Source of the DNA: a virus
Virus record (IMG/VR): IMGVR_UViG_3300009156_000050
Coordinates: 1-42,398 of that record
Direction: 5' to 3' (one strand)
DNA length: 42,398 nt
Shown here: in pieces, positions 1 through 42,398 of the stretch
How the letters are laid out: each line of letters begins with the position of its first letter
Position numbering within the stretch: position 1 is the stretch's first letter
Notes under the pieces: model-generated
The model's input: only the letters and a program-made list of their open reading frames with translations
Told to the model about the DNA's origin: nothing
The model's database searches: none
Made by a program: the position numbers and the translations under genes

Positions 1-233
1 AGCATGAACGACGGCACCGCCAGCTCGAGCTTGTCCGCCATCGGGACTTTGAAATATGTGTGCAAGAGCAATGCCCAACAGGTCGGACACAGATCGGCTT
101 CGTATTTCTCGGTGCCCTCGGGAGCACGATCGTCTTTGACTATAGATATCGTGGCGGGCTCGATCTTCTTCTGCTTACGCGGTAGGTCGTTCGGTTCCGT
201 GGTTCCACAGCCATCACAGTGCACCTGAATCAT
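1..233 (-). CDS. Small CxxC-CxxC protein, truncated by window edge
   Basis: The frame is open from an ATG at 233 to the left edge, giving about 77 residues without a stop. The start has a strong ribosome site (GGAGG, 7 bases upstream). The protein begins M-I-Q-V-H-C-D-G-C-G and later has C-P-T-C-W, two CxxC pairs that suggest a zinc-binding ribbon. Small zinc-ribbon proteins of this form are common in actinophages, often with no known role. The upstream gene overlaps it by 20 bases, so the pair is probably translated together. No specific function is recognised. Confidence 0.7.
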   Translation of the reverse strand, partial: MIQVHCDGCGTTEPNDLPRKQKKIEPATISIVKDDRAPEGTEKYEADLCPTCWALLLHTYFKVPMADKLELAVPSFM

Positions 234-408
234 GTCTAATCCTCCAAATTTTGTCGGGTGCTTCTCGAACGAATATCAAGCTGCGTCCGTCCCACAATAC
301 ATGCGCAAAATCGCGACGAATTTGTTCATCTTCTGGACGCCACCATTTATCGATTATGGACCATGTCTCGAGCACGTGCACGTTGAATCCGTACATTTCG
401 GTAGCCAC
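214..408 (-). CDS. Small Trp-rich hypothetical protein
   Basis: A 64-residue frame starts at a GTG; the ribosome site is weak. The middle contains I-I-D-K-W-W-R-P and later D-G-R-S-L-I-F-V-R-E and I-W-R-I. This resembles, from memory only, the short DUF6504-type actinobacterial proteins, a tentative link. Its end overlaps the next gene by 20 bases. The frame fills the space between two better supported genes, and no convincing alternative exists on the other strand. Confidence 0.5.
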   Translation of the reverse strand: MATEMYGFNVHVLETWSIIDKWWRPEDEQIRRDFAHVLWDGRSLIFVREAPDKIWRIRHDSGAL

Positions 409-474
409 TGTCTATATACCAAACTCTCAAGATTAATACTTCGACTTCTGTCAACAATCGTTGCGTTGTTCTGA

Positions 475-783
475 TTATGCATTCCCACATCTGGGCCAAG
501 GTCGATAACCCTGCTTTCGAATTAATTTTACTGCTCTGTACTTCTGTTCCAACTTGCTGTTACGATGAGGATATCCGCGTCCCCCCACCGATCTCCATGT
601 CGACAGATCGAACTGCAGTCCACCGTAATATCCGTTACCCGTATTGATGAACCACCTGCTCGTTGATTCACAGTACGCCATACGTTCTAATTTTGCATTG
701 TATGGTCGAACGACGTTCCAGCGAGGATCGTGGTGTTGCGCCACTGGTAGAAATAGTACAAGTGCTGTCAGTACTACTGTCAA
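475..783 (-). CDS. Rpf-like lytic transglycosylase (muralytic)
   Basis: This 102-residue protein has a hydrophobic N-terminus (about residues 2-15) that could be a signal peptide or anchor. It is followed by a domain resembling the resuscitation-promoting-factor transglycosylase fold: C-E-S (Cys38, Glu39 as likely catalytic acid), N-T-G-N-G-Y-Y-G-G-L-Q-F at about 47-58, and a C-terminal W-P-x-C (Cys99) that could pair with Cys38. Family members cleave the glycan strands of peptidoglycan in actinobacteria. The start is a TTG placed 5 bases after a perfect AGGAGG; no ATG fits. It could act in lysis or as a virion wall-opening enzyme. A second wall enzyme, an M15 peptidase, lies at the right end of the window. 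Confidence 0.8.
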   Translation of the reverse strand: MTVVLTALVLFLPVAQHHDPRWNVVRPYNAKLERMAYCESTSRWFINTGNGYYGGLQFDLSTWRSVGGRGYPHRNSKLEQKYRAVKLIRKQGYRPWPRCGNA

Positions 784-941
784 ATGGTCCTCCTAGATAG
801 AGGACTCTGAGCTGCCTGTTTTCCCTTTCACTCCCCTTTGCAAAAGAGCAGACACTTCCCTAGGGGGACTGGGTCGTAGAACTCGATGGTTCCCACTCAG
901 AGCCACACTGGCGGTCAAGGTAGCGTGCTGAGTTGAACGGA
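784..941. other. Non-coding stretch with inverted repeat
   Basis: These 158 bases lie between two genes and hold no credible reading frame. A CTCTGAG near 806 and a CTCAGAG near 895 could pair, enclosing about 85 bases that include a GC-rich centre (CCCTAGGGGG near 858). A short A/T-poor hairpin with TTTGCAAA lies near 839. No U-run follows in either direction, and the pattern does not fit a tRNA. It could be a long 5' leader of the Rpf-like gene. Confidence 0.35.
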
Positions 942-1259
942 TCAGCTCTCTCCAACAGGATCGAAATTGGCTTGAAAAGCCTTTGTCGTATAGACCTTAT
1001 AGCCGCGTTCTGTATAGAGAATCCAATCACCCACGAAAGCTTTGGTCTGTCTCGGATTTTTGGGGTTGTGAACTCTCACATGGATGTACTGTTTGGTGGG
1101 CTGAACATCCTGTGACTTGTCAACTGGCGATTCATCGATGTTACCGATCTCGCCAAAGCACCATCGGGCGATGTCAGCGAAGTTTTGCTCAGTCACCTGA
1201 ACAGCATCCACGTACAATGGCTTACGAACGTACTTGGTTGTAATGCTCGTATTTTCCAT
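942..1259 (-). CDS. Conserved phage protein with GDW-type core
   Basis: A 105-residue protein. It begins with the pattern K-P-L-Y-V-D-A-V-Q-V-T and ends with A-F-V-G-D-W-I-L-Y...F-Q-A-N-F-D-P-V. This layout matches a small family common in actinophages (usual form: residues giving x-V-E-A-V-Q-x-T, then G-D-W-I, then F-x-x-x-Y/F-E/D-P), of unknown function. AGGGAC precedes the ATG. The gene lies 5 bases downstream of a 35-residue membrane peptide gene. Confidence 0.75.
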   Translation of the reverse strand: MENTSITTKYVRKPLYVDAVQVTEQNFADIARWCFGEIGNIDESPVDKSQDVQPTKQYIHVRVHNPKNPRQTKAFVGDWILYTERGYKVYTTKAFQANFDPVGES

Positions 1260-1264
1260 AGTCC

Positions 1265-1372
1265 CTATTCGTTTGGATTACGTGGATTACGGGTGATTCC
1301 AAGAAAATATCCAAAAGAGATACTGACCAGAACTACGATAGCCGTTACAACAATTGCGGCAACTTCAATCAT
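1265..1372 (-). CDS. 35-residue single-pass membrane peptide
   Basis: A short frame begins at an ATG (AGGAAA upstream) that overlaps the end of the upstream gene by 8 bases. The predicted peptide starts M-I-E-V and has one continuous hydrophobic segment (about residues 4-25) followed by a basic, Asn/Pro-rich tail. Size, overlap and ribosome site support a real gene. The role is unknown; small phage membrane peptides can be accessory holins or host-takeover factors, but nothing here decides. Confidence 0.6.
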   Translation of the reverse strand: MIEVAAIVVTAIVVLVSISFGYFLGITRNPRNPNE

Positions 1373-1619
1373 TCATTTTCCTGATTGTCTCGTCGATTGC
1401 TCGATCGGCTTGTTTGAGTAAACCGTACTGAGTATGTATTCGAGCCGAGGTACAACGATAATAAAGTTGACCTTCTTCGCTGTCCTCTTCGGGATCACTT
1501 CCATAATGCACAGCGACAATCAAGAAAACTTCGTCTACTTCTGCGAGCTCGTCTGTCTCGTCGAGTTGGTCGAGCACAAACCCAACGGTTTCATGTATCT
1601 TCTCTTTACCGACGATCAT
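1365..1619 (-). CDS. Acidic hypothetical protein
   Basis: An 84-residue acidic protein with a D/E-rich centre. Its ATG overlaps the stop of the upstream ssDNA-binding-like gene (ATGA), which implies coupled translation. No family is recognised. The neighbourhood (ssDNA-binding-like, XRE regulator, polymerase fusion) suggests an early or replication-linked gene, an inference from position only. Confidence 0.65.
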   Translation of the reverse strand: MIVGKEKIHETVGFVLDQLDETDELAEVDEVFLIVAVHYGSDPEEDSEEGQLYYRCTSARIHTQYGLLKQADRAIDETIRKMND

Positions 1620-2086
1620 GGCTGCTGCTCGAATTCAGCATACTTCCTCTCAAGAGGATCTTCATCGATTGTCACATACAAGCTCTGAAGATATGCCGAT
1701 GTTCCACTCTTACCGCCGACTTCCCAATGATAGGGTCGTACGATCAGGTCGACGTTGATGATATCCGCCCAGTCAAGAAGCTCGATCGTACCCTCGTCGA
1801 GATTGCTACGACCACGAGAAGTGATCATGACGATGCGCGGAGGGCGAAATCCCCTGAAATTGATCGTGACGGGCAAATATGCCTGCGGAGTCTCTTCTTC
1901 CTCTTCACTACGAGGTTGCAGCCACTTGACGCTCCAACCGTCTTCGGCCATTTGATGAGCGACTGAATCATCTAGGAGAACGGCAAAATTACGCTTACCT
2001 TCCGGATTGAATCGGTCCTCCTTTCCCGAGAAGTTTCGAAATATGACCCGAACGCCTTCCATTACTACGGTATCATCCTGTGGCAT
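1616..2086 (-). CDS. Probable ssDNA-binding protein
   Basis: A 156-residue protein. It opens with V-I-F-R-N-F-S-G-K-E-D-R-F-N-P-E-G-K-R-N-F, continues with a Y-L-P-V-T-I-N-F-R strand, then I-V-M-I-T-S-R-G and L-D-W-A-D-I-I-N-V-D-L-I-V-R-P-Y-x-W-E-V. I recall this pattern from phage proteins annotated as single-strand DNA-binding; the fold is likely OB-like. An acidic patch (E-E-E-E-E, about 60-65) is internal rather than C-terminal. AAGGAG precedes the ATG. It lies two genes downstream of the polymerase fusion, consistent with binding single-stranded template during replication. Confidence 0.6.
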   Translation of the reverse strand: MPQDDTVVMEGVRVIFRNFSGKEDRFNPEGKRNFAVLLDDSVAHQMAEDGWSVKWLQPRSEEEEETPQAYLPVTINFRGFRPPRIVMITSRGRSNLDEGTIELLDWADIINVDLIVRPYHWEVGGKSGTSAYLQSLYVTIDEDPLERKYAEFEQQP

Positions 2087-2492
2087 TAGCTCTCCTTAAA
2101 AATGAGGCTAAGACTTTCTTTAGAGTGTCATCATCAGCAGTAACGAGAAGATTAACAATTTCACCGATCATCTCGTTTCGACTTTGCTCAGGAAGATTAT
2201 GCCTAGCCTCTTTAATTCGGCTAGTAAACTCCACCGAGGTGTTTTCAAAAACTATACGCGACTTACTTATATACTCACAAGGTATCGCGTAAATATTAAG
2301 TAGTTTGATCGCTGTACCTAAAGCTGGAGTACGTTCTCCTCTTTCTAGCAAACGCATGTATTCAGAACTGACTCCGAGACGACTAGCAACTTCAGATCGA
2401 GAAATTTGAATATTGTTTCGAAACCCGCGTAAGATTTCTCCGAATTTTACGTTATCCGGTTCGTTTGGCCCAACAGTCAAAACGTTGTGCAT
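2073..2492 (-). CDS. XRE-family helix-turn-helix regulator
   Basis: A 139-residue protein whose N-terminal half carries a lambda-Cro/XRE helix-turn-helix (about residues 16-70: S-R-S-E-V-A-S-R-L-G-V-S-S-E-Y-M-R-L-L-E-R-G-E-R-T-P). The C-terminal half is helical and charged, probably for dimerisation. GGGAG precedes the ATG. It follows the polymerase fusion by 32 bases and overlaps the ssDNA-binding-like gene by 14. It is the only clear DNA-binding regulator in the window, so it is a candidate ligand for the repeated 25-bp promoter element at 9.9-19.8 kb; that link is only inference. Confidence 0.85.
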   Translation of the reverse strand: MHNVLTVGPNEPDNVKFGEILRGFRNNIQISRSEVASRLGVSSEYMRLLERGERTPALGTAIKLLNIYAIPCEYISKSRIVFENTSVEFTSRIKEARHNLPEQSRNEMIGEIVNLLVTADDDTLKKVLASFLRRANATG

Positions 2493-2524
2493 ACTTACTC
2501 CCTAGTTTTAAAATCTTGGGCAAG

Positions 2525-5500
2525 TCACGACACAAACTCCTTGAATGACCCGAACTTCTCGATAGTCGCGATCGCCTCGTCTCTCAACTTCTCGAAATAT
2601 GACATGTCGATCTGTAGATCGGGCATGGACTGAGCGATCTCAGCTTCTATCCACCGGTGACCTTTCGTACCGGTGACAGCATAAAACTTTTCATCTTTGA
2701 CTCTGTAGAGCGTCCCGCCCTCTTCGAGTACAGGAACAAACCGCCCAGTGCGGCCAACAAACCGCATGTCACTAGAATCGAGTTTTTCATCCTTCTCACG
2801 TTCCTTCCTATCGAGGTACATCGTTCCTTGTAGGACGCTCCTGCTTTCGCAGAAGTCGTCGAAGGTAAGTTCATCCCCCGAAAACAACGTCTTGAATATG
2901 TATGGATGTTGGAATTGAGATCCTACGGCGGTCCACTGCTTGCCCTTACGAGCAATATAGACGGCATCGTTCACGAGACACAATCGATCGAAGGTCTTTT
3001 CGTGCTCGAAGTCGTAGCCATACCGAGATCCATGCTCTTTCACGAAAGTGATTGAATTCGATGTGGCATTAGGAATCTTCACTGAGTCGGTCTTGATGTG
3101 CACAACCCGATGGTCGTTCTCGATCAGGTCGTTCTTCAGGTCGATCATATATAGAGCGCCACGCTTGGCAACAATGTTGTCCTTGTTTCGATTGTCACGG
3201 AATGGGTTGGGAAAAGAGGCTGAAGTAAACCCATAGACGATGTTGATGACAATCTTCAAAGCGTATGCCAGCTTGTCTGCTCGATCTTCGTCTTTCAAAT
3301 ATGGAGCTAGGCGACCATCCATCATCTTTCTAGCCGTAGCGAAGTCTCCTCGCTTGATTGCCATACGAGCATCTCTGAGCTCCTTGAATTTCTCCGTGTA
3401 CTTCCCAAAGAGATTCAAGATCACGATTGATGCCGGATGCATGGAGGCAATATCTAGAAGGGCGACTTTCTTGTATATCCCAGGTTCAGCGTATACGTAA
3501 CCTCCTTCGCCAGGATCCTCTCCACGGTACGAGCTCTTACCCATATCGAACGAATATCCGGGAAACTCCTTACTCAGATCGGTATAGACGAATTGTTTCT
3601 GTGGATTCTTGTCGTCACCAAATATGATCTTCGCTGTGTGTCTTTGTGTCGTGTCGTTGACTGTCAATCCGCTCAATTCGGCCAGAATTTGTCGAGCGAT
3701 GAAATCCTCCCAACGATCTTCCAGCACATGCTCTGTTGCTCGAACATCGTTGACGCAGTACTCCACTACTCGCGGCCAGTCTTCTTCATCCACAGGTTGG
3801 TCGAGAGGAAAGTCGAGTTCCATATGATCAATTCCGAGATCGATCTCGAACTTCTTCAAGCTCTGCTTTATCGAACTGAAGTCCCAAATATCAGCATAGG
3901 ACAAATTGTAGGCCTGGGCGAAAAAAGCATTGCGGTTGTTATCTATGATGATCTTGTGTGTCAGATCGTACAGTTGCTTTATGCTGTAGCCCAAAACTGC
4001 AGCGTAGAGAATATGGTTGTCGAAGCGTCGATTGTAGAAGCCGACGAGCTTCATCTTCGTCAAGGCTTCGACTTCTTCTCTTGGTGGATTGATCATACGG
4101 ATGACTTCGTCTTCTCCCCGAAACTTCCAACAGATGACGAAGAGATTTGGGTAAACCTCGACGTCAAATATAACTATCCGGTTATCGGTTACTTCTACAA
4201 GGGCGTCCGAACTCACTTCCGGTTCGGATTGGAATTTCATTGTCTGCACCGTCTTGAGACAAGTCGATGCCTGATGTGTGCTGTTGTTGGCGAAGGCTAA
4301 AATACGAGGTCGCATGTCAGTGACGTCATATTTCATGCCGGACTCATATGCCTCTTCGAGAATATGAGCAATGAAGTCTACTGACGGCTTGGTTCCCGGA
4401 TGAATTTCCTTCTTCAGATTCCGTTCGATCAGTTCCCTAAGACCCTTTTCGCTGGTAATCGTCTTCGCCTTAAGCATCTTCTCCTTCTTCGGTCTGAGCG
4501 GAATTCCACCACTTATCGAAGCAACGGGTATCGCATTACAAAGTGTCAATCGTCGACGTAACGATGAGTCTCCTGTGAACACTTTGATCTCGATACCCTC
4601 GGAATATACAGATGCTAGTTCGCTCGGGTCACCTTCGTATTCATAATGAAGATGCACGCCTCCTGATTTGCTGAGCTCAGCGTATGTCGGAGGCCATTTG
4701 CTCGCTGCTTCCAGATTTCGTTCGAGCTTGCTGTGATTCAGCTTGTTCAGCTCTTTCAGATCGAAGTCGATCACGATGTGTTTTTCGGGTACTTTTACGT
4801 AATGCAGCAGCTTTGTATCAATATCTGAAAGCTTGGTCTTGACGTTTGCCCACTTACGACCCGGAGCTTCCTTCTTGTTGGCCAGCTGAGCGGGCTGGTC
4901 GGCGAAATATACATCCAACAAGGATTCGGTCTGGTCGACGACAACCGAGAAAGCGGGTAAAACGTCGTCTGTGTCTTTAGGGATCTTGAACTTCTCTGCG
5001 TTGAAACCGAAATATGCGCTACGAACTCTCTCCCCATCTACCTCGGCTCGATCTTTGAATTCGTCGAAGTAGTTACGAAGCTCTTCGCGTATCTTGTACT
5101 GTGGTCTCGGTCGTGTTATTCCGCTGTCCGAACAGAACTCCTTATAAAAATCGTACGCCTGCTTCAAGGTCGTATAGTTCTGAGACTTGAATACGTCGTA
5201 ATATGCCTCGATGAAGTTGAAGAAGACGTCCGTTTGAAGCATCATCTCCAAAGGGCGGTATCCGTTGTAGTAGTTCCTGCCCATCTCCAAATATACTTTG
5301 AGACAGTGAGCTGCGATCGCTCCAAGCTCGAAGTCGATCTGGCTCATCAAAGCGTTGTAGTGCCGGATTGGGATTCGGTTGCCCGTCGGATGAATATCGA
5401 TTAATCGACGAATGATCCCTGACTTTGCGTCGTCGATCTTCACTGGTTGATTCGATCCAATGAACAATAGAGCTTCTGATCTTGAAGTGTAACTAGGCTT

Positions 5501-6277
5501 GTACTTCTCGTTCATCGTCATCTTCTCGTGAGAGACGATCGAATTCAGTCGGGTATTATCCTCGATTTTGGATAGATCACCATCATGCTGGATGGCGACC
5601 AGGGGATTGTTCTTGAACGCTTCGGTGGAAAATGTACTGTCAGAGCGTCCAAGAGCTTTCCCATCGAAGGTAGTCGTATATCCCTCGAACAGTTTCTCTA
5701 TTACGTTCAGGATAGTGGACTTACCGGATCCGGCGGGACCGTAGAGCACGAAGAACTTTTGAATCTTCTTCGAGTCTCCAGCCACGACGGATCCGATAGC
5801 CCACTCTATTTTTGCTCGTTCCTCCACGGAGTACAATGTCCCCACGAGCTCATCCCATGCTGAGATATCGCCTTCTTCTAACGCGTAGCTCAGATGTTTG
5901 CTTGCATAGTCCGTTTTCTTGATTTCCGAATTTGAAAACAAGACCTTTGAATCGAGGGGGCGGCTATTGTCGCTGATATTTGCGAGGTACTTTCTGAATT
6001 GCGCCCACGAGTTGCTGTTGAATGAGCGCATGTACCTTACATGATAATCGATCCCTGTTTCTTTCCGCAGCCGATCGGCTTCAGCTTCTAGTTCTTCGTC
6101 TACTAGCCGCTGAACATCATACTCGTCACGAGACCAAAGACCTCTTAATGCGTCCCAAATAGCATAAAAGGTCTTACCTTGTACCATCAGATCCTGAGAA
6201 CGTCCGACTATAAAATCTGGATATAACTCCATACCCGGATTTTTCGTTTCTCTGGAGAGAATCTGATAAAAGTCCAC
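2525..6277 (-). CDS. Helicase-primase-family B DNA polymerase fusion
   Basis: A 1250-residue protein with three replication modules. (1) SF3/D5-like helicase: Walker A G-P-A-G-S-G-K-S-T at 180-188, a Walker B-like segment near 228-233, sensor-like L-F-I-G-S-N-Q at 271-277 and arginines at 290-291. (2) A region resembling an archaeo-eukaryotic primase: I-D-F-D (503-506) and S-G-G-V-H-L-H (538-544), the usual D-x-D and S-x-H motifs. (3) Family B polymerase with 3'-5' exonuclease: D-V-E (705-707), N-R-R-F-D-N (749-754) and Y-C-V-N-D (840-844) for proofreading; D-I-A-S-M-H-P (942-948) as motif A, K-I-V-I-N-I-V-Y-G (1008-1016) as motif B, and K-T-D-S (1062-1065) as motif C. The first Asp of the usual D-T-D-S is Lys. 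The GTG start follows GGGGG. The protein could prime, unwind and copy DNA from one chain. Confidence 0.88.
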   Translation of the reverse strand: MDFYQILSRETKNPGMELYPDFIVGRSQDLMVQGKTFYAIWDALRGLWSRDEYDVQRLVDEELEAEADRLRKETGIDYHVRYMRSFNSNSWAQFRKYLANISDNSRPLDSKVLFSNSEIKKTDYASKHLSYALEEGDISAWDELVGTLYSVEERAKIEWAIGSVVAGDSKKIQKFFVLYGPAGSGKSTILNVIEKLFEGYTTTFDGKALGRSDSTFSTEAFKNNPLVAIQHDGDLSKIEDNTRLNSIVSHEKMTMNEKYKPSYTSRSEALLFIGSNQPVKIDDAKSGIIRRLIDIHPTGNRIPIRHYNALMSQIDFELGAIAAHCLKVYLEMGRNYYNGYRPLEMMLQTDVFFNFIEAYYDVFKSQNYTTLKQAYDFYKEFCSDSGITRPRPQYKIREELRNYFDEFKDRAEVDGERVRSAYFGFNAEKFKIPKDTDDVLPAFSVVVDQTESLLDVYFADQPAQLANKKEAPGRKWANVKTKLSDIDTKLLHYVKVPEKHIVIDFDLKELNKLNHSKLERNLEAASKWPPTYAELSKSGGVHLHYEYEGDPSELASVYSEGIEIKVFTGDSSLRRRLTLCNAIPVASISGGIPLRPKKEKMLKAKTITSEKGLRELIERNLKKEIHPGTKPSVDFIAHILEEAYESGMKYDVTDMRPRILAFANNSTHQASTCLKTVQTMKFQSEPEVSSDALVEVTDNRIVIFDVEVYPNLFVICWKFRGEDEVIRMINPPREEVEALTKMKLVGFYNRRFDNHILYAAVLGYSIKQLYDLTHKIIIDNNRNAFFAQAYNLSYADIWDFSSIKQSLKKFEIDLGIDHMELDFPLDQPVDEEDWPRVVEYCVNDVRATEHVLEDRWEDFIARQILAELSGLTVNDTTQRHTAKIIFGDDKNPQKQFVYTDLSKEFPGYSFDMGKSSYRGEDPGEGGYVYAEPGIYKKVALLDIASMHPASIVILNLFGKYTEKFKELRDARMAIKRGDFATARKMMDGRLAPYLKDEDRADKLAYALKIVINIVYGFTSASFPNPFRDNRNKDNIVAKRGALYMIDLKNDLIENDHRVVHIKTDSVKIPNATSNSITFVKEHGSRYGYDFEHEKTFDRLCLVNDAVYIARKGKQWTAVGSQFQHPYIFKTLFSGDELTFDDFCESRSVLQGTMYLDRKEREKDEKLDSSDMRFVGRTGRFVPVLEEGGTLYRVKDEKFYAVTGTKGHRWIEAEIAQSMPDLQIDMSYFEKLRDEAIATIEKFGSFKEFVS

Positions 6278-6300
6278 GAACCCCCAATCCCGGTGACGTA

Positions 6301-6879
6301 CTACTCCATAATGGGTTGATTCTGCAAGACGTAAGTACTCATCTGCTGCCAGATTTCTACTCGCGTCTGATCTTCTGGCGGATTCTTCAGGGGAAAGAAA
6401 CCACCCTTACCGTTCGGCATGTATGTTCTCCACACGAGCTCTTCGAGAATATCGTCGACGGCATGAACCTTTCCGTCCGACAAAGGATCGCTCATCCGAC
6501 TCAGTCCGACATTCTCGATCAATCTCCAAGCCCAATACGGAGGCTCTCTCCCCGCAAGAAAGGCAACTCTCCGGCTGAGAGCTACCAGAACTTCTAGAAT
6601 CGTTGCTCCTCCCCTACCGAACACCTCCTCGACAATCAGTCGCTTTCGTCTCTGTTTACGAGGTAACCTGTTTCGAAATTCGACGCGCAGATCCAGTCCA
6701 TCCTGCACACGATTATCGTCGTTGGGAACCATCCAAATGAATTCGTTGTTGTGCATTCTTTCGAATAGTTCAAGATAGGTGTTCGGGGTGCCGGGGGGAG
6801 GTTCGATCTGTGAGACCAGCCACTCGAAATATTCCTGATCGAGTCGCCGCGGCTCATTTGCTACGTTTGATGCAATCAT
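6301..6879 (-). CDS. Conserved actinophage protein, unknown role
   Basis: A 192-residue protein with Y-F-E-W-L, F-I-W-M-V-P-N-D-D-N-R-V-x-D-G near residue 47, L-E-V-L-V-A-L-S-R-R near 97 and D-I-L-E-E-L-V-W-R-T-Y-x-P-N-G-x-G-G-F-F-P-L-K near 144. I recall this arrangement as a widespread phage family without a known role. I chose the ATG at 6879 over a TTG at 6888 because the GGGGA ribosome site is better spaced. It lies 23 bases upstream of the polymerase fusion and is probably co-transcribed with it. Confidence 0.75.
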   Translation of the reverse strand: MIASNVANEPRRLDQEYFEWLVSQIEPPPGTPNTYLELFERMHNNEFIWMVPNDDNRVQDGLDLRVEFRNRLPRKQRRKRLIVEEVFGRGGATILEVLVALSRRVAFLAGREPPYWAWRLIENVGLSRMSDPLSDGKVHAVDDILEELVWRTYMPNGKGGFFPLKNPPEDQTRVEIWQQMSTYVLQNQPIME

Positions 6880-6905
6880 TTCTACCAAATCCCCGTTCTG
6901 ATAAC

Positions 6906-7685
6906 TTATGATCCAGAACTATCCAGCCCCATTACTTCTTCTTCGTAACTCCGATTGACACGTCCGATTTCGGCTTCGATCTCGAGTTTGTCGTTACGAA
7001 TGAACACGACGTCGATATCGTCCGTACCGTGTCCGAACTTCGTCAAGTTGACTAAACCGACAATATCATCGGGATTCTCGATGCGTCTATCGTCTTCGTC
7101 GGCCAGTACTCCGTCGATGCCGTAGAAAGTGAGTACCACTTGTCTGTAATCGGTCGCGTTCTCGCTGAACTCGTCTTGATGGATGACATATGGAGCTTCC
7201 CTACTCCGTCCTGCGAGCTCTCTGGGGAAATCCCAATTGTCGTTTTTGTCTTTCGGTCGAGGCCTAGGAAATTGACCGGTCGATCTTGTCGTGTTGTCGG
7301 TACGATCCGTATATACCGTAGGTTCTGTGACGGGCACCGGCGGCCTCAGAGGTCGTCCGGCTTCGGCAGTCGAATATCCCTTCTCTTCGACGATATCTTC
7401 GACTGACGGCTTGTCCTGCGCCTTGGCCGCGGCTACCTTCTGGTTGTAGGCTTCACGGATCTTCTCGATGTCCTTCTCGGCCTCGGCGTAGGCCTCAGCC
7501 CGAAGCTTCTCTCGCTGGTAGCGATATCCCCGCCAGAAACCGAATCCGAAACCGAAAGCGGTACCAGTGAGAAACCACCCGACTGCCGCTCCGTGAGAGA
7601 TCTGTCCCATCTCTCGGGTTGCGTTGGCCACATCCTCAATATGATTGGCCACCTGCCCGACTACGTTCGCCGTCGTCGATTCCAT
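6906..7685 (-). CDS. Membrane-anchored coiled-coil protein
   Basis: A 259-residue protein. A Gly/Phe-rich hydrophobic segment (about residues 33-53) is followed by a charged coiled-coil (about 55-95), a Pro/Thr-rich linker (about 110-150) and a conserved-looking C-terminal domain (Y-V-I-H-Q-D-E-F...V-V-L-T-F-Y-G-I-D-G-V-L-A-D-E-D). Its start overlaps the end of the DUF6353-like gene by 25 bases, with AAGGGG inside that gene. The pairing of such proteins with DUF6353 is familiar from other actinophages. The role is unknown. Confidence 0.7.
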   Translation of the reverse strand: MESTTANVVGQVANHIEDVANATREMGQISHGAAVGWFLTGTAFGFGFGFWRGYRYQREKLRAEAYAEAEKDIEKIREAYNQKVAAAKAQDKPSVEDIVEEKGYSTAEAGRPLRPPVPVTEPTVYTDRTDNTTRSTGQFPRPRPKDKNDNWDFPRELAGRSREAPYVIHQDEFSENATDYRQVVLTFYGIDGVLADEDDRRIENPDDIVGLVNLTKFGHGTDDIDVVFIRNDKLEIEAEIGRVNRSYEEEVMGLDSSGS

Positions 7686-8602
7686 GTCAATTTCCCCTTA
7701 TCTATTGTGTCGAGCTTATCCCAGATTACTCCATCGACATTGAAGTCGAGCAGAATGGACCCTTCTTTCAGATTGACGAAATCGTTAGCCTGCTCCGACC
7801 CATTCCAAATATCGAAGCTGATGTAATTGTCGGTCGATCCGTCGTCCGACCTGATCCAACCGACCACTTGACCGGCCTGAGATCTCTCCATCCCGAGCAG
7901 GTCGTAGACTTCGTTCAAGAACACGTGGCCATAGGCACTGAGTCGATCGTTCGCCCAGTTTTGTTGACCCATGAGAAATGCTCTGTTGTAGTCTGGATTT
8001 CGGTCCCAATTACGACATGTTTCGTCGAAGAAACGTGCATACACCGATGGCTCGAGATTTACTTGCTTGACTTTCTTCTTTCGGTTCGTTTCTGGATTGA
8101 CGATTTCCACTTCCTCGACGCCATATCGGAAATCTCGATCTTGCTCTTCGCCGTACTTCTCCACCACCGCGGCACGGTAACTCCTGAACCCCCGATCGAG
8201 AGCCGTATAGGCTGCAGTCAGAGCAGCATTGCGCGAGGTCAGAATATTATGAGAGCTCGTCAAAGCGGCGATCGAAAGTCCACCTACGATAACGGCCGGA
8301 GCGTATAGCTTAGCGATCTTGTAACCGGTTTGCCAATAAAGAACCTTGACGTCGTGATTAAGGTCGTCTTCCCTGTATCCCTCGTATTTTTCGTCGTCGT
8401 TCACCATCACGTCAAACAGTTCACGCTTGACTTTTGCTTCCTTTACGACCTCATCGGCCTTCAGAGTGGCTCGGCTAGCTAGAACAGCGCTTCCTACCAC
8501 GCCCACGATACCCGCAACGAAAAGGACCTGTGGTGAGGCCTTCTGTGCGAGTAAAGCATGATGGGCGATCTTCTGTCCGATCACCTGTGGAACGAGACTC
8601 AT
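7661..8602 (-). CDS. DUF6353-like membrane protein, copy A
   Basis: A 313-residue protein with two hydrophobic segments: V-L-F-V-A-G-I-V-G-V-V-G-S-A-V-L-A near residue 27 and Y-A-P-A-V-I-V-G-G-L-S-I-A-A-L near 100. The conserved block R-N-A-A-L-T-A-A-Y-x-A-L-D-R-G-F-R-S-Y-R and a C-terminal L-D-F-N-V-D-G-V-I-W-D-K follow. From memory this fits DUF6353, phage membrane proteins of unknown function. AAGGAG precedes the ATG. A shorter relative lies at 10718-11575, so the phage has two copies. Confidence 0.8.
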   Translation of the reverse strand: MSLVPQVIGQKIAHHALLAQKASPQVLFVAGIVGVVGSAVLASRATLKADEVVKEAKVKRELFDVMVNDDEKYEGYREDDLNHDVKVLYWQTGYKIAKLYAPAVIVGGLSIAALTSSHNILTSRNAALTAAYTALDRGFRSYRAAVVEKYGEEQDRDFRYGVEEVEIVNPETNRKKKVKQVNLEPSVYARFFDETCRNWDRNPDYNRAFLMGQQNWANDRLSAYGHVFLNEVYDLLGMERSQAGQVVGWIRSDDGSTDNYISFDIWNGSEQANDFVNLKEGSILLDFNVDGVIWDKLDTIDKGKLTWNRRRRT

Positions 8603-8614
8603 TTGTAACTCCTT

Positions 8615-8884
8615 CTAATTTTCCTCTTCGGAAGCTACGGCGAGGCCTCTCATATAATCACTGAGACCTTCCATTGCCTTTGTTCCTGGTTGTACATCCG
8701 TCAATTGGATGCGACCGAATTGAATATCCGCCGCGTCTTCCTTCAAGTCTTCGAGTACTTTTAGATCTTCGGATTCGTTTTTTCCTGTTTCTTCGGCCAC
8801 CTTTCCAATAAAGAAATCGCACAGACGTTCTACACGCCCAGCGAATTCTTTAATCTGGATTGTCCTCGTCTTTGTCGTCGTCAC
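8615..8884 (-). CDS. Small helical hypothetical protein
   Basis: An 89-residue charged, mostly helical protein starting at a GTG with GGGGAA upstream. It lies between the DUF6353-like gene and the 213-residue gene. A 7-bp inverted repeat (AAGAGGT/ACCTCTT, 8912-8939) sits just before its start without a U-run and could shape the leader. No family is recognised. Confidence 0.65.
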   Translation of the reverse strand: MTTTKTRTIQIKEFAGRVERLCDFFIGKVAEETGKNESEDLKVLEDLKEDAADIQFGRIQLTDVQPGTKAMEGLSDYMRGLAVASEEEN

Positions 8885-8952
8885 TCGGTTCCCCTTCTGG
8901 TGTTACCAGCATAAGAGGTTGTTTCTCTCGATTACCTCTTTCTATTACAATC

Positions 8953-9594
8953 CTAGGAAAGAGGTTCCGGTTCTGGGAGATCCAGTAGATAGCCATCACG
9001 AGTTCTCGTGACCCCCGCGCCCCCAATGTTCGTCCAACCCCACTTATGGTCGGTGTGATTAGAGGCGAGGCCAACAAGATCCATGAGATCGGCAACTGTC
9101 GCTTCATCATATTTCTCCACCACGTTGTATAGTTGGTCGATGACTTCTTCTGCTTCGACTCTTGATGACAACAGAATCTCGTCGAAGTCGTGTCGGGCAC
9201 GTGCTTGACGGCTCATTGCTCTTTGGGACGAAGTAAATGAACTCGGTCGCTGAGCAGCCGAAAACCCACTGTAGTTGACGTAACCGTACCTACCAGACTG
9301 CGGCGGGGTTGTTCCTCGATATCGGCGAGATTCTCCAAGAAGCAGTCGTTCAAGACCAGAATGCACCGTCTCGATAACCATGTCCTTTGCTTCTGGAAGC
9401 AACACGTCCAGCACAGCATAAGTCATGGCTGTCTTGAGATCTCCTGCGACAAACGAATCCGTGAATCTCTTTCGGAGAGATTTCTTCTTTCGGACGGTCT
9501 CACCCGTAGTGACTCTCCGAATATCCTTTTCATCTATGGGTTTAGCGCCCCTTTTACTTGCTTGACTGTTAGGTGGAAAGTCAGGATTCTCCAT
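8953..9594 (-). CDS. Conserved phage protein near DUF6353 genes
   Basis: A 213-residue protein. Basic N-terminus (K-K-K-S-L-R-K-R-F at about 36-44), then A-V-L-D-V-L-L-P-E-A-K-D-M-V-I-E-T-V near 61, a Gly/Ser/Tyr-rich linker, and a C-terminal domain with H-D-F-D-E-I, E-A-E-E-V-I-D-Q-L, and K-W-G-W-T-N-I-G-G-A-G-V-T-R-T-R-D-G-Y-L-L-D-L-P. I recall the pattern as a conserved actinophage family without a function. It is the first gene after terminator 9619-9647; I found no copy of the 25-bp promoter before it. Confidence 0.75.
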   Translation of the reverse strand: MENPDFPPNSQASKRGAKPIDEKDIRRVTTGETVRKKKSLRKRFTDSFVAGDLKTAMTYAVLDVLLPEAKDMVIETVHSGLERLLLGESRRYRGTTPPQSGRYGYVNYSGFSAAQRPSSFTSSQRAMSRQARARHDFDEILLSSRVEAEEVIDQLYNVVEKYDEATVADLMDLVGLASNHTDHKWGWTNIGGAGVTRTRDGYLLDLPEPEPLS

Positions 9595-9618
9595 TTATCC
9601 CTTGAAATAGGAGACCGG

Positions 9619-9647
9619 AAAAAAAGGAGAGCCCATGTGGGCCCTCC
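9619..9647 (-). terminator. Intrinsic terminator
   Basis: On the minus strand a 9-bp GC-rich stem (GGAGGGCCC/GGGCTCTCC, loop ACAT) is followed by seven Ts. It lies just after the 9656-9919 gene. Confidence 0.85.
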
Positions 9648-9655
9648 CTTTGTAA

Positions 9656-9919
9656 CTAATCCGTTTTGGATTCGTCGTTGTCTTCTTCCTTTTTCTTCTC
9701 GTACCAAGCTACCGCCTGGTTGAAGCGCTCCTCGATGTGCTTTGAAGCGTGGTCGAGAGCGATCGATCCGAACACTAGACTTCCTGCTGTGGCTCGAACT
9801 GCATCGAAGTTCGTCACAACATTGGTATTGTTCGCGATCACATCGTTGACCACTTTCGTTACACCAAGGCCGCCCACAATCTGGACGGCGAACTTGGCAA
9901 GAGAAAGTGAACTAGACAT
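9656..9919 (-). CDS. Small membrane-associated hypothetical protein
   Basis: An 87-residue protein with Gly-rich hydrophobic stretches (I-V-G-G-L-G-V-T-K-V-V; A-G-S-L-V-F-G-S-I-A-L) and a charged C-terminal helix ending in E-D-N-D-E-S-K-T-D. I chose the second ATG (9919) because GGAG lies 6 bases upstream; the ATG at 9925 directly touches GGAG. It forms a monocistronic unit: 25-bp promoter at 9947-9971, gene, terminator at 9619-9647. Function unknown. Confidence 0.7.
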   Translation of the reverse strand: MSSSLSLAKFAVQIVGGLGVTKVVNDVIANNTNVVTNFDAVRATAGSLVFGSIALDHASKHIEERFNQAVAWYEKKKEEDNDESKTD

Positions 9920-9946
9920 TGACATCTCCTATCTAGATTAGTTTCA

Positions 9947-9971
9947 TTATAGGGCATGTTTACGCTGCGAA
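9947..9971 (-). promoter_or_regulatory. 25-bp promoter element, copy 1
   Basis: TCGCAG, 13 bases with C at position 7, TATAAT, then GAAAC. It precedes the 9656-9919 gene. Confidence 0.8.
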
Positions 9972-9973
9972 GC

Positions 9974-10516
9974 TTAACTGACAACCTCTATCTCCCCAGC
10001 TGCCAAACGCGGACCAATTTTCTGAGCCTCCTCCGGAGACATCTCCTCGATTTCCTTCTTGGTTATGACTGTCGGTTTCGACGTTCCGGGAATTGCCGTA
10101 AGATCGGGTTTGCTCTCACCTCTCTCGCCTTCCACGACCCTTGCCGCTTCGTCTGCCATTCCGGCGGGAATAATCCCGTTGACGAACTCGATTGCCGAAT
10201 CAGTGTTTGTAACGAGCTCCATGAACAGCGATGAATAAGCCTCGGTCGAAACAAACTCGTCCCTCAACTCTTGGCTCTTGATGAACCTCTTACCGTCGGG
10301 GGATCGCTTACCGTACGAGGTCAAGATTATGTTCTTGAATTCTTTGATTATGCTCTGATTGTCTTCAGCATCGACGATTCGTTGTAACGCCTCTGACAGA
10401 CCATCCTTATGACTCATCTCGAGTTCAACCAGCTCAGCCTTGGACAGGTGAAAGAAGAAATCCTCGCTCACCGTCTCGCCGTTGAAATCCTCATAAGTGA
10501 TCGTCTTCTTGAGCAC
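9974..10516 (-). CDS. Conserved phage protein, possible tail-assembly-like
   Basis: A 180-residue protein with Y-E-D-F-N-G at residue 8, F-F-F-H-L-S-K-A-E-L-V-E-L-E, Y-G-K-R-S-P-D-G-K-R-F-I-K, T-E-A-Y-S-S-L-F-M-E-L, and F-V-N-G-I-I-P-A. I know the pattern from phage proteins sometimes labelled tail assembly chaperone. Here it sits in the accessory region far from the tape measure, and a better chaperone candidate exists at 30640-31182, so I leave the role open. The GTG start has GGAGAAGGGAG upstream. No own terminator is seen; promoter copy 1 follows immediately. Confidence 0.6.
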   Translation of the reverse strand: MLKKTITYEDFNGETVSEDFFFHLSKAELVELEMSHKDGLSEALQRIVDAEDNQSIIKEFKNIILTSYGKRSPDGKRFIKSQELRDEFVSTEAYSSLFMELVTNTDSAIEFVNGIIPAGMADEAARVVEGERGESKPDLTAIPGTSKPTVITKKEIEEMSPEEAQKIGPRLAAGEIEVVS

Positions 10517-10548
10517 TTTTACTTATTACTCCCTTCTCCTCGAGAGAT

Positions 10549-10800
10549 CTATGGTAATTCTCCTCTTGGATCTTGCAGCTTGATCGATATCACTTCTCTG
10601 ATGCCGTCGATGTACTCGTAGACCTCGATCGGCTCCATTCCGAGTTCTTGAAGGAGATTTATCGCCGCCTCAATTTCGTACTTGACCTCGGCGACGGCAC
10701 TCGTTGTGCAAGCCCCTTCAATCGGCCAGAAATTTCGAGTGATAATTCGAATATGGATGATGGGCGAAGTCGATTGCCATGCACGGTCTCTGATCCGGAG
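10549..10800 (-). other. Reading frame without a start; possible +1 frameshift extension
   Basis: The minus-strand frame is open for 83 codons from 10800 to a TAG at 10549, but has no early ATG, GTG or TTG. The part after the upstream stop reads E-G-A-C-T-T-S-A-V-A-E-V-K-Y-E-I-E then E-L-G-M-E-P-I-E-V-Y-E-Y-I-D-G-I-R-E, which looks like genuine protein. The 10718-11575 gene ends G-A-T-T-G-A; slipping forward one base there (+1) would continue into this frame. Alternatives are an ATT start, a short product from the internal ATG (29 residues), or a sequence error. Confidence 0.4.
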
Positions 10801-11575
10801 TCATCGTTGCGGAGATCTTGACCTCGACTCGATCGTTCGCATTCCAGCCGACATGATCCGAATATGACGTCGGAGGCAAGCCGAGCTCGTCATAGAACTC
10901 GCTCAAGCTGACATGCATGAAGTTGAGCAACTCGTGATTGACCTTGTTCTCGGCTCGTTTGATCTCCTCGACCGTGCTCTGGAAATATCGCCCACTGTGC
11001 AGATCGAAGCAGAGAACTTCACCGGCTCCGGCGATGATGACTTCTCGATTGTTCGGAGGATGCTTGGTCACTCTCTCCTGAGCGATATCGTCTCTGACCT
11101 TCTGCTCTTCCCGTTCACCGATCCTGTCGAACACCTTCCGCTTGTACTCCTGCAGAGATCTCTCCGAGATTGCCGAAGCGACCGTAAGGGCGGCGATCTT
11201 CGACGATGTGATCCTGTGCGCCATGACGATGCAGGTGATCGTGACGGCACAAGTGGTCGCCGGTGGAATATACGCCTTCCAAACCAGCTTGGCCTTCCTG
11301 GTCCTTGTCAGCTTCTCGTCGAATGGAGCCTTGACATCATCTTCGGTCAGTTTTTCGTCCGAAGTCGCCCATTGCTTTGCAACTTCTTCCGCCTTCTTCG
11401 CCGCCATCTTTCGCTCTTCTTCGGCGATCATGTCTGCAGCTCTGAATGTGGCTCGTCCTGTCAAGACCGCGGTTGCAACGGTTCCGACCACCGCGATACT
11501 CGACAAAATGGTAGGAGAATTCTCATTCAGGAGGAACTTTGCTTGCTGAGCTTTTTGAGCCAACCCAAGAATCAT
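10718..11575 (-). CDS. DUF6353-like membrane protein, copy B
   Basis: A 285-residue protein laid out like the copy at 7661-8602: an N-terminal hydrophobic segment (S-S-I-A-V-V-G-T-V-A-T-A-V-L-T-G-R-A-T-F), a second near residue 105 (A-T-T-C-A-V-T-I-T-C-I-V-M-A), a serially similar I-A-A-L-T-V-A-S-A-I-S-E-R-S-L-Q-E-Y block, and V-N-H-E-L-L-N-F-M-H-V-S-L-S-E-F-Y-D-E-L-G-L before the final domain with V-G-W. Inferred paralogue; role unknown. GAGAGG precedes the ATG. It follows the 48-residue membrane peptide gene, and both are read from promoter copy 2. Confidence 0.7.
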   Translation of the reverse strand: MILGLAQKAQQAKFLLNENSPTILSSIAVVGTVATAVLTGRATFRAADMIAEEERKMAAKKAEEVAKQWATSDEKLTEDDVKAPFDEKLTRTRKAKLVWKAYIPPATTCAVTITCIVMAHRITSSKIAALTVASAISERSLQEYKRKVFDRIGEREEQKVRDDIAQERVTKHPPNNREVIIAGAGEVLCFDLHSGRYFQSTVEEIKRAENKVNHELLNFMHVSLSEFYDELGLPPTSYSDHVGWNANDRVEVKISATMTPDQRPCMAIDFAHHPYSNYHSKFLAD

Positions 11576-11722
11576 CTATAGACCTCTCACTTTGACGGGC
11601 TTTCGCATTTCCCGGATGAAGATCCAGATCAACCAAAATCCGAAGGTGATTATGGTCATTAGACAGTCACCCAGAAACCTGAAGAAACCGTACCGGTTCT
11701 GCTGAACGATAATTACGTACAT
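11576..11722 (-). CDS. 48-residue membrane peptide
   Basis: A frame of 49 codons with an excellent ribosome site (AGGAGG, 4 bases before ATG). The peptide begins M-Y-V-I-I-V-Q-Q-N, then has a hydrophobic aromatic segment (T-I-I-T-F-G-F-W-L-I-W-I-F-I, about residues 23-36) and a basic tail. Its TAG directly touches the start of the DUF6353-like gene. It is the first gene after the hairpin leader at 11733-11809. No family is recognised. Confidence 0.7.
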   Translation of the reverse strand: MYVIIVQQNRYGFFRFLGDCLMTIITFGFWLIWIFIREMRKPVKVRGL

Positions 11723-11732
11723 ACCACCTCCT

Positions 11733-11809
11733 AAAAAATAAAACGATAAGGGCGCCGCCCCCGATCATCTGCCAGGGGCGGATAGCTCCCAAGACGGGAG
11801 CTTCACCTC
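11733..11809 (-). ncRNA. Two-hairpin leader with U-rich end
   Basis: Downstream of promoter copy 2 the minus strand forms two strong hairpins: AGCTCCC/GGGAGCT (11784-11802, loop of 5) and CCGCCCC/GGGGGCGG (11755-11781). A T-rich run at 11733-11744 follows, and then the AGGAGG of the next gene. The second hairpin plus U-run looks like an intrinsic terminator inside a 5' leader, so transcription into the 48-residue and DUF6353-like genes may be attenuated. It could instead simply end read-through from upstream. Confidence 0.6.
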
Positions 11810-11834
11810 ACTAAAGGCCAAGTTATCGCTGCGA
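11810..11834 (-). promoter_or_regulatory. 25-bp promoter element, copy 2
   Basis: TCGCAG, 13 bases with C at position 7, TTTAGT. The upstream hexamer starts directly after the TAA of the 11835-11942 gene. Confidence 0.65.
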
Positions 11835-11942
11835 TTACTCCTCTCCTTGCCGACAGTCCGGATCGTTTGGATCACATGCCGGATATACAGCCTCGTCTTC
11901 GACTTCCACTTCTTCCGTCTCGACCGTATCCGGTTCGTCCAT
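11835..11942 (-). CDS. 35-residue acidic Cys-containing peptide
   Basis: A peptide starting M-D-E-P-D-T-V-E-T-E-E, highly acidic, with C-D-P-N-D-P-D-C near the end, a possible metal-binding or disulfide pair. AGGAGG precedes the ATG at 11942. An upstream in-frame ATG would read through the promoter and structured RNA, so it is rejected. The gene is the only one read from promoter copy 3. Role unknown; an acidic DNA-mimic is possible but speculative. Confidence 0.6.
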   Translation of the reverse strand: MDEPDTVETEEVEVEDEAVYPACDPNDPDCRQGEE

Positions 11943-11962
11943 AGCGACCTCCTTTTGGAGAG

Positions 11963-12033
11963 AAAAAAAAGAGAGAGCCTGAAGGGTGCCGATGTCCTTC
12001 ATTGCAATGTCCTTAAGGCTGGACAACTCTCTC
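11963..12033 (-). ncRNA. 71-nt structured RNA element, copy A
   Basis: It begins GAGAGAG directly after the TATAAT-like hexamer of promoter copy 3 and ends CTCTCTC plus eight Ts. Inside are a stem TGTCC/GGACA closing the loop AGCCTTAA, a palindrome ATTGCAAT, and a stem TGAAGG/CCTTCA closing a loop with CATCGGCAC. A near twin lies at 12575-12645 with matching base changes in both stems. The AGCCT of the loop can also pair with AGGCT just before the closing arm, an alternative terminator fold. Likely an attenuator, riboswitch-like leader or processed small RNA. Confidence 0.7.
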
Positions 12034-12058
12034 ATAAGAGGGCATGTATTCTCTGCGA
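12034..12058 (-). promoter_or_regulatory. 25-bp promoter element, copy 3
   Basis: TCGCAG, 13 bases with C at position 7, TCTTAT. It starts immediately after the TAA of the 12059-12277 gene and drives RNA copy A. Confidence 0.65.
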
Positions 12059-12277
12059 TTAGGCGGCCTTCACCGTCGTTGCGTCTTCTTGGGGGAAAAG
12101 TCGCATCGCCTCAACGGCTCGAACCACGTTGGTCGCTTCTTCTTCGTCACGGAGACGATAGCCCACACAACGATGTCCATACCAGACGTACCAGAGATCG
12201 GGAGTACGTGTATGTCGAACCCAAATATACACTCCCTGTTCACGAAGCTCGCGGCACCATTTGTGTAGTTCGCTCAT
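12059..12277 (-). CDS. Small hypothetical protein
   Basis: A 72-residue protein starting M-S-E-L-H-K-W-C-R-E-L-R-E-Q-G-V-Y-I-W-V-R-H and including L-W-Y-V-W-Y-G-H-R-C-V-G-Y-R-L. The start at 12277 has GAGG 8 bases upstream; an alternative ATG at 12286 would overlap the upstream stop. It is the second gene of the unit read from promoter copy 4. No family recognised. Confidence 0.65.
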   Translation of the reverse strand: MSELHKWCRELREQGVYIWVRHTRTPDLWYVWYGHRCVGYRLRDEEEATNVVRAVEAMRLFPQEDATTVKAA

Positions 12278-12278
12278 A

Positions 12279-12554
12279 TCACTCATCCTCGAAATCGTGG
12301 GTCTTCTGATGGAATATCCCGCAGGGAACGAAACCCTTCTCATCGTCGATCCGAACGAAGCCGCGACGCATGACACTGGTCTGATAGCCGTCCTTGAAGT
12401 AGAACGTCTTCCCGTCTTGCATCGCAGACTCGAGTGAGAAACGAACGATGCAGCAGATGGGATAACCAAATCTTCGCCCTTTACGCCAATGGAACAGGAA
12501 CTGGTTGATCTTGCCCATGCGTGGAATGGTCATTGAAATATAGCCGTGATCCAT
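12279..12554 (-). CDS. Small Cys-Cys hypothetical protein
   Basis: A 91-residue protein with F-H-W-R-K-G-R-R-F-G-Y-P-I-C-C-I-V-R-F-S near residues 21-40 and V-P-C-G-I-F-H near 76. The pattern of a basic stretch followed by P-x-C-C-I is familiar from actinophage hypotheticals. AAAGGG precedes the ATG at 12554; a longer frame would run through the structured RNA and is rejected. It is the first gene behind RNA copy B. Confidence 0.7.
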   Translation of the reverse strand: MDHGYISMTIPRMGKINQFLFHWRKGRRFGYPICCIVRFSLESAMQDGKTFYFKDGYQTSVMRRGFVRIDDEKGFVPCGIFHQKTHDFEDE

Positions 12555-12574
12555 ACAGCCCTTTCTGAGAAAAG

Positions 12575-12645
12575 AAAAAAAGAGAGAGCCTGAGGGCGTG
12601 CCGATGACCCTCATCGCGATATCGTTAAGGCTCGATGACTCTCTC
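12575..12645 (-). ncRNA. 71-nt structured RNA element, copy B
   Basis: Same layout as copy A: GAGAGAG directly after promoter copy 4, then ATCG/CGAT closing the identical loop AGCCTTAA, palindrome ATCGCGAT, TGAGGG/CCCTCA closing a loop with CATCGGCAC, and CTCTCTC followed by seven Ts. Compared with copy A, paired positions change together (G-C to A-U, C-G to G-C, A-U to G-C), while loops are conserved, which supports an RNA structure under selection. Confidence 0.7.
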
Positions 12646-12670
12646 ATAATAGGGTAGGTAATTTCTGCGA
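12646..12670 (-). promoter_or_regulatory. 25-bp promoter element, copy 4
   Basis: TCGCAG, 13 bases with C at position 7, TATTAT. It drives RNA copy B and the genes at 12279-12554 and 12059-12277. Confidence 0.75.
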
Positions 12671-12675
12671 AAATG

Positions 12676-12731
12676 AAAAAAAGTGAAGAGCGGGGCCCTC
12701 ACAACCCCCTATCGGACGGATGACGCTCTTC
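12676..12731 (-). ncRNA. Candidate stand-alone small RNA (about 56 nt)
   Basis: It begins GAAGAGCG directly after promoter copy 5 and closes with CGCTCTTC, then AC and seven Ts. The next promoter (copy 4) starts only 5 bases later. There is no ribosome site and no gene between, so promoter plus terminator appear to make a short RNA. A frame starting at the ATG that overlaps the -10-like hexamer lacks a ribosome site and would run through the terminator and next promoter. Confidence 0.65.
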
Positions 12732-12756
12732 ATTAAAGGGTAGGGAATTTCTGCGA
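12732..12756 (-). promoter_or_regulatory. 25-bp promoter element, copy 5
   Basis: TCGCAG, 13 bases with C at position 7, TTTAAT. It sits 5 bases after the stop of the 12762-13214 gene. Confidence 0.7.
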
Positions 12757-12761
12757 TTCGT

Positions 12762-13214
12762 CTATATCTCCTCGAAGATTCTGAAGTCTCCCTTAGGACG
12801 ACGAAAGATCTTCCCCTTGGCATCCGGAAGTTTTCCGTACAGATGAGCTGATAAATCGGTGTCTGAGATGCCATGAGCTCGAGCTGCTTGTTGTTGATTG
12901 AAATATCCCACGTTATCGCTCGGCTTTTTTCTGCCAAAATATCCACCCACGTAACTACCATCATCCACGACTATGACGGGATTCCCACGTCTGAAATCTT
13001 TGGGAACCGAAACTTCTCTGAGATTGCTGGGTGGACCAGTAAAGACGACAGTGGGCGCAGCAGGTGTGTTGAACGTAACGTATCGTTTCGTCACAACACA
13101 TCCGACGACGAAGGCTCCGGTAATAGCGATACCGGTGTAGATGCCCTGATTTCGTTTTACATGTGTTTTGGTCTTGCCGTATATCACTTTGATGTTTTCT
13201 CTACCGAATTTCAT
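12762..13214 (-). CDS. Membrane protein with DNA-binding-like C-terminus
   Basis: A 150-residue protein. Basic N-terminus, one membrane segment (about residues 24-42: Y-T-G-I-A-I-T-G-A-F-V-V-G-C-V-V), a linker, and a C-terminal region N-Q-Q-Q-A-A-R-A-H-G-I-S-D-T-D-L-S-A-H-L-Y-G, resembling the helix-turn-helix modules (NUMOD-like) that phages place at protein ends. The start at 13214 has AGGAG 8 bases upstream; longer frames have no ribosome site. It would combine membrane anchoring with nucleic acid recognition, a tentative reading. Confidence 0.65.
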   Translation of the reverse strand: MKFGRENIKVIYGKTKTHVKRNQGIYTGIAITGAFVVGCVVTKRYVTFNTPAAPTVVFTGPPSNLREVSVPKDFRRGNPVIVVDDGSYVGGYFGRKKPSDNVGYFNQQQAARAHGISDTDLSAHLYGKLPDAKGKIFRRPKGDFRIFEEI

Positions 13215-13262
13215 ACTTCTTACTCCTTTCGATATGGTAACAATATGTGACAACAACTTCTC

Positions 13263-13287
13263 ATAATAGGCTATGTTTTGTTGGCGA
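13263..13287 (-). promoter_or_regulatory. 25-bp promoter element, copy 6
   Basis: TCGCCA (diverged), 13 bases with C at position 7, TATTAT. It precedes the 12762-13214 gene. Confidence 0.65.
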
Positions 13288-13306
13288 TAGAGAAAACAGA
13301 TAGGGC

Positions 13307-13642
13307 TTATAGCAGGGAAAATAGGTAGAATATCCCCGCAATTACCAGCAAAAATGCGCTTGGGACGGCCACATCCATGATGTTGTCGAACCAATGGATT
13401 GGCTTCTTGTCGACGAAGGCGTAGATCGTCTGCTCGATCTCTCGAATCAGGTAATATCCAATCGCGACTGCAATGCCGTAGAACTCGGCGCCATGTCCGA
13501 CTGAATATGCGATCAATCCGACGACTAGGGCGATGATGACCGCGAAGACCGTATGGGCGATCCAGGTCTTCCAGTCGGGTCCGTGCGTCCATTCTGAGAT
13601 CTTGTCGCGGATATCTCGGCGGCGTTCCGCTTGCGTTCTCAT
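13307..13642 (-). CDS. Three-segment membrane protein
   Basis: A 111-residue protein with a charged N-terminus (R-T-Q-A-E-R-R-R-D-I-R), the pattern D-W-K-T-W-I-A-H, and three hydrophobic segments near residues 32-52, 56-70 and 88-110. I recall similar proteins in actinophages annotated only as membrane proteins; three segments of this size also fit some holins. The start ATG at 13642 has TTGGAGG upstream. It is the last gene of the operon read from promoter copy 7. Confidence 0.7.
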   Translation of the reverse strand: MRTQAERRRDIRDKISEWTHGPDWKTWIAHTVFAVIIALVVGLIAYSVGHGAEFYGIAVAIGYYLIREIEQTIYAFVDKKPIHWFDNIMDVAVPSAFLLVIAGIFYLFSLL

Positions 13643-13644
13643 GA

Positions 13645-13866
13645 TTATGTCCTCCAACCAACCACAAATGCCGGTTGTCTTCGATGTTCCCCGAATCGAT
13701 TCTTTCGCCAGGGAGTGAGTAAGATTGCCTTTGACGCGTATTTGTTCCCTTCTCGATCATTCGTCCATGCGTTATCGATCATGGGCGCACCTTCACCTTG
13801 TCGGCACCAGGTCAAGATCAATCGTCCGAACCGTCGTCCTCGATAGGGTAAACTTTCTTCAGACAT
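13645..13866 (-). CDS. Small basic hypothetical protein
   Basis: A 73-residue basic protein, Y-R-G-R-R-F-G-R-L-I-L-T-W-C near the start and several Trp residues. GGGAGG lies directly before the ATG. Its stop is 2 bases before the next start, so translation is probably coupled. No family recognised. Confidence 0.6.
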   Translation of the reverse strand: MSEESLPYRGRRFGRLILTWCRQGEGAPMIDNAWTNDREGNKYASKAILLTPWRKNRFGEHRRQPAFVVGWRT

Positions 13867-13902
13867 CCTCCCTCTCCTTAGACGTTCTCATGACTCCCTT
13901 TC

Positions 13903-14130
13903 TTAAATCGGCGTTACAACGAGAAACGGGTCGTCCTCGACCTCTCCCCCCAGAAAAATGCCTCGAACGTGGTACACGTTGCCGGTTTCGGTCCAGATAG
14001 CAAAACGTTTCCCACCCATGAAGTCCACGCATAGCCATGGACCGGTATTTTGCATCTTGTATGGCACTGCCGCCGGGTACGCTGCCAACAGCAGATCCAG
14101 CCCTTGACGCGTTTTCGATATCTCAGCCAT
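13903..14130 (-). CDS. Small hypothetical protein
   Basis: A 75-residue protein with L-D-L-L-L-A-A-Y-P, W-L-C-V-D-F-M-G-G-K-R-F-A-I-W and a beta-rich appearance. GGTGG precedes the ATG, which overlaps the upstream membrane peptide gene by 8 bases. No family recognised. Confidence 0.6.
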   Translation of the reverse strand: MAEISKTRQGLDLLLAAYPAAVPYKMQNTGPWLCVDFMGGKRFAIWTETGNVYHVRGIFLGGEVEDDPFLVVTPI

Positions 14131-14230
14131 TTAGCCACCAAACCAGTAAGCCGGAAAGAAATCCGCCGATGTAACCGATACTGAACACGGCGAGTAGAGC
14201 TTGTTCGATTTTGTCGGGATGCTTCTTCAT
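14123..14230 (-). CDS. 35-residue membrane peptide
   Basis: A frame of 36 codons whose ATG overlaps the upstream stop (ATGA). After a basic start (M-K-K-H-P-D-K) comes one hydrophobic segment (about residues 11-33) ending W-W-L-N-G. Overlaps at both ends with neighbours support translation as part of this operon. Role unknown. Confidence 0.6.
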   Translation of the reverse strand: MKKHPDKIEQALLAVFSIGYIGGFLSGLLVWWLNG

Positions 14231-14397
14231 ATCTTCTCTTTTGCCACGTGGATGATTACTTGTCGAAGTGTGTCTCCTCCAAAATATACGATCATGATTC
14301 CGACGACGTTCCTGCCCAGAGCATCGACAACCCCGCTGTAATCGACCGGCTCGCTCTTGGGCACCTCTTCCTTATTTGGCTCCGGATCCTTCACCAT
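14227..14397 (-). CDS. 56-residue hypothetical protein
   Basis: A short protein: charged Pro/Glu-rich start (M-V-K-D-P-E-P-N-K-E-E), then a hydrophobic C-terminal half (V-V-G-I-M-I-V-Y-F-G-G). I chose the ATG at 14397 with AGGTGAAA upstream; it overlaps the preceding gene by 26 bases. A longer frame to 14493 lies wholly inside that gene and is less likely. Confidence 0.6.
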   Translation of the reverse strand: MVKDPEPNKEEVPKSEPVDYSGVVDALGRNVVGIMIVYFGGDTLRQVIIHVAKEKI

Positions 14398-14632
14398 TTT
14401 CACCTGAAACGCCCGGTTCCGAAACAATATAGATCCTTTCCACAGTTTGTTCAGGGATAAGGACGTACTTACCCTCGATTTTCTCGTCATCACCCTCTAG
14501 CTTGAGTACGATGAAAGGACTTGAAAACGGGCCCAACGGCTGCATGCCTTCGAACTTCCCCTCGAATGCTCCGTGACCCAAGGTGTGGATTATCACTTCT
14601 TTACCTAGTAAGTGATTCCCCCAGTCGATCAT
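14372..14632 (-). CDS. Small beta-rich hypothetical protein
   Basis: An 86-residue protein: G-K-E-V-I-I-H-T-L-G-H-G-A-F-E-G-K-F-E-G-M then S-P-F-I-V-L-K-L-E-G, resembling a small SH3/Sm-like barrel by pattern only. The ATG overlaps the upstream stop (ATGA at 14629-14632). Function unknown. Confidence 0.65.
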   Translation of the reverse strand: MIDWGNHLLGKEVIIHTLGHGAFEGKFEGMQPLGPFSSPFIVLKLEGDDEKIEGKYVLIPEQTVERIYIVSEPGVSGENGEGSGAK

Positions 14633-14919
14633 TTCTCTCCTCTCGCCTCTCTCCTTTTCAAAGCCTGTTTATAACCTCGAAAAACAGTGGATGGATACCA
14701 CGTCTTTTTACCTCCGGGAGTTAGAATCCCACGGCTCATGAGAACTTTGGCCATCTTCCCATAGGTTGTGCCTTCTCTGACCATTTCGATGATGAGATTG
14801 TCGACTTCGATCCCGGGATCGTTTGGCTTTGGGCCTTTGGGATATTCTTTTGTTGAAAAAGTCGCACGTATTGTGATCTCTTCCTCACAATGTGGACAAC
14901 GAATTTGAATAAGGGCCAT
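14629..14919 (-). CDS. Small protein with recombinase-type HTH region
   Basis: A 96-residue protein with a single N-terminal C-P-H-C pair and a C-terminal region (about residues 44-90) like the helix-turn-helix of large serine recombinases: I-I-E-M-V-R-E-G-T-T-Y-G-K-M-A-K-V-L then R-G-I-L-T-P-G-G-K-K-T-W-Y-P-S-T-V. No catalytic domain is present, so it may only bind DNA. TTTGGAGG precedes the ATG. Candidate small regulator. Confidence 0.65.
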   Translation of the reverse strand: MALIQIRCPHCEEEITIRATFSTKEYPKGPKPNDPGIEVDNLIIEMVREGTTYGKMAKVLMSRGILTPGGKKTWYPSTVFRGYKQALKRREARGEK

Positions 14920-14940
14920 TTGTCCTCCAAACTTAGTAAC

Positions 14941-15150
14941 TCATGAGGGCTCCCCGATACTTATAGAGGGATATTGCGTTCGGCTGATGCTGAACTGCCT
15001 GCACGAGTTGTAGATTTCCTCTTCGTCCTTGATGTTCCGAATCAACGAGAGACCGGAACGATGCATGGCTTGCGTGATGAAGTCGAGCGGAGAAAGACCG
15101 TTGTGTCGGGCCATGTCGTAGATCTCGGACCATTGATCTCGGTTGATCAC
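14941..15150 (-). CDS. Small hypothetical protein
   Basis: A 69-residue protein with I-Y-D-M-A-R-H-N-G-L-S-P-L-D-F-I-T-Q-A-M-H near residue 10. It starts at a GTG overlapping the upstream stop (GTGA). No family recognised; part of the promoter copy 7 operon. Confidence 0.6.
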   Translation of the reverse strand: MINRDQWSEIYDMARHNGLSPLDFITQAMHRSGLSLIRNIKDEEEIYNSCRQFSISRTQYPSISIGEPS

Positions 15151-15344
15151 AGCTTCTCCTTTCGAAGTACGTTCAGAATATCTCCTTTTACCTCATTCCA
15201 TTCGTCAAGGAGCTCATTCATCTTCTCGTCAACATCATCGACATCCTGCTCGGTGAAGGCTCGACCCGATCTGAGCTTTTTTCCGATGAGGTTTACGCGA
15301 AGTGACAAATTTCTTCGACGAATATTCAAGTCGGATGGTGGCAT
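15147..15344 (-). CDS. Small helical hypothetical protein
   Basis: A 65-residue charged protein, mostly helical, with E-Q-D-V-D-D-V-D-E-K-M-N-E-L-L-D-E-W-N-E-V in the centre, a likely coiled coil. I chose the ATG at 15344 because AAAGG lies upstream; longer frames run into the structured leader. It is the first gene of a nine-gene operon behind promoter copy 7. Confidence 0.6.
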   Translation of the reverse strand: MPPSDLNIRRRNLSLRVNLIGKKLRSGRAFTEQDVDDVDEKMNELLDEWNEVKGDILNVLRKEKL

Positions 15345-15365
15345 GTAATCCTTTCGCATAGAGAG

Positions 15366-15426
15366 AAAAAATATAAAGAGACGGCTCACGCTTTTACAGC
15401 CGGTGAGTTACTTCCTGTCTCTTTCT
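15366..15426 (-). ncRNA. Structured leader RNA with terminator-like end
   Basis: Starting 2 bases after promoter copy 7, AAAGAGAC pairs with GTCTCTTT before a T-rich run. Inside, CTCAC can pair with GTGAG, or CGGCT with AGCCG; the two inner pairings exclude each other. An intrinsic terminator for the gene upstream already stands at 15457-15484, so this second terminator-like element behind the promoter is not needed for upstream termination. It could attenuate the nine-gene operon that follows. Confidence 0.6.
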
Positions 15427-15451
15427 ATAAAAGGCTAAGTTTTTCCTGCGA
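15427..15451 (-). promoter_or_regulatory. 25-bp promoter element, copy 7
   Basis: TCGCAG, 13 bases with C at position 7, TTTTAT. It is the only array promoter seen before the operon 15344 to 13307. Confidence 0.65.
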
Positions 15452-15456
15452 TCGAC

Positions 15457-15484
15457 AAAAAAGGAAAGCCTGTGTAGACTCTCC
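15457..15484 (-). terminator. Intrinsic terminator
   Basis: Stem GGAGAGTC/GGCTTTCC with loop TACACA and six Ts, after the 15494-15658 gene. Confidence 0.85.
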
Positions 15485-15493
15485 TTTCTGGAA

Positions 15494-15658
15494 CTACTCC
15501 TCGGTGGGCTTGTCAGCCTTCCGCTTGTTCCACAGAGAACGGACCTTGCCTCCGGTGAACCGAACGGCGTCGACAGTGGCGCTTGCAGCGACACTACCGG
15601 CCGTCGTTGCGGCTCCGAAGACGAATCCGCCCTTGGCTAGAACAGCATACGGTGGCAT
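15494..15658 (-). CDS. 54-residue small protein
   Basis: A peptide with a Gly/Ala-rich, weakly hydrophobic half (A-K-G-G-F-V-F-G-A-A-T-T-A-G-S-V-A-A-S-A) and a basic tail (K-V-R-S-L-W-N-K-R-K-A). AGGAGG stands 4 bases before the ATG. It has its own promoter (copy 8) and terminator (15457-15484). No family recognised; possibly membrane-associated. Confidence 0.65.
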   Translation of the reverse strand: MPPYAVLAKGGFVFGAATTAGSVAASATVDAVRFTGGKVRSLWNKRKADKPTEE

Positions 15659-15680
15659 ATTGCCTCCTTGTAGTGGTTTC

Positions 15681-15705
15681 ATTATAAGACGTGTATTTTC
15701 TGCGA
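15681..15705 (-). promoter_or_regulatory. 25-bp promoter element, copy 8
   Basis: TCGCAG, 13 bases with C at position 7, TATAAT, then GAAACC; drives the 15494-15658 gene. Confidence 0.85.
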
Positions 15706-15713
15706 TTTCCAGC

Positions 15714-15742
15714 AAAAAAAGAGAGCCTATGTAGACTCTCCT
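15714..15742 (-). terminator. Intrinsic terminator
   Basis: Stem GAGAGTC/GGCTCTC around TACATA with seven Ts, about 30 bases after the 15772-15897 gene. Confidence 0.85.
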
Positions 15743-15771
15743 TTTCGAAGCCGTCGAGCCTCGGGAATTAT

Positions 15772-15897
15772 TCACATTGTTGCTGTTCGCATCCGTCGTC
15801 GAACGGCGTCGGCCGTGAGCAAGTACAGGACTGCCGCGAGGAAGACCAGACGTCTCACCGTCACCTGTCGACGAACGAACGAAAGCATCTTGCGCAT
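15772..15897 (-). CDS. 41-residue basic membrane peptide
   Basis: A peptide with a strongly basic start (M-R-K-M-L-S-F-V-R-R-Q-V-T-V-R-R), a hydrophobic stretch (L-V-F-L-A-A-V-L-Y-L-L, about residues 17-27) and a basic end. AAGGAG precedes the ATG. The frame sits alone between promoter copy 9 and a terminator. Role unknown. Confidence 0.6.
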   Translation of the reverse strand: MRKMLSFVRRQVTVRRLVFLAAVLYLLTADAVRRRMRTATM

Positions 15898-15920
15898 AAT
15901 CGCTCCTTGGTTGAGGTTTC

Positions 15921-15945
15921 ATAATAGGCGAGGTAATATCTGCGA
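15921..15945 (-). promoter_or_regulatory. 25-bp promoter element, copy 9
   Basis: TCGCAG, 13 bases with C at position 7, TATTAT, then GAAACC; drives the 15772-15897 gene. Confidence 0.8.
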
Positions 15946-15946
15946 C

Positions 15947-15977
15947 AAAAAAGGAAAGCGCTTGTTAGGCGCCTTCC
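15947..15977 (-). terminator. Intrinsic terminator overlapping a stop codon
   Basis: Stem GGAAGGCGC/GCGCTTTCC with six Ts. The TAA of the 15965-16156 gene lies in the hairpin, so the last codons form its 5' arm. Confidence 0.85.
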
Positions 15978-16156
15978 TTCGTCGAGATGTACGCAATCTC
16001 GGGGAAAATATCTCCGACGATCTGCGTCGCGATCTTGGCCTTCCGCTCCTTCGTCTTTGCGGAGTCGAACTCGTCCCGTTGTTCGGGCGTGATCTCCTTC
16101 GCGATGACACGAATGACGCGGAGAGCCGTGATCGGATGCTTGATAATGCGAAGCAT
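15965..16156 (-). CDS. Small hypothetical protein
   Basis: A 63-residue protein: L-R-I-I-K-H-P-I-T-A-L-R-V-I-R-V-I-A-K-E-I-T-P-E-Q-R, amphipathic helices, then E-R-K-A-K-I-A. The motif E-R-K-A-x-I-A also appears in the cassette protein at 16867-17034 (E-R-K-A-E-I-A), perhaps a distant relation. AAAGGA precedes the ATG; monocistronic cassette. Confidence 0.65.
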   Translation of the reverse strand: MLRIIKHPITALRVIRVIAKEITPEQRDEFDSAKTKERKAKIATQIVGDIFPEIAYISTKEGA

Positions 16157-16186
16157 TTTGTTCCTTTCTGTTGTGTTTTATCTCTC

Positions 16187-16211
16187 ACTATGAAACATGT
16201 ATTTTCTGCGA
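16187..16211 (-). promoter_or_regulatory. 25-bp promoter element, copy 10
   Basis: TCGCAG, 13 bases with C at position 7, CATAGT; drives the 15965-16156 gene. Confidence 0.75.
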
Positions 16212-16221
16212 TTTTGCAGGC

Positions 16222-16252
16222 AAAAAAGGAAAGTCCTTGTAGACTCTCCTTT
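16222..16252 (-). terminator. Intrinsic terminator
   Basis: Stem GGAGAGTC/GACTTTCC around TACAAG with six Ts, just after the 16259-16495 gene. Confidence 0.85.
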
Positions 16253-16258
16253 CTGGAA

Positions 16259-16495
16259 CTACTTCCAGACGAACACTTGCTGATCGCGGTGAAGCCCGAT
16301 GGCCCGATGCCGTATGGGATGATCATGATTGGCTTCGATCGCCAGCTTGAGCTCGAAGAGGTCGTTCTTCCATTCGTAGATATTACGAATGGTCGCTCGA
16401 CTCTCGAGATCGATCTGGATCAGATCGCCGATCTGAAGATCCTCCACACGGGCAACGTGCTGGGTGAGCTTCTTTCTGCGAAACAACTTAAGCAT
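16259..16495 (-). CDS. Small beta-rich hypothetical protein
   Basis: A 78-residue protein with a basic start (M-L-K-L-F-R-R-K-K-L) and V-E-D-L-Q-I-G-D-L-I-Q-I-D-L, R-A-T-I-R-N-I-Y-E-W-K-N-D-L-F-E-L-K-L-A. The G-D-x-I-x-I pattern suggests a small beta barrel. It resembles the cassette protein at 19101-19328 in plan (basic start, N-D-K-I-R-V-Q, aromatic middle). Monocistronic; AAAGGAG before the ATG. Confidence 0.65.
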   Translation of the reverse strand: MLKLFRRKKLTQHVARVEDLQIGDLIQIDLESRATIRNIYEWKNDLFELKLAIEANHDHPIRHRAIGLHRDQQVFVWK

Positions 16496-16516
16496 TTTTC
16501 TCCTTTAGTAGGTTTC

Positions 16517-16541
16517 ATTATGAAACATGTATTTTCTGCGA
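16517..16541 (-). promoter_or_regulatory. 25-bp promoter element, copy 11
   Basis: TCGCAG, 13 bases with C at position 7, CATAAT, then GAAACC; drives the 16259-16495 gene. Confidence 0.8.
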
Positions 16542-16550
16542 TTTGCAGGC

Positions 16551-16580
16551 AAAAAAGAGAGCCAGTGTAGACTCTCCTTT
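16551..16580 (-). terminator. Intrinsic terminator
   Basis: GAGAGTC pairs with GGCTCTC, six Ts follow; after the 16597-16785 gene. Confidence 0.85.
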
Positions 16581-16596
16581 TCGATCCTGGTAGGGA

Positions 16597-16785
16597 TCAG
16601 TCCTTGATCAGGCCGCTGACGAGCCCCTCGCGCTCCTTCTGCAACTCCTTGATTTTTTCTTGCAACTCTTTGATTTCTTCGTCGATATCGTCGATCCGAC
16701 TTTTATCAATAGAGTCGCTCAACCAAATGGATGCTTTGAGAACGCCTATACCGGCTCCTTTAGCAGCTTTTCCAATTTTGGACAT
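16597..16785 (-). CDS. Small coiled-coil protein
   Basis: A 62-residue protein: Gly/Ala-rich N-terminal helix, then a clear coiled coil (D-I-D-E-E-I-K-E-L-Q-E-K-I-K-E-L-Q-K-E-R-E, about residues 33-53). Probably oligomeric; role unknown. AAAGGAG precedes the ATG; monocistronic cassette. Confidence 0.7.
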   Translation of the reverse strand: MSKIGKAAKGAGIGVLKASIWLSDSIDKSRIDDIDEEIKELQEKIKELQKEREGLVSGLIKD

Positions 16786-16805
16786 GATACTCCTTTGTAG
16801 GTTTC

Positions 16806-16830
16806 ACTATAGGGAAGGTAATATCTACGA
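16806..16830 (-). promoter_or_regulatory. 25-bp promoter element, copy 12
   Basis: TCGTAG, 13 bases with C at position 7, TATAGT, then GAAACC; drives the 16597-16785 gene. Confidence 0.75.
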
Positions 16831-16858
16831 AAAAAAGGAAAGTCCGTGTGGACTCTCC
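16831..16858 (-). terminator. Intrinsic terminator
   Basis: Stem GGAGAGTCC/GGACTTTCC with loop ACAC and T-run; after the 16867-17034 gene. The run of Ts abuts promoter copy 12. Confidence 0.85.
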
Positions 16859-16866
16859 TCTTCGAA

Positions 16867-17034
16867 TCAGTCCTCCTTGCAGTTACACTGCGGAGTCATC
16901 GAGACTCGGATGATGGCGATCTCGTTGGCGATCTCAGCCTTGCGCTCGGGCGACGTATTTACACGTCCGTGCTCGTGCACAAGATTGTCGATTGCCTCAT
17001 AGATGCGCTTATCGATGTCCTCGATTGCACTCAT
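16867..17034 (-). CDS. 55-residue protein with C-terminal Cys pair
   Basis: A peptide beginning M-S-A-I-E-D-I-D-K-R-I-Y-E-A-I-D, helical, ending P-Q-C-N-C-K-E-D; the C-x-C could bind metal. AAAGGAG precedes the ATG. Own promoter (copy 13) and terminator. No family recognised. Confidence 0.65.
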   Translation of the reverse strand: MSAIEDIDKRIYEAIDNLVHEHGRVNTSPERKAEIANEIAIIRVSMTPQCNCKED

Positions 17035-17063
17035 AGTGGTCTCCTTTTGGTAGGATTGGTTTC

Positions 17064-17088
17064 ATTATAAGACATGTAATATCTGCGA
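17064..17088 (-). promoter_or_regulatory. 25-bp promoter element, copy 13
   Basis: TCGCAG, 13 bases with C at position 7, TATAAT, then GAAACC; drives the 16867-17034 gene. Confidence 0.85.
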
Positions 17089-17116
17089 AAAAGGAAAGTC
17101 CTTGTAGACTCTCCTT
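17088..17116 (-). terminator. Intrinsic terminator
   Basis: Stem GGAGAGTC/GACTTTCC around TACAAG with five Ts that run into promoter copy 13; after the 17122-17316 gene. Confidence 0.8.
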
Positions 17117-17121
17117 CTTGA

Positions 17122-17316
17122 TTACAACTCAATTTTTGGAATGTTGATAACGCGTCCATCGACCAAGGTGACGTCGCCAGCGATATCCTCGTTGAAACAC
17201 TCCACTGCGGCTTCCCAAAAAGCGAGGTCACGCTCTTCTTTAGTCGTAGTGGAAATGTTCTTCCGATTCTCTTCGATGACGGCTTTCATCTTGGCCGTTG
17301 AATCTTTGATACTCAT
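17122..17316 (-). CDS. Small hypothetical protein
   Basis: A 64-residue protein with a basic helical N-terminus, E-R-D-L-A-F-W-E-A-A-V-E-C-F-N-E-D-I and a C-terminal beta pair (V-T-L-V-D-G-R-V-I-N-I-P). I chose the ATG at 17316 (AAAGG upstream) over a TTG at 17322. Monocistronic cassette. Confidence 0.65.
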   Translation of the reverse strand: MSIKDSTAKMKAVIEENRKNISTTTKEERDLAFWEAAVECFNEDIAGDVTLVDGRVINIPKIEL

Positions 17317-17340
17317 TTCCAATCCTTTCGTTGTGGTTTC

Positions 17341-17365
17341 ATTATAGGCTCGGTAATATCTGCGA
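17341..17365 (-). promoter_or_regulatory. 25-bp promoter element, copy 14
   Basis: TCGCAG, 13 bases with C at position 7, TATAAT, then GAAACC; drives the 17122-17316 gene. Confidence 0.85.
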
Positions 17366-17394
17366 AAAAGGAAAGCGCATGGTTAGCGCCTTCC
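17365..17394 (-). terminator. Intrinsic terminator overlapping a stop codon
   Basis: Stem GGAAGGCGC/GCGCTTTCC with five Ts. The TAA of the 17383-17619 gene lies in the loop, as at 15947-15977. Confidence 0.85.
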
Positions 17395-17619
17395 CTGTAG
17401 GTGTTGATCCGCAAAGCGGTTCAATACGATCTTGCCGAACTGGTCGAGCTCCATGTCCTTGTTGTATACGTGATTGGCCATGGTGTTCAGCCAAGCGATG
17501 TCCTGCTTGTGGGAATCCTTGAGGATATTCCTTTCGCGACGGACTCGGTTGTACCGAACCACCATTGCCGCTCCGTAAAACGGCGACGTGTATGCAAGAG
17601 CAGCATCAATTAAAGTCAT
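17383..17619 (-). CDS. Small hypothetical protein
   Basis: A 78-residue protein: an N-terminal weakly hydrophobic segment (L-I-D-A-A-L-A-Y-T-S-P-F-Y-G-A-A-M-V-V) followed by a basic, helical region (R-Y-N-R-V-R-R-E-R-N). Possibly membrane-associated. AGGAG precedes the ATG; monocistronic cassette. Confidence 0.65.
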   Translation of the reverse strand: MTLIDAALAYTSPFYGAAMVVRYNRVRRERNILKDSHKQDIAWLNTMANHVYNKDMELDQFGKIVLNRFADQHLQGRR

Positions 17620-17642
17620 ATCAAACTCCTGTTTGTGGTTTC

Positions 17643-17667
17643 ATTATAGGACCGGTAATTTCTGCGA
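17643..17667 (-). promoter_or_regulatory. 25-bp promoter element, copy 15
   Basis: TCGCAG, 13 bases with C at position 7, TATAAT, then GAAACC; drives the 17383-17619 gene. Confidence 0.85.
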
Positions 17668-17696
17668 AAAACTAAAGCCCCTGTAGGGGCCTTAGT
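17667..17696 (-). terminator. Intrinsic terminator
   Basis: Stem ACTAAGGCCCC/GGGGCTTTAGT with a 4-base loop and five Ts; after the 17697-17888 gene. Confidence 0.85.
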
Positions 17697-17888
17697 CTAT
17701 TGCTCTGCCTTCAGATATTTGATCCTCTGATCGAGGGCATCTGCTGTAGCTAGAAGACCGTCTCGAGTATCTTGCAAATGCTTGATCTCCAGCTCAACGC
17801 CGTTTTCTTTCAAGAATTTGCCCGCATCCTCGAGATTCTCTCCGAGCGTATGAAACAGTATTTCCCACGATGGTAAAGGGTTTTCCAT
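17697..17888 (-). CDS. Small helical hypothetical protein
   Basis: A 63-residue acidic, helical protein: L-G-E-N-L-E-D-A-G-K-F-L-K-E-N-G-V-E-L-E-I-K then a second helix with A-L-D-Q-R-I-K-Y-L-K. Coiled-coil character. AAAGGAG precedes the ATG; monocistronic cassette. Confidence 0.65.
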   Translation of the reverse strand: MENPLPSWEILFHTLGENLEDAGKFLKENGVELEIKHLQDTRDGLLATADALDQRIKYLKAEQ

Positions 17889-17910
17889 TATTCTCCTTTA
17901 GACAGATCTC

Positions 17911-17935
17911 ATTATACACCGTGTTTTTCATGCGA
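17911..17935 (-). promoter_or_regulatory. 25-bp promoter element, copy 16
   Basis: TCGCAT, 13 bases with C at position 7, TATAAT; drives the 17697-17888 gene. Confidence 0.75.
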
Positions 17936-17966
17936 AAAAAGAGAGCCCATGTTCTGGGCCCTCCTT
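17935..17966 (-). terminator. Intrinsic terminator
   Basis: Stem GGAGGGCCCA/TGGGCTCTC, short loop, six Ts; after the 17971-18234 gene. Confidence 0.85.
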
Positions 17967-17970
17967 TTGA

Positions 17971-18234
17971 TCAGTCGTCTTCCACGATGTCGTCGAGGGA
18001 TATCTCCATCAATCCAGTCTTGAGCAATCCTCTTGCTCGATACGTCGGCATGAGTCCGTTCGCGTAGAACGTCGGATATGAGCTGCCTTTCTCTCGGTCC
18101 GGGTTCTCTGCATAGCAGACAACTACCCAGTCCAAGAGAATATCGCCTGGCTCAAAATCTTCGCCTTCCGCGATTACTTCTCTCAGGACGGTCTCGATCT
18201 TGTCGGATTGTATCTTGTCTTGATGAATAGACAT
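17971..18234 (-). CDS. Conserved phage protein (DUF7213-like)
   Basis: An 87-residue protein: L-L-D-W-V-V-V-C-Y-A-E-N near residue 33, a variable loop, then L-M-P-T-Y-R-A-R-G-L-L-K-T-G-L near 61. A D-W-V-V-V strand followed by R-A-x-G-L-L is typical of a small actinophage family that I remember as DUF7213; tentative. The ATG at 18234 has AAAGGAGG upstream; a longer frame would include the promoter. Monocistronic cassette. Confidence 0.65.
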   Translation of the reverse strand: MSIHQDKIQSDKIETVLREVIAEGEDFEPGDILLDWVVVCYAENPDREKGSSYPTFYANGLMPTYRARGLLKTGLMEISLDDIVEDD

Positions 18235-18267
18235 TTTCCTCCTTTCGATATGGTGGATTAGATTCTC

Positions 18268-18292
18268 ATAATAGGGGAAGGAATATCTACGA
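18268..18292 (-). promoter_or_regulatory. 25-bp promoter element, copy 17
   Basis: TCGTAG, 13 bases with C at position 7, TATTAT; drives the 17971-18234 gene. Confidence 0.75.
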
Positions 18293-18294
18293 CG

Positions 18295-18326
18295 AAAAAG
18301 GAGAGCCCATGTTTCAGGCTCTCTCT
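18295..18326 (-). terminator. Intrinsic terminator
   Basis: Stem GAGAGCC/GGCTCTC with a 9-base loop and five Ts; directly after the 18330-18698 gene. Confidence 0.85.
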
Positions 18327-18329
18327 TTC

Positions 18330-18698
18330 TCAATCTAAATATCCGAACGCTAGTAGTGGACCTTCACGACGATCATCCATGATGAAGACGGCTCCGTTTT
18401 TCTCGTACCAGGCTCTCAGCTCTTCATTGCTTTGTATCGCGTCGTCGCCGACATCAACATCAAATATCTTTGCTCTGATAAGCAACGTAAGTTCGTGCTT
18501 GTGGCAGTACTCGTCGATTTCTCGTAGGAGTTCTGTTCCTTCGCCCTTACGTCGATTCGTCGAACGCATGTCATACAGATGTGCGTGCGAGCGATCGTCT
18601 AGCGGTATAGCAATGTTGGCCGAAGCGCCCTTGTGCTTGAAATATACGAGCCAGGTCTTCTCCGGATTTTCTTCGTGAGGAACGGTCTTTACAATCAT
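18330..18698 (-). CDS. GNAT-family acetyltransferase
   Basis: A 122-residue protein with the acetyl-CoA loop R-R-K-G-E-G (about residues 49-54) preceded by the strand H-L-Y-D-M-R-S and followed by helix T-E-L-L-R-E-I-D-E-Y-C; later E-L-R-A-W-Y-E-K-N-G-A-V-F, the usual C-terminal GNAT signature. It would transfer an acetyl group to an unknown amine: a protein, metabolite or antibiotic. It is the most recognisable enzyme in the cassette array and a candidate host-modifying protein. AAGGAG precedes the ATG; own promoter and terminator. Confidence 0.8.
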   Translation of the reverse strand: MIVKTVPHEENPEKTWLVYFKHKGASANIAIPLDDRSHAHLYDMRSTNRRKGEGTELLREIDEYCHKHELTLLIRAKIFDVDVGDDAIQSNEELRAWYEKNGAVFIMDDRREGPLLAFGYLD

Positions 18699-18719
18699 GT
18701 CGCTCCTTAGATAGATTTC

Positions 18720-18744
18720 ATTATAGGCGAGGTAATATCTGCGC
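18720..18744 (-). promoter_or_regulatory. 25-bp promoter element, copy 18
   Basis: GCGCAG, 13 bases with C at position 7, TATAAT; drives the GNAT gene. Confidence 0.75.
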
Positions 18745-18783
18745 CTTGATGCGAAATATCCCCCCGGGGTTTTTTGGGAATTG
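18745..18783 (-). other. Inserted spacer with CCCCGGGG palindrome
   Basis: Other cassettes have at most about 10 bases between terminator U-run and promoter; here there are about 39. The spacer holds CCCCGGGG, an ATATTTCGCATC stretch reminiscent of the promoter hexamer, and a C/A-rich end. It may be a scar of a lost cassette. On the plus strand the palindrome is followed by six Ts, weakly terminator-like. Confidence 0.4.
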
Positions 18784-18813
18784 AAAAAAGGAAAGTCCTT
18801 GTAGACTCTCCTC
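18784..18813 (-). terminator. Intrinsic terminator
   Basis: Stem GGAGAGTC/GACTTTCC around TACAAG with six Ts; after the 18821-18997 gene. Confidence 0.85.
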
Positions 18814-18820
18814 TTTGAAA

Positions 18821-18997
18821 CTAGGCTTCCAACTCGGCGGTCTCTGTTTCGTACTCACGCTGGTCTCGACGATCCATGTACTTCATGTATCCGTAAGCAG
18901 CCACGATCAGAGCTGCGTTGAGAGCAACGTACTGAACGGGGTGGTTCCGGATCCAGTTGTACTGGACCTGTTGAGATTTGCGGTAAAGCTCGAACAT
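18821..18997 (-). CDS. 58-residue membrane peptide
   Basis: A peptide with an N-terminal polar helix (M-F-E-L-Y-R-K-S-Q-Q-V-Q-Y-N-W-I-R), a hydrophobic stretch (Y-V-A-L-N-A-A-L-I-V-A-A-Y-G-Y, about residues 23-37) and an acidic tail. Probable single-pass membrane protein. AGGAG precedes the ATG; own promoter (copy 19) and terminator. Confidence 0.65.
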   Translation of the reverse strand: MFELYRKSQQVQYNWIRNHPVQYVALNAALIVAAYGYMKYMDRRDQREYETETAELEA

Positions 18998-19025
18998 TTG
19001 AATCTCCTGTTAGAGGGATGGTTTC

Positions 19026-19050
19026 ATTATAAAACATGTAATTTCTGCGA
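19026..19050 (-). promoter_or_regulatory. 25-bp promoter element, copy 19
   Basis: TCGCAG, 13 bases with C at position 7, TATAAT, then GAAACC; drives the 18821-18997 gene. Confidence 0.85.
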
Positions 19051-19060
19051 TTTAGCAGGC

Positions 19061-19091
19061 AAAAAAGGAAAGTCTGTGTAGACTCTCCTTT
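19061..19091 (-). terminator. Intrinsic terminator
   Basis: Stem GGAGAGTC/GACTTTCC around a TACACA-type loop with six Ts; after the 19101-19328 gene. Confidence 0.85.
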
Positions 19092-19100
19092 CGAACTTAC

Positions 19101-19328
19101 CTAGTTCTCGTAGAGTTCTAGTTTTGTGTTCTTTGGGACGGTAAGCGTACCCATGTACGAACCCCGTCCGCCGTTGTACGAGTGGTACCAGAGTTCGAAC
19201 GTAATCTCCTCGCCGATCCAAATGTTATGGATAACGGCGACGATATTCTGAACTCTGATCTTGTCGTTCGGCTTCACGCGATTCGCTTTTGCGTAACGCT
19301 TCTTGTCCTTGTTGAACAAATTGAACAT
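19101..19328 (-). CDS. Small beta-rich hypothetical protein
   Basis: A 75-residue protein: basic start (M-F-N-L-F-N-K-D-K-K-R-Y-A-K-A-N-R-V), then K-P-N-D-K-I-R-V-Q-N-I-V and a run of beta strands (F-E-L-W-Y-H-S-Y-N-G-G-R-G-S-Y-M-G-T-L-T-V). AAAGGAG precedes the ATG; monocistronic cassette. No family recognised. Confidence 0.65.
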   Translation of the reverse strand: MFNLFNKDKKRYAKANRVKPNDKIRVQNIVAVIHNIWIGEEITFELWYHSYNGGRGSYMGTLTVPKNTKLELYEN

Positions 19329-19349
19329 CTAACTCCTTTGGTAGGTTTC

Positions 19350-19374
19350 GTTATACGACGTGTTATTTCTGCGA
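19350..19374 (-). promoter_or_regulatory. 25-bp promoter element, copy 20
   Basis: TCGCAG, 13 bases with C at position 7, TATAAC, then GAAACC; drives the 19101-19328 gene. Confidence 0.75.
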
Positions 19375-19402
19375 AAAAAAATGAGTCCATGTTTGAATTG
19401 CG
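19375..19402 (-). other. Probable decayed promoter copy
   Basis: Between terminator 19403-19440 and promoter copy 20 the minus strand reads TCGCAA, 13 bases with an A-A-A-C-A-T-G core like the array promoters, then TCATTT and a T-run. It matches the element except for the ruined -10 hexamer, so it looks like a remnant of a duplicated or lost cassette. Confidence 0.45.
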
Positions 19403-19440
19403 AAAAATATGAAAGGCCGCGTGGTTAGCGGCCCCTCATA
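19403..19440 (-). terminator. Intrinsic terminator
   Basis: Long stem (ATGAGGGGCCGC/GCGGCCTTTCAT) with a 7-base loop and a T-rich tail; about 25 bases after the 19466-19741 gene. Confidence 0.85.
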
Positions 19441-19465
19441 TCTGATTCTCTCTCTAGAACGTCCT

Positions 19466-19741
19466 TTATCTCGGACGCATGACCATGCCCATCGCTCTCG
19501 ACACGATTACGTTGACGTGCTCGTGCCTGATGACCATGACGATCCCCAGGAGATTGGCAGCGATGAGAGCGACCGTGTCTTTACTCATAGGATCAGATGT
19601 TTCTTCACTCTTCATCCTATGCAGCTTGATGATCACTTCCAACGTCTTGTTGTACTCCTCGGAACCAATCGGATGGTTCTTCAGTTCACGAACAGCACGT
19701 TCGAGCTCGAGGTCGATAATGCTTGGCGATCGTGAGAACAT
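19466..19741 (-). CDS. Small helical protein with hydrophobic segment
   Basis: A 91-residue protein: amphipathic N-terminal half (I-D-L-E-L-E-R-A-V-R-E-L-K-N-H-P...Y-N-K-T-L-E-V-I-I-K-L-H) and a C-terminal hydrophobic segment (T-V-A-L-I-A-A-N-L-L-G-I-V-M-V-I-R-H-E-H, about residues 57-76). I recall this plan in actinophage proteins of unknown role. AAAAGGAGG precedes the ATG; first cassette of the array as transcribed. Confidence 0.7.
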   Translation of the reverse strand: MFSRSPSIIDLELERAVRELKNHPIGSEEYNKTLEVIIKLHRMKSEETSDPMSKDTVALIAANLLGIVMVIRHEHVNVIVSRAMGMVMRPR

Positions 19742-19764
19742 AGACCTCCTTTTGATAGAGTCTC

Positions 19765-19789
19765 ATTATAGGCCAAGTTTCACTTGCGA
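19765..19789 (-). promoter_or_regulatory. 25-bp promoter element, copy 21
   Basis: TCGCAA, 13 bases with C at position 7, TATAAT. Rightmost copy found. It overlaps the last codons of the 19780-20016 gene and drives 19466-19741. Confidence 0.75.
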
Positions 19790-20016
19790 TTGGGAGTCTC
19801 TATCTCAGAAGGCTCTACTCGAAAGACCACTTGCTTTTTGAACGCGATTTTGTCCGGATAATCGTCCAGTATGAGCGAATATACCGTCTTTTCCTCTTTT
19901 TTGGTCACGATGATCGTACCGGTGTAATCCCGGAATCTCGACGATACATACCCTCTCAAGATAAATCCCGCCATCAGGCCGAAATAGAAGATAACGACGT
20001 ATATTATGATCGCCAT
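19780..20016 (-). CDS. Membrane protein at end of tail operon
   Basis: A 78-residue protein with an N-terminal membrane segment (I-I-I-Y-V-V-I-F-Y-F-G-L-M-A-G-F-I-L, about residues 3-20) followed by a small domain (T-I-I-V-T-K-K-E-E-K-T-V-Y-S-L-I-L-D-D-Y-P-D-K-I-A-F-K-K-Q-V-V-F-R-V). The D-Y-P-x-x-I-x-F-K-x-x-V-x-F-x-V ending is familiar from other actinophage proteins of unknown role. It starts 3 bases after the gp37-like gene, so it belongs to the structural operon. Confidence 0.7.
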   Translation of the reverse strand: MAIIIYVVIFYFGLMAGFILRGYVSSRFRDYTGTIIVTKKEEKTVYSLILDDYPDKIAFKKQVVFRVEPSEIETPNRK

Positions 20017-20019
20017 CGC

Positions 20020-21150
20020 TCAGCCCAACATCGCTACGGTAGGATATGCTCTCTCTCCGGCTTCGTCTTGTGAACGAATATACTCGGTGACTCGAGAGGT
20101 CGAAACAGCTCCGCTTTTCCCTTGCACTTCGATGATATCGCCGAGATTGTAATGGACTCCGTATTTGAACTGGTTCAGAGGAACAATCTCTCCGTCCACC
20201 GCCCTTACAAAGTGATGATTGTTGAGATCGTCTTTGGCTCTCTCGTTCAAGATATTGAGAAGAGTCGCTGAGCTTCCGCTGACCATGTCGGTTGTGACAT
20301 CATTCGCAAATATCATGTTGGCGCGCAAATCAAACCCGGTGTACTGCGATCCAGACAAGCTGGCCTGGCCGGGGGTCGTTATCAGAGGCTTTAGTTCTGC
20401 ATCGCTTGTCGGAATAAACGCATACACCAAAGTCTTGAGTGCAGCGATCGACTGAAGCTCTTTGATGTCGGTCAAAGAATCCATCTGCGGAGAAAACCGT
20501 ACGATTGGATAGGTGGTTTGACGACTTGTTCGATCCAGTCCTCTGTAGCTTCGAAATCCCAGAGAATATGCGGTATCCGTGGCCGATTCGAGCGTGATCT
20601 GCATCCCGACTTCGTAAGTGGTAGCGATCTCTCGCATGGCGTCGTAAACCGGTCCGAAAGGTACGCCGACAGTGATGTTGGCGCCAGCCGTATCGTACGC
20701 TTTGAGACCAAGCCCGGGAATCGCTAAATTTTGTGGATTGGAGATACCGATCGGGTTGGCTCCGGTCAAATATGGACTGCCCGTGACGCACATGTTGTAG
20801 ATAATCGCCCATAACGCCCAACCTGGAGGTCCGCCGGAAAGCGTCCAATACTGATCTGCGTGATCGGCCGATGTACGGATGAATCGATTGTTCATCCAAG
20901 ACAAAAGCGAGATTCCGGTGACTTTCAAGGCCTCCTTCTCGATATTGATCGTCTCGAGAATCATCACCTCGTTCGAACCGACCAAGCCGAGAAATGTGCC
21001 CGGAGGGAATTTTTGGATCATCTCCGGGGTTGCCGGTACGACCAGCTCTACCTCACTGTCGCCGTAATATCGTTCCGTCCAGATAGCAGATATGAAGCCG
21101 TCGATCACGTCTTGCCTGAGAAATTTGCGGTTCAGAGTGAACAGTTCCAT
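20020..21150 (-). CDS. ReqiPepy6 gp37-like minor tail protein
   Basis: A 376-residue protein. The N-terminal part (R-Q-D-V-I-D-G-F-I-S-A-I-W-T-E-R-Y-Y-G-D-S-E-V-E-L-V-V-P) and the central I-N-I-E-K-E-A-L-K-V-T-G-I-S-L-L-S-W-M-N-N-R match the Siphovirus ReqiPepy6 Gp37-like family (named for a Rhodococcus phage), tail-tip proteins placed after the distal tail protein. The ATG at 21150 overlaps the upstream TGA; a GTG at 21153 is an alternative. Likely part of the baseplate or host-contact tip. Confidence 0.82.
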   Translation of the reverse strand: MELFTLNRKFLRQDVIDGFISAIWTERYYGDSEVELVVPATPEMIQKFPPGTFLGLVGSNEVMILETINIEKEALKVTGISLLSWMNNRFIRTSADHADQYWTLSGGPPGWALWAIIYNMCVTGSPYLTGANPIGISNPQNLAIPGLGLKAYDTAGANITVGVPFGPVYDAMREIATTYEVGMQITLESATDTAYSLGFRSYRGLDRTSRQTTYPIVRFSPQMDSLTDIKELQSIAALKTLVYAFIPTSDAELKPLITTPGQASLSGSQYTGFDLRANMIFANDVTTDMVSGSSATLLNILNERAKDDLNNHHFVRAVDGEIVPLNQFKYGVHYNLGDIIEVQGKSGAVSTSRVTEYIRSQDEAGERAYPTVAMLG

Positions 21151-21995
21151 CACAGACCGCCAAATCGTTCATAATATGTAAGCTCCCAATCTTGACCTCC
21201 TTTGTCAGTAATAACTGAAAAATCGTTCTCACCGGGTTGGAGCAACGGCCAGGAAGAGCCTTCCTGTACTTTGGGCAAGAGATTGGTGATCACGCCGCTG
21301 GTCATGTCGATGCTCTGGACGAACTTCTGCATTCGGATCGAGCCCATCTCGAAGTACTTGTTGGTTCCCGTGACGTCGGAAATAACGTTGAAGTGCGAGA
21401 TCGACGGATCTCCGATCTGGATCCCGATCGAAGCCGGAGCCGGATCTGCGTTACGTGTGGCTTTGACGTATATGCCTGCGTCGATGTTTCCGGTGTAATC
21501 GATGGTAGTCACAGCACCGCCCGGACGTACGGCTTGACCGGTAAGGACGATCGGGTCGAGCGCGGTGAAATATGGATCCGGACAGACGATCGAGACGACG
21601 AATTCGGGGTCGTTGGTGAACGGATTGACCTCGGCACTCTCGACAATCCCCTCGATTTGCACGGGATTAATGTCGTCGCTGTAAAACACCAGCCGTACCG
21701 GTCTCTTCGGCATGAAATATGCGTACAGAAGCCTACGCAGACTTTCGTATGTATAGTTGTGCCAATCAGGGTTCGGGTGCAGCGTAAGAACGATGTTTCT
21801 GCTCAATACGCTGCTCCCCGTGTAACCCGAGCCATCGATCGATCCAAACGGTGTGGTATTGACAGACGCCTTGACCGGATCCAAGCCGGTGATGTTTCGA
21901 ACCTGAATCAAATCCGTCTCAACCCTGCCGGTGTCGTCCAAAAGAAGCGTAGGGGCTGATTGCCACGAGCTGTACGCTTTTACTTCTGTCAGCAA
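21150..21995 (-). CDS. Distal tail protein (Sipho_tail family)
   Basis: A 281-residue protein. The N-terminal domain shows I-T-G-L-D-P-V-K-A-S-V-N-T-T-P-F-G-S-I-D-G, V-L-S-R-N-I-V-L-T-L and L-R-R-L-L-Y-A-Y-F-M-P-K-R-P-V-R-L-V, then C-P-D-P-Y-F, typical of Dit-like phage tail proteins that form the hub between tail tube and tip. Position directly after the tape measure agrees. TTG start, 5 bases after AGGAGG. Confidence 0.85.
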   Translation of the reverse strand: MLTEVKAYSSWQSAPTLLLDDTGRVETDLIQVRNITGLDPVKASVNTTPFGSIDGSGYTGSSVLSRNIVLTLHPNPDWHNYTYESLRRLLYAYFMPKRPVRLVFYSDDINPVQIEGIVESAEVNPFTNDPEFVVSIVCPDPYFTALDPIVLTGQAVRPGGAVTTIDYTGNIDAGIYVKATRNADPAPASIGIQIGDPSISHFNVISDVTGTNKYFEMGSIRMQKFVQSIDMTSGVITNLLPKVQEGSSWPLLQPGENDFSVITDKGGQDWELTYYERFGGL

Positions 21996-22006
21996 TTCAA
22001 CCTCCT

Positions 22007-25000
22007 TTACGTAAGAGCAAGTGCGGACTTGAGCTGTGATAGCTGATTCTTCGTCTGTCGGTAGATCTCGACCTCGGTCAGAGATTCAGGCGAGTAGTTA
22101 TTCTGCTCGAATCTGACCGTCGTTCCTCCGGCAGCTGCAACAGCGTCGACCTGAGCTTGTTGCATTTGTGCAGCAGATATAGCCGAAGCCTGTCCGTACG
22201 AAACCGCTGCGGAAATAGGAACCGTATTCGTCAACGATGCCAACTTCTGAGCTTCACTCTCAACCTGTGTCAGATCGAGAATAGGCGTGATCACCGGATC
22301 TACATCGGCAATATCCTGCATCGTCTTCTGCATCGAGGTGACTGCGTCCAGAGCGACCTGGTTGATGGAGTCGGTCACCACCTTCGACGAATTGGCGACG
22401 CCCTTGGCCATGCCCTCCATCGTCAGCTTGCCGATATCGGCGAATACCTGCGATGGAGACTTGATCTTCAGCTTTCTCTTCACGGCATTGACGATTTTCT
22501 GTACAAACTCCTCCATCTTCTTCTGAGCACCCTCTACGTCCTCCGTCAATCCCTTCACAAGTCCCTGCTTAGCCTTGACACCGGCGTCGTAGAGATTAGA
22601 CGCAGCCTTGTCGCCGAGTAGCTTGGCCTGAGTCTCGAGCTGACCACTCAGTAGACCGATCTGTTTGACTGCTGCGGGCCCGGCTGCTTCCAACTGAGAA
22701 GCAAACGCTTGTGCCGAAGGACCCTCAGCCAGCAGCTTCTTGTACGTCTCGTCGTCCAGACCCATTCCTCTTAGCCGCTGCAGCGTTTGTGCATATTTTG
22801 CGACGTTTTCGACTTGAGTCGCAAGATTTTGCGTAAATACGGCTAGCGCGTTGGCCACCGGCTTGCCTTCTTCGTCTTCTGGGGTAACGTCAGGCAAGTC
22901 GCTGTACTGCTCTTGGATACTTTCTCTATAGTCCTTTCGAGTCTGGATGAGATCGTCCAGCTTACTCTGCTCTTCGTCCAGCTTCTCGGTAAGCCTGGCG
23001 TGTTCGGCTGTAGCGGCGATCAAGCTCTTCTTCTCTTCACCAAGACCTCTGATCAACTCCGTACGACCGGCGCTCAGTCTTTTTATGAGATCCGTTTGAG
23101 TTGCAATCTCTTGTTGAGCTTCCTTGATTGCAGCTTTGTCTCGGTCTTTCGGCTTCTTGGCCAACTCTTCGGCACGAGTTTTTCGAGCTTCAGCAAGAGT
23201 ATCTCGAGCGTCTTGGATCGCATCGAGTAGAGTGGTCTGCAGATCATCGATAGCGCCCTTGACGTCTTCTGAAGTACCTCGTCTCAAGCCATCCGCAAAT
23301 CCTCCGGTAACATCGCGACCGATACCTTGCATGACTCTGGAGGGCGAAGTGATCTGGAAGGTCTTCTTGACCGTCGTAATAACGCCATTGCTCATCGTCG
23401 TAGCTGCATCAACTGCTTTAGTATGATCCGACATTCCATTGGCGAGACCCAGAACAACGTTTTGTCCGATGTCATGAAATATCGCGGATGGGGAGCTTAT
23501 ATGAAGCCACTTTTTGGCCGCCTTCGGTAGGGCTTTCATAAGATCGGTGATTTTCCGTGTAAGATCTGGGGCAGCAGAGGTTATGCCACCAATCATGCCG
23601 TTGACGATAGCAACGCCGATTCGAACACCAGCGCGTCTTATCTGAGGCGCACGCTTATCGATGGTATCGGCAATGCCATTCAAGAACGCAACGATTGCCC
23701 TGCCCCCGGCATCGGCCAGTTTGTTGGCGTTCTGCTGCAGCGAGTTGATGAACTTGATGATCATATTGGTTGCTGCCGTGATGATTCTCGGTCCGGCATT
23801 CCCAATACCTTGAATGAACTTGACGATGATGTTCGTACCCGCTGTGACCACTTTCGGAAGAGCATTCGCGATGGCGTTCAACAACTTGGTGATAATGCTC
23901 GCACCAGCTGTGACGATCTTGGGAAGATTGTTGGCAATGGCGCCGAGGAATTTCGCGATGATCTGGATTACCGTCGTGGCTATCGAGGAATATACTCTTG
24001 CGACACCCTTCATGAGCGCGATCAAGATGCCTGCACCTGCAGCAGCGATCTTGGTGATGTTGGAGGCGATACCCTTCAAGAAATTGACGATAATCCCGAT
24101 TGCCGAGTTGACGACGGCTCTGATGTTCTTTTTGATGCCGTTGAGCAGAGCTAAGAGAAGATCGACACCGGCTTGGATGATCTTGTCCTGATTTTCATCG
24201 AGAACTTTGACCAGAACGTCGACCAGCGCAGTAATTGCCTCGACCATCATTGGAGATGCTTTGATGACGGCTTCGAGAAGAGATTTGAGAATCTTGACGA
24301 AAGCGTCTACGAATTTCGGAGCGGCATCGGCGATCGCGTTTACGATCTCTACCAACCCGAGAACGAGTAGCTTGATGTTCTCGATCAATCCCTGCTGGAA
24401 TTGGACGACGGCTTGCAGCAGAACTCCAAAGCCGGTCGGAGCGGCTACGACAAGCGCGGCCAGACCGGTTCCGATCAATGCGATACCAGCCCCGGCCAGA
24501 GCCAGACCGGCGCCGATCAGGAACATTGCAGCGCCGAAGCCGAGCAAACCTGGAACCGCCGTTGTGATAAGCTCTCCCGCCACGCCGATAACGACGAATG
24601 CTGCTGCCAGTGATAGCAAGCTCTTGATGATTTGCTTCCACGACATCGCGCCGAGCTTCTCCAGAGCGGTAGCCAGCAAATATACGCTCGCAGCGACAAT
24701 TCCTAGAGAAACTGCGCCTCTGACATTTGTTTTCATGAACTTCAAAGCAAGAGCCAAGACTGTCAGAGCACCAGCCAGACCGAGAATGCCGGTTGCGATC
24801 TCGCGAATGGACATTCCGCCCATCATTTTGACGGCCAGAGCAATTCCGTTTAGGGCAGCAGCAACCAACAAGAGACCCGCGGCTTGAACGATCAGACCCT
24901 TGGGCATCGCTTTCATAGAGACGGCGATAATATCTAGTGCTATCGCTATCGCACCCATGCCTTGGGCAATCTCTCTCATGTTCATGCTGCCGAAATTACG

Positions 25001-27649
25001 AACAGCAAGAGCAATGAGATTGAGACCGACTCCCATGGCGACCAAGCCTGCGCCTGCTACGATCAGACCCCGTGTCGGCATCTTCCTCATCGCGACGACG
25101 ATGATTCCGAGCCCAACTGCGACCGAGCCGAGACCCTTACCCAACTGCTCCAAATTCATGCTACCGAACTGTCGCACGGCGAGGGCCAACAGATTCAGCG
25201 CAATGGCAATAGCTGTAATGCCGATTCCGGCCTTGATCATTCCTGCCGAACCCTTGGACAATGGTCCGGTTACTGCAACGAGACCCACCAACAGAACTCC
25301 AACCGCCCCGAGACCCTTGGCCAGCTGCTCCCAACTGAGGAAACTGAGAGCGATCACGGCGATCGAGAGAATATCGATAGCTCCGGCCAGCATGATCAAA
25401 GTTGCTGCTATAACAGGCATCTTGATGAAGCCCAGAGACTTGGAGATGTTTCCCAAGATCCCCATAGCAGCAAGCAGCTGTCCGAATGCGATCGTGATTG
25501 CTCCCAGAGCCGAATTGAGCCTTTCGGGATTGACGAACGACAAAGCAACCATCGATGCGGCCAGAAGTGCTACTGCGATGGCGATCTCTTTCAGTGTCTT
25601 CGCCTTGATATTCTGTTGGAGAGCATTCAGTGATCCCGTCAGAGCTGCAAACGAGCCACTGATGTTCTTGACAACTCCTCCACCGATTCCCGCAAAGCCT
25701 TTGGTCAATTGCTGGACGAACGGACCGCCACCGAGGAACTTCTTGAACATCAAGAAAATACCACCGAGAAGACCCGTCCGAACAACTGCGAGAATCGCTT
25801 CGAAGTTCATGTTCGAAAGTGCTTGGGTGATCAGTGGACCGATTTGACTGATCGTCTCGACCCAGGCTTCGACCAACGGTCGTACTACTTCTCCGATCTG
25901 GCCGAGAAGATCGAGAAATTTTTCCAGAACTTTGGAAACCGCTTCGACTGCCTTCTGGAAAGGAGACATGCCCTTGGTCATCTGATCCATATCTCCGGAA
26001 AATCCCCCGGAGAAAATTTCGCCGATCAAACTCAGAATTGTGCCCAGAGCTTTGATCGGGGCCGAGAGAACTTTCCCGAGTCCGTCAAAGAACTTATTGA
26101 GCCGATCGCCCTTCTTCAACGCTTCGTCGACTTTGACCAGAAAATCACCGATATTGCCAGTTATATGTAAGAACTCACCGCTGCCATCACCCACGACACC
26201 GAAAAGATCGGCAATGACACCGATTAATCCAAATATGATCTGTTTTCCAATATCTAGAATCGCGAAGACGCCTCGGAAGGTGCGCTTCAAATCCTTCATA
26301 GTCTGCGCACTGGGAATAAGCGATTTGGTAAATTCTTCGAACCTCTTGGTGAGCTCGAACAGATCTTTACCTGTCTGCGGAGGGAAAATATCTCGGAAGG
26401 CCTGCCGAATCGGCTTGATGACCATCACTAGAGCGTTAAAGGCGTTACGGATCGAGTCGATCAGGACCGTACGACCGCCCAGCTTCTTCCAATCGGCTAA
26501 CATTTTGTTTCGAGCGTCGGCAGATGCGCCAATGATGTCGCCGAACGTATTGGAAACATCGGTGAACATCTTCCGAGCTTCCAGGAAATCGCCGAATACG
26601 ATTCGCCAGGTCTGTGCCCAGCCGGAGCCCAACTGTTCCTTGGTCGTACTGATAAGCTGCGTTAAGGTCTTGACTCTCGTCGCGGCTTCCACAGCCATCT
26701 TGGCTTGAGCTTGAATCGCCTTGATCTGTGCGTCCGTATAGCCCTGAGTCTTCAATTGGGCATCGGTCATGTCGCCCGAAAGTTGTTTGAGCGTCTCGGT
26801 TAGAACTTTAGAGCTCAACCAACCTTCTTTTCCTGGCTGAGCTGCAATCGAGTTTCGGAAAGATTCACCATTGACGCGAACGTTCTTCATCGGACCCTGA
26901 AGCTCGACCGCACCCTTCTTCAAAGTGCCCATATGTTGGGCCGTCTGTGCCAGAGCACGCTGGAACACCGTGCCGCCCATTCCAGCATTGACCACCGAGT
27001 TCCAGTCCTGCAGCTTGACCGATCCCGCCGAAATCGCCTGCGAAAGCTGATACATTGCGGTCGATGCCTGCTGCGCGTTCGATCCTGACACTGCAGCCAA
27101 GTTCGCTATACCCTTGATCGATGCAACCGACGTCTTCAGATCTACACCAGCGGCCGTGAAGGTACCGATGTTCCGAGTCATCTCGGAGAAATTGTAGATC
27201 GTCATGTCGGCATACTTATTCAACTGATCTAGAGCTTTGTTGACATCCTTGATGCCGGTACCTGCTGCCGCAGTATTGGACAAGATCGTCTGAACCGCAT
27301 TGATCTGAGTCTCATACTCGTGAAAACCCTGAATAGCTGGGCCAAGCGTCAAGGATTTGAGCAGTTGCGTACCAGTAGCAAGCGCTTTACTTGCAATGTT
27401 CGCGAACACGGCAATAGCAGTTAGTCGTAGAGCTCCGAGCTTACTGCTGATTGAATCGACGCCCTTAGAAATATGACCAAGATCTACTTCCTTGGCACTG
27501 CTTGCGACAGCCGTCAAACCTTTTCCTGCATCGGGAAATTGAAGAGCCTTTTTAAGTTTGTCGAGCGAGCTAAGCGTCTTGTCGACACCGGATTCGAAGC
27601 GGCTGGACTCAAAACTCATAGCGACGACTTTGTCGTCAATTGTTGCCAT
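22007..27649 (-). CDS. Tape measure protein
   Basis: A 1880-residue protein, the longest gene here. The N-terminal third has coiled coil and the usual tape-measure region (Y-E-T-Q-I-N-A-V-Q-T-I, about 110; a Q-Q-A-S-T-A-M-Y-Q-L-S-Q-A block). About 766-956 holds repeats of roughly 42 residues (pattern L-N-x-I-A-L-A-V-R-x-F-G-S-M-N-x-x-x-x-x-x-G), and 1183-1320 holds roughly 22-residue repeats (L-P-K-I-V-T-A-G-A-S-I-I). Three S-P-S-x-x-F/M-x-x-I-G segments lie near 1386, 1438 and 1733. At about 0.15 nm per residue the tail would be near 280 nm. The ATG at 27649 overlaps the upstream TAA; a GTG at 27673 is possible. Confidence 0.95.
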   Translation of the reverse strand: MATIDDKVVAMSFESSRFESGVDKTLSSLDKLKKALQFPDAGKGLTAVASSAKEVDLGHISKGVDSISSKLGALRLTAIAVFANIASKALATGTQLLKSLTLGPAIQGFHEYETQINAVQTILSNTAAAGTGIKDVNKALDQLNKYADMTIYNFSEMTRNIGTFTAAGVDLKTSVASIKGIANLAAVSGSNAQQASTAMYQLSQAISAGSVKLQDWNSVVNAGMGGTVFQRALAQTAQHMGTLKKGAVELQGPMKNVRVNGESFRNSIAAQPGKEGWLSSKVLTETLKQLSGDMTDAQLKTQGYTDAQIKAIQAQAKMAVEAATRVKTLTQLISTTKEQLGSGWAQTWRIVFGDFLEARKMFTDVSNTFGDIIGASADARNKMLADWKKLGGRTVLIDSIRNAFNALVMVIKPIRQAFRDIFPPQTGKDLFELTKRFEEFTKSLIPSAQTMKDLKRTFRGVFAILDIGKQIIFGLIGVIADLFGVVGDGSGEFLHITGNIGDFLVKVDEALKKGDRLNKFFDGLGKVLSAPIKALGTILSLIGEIFSGGFSGDMDQMTKGMSPFQKAVEAVSKVLEKFLDLLGQIGEVVRPLVEAWVETISQIGPLITQALSNMNFEAILAVVRTGLLGGIFLMFKKFLGGGPFVQQLTKGFAGIGGGVVKNISGSFAALTGSLNALQQNIKAKTLKEIAIAVALLAASMVALSFVNPERLNSALGAITIAFGQLLAAMGILGNISKSLGFIKMPVIAATLIMLAGAIDILSIAVIALSFLSWEQLAKGLGAVGVLLVGLVAVTGPLSKGSAGMIKAGIGITAIAIALNLLALAVRQFGSMNLEQLGKGLGSVAVGLGIIVVAMRKMPTRGLIVAGAGLVAMGVGLNLIALAVRNFGSMNMREIAQGMGAIAIALDIIAVSMKAMPKGLIVQAAGLLLVAAALNGIALAVKMMGGMSIREIATGILGLAGALTVLALALKFMKTNVRGAVSLGIVAASVYLLATALEKLGAMSWKQIIKSLLSLAAAFVVIGVAGELITTAVPGLLGFGAAMFLIGAGLALAGAGIALIGTGLAALVVAAPTGFGVLLQAVVQFQQGLIENIKLLVLGLVEIVNAIADAAPKFVDAFVKILKSLLEAVIKASPMMVEAITALVDVLVKVLDENQDKIIQAGVDLLLALLNGIKKNIRAVVNSAIGIIVNFLKGIASNITKIAAAGAGILIALMKGVARVYSSIATTVIQIIAKFLGAIANNLPKIVTAGASIITKLLNAIANALPKVVTAGTNIIVKFIQGIGNAGPRIITAATNMIIKFINSLQQNANKLADAGGRAIVAFLNGIADTIDKRAPQIRRAGVRIGVAIVNGMIGGITSAAPDLTRKITDLMKALPKAAKKWLHISSPSAIFHDIGQNVVLGLANGMSDHTKAVDAATTMSNGVITTVKKTFQITSPSRVMQGIGRDVTGGFADGLRRGTSEDVKGAIDDLQTTLLDAIQDARDTLAEARKTRAEELAKKPKDRDKAAIKEAQQEIATQTDLIKRLSAGRTELIRGLGEEKKSLIAATAEHARLTEKLDEEQSKLDDLIQTRKDYRESIQEQYSDLPDVTPEDEEGKPVANALAVFTQNLATQVENVAKYAQTLQRLRGMGLDDETYKKLLAEGPSAQAFASQLEAAGPAAVKQIGLLSGQLETQAKLLGDKAASNLYDAGVKAKQGLVKGLTEDVEGAQKKMEEFVQKIVNAVKRKLKIKSPSQVFADIGKLTMEGMAKGVANSSKVVTDSINQVALDAVTSMQKTMQDIADVDPVITPILDLTQVESEAQKLASLTNTVPISAAVSYGQASAISAAQMQQAQVDAVAAAGGTTVRFEQNNYSPESLTEVEIYRQTKNQLSQLKSALALT

Positions 27650-28026
27650 TAGACCTTGGTCACCTCCCTCCACGCTTCGGCTGCTATCTGATCAAATATA
27701 GGACGCATTGCGGGCATGATAAAGTCTCGACCCTGTACATACCCACCATTTCGAGTAGCGTGACCGTACTGAATCAAGACCGCGATCGGTATTCCGCTCT
27801 CTACATGACGATTATGCCAACGAATCGAGTAATATCCTTTTCGTACCACAATCGAGTAATACCATGAGCTCGCGGTTTCGCCTGAATCTACCGGCGTCGC
27901 ATTCGACAGGGCGTTTACACCTATCGACCCGTATCGGTTCAAGATCGAATATACATCTTGAGTCTTCAGACGATTCAAATATTTCGTTACGGTATCGAAG
28001 TTGCCTTTTTGCGTGATAGTAATCAT
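27649..28026 (-). CDS. HK97 gp10-like tail completion protein
   Basis: A 125-residue protein with a helical start (T-K-Y-L-N-R-L-K), A-L-S-N-A-T-P-V-D-S-G-E-T-A-S-S-W near residue 40, and I-Q-Y-G-H-A-T-R-N-G-G-Y-V-Q-G-R-D-F-I near 85, ending M-P-A-M-R-P-I-F. This is the HK97 gp10 pattern (head-tail or tail completion). Normally such a gene sits between head connectors and major tail protein; here it stands between fibres and tape measure. Confidence 0.75.
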   Translation of the reverse strand: MITITQKGNFDTVTKYLNRLKTQDVYSILNRYGSIGVNALSNATPVDSGETASSWYYSIVVRKGYYSIRWHNRHVESGIPIAVLIQYGHATRNGGYVQGRDFIMPAMRPIFDQIAAEAWREVTKV

Positions 28027-28028
28027 GA

Positions 28029-28910
28029 CTATTCCGCTGTGAGTCGCAGAACTACCACGCCCGGATCGCCAATAACTCGAGAGCTTTTAGATTGACCAAA
28101 TATAGTCGGCAATCCATTCAGGGGAGATGCTTTAGCGCCACTTGCACCTCCTGGTACAACACTTTGTGATCCACTACTTGGATCGCTTGAGGGAGTACCT
28201 CCTGGACCATAAACTGAGGTATCTCCTGGATTGTAGGCACCTCGACCTCCAGCTGTAGCCGCATTACAGGTAATTCCACCGGATCCATACTTACCAACCC
28301 CTCCGGCTCCTCCACCGCCACCTTGGCCAATATTTTGAAAAAATGTACCATCAGCACCTGCTGTCCCCGCGGTACCAGGACCAGTTGCGGTTGGAGTTCC
28401 AGATGTTCCTCCTACTCCTCCGCCACCAGCGATGATACGATTTCCGATTCCTCCGTCGCCACCATCCGCTTGAGTACGCGTTGTCGTATCGTTGGTACGA
28501 GCTCGTTTTCCGCCCTTACCGCCCGAGGCACGACAGGTAGGATCGTTGAACGAAGAATATCCCCCATCACCACCGTCAGTAGTGAGGGCGGGATTGTTAC
28601 CGTTGTTCTCAACTCCCAGAGCACCACCCGCTCCGACGACAATTGGAACCGTGGTCGGTAGGGCGGATAGAAGACCTCGTACTCGATGGTATCCGCCACC
28701 ACCACCAGCTCCGCCATAATTCCTGACGAATGTGCCTGAGTTCGCTGTGTCGATACCTCCACCCATGCCGCCTCCGCCACCAATACAAATGACGTCGAAA
28801 TGGGTGTAGCCTAGGTCGATGTATTTCTGAACGTCGAAACTTTGATTGGAAACAAACCTCATAACTAGTGGGTCAGGGCGAACTAAGCTTCCAGCCAGTT
28901 CGATTCTCAT
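28029..28910 (-). CDS. Glycine-rich tail fibre or tip protein
   Basis: A 293-residue protein, with a short beta-rich N-terminal part and then long Gly-rich stretches (G-G-G-G-G-M-G-G-G, G-G-A-G-G-G-G-G-Y, G-G-G-G-V-G-G, G-Q-G-G-G-G-G-A-G-G) resembling the polyglycine-helix domains of phage adhesins. It ends with I-G-D-P-G-V-V-V-L-R-L-T, a pattern common to Gly-rich tail proteins. Likely host-receptor contact or fibre tip. Weak ribosome site; probably coupled to the fibre gene upstream. Confidence 0.8.
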   Translation of the reverse strand: MRIELAGSLVRPDPLVMRFVSNQSFDVQKYIDLGYTHFDVICIGGGGGMGGGIDTANSGTFVRNYGGAGGGGGYHRVRGLLSALPTTVPIVVGAGGALGVENNGNNPALTTDGGDGGYSSFNDPTCRASGGKGGKRARTNDTTTRTQADGGDGGIGNRIIAGGGGVGGTSGTPTATGPGTAGTAGADGTFFQNIGQGGGGGAGGVGKYGSGGITCNAATAGGRGAYNPGDTSVYGPGGTPSSDPSSGSQSVVPGGASGAKASPLNGLPTIFGQSKSSRVIGDPGVVVLRLTAE

Positions 28911-28914
28911 TGGA

Positions 28915-29799
28915 CTAACCGTCTAGTTTGCAAATATAAGGGACGAAGACTGTCGGCTGTACGTTCTCGTGTCCCTGATTGCCGCCCTCTGCGTTAATCC
29001 CAAGCGCTGGAACACTGTGCAAATGGTCGACACCATAGACGGTATGCGAGTGATAGCCTTGATTGTCCGTATTCTGAACACCGGCAATCATTTGATAAAG
29101 GGACCCTGAACCGGGTGCGACAGTTTGAAAACGATACTGAGTGGGAGCACTACTAAACGCAAACGGTTGGCTGGCACCACCACTATGTGCGTGGCTACCT
29201 TGCCCATCGGTCGAGCTATTCAACGAACGATCGGCCGCTCCAGAAGTTCCGCCACCAGTTGCTCCACCGTGAGCATGTGAAGGCATCTCGGAAACCACGA
29301 CGACATGTGTTTCCTTACCGCTTTTGGATGCGATCGTAATTGCTACAGAACGAGTCATACGGTTAGCTCTCGCACTATCACCGGGCATTTGATCCATGCC
29401 TGCTGCTATCAAACCTCGGAGATCGGGTACTCGAAAGTTAGCTGCGCCAGGATCGCTGAGACCGTCGAAAGTACGCCATCTCGAATGAATGTTCGCAGCC
29501 GCCTTCGGATAAGTTGCGACTGGATAATATGCACCATTGGCCCATACCCATTTGCCATACTGTGCGAGATCGGGAAGCACATCGCTGGGCCAAAGCTTAA
29601 TCTCGCCGGGGATTGCACTAACCGTAGCTGGACCAGGGGGACCAGCAGGACCAACAGGACCGGTCACAGGACCGGCATCTACCGTTGTTCCATCGTGCTT
29701 GGTAAGAATCAAGTTACTACCGACAACTTCGCCGTCGACAACCGAAGCCGCTTCGATTGCCAGCATTCTGTCCGCTGTGAGACCGGTAATTGTAGCCAT
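28915..29799 (-). CDS. Tail fibre with collagen-like and tail-collar domains
   Basis: A 294-residue protein: an N-terminal strand region (about 1-45), a short collagen-like run (G-P-V-G-P-A-G-P-P-G-P-A, about 46-57), then a phage tail collar domain: I-P-G-E-I-K-L-W, G-K-W-V-W-A-N-G-A-Y-Y-P, F-R-V-P-D-L-R-G-L-I-A-A-G-M-D. The rest is rich in Gly, Ser and His (S-H-A-H, H-S-H-T-V) and ends V-Q-P-T-V-F-V-P-Y-I-C. Likely a trimeric fibre. AGGAGG precedes the ATG. Confidence 0.88.
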   Translation of the reverse strand: MATITGLTADRMLAIEAASVVDGEVVGSNLILTKHDGTTVDAGPVTGPVGPAGPPGPATVSAIPGEIKLWPSDVLPDLAQYGKWVWANGAYYPVATYPKAAANIHSRWRTFDGLSDPGAANFRVPDLRGLIAAGMDQMPGDSARANRMTRSVAITIASKSGKETHVVVVSEMPSHAHGGATGGGTSGAADRSLNSSTDGQGSHAHSGGASQPFAFSSAPTQYRFQTVAPGSGSLYQMIAGVQNTDNQGYHSHTVYGVDHLHSVPALGINAEGGNQGHENVQPTVFVPYICKLDG

Positions 29800-29814
29800 T
29801 TCACCTCCTCAAAC

Positions 29815-30627
29815 TTATTCGCTGATATTCGTGGATGAGACTTTGTATGTATCTGCATCCAAATATGTAGTATCTGCATCGTCGATCTGAAAGGTAGTAC
29901 TGTCAATCATAGTAATATACGTATCCGACTCATCAATAGCAGACCAAATACCACCACCATTATCGACGATAAGAAGGGCGCCCAAATATCCGAAGAATTC
30001 AGCGACTTCTTGAATAGATGGAAGACGTGGGTTGTTGGTACTCGTCCCGTAGAGCGTATCTTCCAACGCTTTCAAAATCTCTGGAGGTGTTACGAGCGAA
30101 TCGATAGAGATATGAACCGTTGGCCTATATCGATCAAGCGGCTTCGGCGGAGTTCCACTCAAAGACCAAACGAACTCGATCGGATCGAGTGAATCCTTGA
30201 CGGTGTCGAACGAATAAGAATTAGGATTAGCAAGAACATTATAGAGAATGTGAATCTTGTAACCGCGATCCAAACCTTCGAGATCATTACCAATCCTTGA
30301 TCGGTATGACAGATTGAAACTCTTTGCTTGTTGATCGTAGTAATCGAGTCCAGGAGATGATCCGACTGTGGCAATTCCAGTAAGTGAATCAAGCTCGTCG
30401 GGATAAGTGTATGCCTTTAGTCTACCGGAAAAATCCCCCGGGATAAAATTCTCCAAATATTTTACCCCATCGAGGTAGAATGCCTTAATTTCAGCATTGG
30501 AATCTGACTCTACACCGGTAAGTCCATTCCAAACGACCACCTTACCGTCATGCAGATAAAGGACGCCACGATCAATACCGGCTTGGTAAAATCGTTCACC
30601 AACTTGATCCCAGACAAGAGTTGCCAC
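29815..30627 (-). CDS. Second major-tail-protein-like protein
   Basis: A 270-residue paralogue of the protein at 31206-32075. Both start W-D-Q-V-G-E-R-x-Y-x-x-G-x-D-x-G-V-L-Y, share W-N-G-L-T, K-Y-L, A-x-T-Y-P-x-E, F-x-L-S-Y-R-x-R-x-G-N-D-x-E-G and G-Y-K-x-H. The C-terminus differs: this copy ends in a polar Asp/Thr-rich tail (D-A-D-T-T-Y-L-D-A-D-T-Y). It lies after the tail chaperone, next to the fibre genes. It may form a specialised part of the tube or hold fibres. GTG start after AGGAGG. Confidence 0.8.
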   Translation of the reverse strand: MATLVWDQVGERFYQAGIDRGVLYLHDGKVVVWNGLTGVESDSNAEIKAFYLDGVKYLENFIPGDFSGRLKAYTYPDELDSLTGIATVGSSPGLDYYDQQAKSFNLSYRSRIGNDLEGLDRGYKIHILYNVLANPNSYSFDTVKDSLDPIEFVWSLSGTPPKPLDRYRPTVHISIDSLVTPPEILKALEDTLYGTSTNNPRLPSIQEVAEFFGYLGALLIVDNGGGIWSAIDESDTYITMIDSTTFQIDDADTTYLDADTYKVSSTNISE

Positions 30628-30639
30628 GTCACCTCCTTC

Positions 30640-31182
30640 CTAACCTTTAGTTCCGAGTTGTGCTCTGCGTTGCGCATTGAGTTCTCGATTCCGAGCTGCA
30701 ATTTCAGAGCGACTCATCTTCTTCGGTTTTGCCTGTTTGATGTTACACACTCGAATCAAAGTGAACAATCGATTCAGATGCCAATTCTCACACTCGAATG
30801 GGATCTTGAATTCGATCATCCAGTAGTAAACGAGCTCAGCCGTAATGACATCTCTACTCTTTGGAGCACCCGGAGGCTCATTGAACCAAGTAGCTGTCAT
30901 CTTGGCCTCAATATAGTTATTAATAGCCTTTACATTGTCTTCAGAGAGTTTGAAAAAAACTTCCTCTGGAACATTGGGAGTCACCGTCATCAGTCTTACG
31001 TAGTCGAGAACTTCTTCCGAGGTTTTGTCGCCCTTACCAAGAAACGGTTTCTCGTGTTTTGACTCCCATTTTGACAGTGAGACCAGAGAATGCTCTAGCT
31101 CCAAAGTCACATCGTGTTGTGTGATGAACTCTTGTGACTCTTCGTCGAACATTTCGACACCTGGAACAACAATCGTAAGCAT
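30640..31182 (-). CDS. Tail assembly chaperone
   Basis: A 180-residue protein with the pattern [14 protein letters not shown] near residue 34, [16 protein letters not shown], and [17 protein letters not shown]...K-K-M-S-R-S-E-I, the layout of tail assembly chaperones in this phage group, which keep the tape measure soluble until tube assembly. It stands between the two major-tail-like genes. I see no obvious frameshift extension at its 3' end. Confidence 0.75.
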
Positions 31183-31205
31183 CCTCTGGTCTCCTATCGA
31201 CTATC

Positions 31206-32075
31206 TTAAGCTCGACCCGAAGTCCAAGCCGTTCCGTTCCAATACATTTCACCACCCGCTCCTGCGGTCGATCCCTGAACGTACTGACCTGTCGTCCAAG
31301 CCGAGGACGGAGATGCGGTAACGCCTTTGCTAGTGGCATCGGCTGCATTTGACGGAGGAGTTGATCCGCCAGGAGTCCAAGTTCCCGGAATTCCGGCGTT
31401 TGCTCCTGTAGCTGGAGAAGCTCCTCCTTCAAAGAGAGCGATTACTGCATCCGGAGTCGGAAGAGCAGGCTCGGTTGCACCCAGTCCGTACAGCAGATCC
31501 TCGAGTGACTGAAGATCAGTCGGATCCACGACGCTGGAATCGATGACGATCAGAGAAGTCGGCTTGTAGCCTGTAACCGCAACCGGCGTGGTCGTGACTT
31601 CCCAGCTGAACGCAATTGCCTCCGGGGAGTCGTTGATCGTGGCATAAGCCTTTTCGGATGGGGCAGCCTGGCAACCGTAGACCAAATGCAGCTTGTAGCC
31701 GAAATCTGTCCCTTCGACATCGTTGCCCAATCGAGTCCTGTAGCTCAGGCCAAAGATCTTTCGACCCTGCTGGCCAATGGCTAGGCCCGGCGAAGGAAGC
31801 GCAGTACCATCGCACTGTCCGAATTCCTCCGGATATGTAAACGCTTCGATCGTCGCACCGAACTCCTCGGCGGAAATCAGGTTCAGATACTTGATGTTGT
31901 CGGCGTACTGCGGGTTAGGTTCGGCACCAGACGGCGATTCAGTGACAGTAGTAAGACCATTCCAAGCGAAACCGAGACTATATACACCCTGATCGTCAGG
32001 AATGTACAGAACTCCATGATCTACACCGGTTTCGTACAATCGCTCGCCAACCTGGTCCCAAGTCAAAGGGGCCAT
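31206..32075 (-). CDS. Major tail protein
   Basis: A 289-residue tail-tube subunit. The common domain (about 1-215) is followed by a C-terminal module (P-G-T-W-T-P-G-G-S-T-P-P, A-S-P-S-S-A-W-T-T-G-Q-Y-V, Y-W-N-G-T-A-W), a decoration-like domain that I know from other actinophage virion proteins. It directly precedes the chaperone gene, the standard place. AAAGGAAG precedes the ATG. Unlike most genes here, its sense strand has no ATATT word, which fits strong selection on codons in an abundant protein. Confidence 0.88.
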   Translation of the reverse strand: MAPLTWDQVGERLYETGVDHGVLYIPDDQGVYSLGFAWNGLTTVTESPSGAEPNPQYADNIKYLNLISAEEFGATIEAFTYPEEFGQCDGTALPSPGLAIGQQGRKIFGLSYRTRLGNDVEGTDFGYKLHLVYGCQAAPSEKAYATINDSPEAIAFSWEVTTTPVAVTGYKPTSLIVIDSSVVDPTDLQSLEDLLYGLGATEPALPTPDAVIALFEGGASPATGANAGIPGTWTPGGSTPPSNAADATSKGVTASPSSAWTTGQYVQGSTAGAGGEMYWNGTAWTSGRA

Positions 32076-32089
32076 TTTCTTCCTTTCCC

Positions 32090-32389
32090 TTAGAAGAATA
32101 CGGTATAAACGTCGTGATTTAGATCATCGGCTGTATAAAACCGATTGAATAGACTCATCGGAATCGAAGCCACCTTGCCTGGAATGTCGCTATCAGGATC
32201 CCGATCAACAACAGTAACCATATACCTCAAACGATGATTATACGGTATGTCGTCTGCAAATTTGGTGTCTGCAAAGTCACGTTTGTAGATGATACAAGGG
32301 TATATTAGATGTATATTGGCGGGAGGTTGAAAATATACGTTGTCCACAAACGTTTCAAGGAGTTGGTGCAACTGCAGGCGTTGGCCCAT
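32090..32389 (-). CDS. Tail terminator or neck protein
   Basis: A 99-residue protein: L-L-E-T-F-V-D-N-V-Y-F-Q-P-P, L-I-Y-P-C-I-I-Y-K-R-D, Y-M-V-T-V-V-D-R-D-P-D-S-D-I-P-G-K-V. The P-C-I-I-Y and D-x-D-P-D-S patterns are typical of the connector protein directly before the major tail gene. GGGGAGG precedes the ATG. It overlaps the preceding gene by 35 bases. Confidence 0.7.
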   Translation of the reverse strand: MGQRLQLHQLLETFVDNVYFQPPANIHLIYPCIIYKRDFADTKFADDIPYNHRLRYMVTVVDRDPDSDIPGKVASIPMSLFNRFYTADDLNHDVYTVFF

Positions 32390-32696
32390 TGTACACCTCC
32401 CCTAATCTCAGCAGAAGACGGGGACTTTGCACTTCGACGCTCGAAACCGTCCACAAAGCCCCCGCCCATTCTACGTAACGAATATTGAAGAAGTTATCGT
32501 TGGCATAGGCATCAGCTACTATACTGATCGAATTCTGTACGTTGAGATCCTTGTTGAGATTCTCTCCCTGTTGAAGATTTCGTGCATTTCGGATGACATC
32601 TCCGAAATATGAATGCTCAACAATGTCGTCAACAAATACTCCAGGCGCAGTTTCCTTCGTTTCACCATAACCAATACGGCCGAAGAACCTTGCCAT
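32355..32696 (-). CDS. Head closure (head-tail connector) protein
   Basis: A 113-residue protein: F-F-G-R-I-G-Y-G-E-T-K-E-T-A-P-G-V-F, V-E-H-S-Y-F-G-D-V-I, N-I-R-Y-V-E-W-A-G-A-L-W-T-V-S-S-V-E-V and P-R-L-L-L-R-L-G-E-V-Y-N-G, matching a stopper family I know from related phages. Position after the capsid gene agrees. AGGTAGGA precedes the ATG. Confidence 0.75.
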   Translation of the reverse strand: MARFFGRIGYGETKETAPGVFVDDIVEHSYFGDVIRNARNLQQGENLNKDLNVQNSISIVADAYANDNFFNIRYVEWAGALWTVSSVEVQSPRLLLRLGEVYNGPTPAVAPTP

Positions 32697-32708
32697 GAGC
32701 GTCCTACC

Positions 32709-34733
32709 TTACGCCGTATTCCTGAAAGTCCACTCGTCGTCCTGGTTGTTTGCGAAGTAGTAACCGGAGTTCGGCTCAGCCTGAACCGTGAGCGACTCTC
32801 CTGAGGCCAAAGCAACCGGAGCGCCCGTGGTGAGGGTCGTACCGGTAGCCTTGTTCTTGTAGGTGACATTCGGCGTGGTCTTCACGACGACTGTCGTACC
32901 ATCGAAGTCAGGCTTCTGTGCCGTAGCAAGCGTCGTTCCTGCAGGAGCCCTCATAACGACCAGAGCCGAGCGGATCTTCGTCAGAGCGCCGGAGACACGA
33001 GTCTCGTACAGATACTTGTACTGGTTGTAGTCGATGTCGAAGTCGTCGAAGAAATTGACCTCTCCACCCTTGTCGGCACCAACCGTGTAGTCCTTGAGAT
33101 TCACGATGATGCCGATCAAATCCGCCTCGCCCTCCATGACCTCAACGGTGACGATGTTCTGAACGCCCATCTCGGAGGCAAGCTCTCCTGGAGTCTTCCA
33201 GAAACGAATACCGTCGTTGTTTCGAGCGAGGAGCAACGTAGTGAGGGTCTGAATCGTCGTGTAGAAGGTCGGAGAACCCGATCCCTTGTAGTACTGCATC
33301 GATCCGATGACCGCGTCGACCACATCGATTGGCGGTGCCGAGTCGTCGACATTAATCGTTGCTGCATAGAGATCGTGATCGTGGAGAATGGAGCGAATCC
33401 CCGCGCCTTCGGAGGCTCCTGCGGGATCCTTGATCTTGTCGTCATCATCGACATCCCGACCGTCTCCGATGAGAATCGCACGAGCGAGCTCTTCGTCGAG
33501 CATGAGACGCATCTCGGCCTTGAGCCACATTACGATGTCGAAATCGGTGATATCGACGACATCATCGCGATCCAGCTTCTGCTTCTTGTAAACCGTGCTG
33601 GGAGAAGTGCTGCGCTTCGAAACTGAGAACCACTCTTCCTTCTTGAAATTACCCTTGATGTAGCCTCTTGCCCGTGCTTCATCGAAGGTGATATCGGCGA
33701 CCAGAGACTTGATGCGGGAGAACGGCGAGTGCTTGGTTCCATTCATCACGTTGGCAACCCACTCGACCCGCCGTTGGTCAAGCTCGGGGGAATCGGTAAC
33801 GGACTTGGCATCCGGGAAGAGGGTCTCGATGTTGTCGATGCCGTGCTTGAGAGCGTAATGCTCGACGGCCTCTTTCAGCGATCCAGTTCTCTGAGCATCG
33901 GCAACGATTCCCTTGATCGCGTCATGAGACAGAACATGCTCTTCTTCCTGTGTGCCTCCGCTAGACTGCTCGAAGACGTTGCGGGTCATGCGCCGTCCTT
34001 CCTCTTCATTATTATCGGTATCATCATGATGGGCAAGTACGGATTCGGACTCCTCGTCATCGGAAGTAGCTGACTGTTCAACTTCCCCAGTGTCGACTTC
34101 CCCTGCGTCAAGCTCGAGCGCAGCGCCGACCATATAATGAACGACATCCTTCTGCTCAGGAGTCATCGAATCGTAAACTTCCTGGACCGTGGGGCCATCC
34201 TCACTATCGTCTTGATGCTCGATCTCTTCTTCGTCTTCGGAATCCGAGGCGTCCCCATCAGCATGACTAATTTCCAAACCTGTGTAGATAATTGCTTCAT
34301 CATCTAGCGTTACAAGCTCGCCGTCGGAGTGAGCCAGAGTAATGTTGTCGATAAGAGCACCAGGATTGGCACCAGACAACACCAGACTCAACTCACGAAT
34401 AAATCCATGCAAAACCTGCTTGGCTTTCTCAGTAAGCTGATTGGCATAGATAGACAACGACTTGATATCACCGTGCTGCACTAGAACCTTGGCGTTCTTT
34501 GCCTGGTCGGTGTCATTGAAGAAACCGTAGGCGTAAACACCATCTTCGCGATGCTCGAGATCCGCATAACCTAGCACATTGCTGGGCTCATTGTGACCAT
34601 GCTGCCAGACCAATGGAACTCTTGTCTTATCCTGATGCTTGAAGGCATCCGGCATGATAGTCCGGCCATCCGAGCACTTAAGACCAGCCTTTGTGGCGTA
34701 GCCACTGAAGTCAGGCGTAGCCTCTACTCCCAT
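32709..34733 (-). CDS. Capsid maturation protease-scaffold-major capsid fusion
   Basis: A 674-residue protein. Residues 1-150 form an HK97-type prohead protease (U35-like): Q-H-G-H-N-E-P at 44-50, D-I-K-S-L-S-I-Y-A at 89-97 with Ser94 as likely nucleophile, then E-L-S-L-V-L-S-G-A-N-P-G-A. Residues about 150-320 are very acidic and helical, scaffold-like. About 320-600 is the HK97-fold capsid protein (R-G-Y-I-K-G-N-F, F-D-I-V-M-W-L-K-A-E-M, L-A-R-A-I-L-I-G-D-G). The final 75 residues look like an Ig-like surface domain. I chose the ATG at 34733 (AGGAGG upstream). The sense strand contains no ATATT. Confidence 0.92.
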   Translation of the reverse strand: MGVEATPDFSGYATKAGLKCSDGRTIMPDAFKHQDKTRVPLVWQHGHNEPSNVLGYADLEHREDGVYAYGFFNDTDQAKNAKVLVQHGDIKSLSIYANQLTEKAKQVLHGFIRELSLVLSGANPGALIDNITLAHSDGELVTLDDEAIIYTGLEISHADGDASDSEDEEEIEHQDDSEDGPTVQEVYDSMTPEQKDVVHYMVGAALELDAGEVDTGEVEQSATSDDEESESVLAHHDDTDNNEEEGRRMTRNVFEQSSGGTQEEEHVLSHDAIKGIVADAQRTGSLKEAVEHYALKHGIDNIETLFPDAKSVTDSPELDQRRVEWVANVMNGTKHSPFSRIKSLVADITFDEARARGYIKGNFKKEEWFSVSKRSTSPSTVYKKQKLDRDDVVDITDFDIVMWLKAEMRLMLDEELARAILIGDGRDVDDDDKIKDPAGASEGAGIRSILHDHDLYAATINVDDSAPPIDVVDAVIGSMQYYKGSGSPTFYTTIQTLTTLLLARNNDGIRFWKTPGELASEMGVQNIVTVEVMEGEADLIGIIVNLKDYTVGADKGGEVNFFDDFDIDYNQYKYLYETRVSGALTKIRSALVVMRAPAGTTLATAQKPDFDGTTVVVKTTPNVTYKNKATGTTLTTGAPVALASGESLTVQAEPNSGYYFANNQDDEWTFRNTA

Positions 34734-34771
34734 TTTGAATGTTCCTCCTAACTTTCGGATCACCGCTCCTA

Positions 34772-35305
34772 TTAATTACTCCTAGTGGCCGAAGCTAAAG
34801 CGCGTTGTCTTGCCACAGCATCCATGAGAGAAACCTTAACGGTGGCAATTCTCTCCTCAAGCCTAGCGACGGGGTCTGCCTTCGACCTAGATCTTGTTTT
34901 CGATCCTCTTTTTCTCTTAGTAGTAAGCGTTTGCCTATGCTTTTGTCGATACTGTTTAGATTCCCGGGCCGCTTTAGATTTGTCCGCAGCCGTCGGAGAT
35001 TTCCTAGCCTTTCTCTTTGATTTACTTTCTTTTGCATTAGCTTCAGCTCTCAAAACACTGAGTCGAGAGCTTAATTCAGCCAAACGGTTCTTAATGTCAT
35101 TGACTCTTTTGGCCGCATAGGCTCGTTGCTCGGTCAATTCTCGCGCGGTGAGTTCAATCGTTCCGCTTCTCGAGCTGACTGTAAATCTGGGCGACCCTTT
35201 TCTGCGTCCCTTCAATTCGCGCGTCCGCAGGTAATACTCGTGTGCTTTGACCGGATCGTAAGGAGCCCGTCCATGCATGAGAATTGTGCCGTCTGGGAGT
35301 TTCAT
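34772..35305 (-). CDS. Basic coiled-coil virion protein
   Basis: A 177-residue protein beginning M-K-L-P-D-G-T-I-L-M-H-G-R-A-P-Y-D-P-V-K-A-H-E-Y-Y-L-R-T-R-E-L-K-G-R-R-K-G; the centre is helical (A-A-K-R-V-N-D-I-K-N-R-L-A-E-L-S-S-R-L) and the rest Lys/Arg/Ser-rich. The basic tail could bind DNA or acidic scaffold. Y-Y-x-R-x-R-E-L-K-G-R is familiar from phage head-region proteins. The ATG at 35305 lies 4 bases after the portal stop. Confidence 0.7.
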   Translation of the reverse strand: MKLPDGTILMHGRAPYDPVKAHEYYLRTRELKGRRKGSPRFTVSSRSGTIELTARELTEQRAYAAKRVNDIKNRLAELSSRLSVLRAEANAKESKSKRKARKSPTAADKSKAARESKQYRQKHRQTLTTKRKRGSKTRSRSKADPVARLEERIATVKVSLMDAVARQRALASATRSN

Positions 35306-35309
35306 AAGA

Positions 35310-36686
35310 CTAACCCCCGCTGGCAGAGTTCCCATTGGAGGAACTGATTCCAGCGAAAGCATCATCGATGGCGGCATCGATCTCATCGAAAGCATCCGTC
35401 ATAACTCCTGTTGTCGCCGGAGTTTCGACCGATCCGTCCGTCATGACTCCTGTGGGTGTCGGACTTCCCTGCGGCATGTTGCTGTTGAGCAACTGATCGG
35501 CTTTCGGATCGGGATGCGGAGCCATACCAACCACCTGACGCATTTCGTTCGATGTCATGATCTCGTTACGAGTAAACTTGTCGGCAATCTCAGCAATATT
35601 CTCAACCGGGACCAAGCGGAACGGATCTCGGAAGAACATGATCGTCTGCCTTTGCGTCCGAGCAGTTTTGGTCAGAAAAGTACGAATCATAGCTTGGGTG
35701 ATCGCACTGAGAACCGGCTCGATCGTGCGATTCCAATAGTTCAGCATCACTTTCTCGTCGGCTGTACCGTTCATAACCTCCGCAGTCAACCCGAGTTGAC
35801 CGAAAAGCATATCGGTTAGAAACTCGATCTGACCCATGAGATTGTTCTCGGCCGGACGATTCAACTGAGTGATCTTTTCCGTCGCATCGGTATAAGCAAT
35901 GCCGTATTTACTACCCGCAAGCTGAAATTCGATATCTTGACGACGCTGTTGCGCCTGTTGTCTACGAGCCTCCGACTTGATTACGTAAGGAAGCTGAATG
36001 ATGAGATCCAATTTTCCGGAAGCAGATTGATTATCGACGACATCCAAGAGTTCAAGCTTGTTGAGCAAACGCTGAAGAGTCGAATTCGGCTCATTCATCA
36101 CCGAATACAACGGATTCTCGATAATAGCAACCGCAGCTTTCTCCAGAGTAATTTCTTCCCGCTTACCGGTCGCTTCGTTGTACAAGCGTACTTTTACGTG
36201 CTTCGGATACCAGGTCAAGATCTCGCCGACACGAAGCGTCAAAATCTCGTAACCGCCAGTTTTCTCTGGACTGATCGACGTATCTACCGGAACAAGCGCT
36301 ACGACGCCTCGATCAAAGAGTGTAAGAGCAATATCTTGTCGAAAAGCACGTGCAGCTTGATCGAGATTGGCTTCAACGGTCAAACAGTTATTAAGACCGC
36401 TCTCAATATCATCCAAATATCGCTTTTCCTCATCCGTCCTTACATGACGTATGTCAATAGAGGCCACGTCGATACTGAGACGCGTGTAAATCGAGGAGAT
36501 CATCGTGCGCGCGCTGGGAATTAGAAGCTTTAGACGATCGGGCCTCGATCCAGAAGCTGCGCCATACGCATAAGGGGCCGAGTCGGGAACGGGTTGAACC
36601 GGCCAAGGACTATTTCGATTCGAATTTTGCGGTTGATTAGAGAATACGTTCCAGGCGTGTTTCAACGCCGTACCAAATCGCGCCAT
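35310..36686 (-). CDS. Portal protein (HK97 family)
   Basis: A 458-residue protein: L-L-I-P-S-A-R-T-M-I-S-S-I-Y-T-R-L-S-I-D-V-A near residue 53, I-E-F-Q-L-A-G-S-K-Y-G-I-A-Y near 260, Q-L-G-L-T-A-E-V-M-N-G-T-A-D-E and F-T-R-N-E-I-M-T-S-N-E-M-R-Q-V-V-G-M near 390, all typical of phage portals. It forms the dodecameric vertex through which DNA enters. GGAGG precedes the ATG. Gene order terminase, portal, protease-capsid is standard. Confidence 0.9.
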   Translation of the reverse strand: MARFGTALKHAWNVFSNQPQNSNRNSPWPVQPVPDSAPYAYGAASGSRPDRLKLLIPSARTMISSIYTRLSIDVASIDIRHVRTDEEKRYLDDIESGLNNCLTVEANLDQAARAFRQDIALTLFDRGVVALVPVDTSISPEKTGGYEILTLRVGEILTWYPKHVKVRLYNEATGKREEITLEKAAVAIIENPLYSVMNEPNSTLQRLLNKLELLDVVDNQSASGKLDLIIQLPYVIKSEARRQQAQQRRQDIEFQLAGSKYGIAYTDATEKITQLNRPAENNLMGQIEFLTDMLFGQLGLTAEVMNGTADEKVMLNYWNRTIEPVLSAITQAMIRTFLTKTARTQRQTIMFFRDPFRLVPVENIAEIADKFTRNEIMTSNEMRQVVGMAPHPDPKADQLLNSNMPQGSPTPTGVMTDGSVETPATTGVMTDAFDEIDAAIDDAFAGISSSNGNSASGG

Positions 36687-36709
36687 AGCTCACCTCCTCC
36701 CACTTCTAC

Positions 36710-37318
36710 TTACTGACGCGCCCGTTTGGCTTGTCCGCGTTCAATACCTCTACGAATAGCAACAGTGGTACCACCATATCCAGCAAGCGCTGCTGGAGCT
36801 GCTCCGGCCGTTGGTATTGCAAGAGCACCAGCCAATACTCCTAGTACTACTTTCTCTCCTCTAGTTGTACGAAGAGCAATCGCTCTATCTGGACTCTCTT
36901 GCCACTCTTTTATCAATTTGTCTCGTTTAGCGGGATTCGTCTCACTCGCAGCCTTCAAACGCATCGCCTGATCTTGCATACGAGCACGATGAATTTCTTG
37001 TGTCCTTGACGCGCTCGTAGGGAACTTCTGTTTGAAATTCCGGCTGGTCGATGCGGCTTTCCGTTCTGCTCGTACAGCTTTGTTTTCTGTCCGCAAAGTT
37101 CGAGAAGTTTCTCTTGCTGTTTCACTAAAGGCTTTACGTCCAGCTTTTCTTTGTTCTCTACGACCACCACCTGCTTTTCGAACTTCTCCTGCTGCAGCTT
37201 TTCCAGCTTTTTGCCCGGCGTATTGTGATCTTTGCCGAACCCCCCACTTCATTCCCTTGACACCGTGATGTTCCAGAATCTCTAATGGAGACCCGGGCTT
37301 CTCAACAGAAAGTTTCAC
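36710..37318 (-). CDS. H-G-V-K-G-M-K-W-G-V-R motif virion-region protein
   Basis: A 202-residue protein carrying E-H-H-G-V-K-G-M-K-W-G-V-R near residue 17, then basic helical sequence rich in Ala, Lys and Arg, and a Gly/Ala-rich weakly hydrophobic C-terminus. The motif is widespread in phage head-region proteins, of unknown role. I chose the GTG at 37318 (AGGAGG, 7 bases upstream); it overlaps the terminase TGA. Two further motif copies occur in the 39074-39952 gene. Confidence 0.7.
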   Translation of the reverse strand: MKLSVEKPGSPLEILEHHGVKGMKWGVRQRSQYAGQKAGKAAAGEVRKAGGGRREQRKAGRKAFSETARETSRTLRTENKAVRAERKAASTSRNFKQKFPTSASRTQEIHRARMQDQAMRLKAASETNPAKRDKLIKEWQESPDRAIALRTTRGEKVVLGVLAGALAIPTAGAAPAALAGYGGTTVAIRRGIERGQAKRARQ

Positions 37319-39060
37319 TCGAAGGCCTCCTTGTGTACCTTGTATGCCACCCAAGCATCCATGAGAGCGGCAACATTATCGATCTTCTCCTCCTGACGCT
37401 TCTTCAGAAGCTTCCGATTTCCATTGGTGTCCTCGATGGTGATGGCGTTGCTCATAGCAAACGACATGAGCGCCTGATCGAAGACCAGAAGCCTCTCTTC
37501 GCTCATGATCTTGAGCTCACCAAGAGGAACCGATTCGGTCTTGACTCCCTGAATCACCTTCTCGATGCCGAATGGTCCGTTCTCGGTCTCCCAACGAGTG
37601 ACGAATTCCTTTGCATTGTAGGGATCGTAACCGAGAGCACGAACATCGTATTCGGAAGCCTGGATGAAACGATCCAAATCATCGTAGACTTCCATCATAT
37701 CGAGAATATTTCCCTCCATCACATGAAGACTTCCTTCGTTGATGAATTCTTCGTACTTCTGTCGCATAGCGGCAGGAAGCTTCATCAACGTGAGCTCGGT
37801 GATGTAGCTGCGAGTCTTGACTCCGAACTTCTCACGCCCTAATGGAAATAGGAATGTGAATGCGCAGAAGTCATCACCTTGCGACAGATCCGCTCCGAGA
37901 GCACAGGGCATTTGCCAGAATTCTCGAAGACGATGTGGAAGCGTCTCTTCATACGTAAAGAAATATGTATAACCCTCCATTGGAATTCCAAACCGCTTGG
38001 CGAGAATATCATTGCGAGAAGCAGGAGCTTTCTCGGCTCGCTCCACATCAAGTTGATACGTCTCGTAGGAAACGGTCGCTCCCAAATTCGGATTCGCCTT
38101 AACCCACATCGCCGGGTCGGAAACTTCCTCGATTTCATCCAGCTTGTAGTGCCAGATCGAAACGTGTGGCGCAAAGTACTCACCTTTGAGAATGTCAGCT
38201 AGTTCCATTTTGATGGTGTCACCGGAACCAGCTCGAACAGTTCCTTCCGAACTAATAGCTACAATCAAATAGTCCTCTAGCTTGGATGCGCCCTGTTCGA
38301 CAGCACCCACAACATCTTCTCGAAGATCGCCGGACAGCCATTCGTCGATCGTGGAGATCTTCGGACGAAGGCCCTGGAGCTTGTTGATCGCCATCGGGCG
38401 AATCTCGAGTATAGATCCAGTAAGAAAGTTCTCGATGCCCTTCTTTGTCGAAGCAAGCTTGACCCGATTGGCTCTCGATCCCGTCGTATTCTGAAGAGAG
38501 CCCTCGGTCAAGAACTTGAACAGAGGGCCGCGTGCGCGCGTGATCGAAGTACGAAACGGAGACAAGACTTCTTCGGCTTGCTTCATCGTCGGAGCAGTGT
38601 TGATCTGATGTGTCGTCGACGTATCGACGTTCAAGAAGAAACTGTGAATCAGGAACGCATACATCGACTTGGCTGCTCCACGAGCGACGATCAGATACTG
38701 CTTGAGCGTCAGGCGTTTCTTGATTACCCTTTTCTCGTAATGTCCGCCGTGATTCTCTTTTGTGGGGACATAGACGCTACGCTCGACGAAGTAATACCAA
38801 CCGAAGATTTGCTCGGCCCAGAGCTTAAACGAGAAGAGTAGATGAAGATCCGATCCATCGGTTAGGGTCAACTCTCCTTCGCAGTAACGAATAAATCCCT
38901 CAACAGCTTCGTCGTCATAGAAGATGTTCGGATTGGCGATGAGCGAATCGATCCGATTCATCTCCAAAGAGATCTCTCGATTGACAGGAATCTCTCCTCG
39001 AATGACCGCTTCACGAAACTGACCGTAATAGATCGGTGTCGCAATATTAGACAGACCCAT
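37315..39060 (-). CDS. Terminase large subunit
   Basis: A 581-residue packaging motor protein. ATPase part: Walker A-like R-G-A-A-K-S at 127-132 and Walker B I-S-T-I-D-E at 235-240. Nuclease part: G-A-D-L-S-Q-G-D-D (Asp391 and Asp396/397), G-Y-D-P-Y-N at 477-482, and K-I-D-N-V-A-A-L-M-D-A at 558-568. This matches the Terminase_1 (HK97-like) family in order and length. No small terminase is visible in the window. AGAGGA precedes the ATG. Confidence 0.92.
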   Translation of the reverse strand: MGLSNIATPIYYGQFREAVIRGEIPVNREISLEMNRIDSLIANPNIFYDDEAVEGFIRYCEGELTLTDGSDLHLLFSFKLWAEQIFGWYYFVERSVYVPTKENHGGHYEKRVIKKRLTLKQYLIVARGAAKSMYAFLIHSFFLNVDTSTTHQINTAPTMKQAEEVLSPFRTSITRARGPLFKFLTEGSLQNTTGSRANRVKLASTKKGIENFLTGSILEIRPMAINKLQGLRPKISTIDEWLSGDLREDVVGAVEQGASKLEDYLIVAISSEGTVRAGSGDTIKMELADILKGEYFAPHVSIWHYKLDEIEEVSDPAMWVKANPNLGATVSYETYQLDVERAEKAPASRNDILAKRFGIPMEGYTYFFTYEETLPHRLREFWQMPCALGADLSQGDDFCAFTFLFPLGREKFGVKTRSYITELTLMKLPAAMRQKYEEFINEGSLHVMEGNILDMMEVYDDLDRFIQASEYDVRALGYDPYNAKEFVTRWETENGPFGIEKVIQGVKTESVPLGELKIMSEERLLVFDQALMSFAMSNAITIEDTNGNRKLLKKRQEEKIDNVAALMDAWVAYKVHKEAFE

Positions 39061-39073
39061 TCTAATCCTCTAT

Positions 39074-39952
39074 CTAAAGTGCGACTGCAATCGCAGCTGT
39101 AGCCGCACCTCTCTTTGCTTTCTTTGCGGCATAACCAACCGCTTTCTTACCATTTTTGGTCATTGCTTTAGTAGTTTGATCCTCGGCCGATCTTTGACCC
39201 TGTCCGACTAAATTCTTGACGAATCTTTGACCAGGATTCAATTGATTGAACTGAAGCCGCTGAACATTCTGTTCGAGTTGCATTCGTCTTGCGTAATCCT
39301 GCAATTCTTGATCGGAAAGAGCCTGGACTCCACTCTTCTTTCCGATTTGCCCAAGCTTACGTGCTCTTACAGCTTCTGTAGTTGCAGGATGTCCCCGGCC
39401 GCCCTTGACTTTCATCCTCGTACTGCCCGGAAATTTTGAAGGACGAACGAAGACTTCTTCCGGTCTCACCGTGGCCTTCCGACGAACACCCCACTTCATA
39501 CCCTTGATTCCGAAGTGAACGAGAAAATTCTTGCCGGAATCGATAACTCGATCATCGCTTTGATACACGTGTGCGCTGAGCAAATTACGCTCAACTCTCC
39601 TGGCGACTTTCTTCGTGTAAGTTCTTCTATCCGTGCGCTTTCGTTGTTTGCGAGCCTGAGCAGCGCGCTCAGCTAGATTGGTTTGCTTGACGAAGTGGTC
39701 AAACGCCTTGGCGTAATGCGGATCGTGCTTCTTTTTGGTTTCAACCGTAGCTTTGATCAACTTTCGACGTGTGCCCGCTCCTTCTCCAAAATATAGCTTG
39801 GCTCGCGTAAACTCTTCAGCGTCTTTTGCAGCTTCCTTACGCGTTTTCTTCGGAATACCGACAAGGTCGGGATGAAGTTCTTTCGATCTACGAACGCCCC
39901 ATCTCATACCCTTGACGCCGAAATGAGCAAGAACATTTTCAACGGGGTCCAT
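39074..39952 (-). CDS. Protein with two H-F-G-x-K-G-M-x-W-G motifs
   Basis: A 292-residue basic protein. One motif (A-H-F-G-V-K-G-M-R-W-G-V-R-R) lies near residue 9, a second (V-H-F-G-I-K-G-M-K-W-G-V-R-R) near 145. Between them is a basic helical region. The last third has A-L-S-D-Q-E-L-Q-D-Y-A-R-R-M-Q-L-E-Q, which resembles a family I remember as DUF7211. Two motif units suggest an internal duplication or fusion of two former genes. GGGGG precedes the ATG. Confidence 0.7.
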   Translation of the reverse strand: MDPVENVLAHFGVKGMRWGVRRSKELHPDLVGIPKKTRKEAAKDAEEFTRAKLYFGEGAGTRRKLIKATVETKKKHDPHYAKAFDHFVKQTNLAERAAQARKQRKRTDRRTYTKKVARRVERNLLSAHVYQSDDRVIDSGKNFLVHFGIKGMKWGVRRKATVRPEEVFVRPSKFPGSTRMKVKGGRGHPATTEAVRARKLGQIGKKSGVQALSDQELQDYARRMQLEQNVQRLQFNQLNPGQRFVKNLVGQGQRSAEDQTTKAMTKNGKKAVGYAAKKAKRGAATAAIAVAL

Positions 39953-39960
39953 CTTGCCCC

Positions 39961-40224
39961 CTATTTCTTAGTGGCTCTTTTTGCCTTCGGCCTTTCTTCC
40001 TGCTGCTCAGGTTCGGGCGCTTGCTGTTGCTCAGGCTCGGATGCTTGCTGTTGTTCTGCTTCAGGCGCTTGCTGTTGTTCAGATTCGGGCGCCTCTTGCT
40101 GCTGAGCTGACGACTCTTCCTCAGAAATAACTCCCTGACGGAGCTGTCTTCTCCGATTCTCTTCTGCTCTTTGTTTGTCCTGACGTTCTCGCTCAGACCC
40201 CGCCGAGCTGACTTCTTGTCCCAT
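39961..40224 (-). CDS. Glu/Gln/Ala/Pro repeat protein
   Basis: An 87-residue, probably disordered protein. The N-terminal half is charged; about residues 42-75 are repeats of Q-Q-Q-A-P-E-x-E (about 8 residues), and the end is basic (K-A-K-R-A-T-K-K). GGGAGG precedes the ATG, which overlaps the adaptor gene by 32 bases. It may be a flexible linker or scaffold-like protein. Confidence 0.65.
   Translation of the reverse strand: MGQEVSSAGSERERQDKQRAEENRRRQLRQGVISEEESSAQQQEAPESEQQQAPEAEQQQASEPEQQQAPEPEQQEERPKAKRATKK
40000..40106. repeat. 24-bp tandem repeat inside a coding region
   Basis: About four imperfect units of 24 bases (containing GCTTGCTGTTG and CAGGCTCGG-like parts on the plus strand) encode the repeated octapeptide of the 39961-40224 protein. 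In-frame unit length means copy changes would not shift the frame. Confidence 0.75.
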
Positions 40225-40663
40225 TATCCTCCCACCTTCTAAGCGTTCTCATGGTTGGGCTGAAATATGCCTCGTCCTCAGAAAGAGTTTGTACAGTAGG
40301 ACCCGGATTCGGATCGACCCAATCTGTTCCCTCGCGATGTACATTCAAACGCCACTCGAGCTCTTGAATCTGCTTTTCCATCGCCGTAATCAGATATGAT
40401 GTCGACGGAGGATCGAAAAGCATTCGAGTACGAAGAAAAATGTAAGACTTTACCGCGTTGTAATTAGGATCGTTCTCAGGATCGAAATCAGCCCAAACAG
40501 CACTCGCATCATCGATTTGAAAACCTTCAGCCGGACCAACTCCCAGCTGAGCGAGAGTAGAGAACGAGGAGTTAATATGAGTAATGATATCGAGATCGAA
40601 TACAGTATAATCTTCGGCAATTCCCAAAATTTTCTTCGTACTGGTAAGAATACTCTGTTCCAT
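40193..40663 (-). CDS. Head-tail adaptor (gp6-like)
   Basis: A 156-residue protein: I-L-T-S-T-K-K-I-L-G-I-A-E-D-Y-T-V-F-D-L-D-I-I-T-H-I-N-S-S-F near the start, V-K-S-Y-I-F-L-R-T-R-M-L-F-D-P-P near 78, and Q-I-Q-E-L-E-W-R-L-N-V near 105. The helical pattern and the L-x-F-D-P-P-x-S/T-x-x-x-I core are typical of phage head-tail adaptors. Its place before the terminase is less usual but occurs in related phages. I chose the ATG at 40663 over a GTG at 40672. Confidence 0.75.
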   Translation of the reverse strand: MEQSILTSTKKILGIAEDYTVFDLDIITHINSSFSTLAQLGVGPAEGFQIDDASAVWADFDPENDPNYNAVKSYIFLRTRMLFDPPSTSYLITAMEKQIQELEWRLNVHREGTDWVDPNPGPTVQTLSEDEAYFSPTMRTLRRWEDNGTRSQLGGV

Positions 40664-40684
40664 CGATTTCACTCCGTCCTTAAA

Positions 40685-40840
40685 TTATGGTCCTCTTCGC
40701 CCGCGAAAGCGGCTGTAACCGTAACCGCTATCCCACGGCACGAAAAACAATACGAGACCCAATATTACGAGAATAACACCTAAGAGCGAATTAATGAAAA
40801 TCCATATGATGATTCCGATAAGAATAAGGGCTAACCCCAT
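40685..40840 (-). CDS. 51-residue two-segment membrane protein
   Basis: Very hydrophobic: L-A-L-I-L-I-G-I-I-I-W-I-F-I and L-L-G-V-I-L-V-I-L-G-L-V-L-F-F-V-P-W, then a polar basic end (S-R-F-R-G-R-R-G-P). Two close membrane segments would fit a small holin or antiholin, and an endolysin (M15) lies close by; inference only. AAAGGG precedes the ATG at 40840. Confidence 0.65.
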   Translation of the reverse strand: MGLALILIGIIIWIFINSLLGVILVILGLVLFFVPWDSGYGYSRFRGRRGP

Positions 40841-40852
40841 AGTTGACCCTTT

Positions 40853-40907
40853 CTTTAGAAAAGGTCGGGCGGGACAGAAAATGGCTGCGGCAAGGATTTC
40901 CCATCCC
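40853..40907 (-). terminator. Possible weak intrinsic terminator
   Basis: On the minus strand CGGGTGGGA can pair with TCCCGCCCG (one G-U) across about 29 bases, followed by ACCTTTTC. It lies after the 40924-41133 gene. The loop is long and the U-run short, so it may only slow polymerase. Confidence 0.4.
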
Positions 40908-40923
40908 ACCCGTCGGTCAGCGG

Positions 40924-41133
40924 TTATGCTCCATCCGCCTCATCATCGTTAGTTCTCGGAATCTCTCCGCCGTCGTACCGCTCGCCCTCTTCCTCGTCGT
41001 CTCCCTCTGGCTCATTTGGCTCATTTGGCTCGGGCCGCTGCTCAGGAGGAGAAGTGTCGGGCATGGGTGCACCCGGAGACTGTCCTGGATCCTGCTCTGG
41101 GGTAGGAGTCTGCGGCTGCTGTTCAGCGTTCAT
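40924..41133 (-). CDS. Pro/Glu-rich disordered protein
   Basis: A 69-residue protein made mostly of Pro, Glu, Gln and Asp (P-T-P-E-Q-D-P-G-Q-S-P; P-E-P-N-E-P-N-E-P-E-G-D-D-E-E-E-G). No fold is expected. The ATG overlaps the upstream stop (41130-41133). Possibly a structural tether or accessory scaffold. Confidence 0.6.
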   Translation of the reverse strand: MNAEQQPQTPTPEQDPGQSPGAPMPDTSPPEQRPEPNEPNEPEGDDEEEGERYDGGEIPRTNDDEADGA

Positions 41134-41339
41134 TCTGAATTCTCCTGTTCGTCGGGATACGTTTCACTTTCCTTGTTATCCACGGAATCTTCTCCGTGCG
41201 CTTCGTTTGGCGTCATAAACTCTTCTTCAGTTACCTCTTCTTCACCAGGAATCTCTTCTTCATCAACATCTTCGGGCATATCTTCGATCGGCGGCTTGTC
41301 GGGTAGATCGGCCTCATTAGGTTCCACTACTTCATCCAT
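41130..41339 (-). CDS. Very acidic disordered protein
   Basis: A 69-residue protein with more than a third Asp/Glu (D-V-D-E-E-E-I-P-G-E-E-E-V-T-E-E-E-F). GGAGGGG precedes the ATG at 41339, which overlaps the endolysin stop (TAATG). Together with its neighbour at 40924 it forms a pair of acidic, low-complexity proteins. Confidence 0.65.
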   Translation of the reverse strand: MDEVVEPNEADLPDKPPIEDMPEDVDEEEIPGEEEVTEEEFMTPNEAHGEDSVDNKESETYPDEQENSE

Positions 41340-41752
41340 TATCCCCTCCAATTCGCGTTGTAATCACGCAAATCGACATGAACAAAATTGTTATACAGAC
41401 CTAAACCACCTTTACCGCCGCGCTTGCGCTTGCGTAGCCAATTAAGCGTGGAATGCCATTGGCGAGGAGTGCCCCGAACGCAACGGATATCGGCAGCTTG
41501 ATCATTACCATCATGGATGGTATAAACGTGAAAACTTTTACTTGCCCCACCGACACTTCGATTGTGCTTTACCGTTCGGAAGCCCGACAAAATCGTTACC
41601 GAACCGTACTTTTCTCGCAATGGCTCCAAATATGTCTTGCAGAGAAACTCCAACCCCTTGTAGTCGCGCTTCATCACCTTGGTGCCGTCGTGACAATCGA
41701 ATTCTTCTACCACGAAGTGCTTACTCAAACGATGTCGGGTTTTAGGCGGCAT
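41339..41752 (-). CDS. M15 peptidase (D-Ala-D-Ala type) endolysin
   Basis: A 137-residue zinc peptidase. It opens L-S-K-H-F-V-V-E-E-F-D-C-H-D-G, then L-S-G-F-R-T at 55-60, S-F-H (His75), Q-A-A-D-I (Asp88) and V-H-V-D-L-R (His125), the three expected zinc ligands, with Asp127 nearby. Family members cut peptide stems or cross-links of peptidoglycan. It lacks a cell-wall binding domain. AAGGAGG precedes the ATG. Lying between membrane proteins and head genes, it may be the lysis enzyme or a virion wall-opening protein. Confidence 0.85.
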   Translation of the reverse strand: MPPKTRHRLSKHFVVEEFDCHDGTKVMKRDYKGLEFLCKTYLEPLREKYGSVTILSGFRTVKHNRSVGGASKSFHVYTIHDGNDQAADIRCVRGTPRQWHSTLNWLRKRKRGGKGGLGLYNNFVHVDLRDYNANWRG

Positions 41753-41763
41753 TCAACCTCCTT

Positions 41764-42153
41764 CTATTTCGGCTCAAGGCACGTGAAAATTCTAACTTGT
41801 CCCCCAGGCGTGTTGATCTGTAGAATTCCAGGCGAATAAGCAGGAGGCGCACCGGCACAAGGCCCTCCTTCTCCTGCAGGTCCAGGCGGACCCGGCGGAC
41901 CGGTATCACCTTTCGGACCTATCGGACCCGTTGGACCTGCTTCCCCTTGCGGACCCGATTCGCCTATTGGACCCCGATCTCCTTGCTCACCTTTGTCTCC
42001 CTTTGGACCTGGGGGTCCTCGTTCTCCTGTAGGAATATCAATTGTCACCGTTCTCGTGGGACCCGGGGGTTCCTGGCTCAACGCTGTCGCTGCCAGATAT
42101 CCCGCTCCCCCCATCATCGTCAGGCCGAGAAACAGCAGTAGAAATTGCCTCAT
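41764..42153 (-). CDS. Membrane-anchored collagen-like protein
   Basis: A 129-residue protein: N-terminal hydrophobic anchor or signal ([18 protein letters not shown]), a Pro/Thr stretch, then about 17 Gly-x-y triplets ([16 protein letters not shown], to about residue 96), and a short C-terminal domain with two Cys. It should form a trimeric triple helix outside the membrane or on the virion. GGGGGCGAG precedes the ATG. Confidence 0.8.
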
Positions 42154-42301
42154 CTCGCCCCCTATTTCTTGCGGTCTTTAACGCCGCAATTCCACTCAAC
42201 GTTCCACCCAGTCCTAGAAGAAATCCGCCTAATCCCGCCCATGGAATTTCCCAATCGGACCAGTTAATTGCTAGTAGGTTGATAAGTTGTGCCTGTATCA
42301 T
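42038..42301 (-). CDS. Small membrane protein
   Basis: An 87-residue protein with [28 protein letters not shown] near residues 14-41 as likely membrane segment, then a charged, Gly/Ser-rich tail. It overlaps the collagen-like gene by 116 bases. The N-terminal half lies outside that gene and looks like genuine protein, so I keep both; the long overlap lowers confidence. Confidence 0.6.
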
Positions 42302-42398
42302 CAGGTTTTCTCACTAACTCGACAATCCAGGTTACTATCGCTGGTATGAACGAAAGCGCAATAGCTAAATATGCGATTGTGTCCGTGTCTTCAACACC
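42264..42398 (-). CDS. Membrane protein (possible holin), truncated
   Basis: The C-terminal 44 residues of a gene entering from the right edge: I-A-Y-L-A-I-A-L-S-F-I-P-A-I-V-T-W-I-V-E-L-V as membrane segment, then a polar tail. Its stop at 42264 lies within the next gene (38-base overlap). A small membrane protein next to a second one and an endolysin suggests a holin, an inference. Confidence 0.5.
   Translation of the reverse strand, partial: GVEDTDTIAYLAIALSFIPAIVTWIVELVRKPDDTGTTYQPTSN

Follow-up and report, generated by a model that had tools for sequence, protein, structure and literature searches.

Twenty-One TCGCAG-N13-TATAAT Elements in a Soil Phage, Probable Promoters of the Phage's Own Two-Barrel RNA Polymerase

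Twenty-one copies of the element TCGCAG-N13-TATAAT were found in a soil phage, all on the minus strand of the window (the whole 42,398-nucleotide stretch of viral DNA that was analyzed), from 9946–9970 to 19765–19789 and each at the head of a small cassette. Every copy probably constitutes a complete promoter, to be read by the DNA-dependent RNA polymerase that the phage itself would encode, a single-chain two-barrel enzyme of the phrog_4291 family; this assignment is suggested by what was found in relatives of the phage. By computation, the analysis established the motif with its constant spacing, strand and position, the presence of the polymerase in the same phages, the drift of the element with the phage lineage and the predicted fold of the polymerase in the relatives.

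Sequence and Spacing of the Element

The identical geometry and the invariant spacer base described in the initial annotation were observed as claimed: 13 bases separate the two hexamers in 21/21 copies, spacer position 7 is a C in all of them, and an A precedes it in 19. TATAAT is the second hexamer in most copies. When a matrix derived from the 21 copies was run over both strands of the window, it recovered these 21 alone, with none on the plus strand. The genome-wide search proposed in the same annotation detected 20 reverse and 0 forward matches at up to two mismatches, and the reversed-pattern control gave one. With up to three mismatches, 30 matches were obtained against 9.7 expected, a number reached in 0 of 100 shuffles, and the possibility that the pattern is equally frequent at random positions was not borne out. 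The sequence GAAACC, described as usual in single-gene cassettes, is present 3′ of 9 of the 14 consecutive cassettes of this type; these are the only copies that carry it (9/21), and G-A-R-A is found 3′ of nearly all copies.

Since the information at −41 to −32 does not exceed 0.53 bit per position in the window sites, no −35 box is present, in agreement with the earlier claim that such a box would fall on variable bases. A TTGACA sequence at 16–18 bases was not found in these sites; only a weak T-richness was observed at −41 to −32, which comes from the tail of the terminator just ahead of the element.

Cassettes of the Array

In the reverse orientation of the window, the tail genes (above 20 kb) are followed by the array (9946–19789, minus strand) and by a DNA primase/family B polymerase (primase-PolB, phrog_4210) at 6.3–2.5 kb (2525–6277, minus strand), a lineage marker that co-occurs with phrog_4291 in relatives. 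All of the cassettes described below are on the minus strand. The element at 19765–19789 (TCGCAAGTGAAACTTGGCCTATAAT) heads an ORF at 19466–19741 (91 aa) with a terminator at about 19407. It is followed by elements at 19350–19374 (ORF 19101–19328, 75 aa; terminator at about 19066), 19026–19050 (18821–18997, 58 aa; about 18789), 18720–18744 (18330–18698, 122 aa; about 18299), 18268–18292 (17971–18234, 87 aa; about 17940), 17911–17935 (17697–17888, 63 aa; about 17671), 17643–17667 (17383–17619, 78 aa; about 17369), 17341–17365 (17122–17316, 64 aa; about 17092), 17064–17088 (16867–17034, 55 aa; about 16836), 16806–16830 (16597–16785, 62 aa; about 16556), 16517–16541 (16259–16495, 78 aa; about 16227), 16187–16211 (15965–16156, 63 aa; about 15952), 15921–15945 (15772–15897, 41 aa; about 15720) and 15681–15705 (15494–15658, 54 aa; about 15462). 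The element at 13263–13287 heads an ORF at 12762–13214 (150 aa), and the last one, at 9946–9970, heads an ORF at 9656–9919 (87 aa; terminator at about 9625).

The other five copies head short structured RNAs and do not run directly into a gene. The element at 15427–15451 precedes a short leader RNA that is structured and has a terminator (15426 to about 15366), followed by an ORF at 15147–15344. The one at 12732–12756 heads a structured RNA without an ORF (12731 to about 12677), in which the 5′ sequence GAAGAGCG pairs with CGCTCTTC ahead of a T-tract. In the leader RNA (12645 to about 12576) of the element at 12646–12670, GAGAGAG pairs with CTCTCTC ahead of a T-tract, and an ORF at 12279–12554 follows. 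The elements at 12034–12058 and 11810–11834 head structured leader RNAs as well, the former from 12033 to about 11964, with a terminator recognized by inspection of the sequence and an ORF from about 11942, and the latter from 11809 to about 11736, with an ORF at 11576–11722. An intrinsic terminator would close most cassettes, so that each small gene or structured RNA would be an independent unit.

Asymmetric sites this numerous and this similar, all facing the same way relative to transcription, could also be operators of a phage repressor or of an elongation-blocking protein, like the stoperators of cluster A mycobacteriophages, which had been proposed among the candidate readers. This is extremely improbable for the present element because its copies lie only at cassette starts (9.9–19.8 kb), on the coding strand only, and begin a transcribed unit with the features of a start site; none lies between structural genes, whereas stoperators, which are bound by an immunity repressor, are scattered through the genome, operons included. 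In addition, most annotated relatives examined have no integrase, with the exception of FP_oengus.

The Element and the phrog_4291 Polymerase in Related Phages

The element is a lineage-wide feature that extends beyond this window, and its sequence, spacing and place were alike in every relative checked, including phages of Gordonia, Rhodococcus, Arthrobacter, Streptomyces, Microbacterium, Curtobacterium, Lactococcus and Faecalibacterium. In 80 IMG/VR primase-PolB loci, 407 sites were detected on the coding strand, none on the opposite strand and none in the reversed sequence, and the gap between TCGCA and TATAATG was 14 in 211 of 223 sites. The protein phrog_4291, of about 900 residues, with a GADFDGD motif and helix-turn-helix (HTH) ends, is present in all these phages. 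The distribution of the motif follows that of the polymerase: the array was found in 14/14 named phages with phrog_4291 and in 21/21 IMG/VR records with it, the latter containing 142 matches on the majority strand, three on the other strand and four in the control. In Tanis, Pepy6, Gordon and FP_oengus, a copy of the element is also located ahead of the endonuclease-exonuclease-polymerase operon.

The exact pattern, with 19 fixed bases, was found in 56 stretches among 2.9 million viral contigs, and its reverse in one. These stretches lie on 53 contigs, of which 25 encode the polymerase, another seven the primase-PolB and another 16 the tape measure protein, the remaining five being of at most 8.4 kb. 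Matches outside the polymerase-bearing records are almost all fragments of the same lineage. Co-occurrence cannot separate phrog_4291 from other genes fixed in this lineage, and this weighs against the proposed assignment. Phages of Enterococcus and Listeria were considered as polymerase-free controls and rejected; in the Enterococcus phages, the matches to the primase-PolB cover the PolB domain at just about 25% identity, and these phages therefore belong to a different lineage.

The phrog_4291 family is widespread: at least 249 records of phages, from those of Lactococcus to those of Streptomyces, contain it. GADFDGD is invariant, and the HTH matches are weak and resemble sigma region 4. The structural model matched QDE-1 (E 5e-9; Z 14.2, rmsd 4.3, 371 aligned) and, among phage proteins, gp64 of P23-45 and gp62 of P74-26 (Z 11.7 and 11.6, respectively; E 1e-6 for gp62). 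On this modeling, phrog_4291 of the relatives is predicted to be a single-chain two-barrel polymerase with a DxDxD motif. When solved structures were searched with a sequence profile, the only match was a short one in the HTH region. A search for a sigma factor or RNA polymerase gene outside the window had been suggested in the initial annotation; phrog_4291 is encoded in the relatives, and it is absent from the window because the contig ends before the gene, which counts against the assignment. Relatives whose primase-PolB is 77–82% identical to that of the window encode phrog_4291 on the same contig, which suggests that the gene is also present in this virus. A small conserved protein, phrog_4303, is encoded just downstream of the polymerase.

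Variation of the Hexamer

The hexamer tracks the phage lineage and not the host. TATAGT was observed in phages 1706 and CHPC971 of Lactococcus lactis (17/17) and TATAAT in P092 (7/7), whose host is also L. lactis, while the hexamer of FP_oengus is CTTTAT. A-11, which sigma-70 family factors need for melting, is found in 17/21 window copies and in 0/15 copies of FP_oengus; T-7 is kept. In a set of 255 sites with a free hexamer, T-10 (91%) was better conserved than A-11 (87%), unlike the TANNNT of actinobacterial sigma-A promoters.

These variants bear on the reading of the elements as standard sigma-A promoters of the host, in which the −10 is good, the −35 is weak or missing and the upstream block would only reflect the common ancestry of duplicated cassettes. 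A clear −35 is often missing in actinobacterial sigma-A promoters, and TATAAT is found in most copies. Two published announcements, for the Gordonia phages Vardy and Conley, take this view of the motif (PMC9671010, PMC10868162). Even so, it is highly unlikely: the block and its spacing persist in hosts from Lactococcus to Streptomyces while the flanking sequence is lost, and neither the conservation of T-10 over A-11 nor the CTTTAT version fits it. A plain sigma-70 promoter was rejected for the lack of a −35, the hexamer variants and a predicted start too close to the hexamer.

Predicted Start of Transcription

In 73 cassettes without an ORF, the closing stem of the terminator (at least 6 bp) begins exactly after the hexamer in 43, compared with 1–5 per position from +5 to +17. 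A tRNA starts two bases past the hexamer in FP_oengus and three bases past it in D_HF5_2C. The stems and the tRNA positions argue for an RNA start 0–2 bases past the hexamer, as opposed to about seven bases downstream of the −10 hexamer in sigma-70 promoters. The exact start base is uncertain because pairing extends 1–3 bases into the hexamer in about 20–30% of the closing stems, and the 5′-terminal hairpins of FP_oengus, with only 4–5 of 14 at the position after the hexamer, are weak evidence for the start point.

The host sigma-A polymerase might instead be redirected by a phage activator that is bound to the −30 box and replaces a −35 element, as by MotA/AsiA at the middle promoters of T4. 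In those promoters, the MotA box lies 12–13 bases from the TATAAT hexamer, near the spacing found here between the box and a sigma-A-like hexamer (13 in 21/21, fixed across relatives); most hexamers are TATAAT, and phrog_4303, beside the polymerase, could be such a factor. This explanation is unlikely, given the loss of A-11 in FP_oengus, a predicted start directly after the hexamer, a position at which sigma-70 starts are not located, and a hexamer that varies among phages of one host species. Among the candidate readers named in the initial annotation, a phage-encoded polymerase was favored and a host sigma factor was disfavored, since the hexamer follows the phage lineage, A-11 is lost in FP_oengus and the predicted start is too close. 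Against the phage polymerase stands the good fit of most hexamers to sigma-A, and since TATAAT is the classical −10 sequence of the host, convergence or a host contribution is conceivable.

Proposed Recognition by the Phage Polymerase

Counted from the predicted start, TCGCA would occupy −25 to −21, TATAAT −6 to −1 and G-A-R-A +1 to +4, and between the first two would lie a run of A/T that closes with ACA at about −14 to −12. The phage polymerase would bind these spaced blocks, possibly through its N- and C-terminal HTH domains and possibly assisted by phrog_4303, melt the AT-rich hexamer and begin the RNA at its end or within about two bases of it. The fuller proposal, to which we give an even chance, is that phrog_4291 polymerases recognize a triple-block promoter by their own HTH ends, start after a TATAAT-like hexamer, serve a dispersed array of one-gene or one-RNA units, and have drifted together with their promoter, from TATAAT to CTTTAT.

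Significance and Comparison With Known Systems

For phage polymerases of the single-chain two-barrel type, the number of known promoters is small. Should the proposed link hold, some 250 phages with sequenced genomes, many of them in teaching collections and with culturable hosts, would each supply about ten or more natural promoter variants for one enzyme family. Promoter recognition by a two-barrel polymerase would then be directly testable, a compact orthogonal transcription system would be available for actinobacteria, and the sigma-70 annotation of the motif would be corrected.

The element resembles T4 middle promoters in its conserved box near −30 and its TATAAT hexamer, and differs from them in that A-11 can be missing and the predicted start follows the hexamer directly. 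Like stoperators, it is short, asymmetric and repeated many times in one orientation, but it is located at the starts of transcription units.

A 50-bp and a 43-bp intergenic motif, in five copies, was described in the cluster DJ Gordonia phages Vardy and Conley and interpreted as a sigma-70 −10 promoter (PMC9671010, PMC10868162). It is very likely the same element, as it contains TATAAT, lies in a central region of small genes and comes from the same cluster as the relatives of Tanis. Those accounts do not include the upstream block, the spacing, the link to a phage polymerase or the extension beyond the cluster.

YonO of Bacillus phage SPbeta transcribes late genes from a single start, which has been mapped; in 2017 its promoter sequence, and whether the enzyme recognizes its promoter unaided, were described as open questions (PMC5467207). 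It is likewise a DNA-dependent RNA polymerase of a phage that consists of a single chain, carries a DxDGD motif and starts upstream of a non-coding RNA. No comparable element was found in the region upstream of yonK of SPbeta or near the mapped start, and the profile comparison of phrog_4291 with YonO gave no meaningful alignment and no detectable similarity beyond the catalytic motif, which also weighs against the proposed assignment.

A close likeness is to Thermus phage P23-45, whose virion and non-virion two-barrel RNA polymerases are gp96 and gp64, respectively, and whose promoter motifs are AT-rich and GC-rich, with starts mapped by sequencing (PMC10770324). Both systems have a phage single-chain two-barrel polymerase and several conserved motif copies upstream of early genes, the presence of the motif follows that of the polymerase among relatives, and both gp64 and gp62, its homologue in P74-26, match phrog_4291 in fold. 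The present system differs in its predicted start, in the TCGCA/ACA/TATAAT triple block and in a polymerase with HTH matches at both ends. No promoter assignment for the phrog_4291 family was found in the literature searched; the kind of system is known from P23-45, and, with respect to that literature, the proposed promoter for this polymerase family is the new part.

The element and its cassettes

All 21 elements of identical geometry claimed in the initial annotation were recovered (TCGCAG-N13-TATAAT or close variants), on the minus strand from 9946 to 19789 and with a 13-base spacer throughout. The window-wide search that it had proposed, with TCGCAG-N6-C-N6-TATAAT at up to two mismatches, gave 20 reverse and no forward matches, and one match for the reversed pattern. 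A matrix built from the 21 sites retrieved those sites and no others in the window. Three blocks, TCGCAG, wwAC and TATAAT, hold most of the information and are extended by G-A-R-A, while the 21-site alignment carries none at the -35 position.

The window, a virus record of 42,398 bases, has a reversed gene order: terminase, portal, head protease and tail genes at positions beyond 20 kb, the array and then the DNA primase/family B polymerase gene (primase-PolB; 6277-2525, minus strand). Fourteen consecutive cassettes (19789 to 15462, minus strand) each comprise an element, a leader of 20-33 bases containing a ribosome-binding site, an ORF of 41-122 codons and an intrinsic terminator. Five more copies (15427, 12732, 12646, 12034 and 11810) head short fold-back RNAs ending in a T-tract, that of the 12034 copy being assigned by inspection of the sequence, and an ORF follows in four of the five. 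The hairpin-terminators preceding an ORF (15427-15451, 12646-12670, 12034-12058 and 11810-11834) look like a leader or attenuator arrangement. The replication operon starts directly 3' of the last cassette's terminator, where neither an element nor an obvious promoter was found (9594-9656).

Distribution among relatives

By tblastn, the virus grouped with Deejayvirinae (Gordonia), Pepyhexavirus (Rhodococcus), Gordonvirus and Mudcatvirus (Arthrobacter), Bingvirus and Scapunavirus (Streptomyces) and the 1706-like Lactococcus phages. The window matrix detected arrays at the matching map position in Tanis (13 sites), Pepy6 (16), Gordon (10) and Kardashian (12), with zero opposite-strand sites in these four, and a matrix widened with their sites detected arrays in Bilo, DizzyRudy, Eevee, Mudcat, oral contig89 and D_HF5_2C. 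Diverged versions were present in Lactococcus phages 1706, CHPC971 and P092, and a strongly diverged one in Faecalibacterium phage FP_oengus. Across 80 IMG/VR loci, 407 sites were counted on the coding strand and none on the opposite strand or in the reversed sequence; the TCGCA-to-TATAATG gap was 14 in 211 of 223 cases. An exact 31-base pattern with 19 fixed bases matched 56 IMG/VR stretches, versus one for the reversed pattern.

An element-driven structured RNA (GACACnAATG...GTAGGTG..CCTACC, mostly with a CAGTTTT..GGGCTG hairpin) recurred in relatives' sequences (L065:9799, L067:16598, L088:2405, L092:562, L093:3453, L094:4243, L104:12, L117:3899, L118:3948 and L120:1363), with no Rfam match at this RNA in L094, L104, L118 or L120. 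A pistol ribozyme (43.3 bits) was detected in the right arm of L120 (19705-19756).

Start point and hexamer

The stem analysis covered 73 cassettes lacking an ORF. In 43 of them, a stem that has 6 bp or more and closes on the T-tract begins precisely at the first base past the hexamer (TATAAT or its variant), versus 1-5 cases per position from +5 to +17. When stem partners were shuffled, the count averaged 27 and never exceeded 35; the observed value, counted slightly differently, was 47. Paired bases covary, GC, AT and GU all occurring at one position. A tRNA starts two bases past the hexamer in FP_oengus (47.9 bits) and three in D_HF5_2C (28.9 bits, slightly below the gathering score); both tRNAs would be truncated if the RNA began 6-8 bases downstream. 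Since some stems extend 1-3 bases into the hexamer, stems and tRNAs together suggest an RNA start at or within about two bases of the hexamer end. Four FP_oengus copies (L236: 3033, 3660, 5713 and 8245) have a short hairpin at the extreme 5' end of the inferred RNA, in some cases GGAG..CTCC or GAGA..TCTC, which perhaps shields the mRNA.

TATAAT is the hexamer of most lineages, and a host contribution to transcription from the element is possible. Sites chosen blind to the hexamer showed T-12 in 96%, A-11 in 87%, T-10 in 91% and T-7 in 95%. In FP_oengus, the hexamer is CTTTAT in 11 of 15 copies, and no copy has A at -11; TATAGT occurs in 17/17 copies of phages 1706 and CHPC971, and TATAAT in 7/7 of P092, which has the same host species as those two. 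Host sigma-A is disfavored because the hexamer varies with the phage, even within one host species, and because the inferred start adjoins it. Among the readers proposed initially, a host sigma thus loses ground and a phage-encoded polymerase is the best supported.

A phage polymerase as the putative reader

Every named complete-genome carrier of the element encodes phrog_4291 downstream of primase-PolB. This family is annotated as RNA-dependent RNA polymerase or HTH protein. In the five members aligned, the catalytic aspartate triad of two-barrel polymerases occurs as LSGADFDGD, and HTH matches lie near residues 40-110 and 870-900. A structure model from a 37-sequence alignment (mean pLDDT 80, pTM 0.62) matched QDE-1 best (E 5e-9, Z 14.2, rmsd 4.3, 371 residues), followed by RDR2 and the non-virion polymerases of P23-45 (Z 11.7) and P74-26 (Z 11.6).

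Among annotated phages, 252 records had primase-PolB and 249 the polymerase over at least 80% of the query; the element was found in 21/21 polymerase-bearing IMG/VR records. The exact pattern matched 53 contigs: 25 with the polymerase, seven more with primase-PolB and another 16 with a tape measure protein related to that of the window, a weaker marker present in other phages too. The polymerase gene is absent from the window, whose contig stops short of where it would lie; relatives with 77-82% identical primase-PolB carry it on the same contig. Co-occurrence within one lineage alone cannot distinguish the polymerase from other co-inherited genes. The gene directly following the polymerase in 8/8 genomes compared encodes phrog_4303 (80-103 residues; L065:39310-39558, L066:49268-49510, L069:45176-45436 and L236:31391-31660), a candidate accessory or specificity factor.

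On the best-supported reading, the phage polymerase would recognize the three blocks and begin RNA directly after the hexamer, and each small gene or structured RNA would therefore form a separate transcription unit. An element copy lies upstream of the polymerase-containing operon in Tanis, Pepy6, Gordon and FP_oengus, and would yield positive feedback. The Pepy6 annotation labels the 1706 homologue a structural protein, so the polymerase may possibly enter the cell with the phage DNA.

Comparison with known systems

Announcements of the Gordonia phages Vardy and Conley describe an intergenic motif of 50 or 43 bases, present in five copies, and term its TATAAT a sigma-70 -10 (PMC9671010, PMC10868162). 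No link between the motif and phrog_4291 was found in the non-subscription papers searched. The YonO study did not settle the YonO promoter (PMC5467207). Precedent for the fold, and for arguing that a motif follows its polymerase, is provided by the P23-45 study (PMC10770324).

Follow-up and report, generated by a model that had tools for sequence, protein, structure and literature searches.

The window analysed here, the whole of a 42,398-bp virus record, has 50% GC and carries all of its genes on the minus strand. Its source looks like an uncultured actinobacterial phage, and the original prediction of an actinophage-like genome is supported. A 25-bp motif has 21 confident copies in the window, all of them on the minus strand within one promoter-rich region; most stand directly 5' of small genes, and the structural genes have none. 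Two of these copies, with motif scores of 34.9 and 28.0, lead directly into two related 71-nt elements (twins A and B), each of which starts with GAGAGAG and ends with CTCTCTC and a T-run (8 T in A, 7 T in B). Their sequences and coordinates had been given correctly, as had their place between a promoter copy (12670-12646 and 12058-12034) and a gene, with a U-run at the end; they are to be read on the minus strand, like all the genes, and in both copies the U-run ends 20 nt 5' of the gene start. The features of the locus are listed below, where a cassette is a promoter motif followed by a closing helix and a T-run, as defined further on.

9946..19789, minus strand: promoter-rich region to which the 21 confident motif copies of the window are confined
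11738..11809, minus strand: structured leader with two strong predicted hairpins and a U-rich end, then AGGAGG (promoter 11834-11810)
11835..11942, minus strand: 35-aa ORF (MDEPDTVE...) 3' of twin A, Shine-Dalgarno AGGAGG, an orphan in the fetched loci
11963..12033, minus strand: twin RNA A, predicted three-way junction when folded alone
12034..12058, minus strand: promoter motif of twin A, TCGCAGAGAATACATGCCCTCTTAT, its last base adjoining the predicted RNA start
12279..12554, minus strand: 91-aa ORF (MDHGYISM...) 3' of twin B, an orphan in the fetched loci
12575..12645, minus strand: twin RNA B, predicted three-way junction when folded alone
12646..12670, minus strand: promoter motif of twin B, TCGCAGAAATTACCTACCCTATTAT, its last base adjoining the predicted RNA start
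12676..12731, minus strand: third cassette, GAAGAGCG...CGCUCUUC-AC-U7, stand-alone, with its own promoter (12756-12732)
15366..15426, minus strand: cassette AGAAAGAGAC...GUCUCUUUAU-U6, leader type (promoter 15451-15427)

The 35-aa and 91-aa ORFs are unlike each other, and there is no promoter between the U-run of twin A and the start of the 35-aa ORF. Only 5 nt separate the third cassette (12731-12676) from the promoter of twin B, which comes next, and the leader stretch 11738-11815 folds with a z-score of -3.1. The cassettes of the window adjoin a gene that we call D (12762-13214) on its 3' side; distant homologues of gene D (23-25% identity) in Pherobrine, ReqiPepy6 and locus L241 also have cassettes directly 3', with other cores. 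Elsewhere in the window, gene-end terminators between 15457 and 19100 form repeat family D4 (9 copies), in which GGAGAGTCTACA-N-GACTTTCC recurs with an unchanging loop, and usually sit just 5' of the next promoter, two phrog_2152 paralogues (unknown function) occur in this one phage (7661-8602 and 10718-11575), and tandem 24-bp repeats at 39996-40115 apparently lie within a coding region.

The predicted parts of the two RNAs are as follows.

12033-12026 with 11978-11971, minus strand: outer stem of twin A
12025-12021 with 12012-12008, minus strand: stem 1 of twin A, loop AGCCUUAA at 12020-12013
12008-12001, minus strand: palindrome of twin A, AUUGCAAU
12001-11996 with 11985-11980, minus strand: stem 2 of twin A, loop ACAUCGGCAC
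11970-11963, minus strand: U-run of twin A
12645-12637 with 12590-12582, minus strand: outer stem of twin B
12636-12633 with 12624-12621, minus strand: stem 1 of twin B, loop AGCCUUAA at 12632-12625
12620-12613, minus strand: palindrome of twin B, AUCGCGAU
12613-12607 with 12597-12591, minus strand: stem 2 of twin B, loop CAUCGGCAC
12581-12575, minus strand: U-run of twin B

Both copies share this fold (outer stem of 8-9 pairs, stem 1 of 4-5 and stem 2 of 6-7), with energies of -23.2 and -25.1 kcal/mol and z-scores of -2.5 and -2.7; 3 of 200 and 1 of 200 shuffles, respectively, folded as well. The loops are fixed, as had been noted, with AGCCUUAA on stem 1 and CAUCGGCAC on stem 2 (in the (A)CAUCGGCAC form) invariant, and a 3-bp kissing contact between GCC of loop 1 and GGC of loop 2 is possible, a contact that nested folding cannot score. 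The switch between two folds that had also been proposed, by pairing of AGCC with GGCU, did not hold up: the alternative has a predicted probability of 0.3-0.7% and is 3-5 kcal/mol worse in both copies. With this fold below 1% in both twins, an attenuator or riboswitch with two exclusive folds, one of them a terminator, is not supported, ligand- or protein-driven switching apart.

Between twins A and B there are 10 substitutions and a single 1-nt gap. Six of the 10 substitutions make up three double compensatory changes among the 18 predicted pairs (G-C to A-U, C-G to G-C and A-U to G-C) with no one-sided break, in agreement with the compensatory stem changes originally described, and under a random-substitution null at least three double compensations arose in 65 of 200,000 trials (simulated p about 3e-4). 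A fourth compensated pair, spotted post hoc, preserves the central palindrome (ATTGCAAT/ATCGCGAT). By fold and substitution pattern, the twins look like genuine structured RNAs.

We built a covariance model (R1) from the two twin sequences only, the search that had been suggested for finding homologues, and it yielded no significant third member in 88 relatives' loci, 120+14 pattern-matched loci and 46 whole relatives; matches scoring near 20 bits were for the most part short terminators that had nothing but GAGAGAG/CTCTCTC in common with the twins. A blastn search of the twins against 50,697 phages and a loop-pattern scan of 84,980 species genomes (GTDB) gave chance-level matches only, and a GTDB pattern match in Lachnoanaerobaculum (L236) was discarded as apparently inside a coding region and lacking a U-run. 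In the searched collections, which may omit records very close to the window, the twin sequence family is known only from the two copies in the window. The earlier statement that no Rfam family fits was borne out: Rfam 15 gave nothing at gathering score in the window and, below it, chance-level snoRNA matches (E 1-2.5). In other cassette-rich loci it returned tRNAs and one Pistol ribozyme only, the latter above gathering score on the contig of a relative (L180, 19705-19756).

We then counted the motif TCGCARAAAWWACAYGCCCTATAAT in 84 relatives' loci, mostly picked by their primase-polymerase (55-84% identical), and found 478 copies on the coding strand versus 2 on the other. Numbering the first base after TATAAT as 0, the motif has blocks TCGCA (-25 to -21), ACA (-14 to -12) and TATAATGARA (-6 to +3), with strong conservation unbroken through +3 and a purine at base 0 in 476 of the 478 copies; no -35 hexamer is evident at 17 bp spacing. 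Apparently the same promoter family stands 5' of small genes in cluster DJ, where a 50-bp motif with 5 copies in Gordonia phage Vardy was interpreted as sigma-70; unlike the motif use described here, that paper leaves structured RNAs unmentioned (PMC9671010).

We defined a cassette as the 25-bp motif followed by a helix of at least 7 pairs from offset 0 or 1 and then a T-run, a class to which both twins belong with 7 perfect pairs from offset 0 and T7/T8. Many motif copies lead into such a predicted RNA where a ribosome-binding site might have been expected. A perfect helix of at least 7 pairs at offset 0/1 occurs in 60 of 424 distinct leaders versus 5.5 with swapped 5' ends, and 53 of these 60 have a T-run (at least 5 T in 10 nt) 3' of the helix versus a 9% background, all leader and cassette counts being drawn from related contigs and hence not independent. 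After the cassette, an ORF with a Shine-Dalgarno sequence comes before any promoter in 47 of 81 cases, and another promoter comes first in 18 of 81. One recurrent cassette, GACACGAAUGUGUAGGUG..CACAGUUUUCGUUGGGCUGUG, aligns over ~110 nt among ten loci (L164, L167, L173, L175, L177, L180, L184, L189, L193 and L194); of its 20 predicted pairs, 12 show double compensation, and where it was run against Rfam it had no match. It precedes unrelated small genes, or directly another promoter, which argues that the cassette RNAs act by themselves. The sister cassettes of the twins have unrelated cores, and non-tRNA cassettes are marked in none of the GenBank annotations examined. What is new is a twin family of two copies within a new and much larger class of phage RNA cassettes; the original prediction was right in outline and too narrow, missing the family-wide cassettes and the 5' arm that starts at the motif edge. 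The predicted structure, its compensation, the promoter motif and the cassette class can all be read from the sequence itself.

For the start of the RNA, we chose cassettes by pairing from offset 4 inward and then tested bases 3, 2 and 1, using 36 cassettes (about 12 expected by chance). Bases +3, +2 and +1 pair with their register partners beyond composition (p 0.005, 0.003 and 0.001), the result for base 0 is equivocal (p 0.17, with many G-U pairs), and positions -1 to -6 do not rise above background. Because covariation with the 3' arm reaches +1 and ends upstream, the first purine after TATAAT seems to be where the RNA starts. With a sigma-A -10 box, the start would be expected 6-7 nt downstream. 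A sigma-70 promoter would have TATAAT centred 10 bp before the start and a -35 element 17 bp upstream; here TATAAT is present and a -35 element is not evident, and the putative start, directly after TATAAT, would be too close for a sigma-70 -10 box.

A phrog_4291 protein of ~900 aa is encoded by related phages, in 30 of the 37 records tested (G002 among them by a short HTH-level match only), and its usual annotation is HTH protein or hypothetical (for example, L126 33573-36269 and L186 16616-19276). The ADFDGD motif is invariant in 65 and 9 phrog_4291 sequences, and an AlphaFold model (65 sequences, pLDDT 81.7) suggests the double-psi beta-barrels and D-F-D-G-D of a two-barrel RNA polymerase. 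The best PDB matches of the model are QDE-1 (E 1e-7), phage gp64 (1e-7) and P74-26 gp62 (9e-7), then cellular beta', at low global TM-scores (about 0.3), and the claim is of a shared core only. A weak match of the protein to Pfam RdRP (best E 1e-4) stays below the curated cut-off, some members have terminal HTHs that match sigma-70 region 4, a direct profile comparison with YonO gave no match, and a search with PF00940 (T7-like polymerase) gave 0 matches, the controls likewise being without a match. The polymerase was found in 25 of 30 long contigs picked by motif alone versus 1 of 20 control contigs, a co-occurrence that may merely mark the clade; Enterococcus primase-polymerase matches, taken as a control lacking RNA polymerase, were too distant (25% over 30%). 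The window record is truncated, stopping short of the usual place of the polymerase gene, which is absent there.

The Lactococcus phage CHPC971 has a motif CACA-N6-ACA..CTATAGT, followed by AGAA (11 copies, 0 reverse), and the Faecalibacterium phage oengus has CGCG-N6-ACA/TCA..CTTTAT, followed by GGA (15 copies, 0 reverse). Both motifs are diverged with matching spacing, and the polymerases of these phages are 37-43% identical; since phages of other phyla that have the polymerase also have diverged, like-spaced motifs, the motif appears to follow the polymerase across host phyla. Several oengus leaders (L359 2284-8244) open with a tiny hairpin at the motif edge (GGAG..CTCC, GAGA..TCTC, GGAAG..CTTCC), often with a T(-1):A extension; a small-hairpin test at offset 0 alone was not significant in oengus, as this extra pair lengthens many of the hairpins. 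In the Lactococcus and Faecalibacterium phages, a cassette and tRNA-like genes also lie directly 3' of the same motif (L360 30437 and 26288, L359 2908).

We consider it probable, at roughly 60%, that the twins are trans-acting small noncoding RNAs made from self-contained cassettes of a phage two-barrel polymerase. The 25-bp phage promoter would end at the base before the RNA, and its most likely user would be the single-chain two-barrel RNA polymerase of the phage, not host sigma-A. The transcript would start at the first G of GAGAGAG, its 5' end would pair with the arm just 5' of the U-run, bringing both ends into one helix, and transcription would stop at the U-run, giving a stable RNA of ~64-71 nt. 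The three-way junction would then display the two fixed loops (AGCCUUAA and CAUCGGCAC) and the palindrome as the likeliest partner contacts, and the RNA would act in trans, serving as a decoy or pairing through its loops; read-through, or transcription from upstream, would probably supply the downstream genes. The transcript ends, the identity of the polymerase and action in trans are what we infer here; trans action is most likely because the stems drift while the loops stay fixed and the downstream genes are unrelated, and it is further favoured by the existence of stand-alone cassette relatives. Some observations count against parts of this reading: ORFs with Shine-Dalgarno sequences lie directly 3' of both twin U-runs, which fits a leader role, and TATAAT is a perfect sigma-A -10 box, which speaks against the phage polymerase.

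The same RNAs could be made by the host polymerase with sigma-A at TATAAT, starting 6-7 nt downstream and leaving the outer stem partly outside the RNA. The fit of TATAAT to the consensus and the published interpretation of the motif (PMC9671010) keep this a serious if unlikely option, against which stand the pairing and covariation of the first bases after TATAAT with the terminator arm, the conservation unbroken through +3 with its almost invariable purine, the lack of an evident -35 hexamer at 17 bp, and the Faecalibacterium motif, which ends CTTTAT with the same -24/-13 elements. We hold it a little less likely again that the twins are cis leaders or attenuators, whose structure and U-run would stop transcription unless a signal blocks closing of the outer stem. 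No promoter separates U-run from Shine-Dalgarno sequence in either twin, and the 47/81 ORF-first cassettes fit such a role; however, 18/81 stand alone before another promoter, the homologous cassette family precedes unrelated genes, the genes 3' of the twins are unrelated to each other, and the competing fold has a probability below 1%.

Other explanations are far less probable. In the put sites of HK022, two stem-loops directly after an early promoter act in cis on RNA polymerase, and the sites are neither closed by an outer stem nor end in a U-run. A put-like RNA, a nascent leader that binds RNA polymerase so that terminators are ignored, is suggested by two near-identical ~70-nt two-hairpin leaders directly 3' of promoters in one phage, as with putL/putR; but the twins have a closing outer stem in which the 5' end takes part and a U-run as their last element, their sister cassettes have unrelated cores, and the sequence offers no evidence of cis antitermination for them, so that we think this very unlikely. 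The chance seems slightly smaller still that the elements are coding and form the beginning of a leaderless ORF that shares its frame with the downstream gene (MRELSSLKDIAM.. / MRESSSLNDIAM..). The frame is open across both twins and 7 of the 10 substitutions fall at its third codon positions, a bias that taken alone would hint at coding, yet the indel throws part of the element out of frame between copies, the complementary paired changes and the U-run are not predicted, and the ATG falls within the promoter motif and precedes the putative start. A leader peptide was rejected, twin B having no start signal and the indel shifting the frame. Least probable of all are DNA-level palindromes, operators or chance instead of RNA: the central 8-mer is perfectly palindromic and unable to form a hairpin alone, but the arms lie 47 nt apart, the U-run is strand-specific, and the transcript start pairs with the terminator arm in dozens of cassettes. 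Intrinsic terminators share with the twins a stem followed by a U-run; in the twins, by contrast, the 5' arm would be the first bases of the transcript and the loop a 47-nt folded domain.

Trans-acting RNAs made by a phage two-barrel polymerase would have partial parallels. A precedent comes from P23-45, whose two-barrel phage polymerase has dedicated motifs (PMC10770324): the likeness to P23-45 gp64 / P74-26 gp62 lies in the polymerase type, the dedicated conserved upstream motif and the structural match, whereas here the motif and the host group are different, the polymerase has sigma-region-4-like HTH ends, and the motif would drive many tiny noncoding cassettes. YonO of SPbeta is likewise a single-chain phage polymerase; its promoter was stated to be unknown, and its mapped start was placed upstream of yonK, 5' of an unannotated noncoding RNA (PMC5467207). 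It differs in serving one late operon and in having no detectable profile match to the clade polymerase. In SPbeta (L361), the 1.7 kb before yonK (9140-10850) are without an annotated gene.

More tentatively, and at somewhat less than even odds, the phage clade may use its own two-barrel polymerase with built-in sigma-like HTHs to start RNA after TATAAT, making a large, fast-changing repertoire of 5'-end-sealed small RNAs (tRNA-like, tandem-loop and three-way-junction), probably decoys or regulators of host systems, of which the twins would be two. If so, this would be a new phage small-RNA class across hundreds of actinophages, with cultured isolates in Gordonia, Arthrobacter, Streptomyces and Rhodococcus, and it would provide a concrete promoter and predicted start for a two-barrel single-chain RNA polymerase, YonO's having been left open in 2017. 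The targets of such fast-evolving RNAs may be host defence or RNA-processing enzymes.

Among the cassettes of relatives, several have two or three hairpins whose loop is identical within one RNA and different between RNAs (L192 3938-4022, L141 4225-4308, L149 3678-3993, L148 3058, L136 405, L126 11689, L169 6410 and L125 16085-16450), as if the repeated loops were evolving in concert. Others are tRNA-shaped (L126 9613-9709, L169 338-421 and L170 1052), the anticodon arm seemingly capped by a tetraloop (CCGC-GCAA-GCGG) and not by a 7-nt anticodon loop, and are possible tRNA decoys.

Follow-up and report, generated by a model that had tools for sequence, protein, structure and literature searches.

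A promoter-terminator unit as a candidate small-RNA gene in an actinobacteriophage-like genome fragment

Introduction

The intrinsically terminated trans-acting small RNAs of bacteria are short and intergenic, and run from a promoter to a rho-independent terminator. A different type of structured RNA is the put RNA of phage HK022, which has about 70 nt, lies right after an early phage promoter, lacks a U-run and suppresses termination. In the mycobacteriophages L5, D29 and StarStuff, the early promoter Pleft drives an abundant non-coding RNA from a region of about 500 bp with no evident stem-loop terminator (PMC5712189). Precedent for two-barrel phage polymerases with their own motifs is provided by gp64 and gp96 of P23-45 (PMC10770324), and a start site of the YonO polymerase of SPbeta lies upstream of an unannotated non-coding RNA (PMC5467207).

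Here we describe a unit, named U2, at positions 12756-12676 (minus strand) of a 42,398-base IMG/VR record. This whole stretch, referred to as the window, is a fragment of an actinobacteriophage-like siphovirus with its genes on the minus strand. The predicted U2 RNA resembles the bacterial trans-acting RNAs in being short and intergenic and in running from a promoter to a rho-independent terminator, but its 5' end forms the terminator stem, there is no single-stranded 5' seed, and no target was found. As in the put RNA and antitermination leaders, a structured RNA would follow a phage promoter immediately; in contrast to put, gene-less units of this kind end in a U-run, and U2 has no gene before the next promoter. 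U2 shares with the L5, D29 and StarStuff locus an actinophage promoter leading into a non-coding RNA without a useful ORF, as far as the sequence of U2 tells, whereas its RNA would be about 56 nt long, closed by its own terminator and transcribed from a repeated 30-bp motif. The candidate polymerase, phrog_4291, is like those of P23-45 and SPbeta phage-encoded, with a DxDxD motif, a two-barrel fold and, as a candidate, a repeated phage-specific promoter motif, and differs from them in its family and its HTH-like ends.

Promoter motif and anatomy of U2

The window encodes a DNA primase/polymerase (phrog_4210), two DUF6353 proteins, a terminase and a tape-measure protein with relatives in Streptomyces and Arthrobacter, and many small genes are located at 9.9-19.8 kb. 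Within this region, a position weight matrix scan identified 21 copies of a 30-bp motif, approximately TCGCAGAAATTACatgtccTATAATGAAAC, all on the minus strand. The copies score 28-46 bits, other sites on either strand of the window stay at or below 5-10 bits, and shuffled sequence gave no match at the scores of the 21 copies. The majority are situated directly behind the terminator of a gene and ahead of a ribosome site. Sixteen of the 21 copies lead into genes, and the other five lead straight into hairpin-terminators (units U1-U5). A scan for the TTGACA-17-TATAAT consensus misses the motif site of U2, which by this measure is not a sigma-70 promoter.

Outside the window, an exact motif scan returned 68 stretches from IMG/VR viral contigs versus a single match in 257 Gb of bacterial and archaeal genomes, which argues that the motif is phage-specific. 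This single match (L088 6768-6796) lies on a 95-kb contig of a Lachnospiraceae MAG, possibly a phage contig. Named phages of Gordonia, Rhodococcus, Arthrobacter, Streptomyces, Curtobacterium and Microbacterium carry the motif, as do many metagenomic phages. The early promoters of the phiC31 type were considered and rejected, as phiC31 has neither the motif nor a phrog_4291 polymerase. A literature search, with most subscription journals outside its reach, returned no paper on the motif or its RNAs.

The promoter motif of U2, TCGCAGAAATTCCCTACCCTTTAATGAAGA (12727..12756, minus strand; 35.6 bits), is the fifth copy from the left, and G12731 is the first base after its TTTAAT. From this base, a non-coding RNA of 56 nt that contains no ORF with a ribosome site is predicted to extend to the end of the unit (12676..12731). 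The 5' arm of its closing stem, GAAGAGCG (12724..12731), starts with the first base after the TATAAT-like box and pairs with the 3' arm CGCTCTTC (12685..12692), followed by AC, the T7 tract of the terminator (12676..12682), CATTT and the TCGCAG that opens the next promoter copy at 12670 (12641..12670; 42.0 bits). The pairing of the two ends is perfect over 8 bp and has a probability of 0.0009 by shuffling. Going downstream, the first start codon that has a ribosome site is reached after 177 nt, past unit U3, and the gene downstream of both units (12279..12554) has its own ribosome site and a DUF483-like match below the cut-off. The anatomy thus agrees with the original prediction, which placed a hairpin with seven Ts right after promoter copy 5 and the next promoter 5 bases later, saw no ribosome site or useful frame between them, and estimated a product of about 50-56 nt; the size stands as a prediction.

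The upstream gene (12762..13214, minus strand, 150 aa) has its stop codon 5 bp ahead of the U2 promoter, and no terminator is found between the two, so the U2 hairpin probably ends the transcript of this gene as well. A second hairpin of U2, GTGAGG...CTCTTCAC (GTGAGGGCCCCGCTCTTCAC, 12683..12702), overlaps the closing stem and directly abuts the T-run, so that both overlapping hairpins finish near the T-run; this alternative hairpin could terminate the transcript of the upstream gene whatever its 5' end. At U2, U4 and U5 (within 11834-12762, minus strand), a gene-promoter-terminator arrangement replaces the usual gene-terminator-promoter one, and the upstream stop codon abuts the promoter.

The U2 RNA has no relative among the sequences searched. 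The conservation search proposed with the original prediction returned no homologue in phages or IMG/VR by blastn, by exact pattern or via the neighbouring genes. The proposed target prediction likewise gave nothing above chance in the phage, either at start codons or by the longest complementary stretch. Its fold is no better than that of dinucleotide shuffles (z -0.26 for a 54-nt piece). Rfam gives no match at U2 when E values up to 1 are allowed, and nothing above the gathering threshold in the window, where weak matches with E < 1 occur near 17.7, 18.8 and 19.0 kb. The promoters of U2 and U3 are the most alike pair (24/30); the idea that U2 is a diverged copy of U3 was rejected, as the similarity of the inner parts is not significant (z 1.2).

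Gene-less units in the window and in other phages

The four sibling units lie on the same strand. U1 (15366..15426, promoter 15451-15422) has an inner hairpin that is kept in the related locus L004 with a different outer stem sequence, and U5 (11733..11809, promoter 11834-11805) lies upstream of a gene conserved in L004. U3 (12575..12645, promoter 12670-12641) is predicted to encode a 71-nt RNA with a three-way junction and a terminator, and U4 (11963..12033, promoter 12058-12029) is its paralogue, 81% identical over the repeat. The two differ at about 11 positions with compensatory changes, 19/19 pairs being kept and 3 pairs changed on both sides, a comparison of two sequences with a weak shuffle control (69/500). 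Of the nine differences ahead of the indel, six hit third codon positions in an open frame, and a coding constraint on U3 and U4 may therefore be at work as well. This frame starts in both units at an ATG overlapping the TATAAT box and stays open in phase across the terminator and on into the next gene (12279-12647 and 11835-12035, minus strand). U1, U3, U4 and U5 all have the terminator between a promoter and a following gene, which is not the case in U2, where another promoter follows.

To describe the class across phages, a motif copy was called gene-type if a ribosome site and an ORF lay within 60 nt of the motif. Among 441 distinct copies, 336 were gene-type and 105 gene-less (about a quarter, a share that is biased upward in this motif-selected set, since phages selected by their polymerase had only 9 gene-less copies out of 75, 5 of them with a closing stem). 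In 76 of the 105 gene-less copies the first bases of the RNA pair with the bases before the T-run, compared with 42.9 +/- 3.3 when the 5' ends were exchanged between units. Stems at the strength of U2 are found in 34/105 gene-less copies versus 3.6 after the exchange and 2/336 gene-type copies. In 67 of the 76 units the first paired base of the stem lies between -3 and +2 relative to the G behind TATAAT, which suggests that transcription starts there and not 6-8 nt downstream as for sigma-70; with a start of the latter kind, stems beginning at these positions would be lost. Behind the closing stem, 36 of the 76 units precede a gene with a ribosome site, and 29 precede another promoter and therefore stand alone, as U2 does. 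No excess of micro-ORFs was detected in 64 units (48 complete ones, 44.5 expected from shuffles).

RNA families behind the motif

Three of the RNAs that follow the motif are tRNAs, namely the annotated tRNA-Ala of ReqiPepy6 and tRNAs in L007 and L014, and tRNAs are all that Rfam finds in the related loci. The tRNA of L007 (3837-3909) comes directly after the motif and is called with a two-base anticodon (at). RNAs of tRNA-like shape with a shortened anticodon loop also follow the motif at L081 11199, L085 8610, L028 4193 and L048 6205, and are recognised by neither ARAGORN nor Rfam.

Covariation is seen in a twin-loop family of six aligned sequences with two hairpins, in which 96% of the cells are paired and 6 pairs are changed on both sides (0/500 shuffles). 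A promoter follows this RNA in four phages and different genes follow it in two, which means that conservation of the RNA does not extend to its downstream neighbour. Twin-loop RNAs were located at L081 17945, L085 14682, L020 977, L036 2904, L063 7171, L056 1167 and L031 920; two or three hairpins within one RNA share a loop sequence, and the loop varies between phages. Another family has a conserved GACACGAAUG core that is often joined by a T-arm-like stem; it was seen in phages of Gordonia, Rhodococcus and Arthrobacter and in metagenomic ones (L020 1326, L052 6577, L027 4828, L040 3391, L075 9242, L077 11297, L079 13570, L064 869, L086 10451 and L211 4622) and has no Rfam match. Because it aligns poorly (47% identity), its covariation was left uncounted.

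Candidate polymerase

The relatives that bear the motif encode a phrog_4291 protein of about 900 residues with the sequence ADFDGD (for example L077 43544-46255, L081 35184-37877 and L107 501-3143). Its structure was predicted from 23 homologues with a mean pLDDT of 77, and the predicted fold matches QDE-1, plant RDR2, P74 gp62 and P23-45 gp64 over residues 224-720 (Z 12-16). On this model, phrog_4291 is a two-barrel protein with the DxDxD motif. A profile search against the sequences of solved structures matched HTH-like repeats only, and it was the fold search that succeeded. The family carries the label 'RNA-dependent RNA polymerase'; its members are RNA polymerases of the two-barrel type, flanked at each end by HTH-like segments, and IMG/VR contains more than 500 relatives.

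Of 21 virus records selected by the motif, 17 contain the polymerase and the other four are apparently fragments; conversely, the motif is found in all 16 polymerase-selected records, with no match of the reversed pattern. The window fragment itself has no polymerase gene. From this co-occurrence it is likely that the phrog_4291 polymerase recognises the 30-bp motif; the two may also co-occur by shared descent only. The T7-type polymerase PF00940 had no match in 15 records, but the control was equally silent. We found neither biochemistry nor a described promoter for the phrog_4291 family.

Discussion

U2 combines a putative promoter of its own, its own terminator and the lack of a translated frame, as a stand-alone small-RNA gene should. 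We consider that positions 12731-12676 are probably such a free-standing gene, read by the two-barrel polymerase of the phage, whose RNA acts in trans and whose hairpin also terminates the upstream transcript. The candidate small RNA of the original prediction is upheld in part, as the best reading, by the class of gene-less units, the covariation of sibling RNAs and the three tRNAs; the U2 RNA itself is without a homologue, so its case rests on class membership.

The phage's own two-barrel RNA polymerase would be the most likely reader of the phage-specific promoter, and transcription would begin at G12731 or no more than about 3 nt from it. The first 8-9 nt of the nascent RNA would then pair with CGCUCUUCA just before the U-run, and this stem would stop transcription and release a sealed hairpin RNA of 50-56 nt, while the same hairpin would end the transcript of gene 13214-12762. 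Early in infection, this structured RNA would work in trans, for example by occupying an RNA-binding factor of the host or phage, and not by opening or closing a downstream gene. We favour such a trans-acting structured RNA on the grounds that U2 is free-standing, that its ends are sealed, and that neither a cis target nor an antisense match was seen. The gene neighbourhood, together with the non-coding RNAs that other actinophages make early, leads us to infer early expression.

The main rival makes U2 an attenuated or tandem-promoter leader of downstream genes: the hairpin would serve solely to terminate gene 13214-12762, and the promoter would be a weak extra one whose transcripts leak past the U2 and U3 terminators into genes 12554-12062. 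It draws on the missing terminator of the upstream gene, on hairpin 12702-12683, which would terminate the upstream transcript without any promoter, on the genes after U1, U3, U4 and U5, which have no other motif copy, and on the 36 units across phages that precede a gene with a ribosome site. The hairpin was named at the outset as possibly serving this gene only, and that objection is half sound; 'only', however, leaves a full-strength promoter between gene and hairpin unexplained. The closing stem moreover begins at the start of the RNA, which a plain terminator of an upstream gene does not need, and no alternative antiterminator pairing was identified. Since 29 units including U2 run into another promoter and the twin-loop RNA is kept while its downstream neighbour changes, we regard the leader as unlikely, though it deserves to be taken seriously. 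A relic, left when a small gene was deleted and its promoter fused to a terminator, would yield a meaningless RNA, and fits the neighbouring promoter-gene-terminator cassettes, which turn over fast, as well as the absence of a homologue and of excess fold stability in U2. Such a deletion, however, would leave a leader like AAACC..AAAGGAG and a complete terminator, whereas in U2 the 5' arm of the terminator is formed by the first transcribed bases, and units of this kind are found again in many phages, where their stems are strong and several families show covariation. The relic is accordingly improbable in our view.

The two remaining explanations have very little probability. Leaderless translation is common in Actinobacteria, and a micro-peptide could in principle be read from the ATG overlapping the TATAAT box, in the frame MKSVIRPIGGCEGPALHFFSF..., which is open through U2 just as the frames of U3 and U4 are open and in phase with the next gene. 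The U2 frame nevertheless reaches the terminator without a stop codon, a ribosome site is absent, and complete micro-ORFs are about as frequent in shuffles, all of which makes such a peptide hardly credible. Equally far-fetched is a motif that serves as a binding site, for instance of a repressor or in replication, with nothing transcribed from it. A helix-turn-helix (HTH) protein is encoded at 2076-2492, the motif lacks a sigma-70 match, and its start site is a predicted one; yet all copies share a single orientation, 16/21 have a ribosome site and start codon a short way downstream, many are directly behind a terminator, and the motif precedes tRNA genes in other phages.

The free-standing small-RNA gene that we prefer for U2 also allows a broader and more tentative proposal. 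If the purine-rich start fixed by the promoter doubles as the terminator's 5' arm, whatever is inserted between the two arms would become a stable closed RNA cassette. Phages with phrog_4291 might, on a view that we hold with considerable doubt, carry a large and fast-changing repertoire of such sealed small RNAs as a counterpart of the small early proteins of host takeover. It would comprise T-loop-like RNAs, twin-loop RNAs with two identical loops, tRNAs and short hairpins like U2. Should the class prove real, a phage lineage that infects six or more actinobacterial genera spends a sizeable share of its early promoters on non-coding RNAs that are missing from annotation, and a two-barrel RNA polymerase family for which we found no described promoter gains a candidate one. 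The isolates Pherobrine and Rickmore (Gordonia phages), ReqiPepy6 (Rhodococcus phage) and CapnMurica (Arthrobacter phage) make the class directly testable.

As a minor observation on the gene content of the window phage, its two DUF6353 proteins (phrog_2152) are encoded at 7661-8602 and 10718-11575 on the minus strand, and FP_oengus has three.

What the first reader, a model, noticed from the sequence alone, without database searches (positions are those of the whole stretch)
15494..19789. Tandem monocistronic small-gene cassettes
Fourteen successive small genes each have their own promoter element, strong ribosome site, coding region and intrinsic terminator. Terminators are related in sequence (GGAGAGTC...GACTTTCC). 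The repeated flanks would let cassettes be gained, lost or swapped by homologous exchange. This looks like a phage-built expression array for host-takeover factors, similar in spirit to lambdoid morons but regular and serial.
Basis: partly seen in the sequence, partly recalled or inferred. Interest (0 to 1): 0.72.

Follow-up and report, generated by a model that had tools for sequence, protein, structure and literature searches.

The report
Phage polymerase-driven swappable gene cassettes
This soil-phage stretch is a row of fourteen tiny genes, each with its own start and stop signal for transcription, that related phages gain, lose and swap one by one; the start signal occurs in phages that carry an uncharacterised single-protein RNA polymerase, which probably reads it, and some of the units make structured RNAs instead of proteins.

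Summary
On the minus strand, window 15461-19789 holds 14 units of promoter, ribosome site, small ORF and intrinsic terminator: 14 terminators (0.11 expected from shuffles) and 14 promoter motifs (0 expected), none on the other strand. The series continues downstream (9.9-13.3 kb), where at least three units encode structured RNAs.

The promoter (TCGCA-N4-TTAC-N6-TATAAT-GA) is not sigma-70-like. It has no -35 box. In RNA-coding units the terminal stem starts directly after TATAAT, so transcripts should start there.

The motif tracks an ~880-915 aa phage protein, catalogued as 'HTH protein', with an ADFDGD motif and a predicted fold like QDE-1 and Thermus-phage gp64: a single-chain two-barrel RNA polymerase. 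Of 34 contigs chosen by the polymerase, 31 carry the motif (control motif: four hits). The association holds in Arthrobacter, Gordonia, Streptomyces and Lactococcus phages; four comparison phages lack the motif.

Comparing close relatives shows whole cassettes inserted, deleted or moved, with junctions in the promoter/terminator flanks. 'Host takeover' is untested. That this polymerase reads these promoters is inference: no RNA data exist here, and this 42-kb record lacks the polymerase gene.

The parts
19763..19789 (-). promoter of cassette 1
   Evidence: motif match, 2 mismatches
19466..19741 (-). cassette 1 ORF, 91 aa, one hydrophobic segment; PHROG 5818; the conserved first cassette
   Evidence: PHROG E 4e-20; relatives in 85 held loci
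19409..19439 (-). terminator 1
19348..19374 (-). promoter 2
19101..19328 (-). cassette 2 ORF, 75 aa, no relatives found in the held loci
19066..19089 (-). terminator 2
19024..19050 (-). promoter 3, perfect match
18821..18997 (-). cassette 3 ORF, 58 aa
18789..18812 (-). terminator 3
18718..18744 (-). promoter 4
18330..18698 (-). cassette 4 ORF, 122 aa, weakly GNAT-acetyltransferase-like
   Evidence: Pfam PF13673 E 0.004, below cut-off
18301..18323 (-). terminator 4
18266..18292 (-). promoter 5
17971..18234 (-). cassette 5 ORF, 87 aa, DUF7213-like (below cut-off); shared with L247/L249/L258
17940..17964 (-). terminator 5
17909..17935 (-). promoter 6
17697..17888 (-). cassette 6 ORF, 63 aa
17672..17695 (-). 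terminator 6
17641..17667 (-). promoter 7, perfect match
17383..17619 (-). cassette 7 ORF, 78 aa
17370..17394 (-). terminator 7
17339..17365 (-). promoter 8, perfect match
17122..17316 (-). cassette 8 ORF, 64 aa from ATG
17093..17114 (-). terminator 8
17062..17088 (-). promoter 9, perfect match
16867..17034 (-). cassette 9 ORF, 55 aa
16835..16860 (-). terminator 9
16804..16830 (-). promoter 10
16597..16785 (-). cassette 10 ORF, 62 aa, probable coiled coil
16556..16577 (-). terminator 10
16515..16541 (-). promoter 11
16259..16495 (-). cassette 11 ORF, 78 aa; shared with L247/L249/L258
16227..16250 (-). terminator 11
16185..16211 (-). promoter 12
15965..16156 (-). cassette 12 ORF, 63 aa
15951..15979 (-). 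terminator 12
15919..15945 (-). promoter 13
15772..15897 (-). cassette 13 ORF, 41 aa, basic, one hydrophobic segment
15719..15742 (-). terminator 13
15679..15705 (-). promoter 14
15494..15658 (-). cassette 14 ORF, 54 aa
15461..15486 (-). terminator 14, end of the contiguous array
13261..13287 (-). further promoter, upstream of a conserved ORF (family F05)
12730..12756 (-). promoter of RNA unit A
12683..12731 (-). RNA unit A, terminal stem starts at the base after TATAAT
12644..12670 (-). promoter of RNA unit B
12582..12645 (-). RNA unit B, multi-hairpin RNA
12032..12058 (-). promoter of RNA unit C
11971..12033 (-). RNA unit C, relative of unit B with compensatory stem changes
   Evidence: read directly
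11808..11834 (-). further promoter, unit of unclear type
9944..9970 (-). further promoter, upstream of a conserved ORF (family F02)

Best explanation
The array is an accessory region of independently transcribed, exchangeable units. Each unit has a promoter probably read by a phage-encoded single-chain two-barrel (QDE-1/YonO-like) RNA polymerase, starts its transcript at the G right after TATAAT, encodes one small protein or one structured RNA, and ends at an intrinsic terminator. Because every unit is self-contained and its flanks resemble its neighbours', homologous exchange between co-infecting phages inserts, deletes or moves whole units without disturbing the rest. Shown by sequence: unit anatomy, promoter-polymerase co-occurrence, terminal-stem geometry, and unit gain, loss and swap.
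For: Anatomy beyond chance. Motif from 532 sites: conserved positions run from T(-25) to A(+2), with no conservation in a -35 region. Of 79 RNA-type sites, 53 have a >=7-bp terminal helix; in 43 of them the 5'-most helix starts within 4 nt of the base after TATAAT and in none at +5 to +11, where a sigma-type start would lie; individual RNAs. A pseudoknotted RNA in ten unit copies from AU phages has an outer stem beginning at that base: 100% of cells paired, 3 covarying pairs. Polymerase: ADFDGD motif; weak Pfam RdRP in 19 of 23 and sigma-r4-like HTHs in 22 of 23; predicted fold like QDE-1 (Z 13.0), plant RDR2, P74-26 gp62 and P23-45 gp64. Co-occurrence: 39 of 50 motif contigs encode it; 31 of 34 contigs chosen by the polymerase have the motif, against 4 control hits; whole-collection scan at least 119 stretches against 8 for the reversed motif. 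Holds across hosts: Gordonia, Streptomyces, Lactococcus. Zero in sk1, TP901-1, phiC31 and SPbeta. Unit gain, loss and swap.
Against: No RNA data. The polymerase gene is not in the 42-kb window record. Eleven of 50 motif contigs lack it, all 46.5 kb or shorter and probably fragments. The biochemically proven enzyme YonO (SPbeta) has no such motif in its genome. TATAAT alone could still be used by a host sigma factor. Sites were collected with the motif, so conservation at the fixed positions is partly circular; the 79 RNA sites are not independent.
Confidence: 0.68

Rival explanations
1. Host RNA polymerase with its main sigma factor uses the TATAAT as a -10 element, helped by a phage activator that binds TCGCA/TTAC, as T4 MotA does at middle promoters.
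For: TATAAT is a perfect -10 hexamer; the upstream element sits where an activator could replace -35; a shared HTH protein could be the activator.
Against: Terminal stems of the RNA units begin directly after TATAAT, 6-7 nt too early for a sigma-type start; GA at +1/+2 is near-invariant; the motif spans hosts in two phyla but was found with this polymerase and not in phages that lack it.
Confidence: 0.2
2. Ordinary late or early operon with decorative repeats: the stem-loops are processing or stability elements and one long transcript covers the array.
For: All genes are co-directional; no terminator lies between the tail genes and the first promoter (19742-19779).
Against: Canonical stem-loop plus U-run after every ORF, each followed at once by a promoter motif; RNA units whose closing stem spans from the promoter to the T-run make no sense as parts of a long transcript.
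Confidence: 0.07
3. A reading of function, compatible with the mechanism above: the variable cassettes are a host-takeover or counter-defence arsenal, an SPO1-like takeover module.
For: High turnover of small proteins of unknown function at a fixed place; strong separate expression signals.
Against: No product matched a known inhibitor; cassette 1 is conserved in 85 loci and looks like core, not arsenal.
Confidence: 0.4

Closest known systems
phiKZ late promoters and non-virion RNA polymerase (PMC4666361)
   Same: A phage two-barrel RNA polymerase that starts at the G of TATG, directly after a T-A-T element, not at sigma spacing.
   Different: Multi-subunit enzyme; promoter is only TATG, without the TCGCA/TTAC elements; no cassette array.
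P23-45 gp64 / P74-26 gp62 single-chain RNA polymerases (PMC10770324)
   Same: Single-chain two-barrel fold (Z 11.7-11.8); phage motif assigned to the enzyme through co-location.
   Different: GC-rich promoter motif, Thermus host, early genes; about 13-15% sequence identity over the aligned part.
YonO of SPbeta (PMC5467207)
   Same: Single-chain phage RNA polymerase of about the same size; an unannotated non-coding RNA lies at its start site.
   Different: Transcribes one long late operon; promoter sequence was left open by the authors; the motif found here is absent from SPbeta.
Start-associated repeats of actinobacteriophages (Microbacterium clusters EC, EF, EG, EI; mycobacteriophage K, O), PMC7302621
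   Same: Conserved motif repeated upstream of small genes.
   Different: Different sequences; no paired terminators, RNA units or polymerase link described there.
Lambdoid morons; SPO1 host-takeover module (from general knowledge)
   Same: Accessory genes with own promoter and, in morons, own terminator.
   Different: Morons are single insertions using host promoters; here 14 or more in series with a phage-type promoter.

Membership tests
single-chain two-barrel RNA polymerase (for the protein in relatives) | catalytic DxDGD motif | tested here: met
   SGADFDGD invariant in alignments A1 and A2
single-chain two-barrel RNA polymerase (for the protein in relatives) | fold of the two-barrel core in one chain | tested here: met
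   predicted model, residues 232-721, aligns to QDE-1 (Z 13.0, 358 aa) and phage gp62/gp64 (Z 11.8/11.7); Foldseek itself weak, best E 3.5e-4 to RDR2
single-chain two-barrel RNA polymerase (for the protein in relatives) | RNA synthesis on DNA | not testable with these tools
   needs purified protein
single-chain two-barrel RNA polymerase (for the protein in relatives) | encoded in this phage | tested here: inconclusive
   not in the 42-kb record, which appears to end before the genome part where relatives carry it
sigma-70/sigma-A promoter | -35 hexamer at 16-18 nt | tested here: not met
   no conservation there in 532 sites; consensus scan 5 found against 6.1 expected
sigma-70/sigma-A promoter | start 6-8 nt after -10 | tested here: not met
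   indirect: terminal stems start at the base after TATAAT
moron / accessory cassette | own promoter and terminator flanking the gene | tested here: met
moron / accessory cassette | present in one relative and precisely absent in another | tested here: met
moron / accessory cassette | expressed from a prophage | not testable with these tools
   AU relatives are predicted lytic (PMC5679793)
YonO-type late-operon promoter | same motif in SPbeta | tested here: not met
Rfam RNA family (RNA units) | match at gathering score | tested here: inconclusive
   no match in window or Makai near a gathering score; in 13 loci only tRNAs, one inside a cassette

The most novel reading that the evidence does not exclude
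A lineage of phages infecting Actinomycetota and Lactococcus carries its own sigma-independent, single-chain polymerase whose main job is to transcribe an exchangeable array of one-gene protein and RNA cassettes. Its promoter (T-25 CGCA..TTACA..TATAAT G+1 A) would be a new promoter class for this enzyme family, and the RNA cassettes include several undescribed RNA families.
Probability: 0.6. Interest if true: 0.85.

Novelty: new variant of a known kind. Interest (0 to 1): 0.76.

Why it matters
What promoter single-chain two-barrel RNA polymerases recognise was left open for YonO and is known for few phages. Here hundreds of candidate promoters and a matching enzyme are given in cultivated phages (Arthrobacter Gordon and Makai, Gordonia Tanis, Lactococcus P078), so the question becomes a bench test. 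The array would also be a natural modular expression system, a place to look for anti-host or anti-defence functions, and a source of new structured RNAs that gene annotation has missed.

Tried and rejected
Sigma-70 promoter and terminator scan: no excess. Rfam: nothing relevant beyond tRNAs. SPbeta: a TATAATG site upstream of yonK (record 59873, minus strand) looked similar by eye, but the actinophage profile ranks it only 14th (half-motif) in SPbeta, and a genome scan to fix the published start coordinate found no matching genome; not claimed. Family searches of ten of the small proteins: one solid PHROG of unknown function, weak GNAT and DUF7213. Sequence search of solved structures with the polymerase found only HTH and helical matches; the fold comparison was needed. 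T7-like polymerase: not considered further because the protein has the two-barrel catalytic motif. Literature searches found no description of this array, promoter or polymerase in these phages, within an open-access library only.
Full report
WHAT IS THERE. The window is a whole 42,398-base virus record. It carries the tail, capsid and terminase genes of a siphovirus and a terminase up to 85% identical to those of Streptomyces and Gordonia phages. Directly after the last tail genes the minus strand holds fourteen small ORFs, each between its own promoter motif and its own stem-loop terminator. A dedicated test finds 14 terminators against 0.11 expected, 14 promoter motifs against 0, none on the other strand, and no promoter motif in 32 kb of the rest of the window. 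The same promoter reappears at 13287, 12756, 12670, 12058, 11834 and 9970. Three of those (12756, 12670, 12058) precede short structured RNAs, not ORFs; units B and C are related, with compensatory changes in their hairpins (read directly).

THE PROMOTER. From 532 collected sites the consensus is TCGCA, a purine- and A-rich gap, TTACA, a GC-rich gap, TATAAT, GA. There is no -35 conservation, only the T-run of the preceding terminator. The A after TTAC (90%) was not part of the search pattern, so it is independent support. In the RNA units the helix that closes the RNA just before the T-run begins at the base after TATAAT: of 53 sites with a helix of 7 bp or more, 43 have their 5'-most helix start within 4 nt of that base, and none at +5 to +11. 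In ten copies of one pseudoknotted RNA from Arthrobacter AU phages, the outer stem starting at that base is paired in every copy with three covarying pairs. The whole model has 10 of 24 pairs changed on both sides (shuffles 5.5, 0 of 500 as high), and slid controls are 54% paired or less. If RNA began at sigma spacing these bases would not be transcribed. Inference: transcripts start at or within a few nt of the G.

THE PROBABLE READER. Relatives encode an 876-915 aa protein near the genome end, annotated 'HTH DNA-binding' or, by RefSeq, 'RNA-dependent RNA polymerase'. It has an invariant SGADFDGD, a weak Pfam RdRP match in 19 of 23 members, and sigma-region-4-like HTHs at the N-terminus and an HTH at the C-terminus. 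The AlphaFold2 model (pLDDT 77, pTM 0.59) aligns over residues 232-721 with QDE-1 (Z 13.0), plant RDR2, and the phage polymerases P74-26 gp62 and P23-45 gp64. A record-wide test: 39 of 50 motif contigs encode it. Among 34 contigs chosen only for the polymerase, 31 have the motif, always on one strand, against 4 hits of the reversed motif. The link holds for Gordonia phage Tanis and Streptomyces phage RosaAsantewaa. It also holds for Lactococcus phages with only 37-41% identical polymerase and 33% GC: P078 has 9 copies and CHPC971 11 copies of TTTACA..TATA(A/G)T, all forward, 0 or 0.04 expected. Phages sk1, TP901-1, phiC31 and SPbeta have none. P078 also has RNA units whose stem starts at the base after TATAAT.

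EXCHANGE. Makai has one 307-bp promoter-gene-terminator unit that the 97% identical Truckee lacks. Giantsbane has a 319-bp unit absent from Tokki, whose protein is a relative of Makai gp38 in another slot. LilHuddy and Phaby differ by a 119-bp RNA unit and carry different RNA interiors between the same promoter and terminal stem. Near the window, contigs with an 86% identical tail gene share only cassettes 1, 5 and 11 of 14, in the same order; a scaffold of cassette 1, F05, F01 and F02 recurs with a variable set between. Cassette 1 has relatives in 85 held loci, most others none.

LIMITS. There are no RNA data, the polymerase gene is outside this record, and co-occurrence cannot exclude another shared factor. 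The proven enzyme YonO does not share this motif. The geometry has a precedent in phiKZ, where the phage enzyme starts at the G of TATG (PMC4666361); P23-45 gives a precedent for assigning a motif to a single-chain phage polymerase (PMC10770324); the YonO authors stated that its promoter remains to be determined (PMC5467207). AU phages were noted for many small membrane proteins and large intergenic gaps at this place (PMC5679793, PMC9753662), without the explanation given here.

Noticed in passing
L131 31616, L129 29817, L001 7257(-), L106 3836, L010 1461, L033 3249, L090 11303: A recurrent RNA with a T-loop-like hairpin and a covarying loop-loop pseudoknot (ACGAA/TTCGT, ACTAA/TTAGT, CTATCAA/TTGATAG); no Rfam match.
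   Followed up: partly
L025 10979, L029 2834(-), L186 763, L098 958(-), L032 13027, L046 4261(-), L114 9366: RNA units built of two or three tandem copies of one short hairpin, as if to bind several copies of a ligand or protein.
   Followed up: no
L001 7069(-), L131 31522, L103 1759, L077 181, L260 24006: Cassettes holding tRNA or tRNA-like pieces, some only a T-arm on an outer stem; possible decoys.
   Followed up: no
window 7661-8602 and 10718-11575: Two paralogous genes of PHROG 2152 (unknown function) close together.
   Followed up: no
window 29815-30627 and 31206-32075: Two genes both match the same major tail protein family (PHROG 2645).
   Followed up: no
phage records: The polymerase is annotated as 'excise' (LilHuddy), 'structural protein' (ReqiPoco6), 'putative transcription factor D5' (D_HF4_2) and 'tail fiber protein' (contig89).
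   Followed up: no
phiKZ middle promoters (PMC4666361): Their motif AAanTTACc near -24 resembles the TTAC element here; may be chance.
   Followed up: no
NC_001884 59873, minus strand: A TATAATG site upstream of yonK in SPbeta lies in the region of the published YonO start site; exact coordinate could not be checked.
   Followed up: partly
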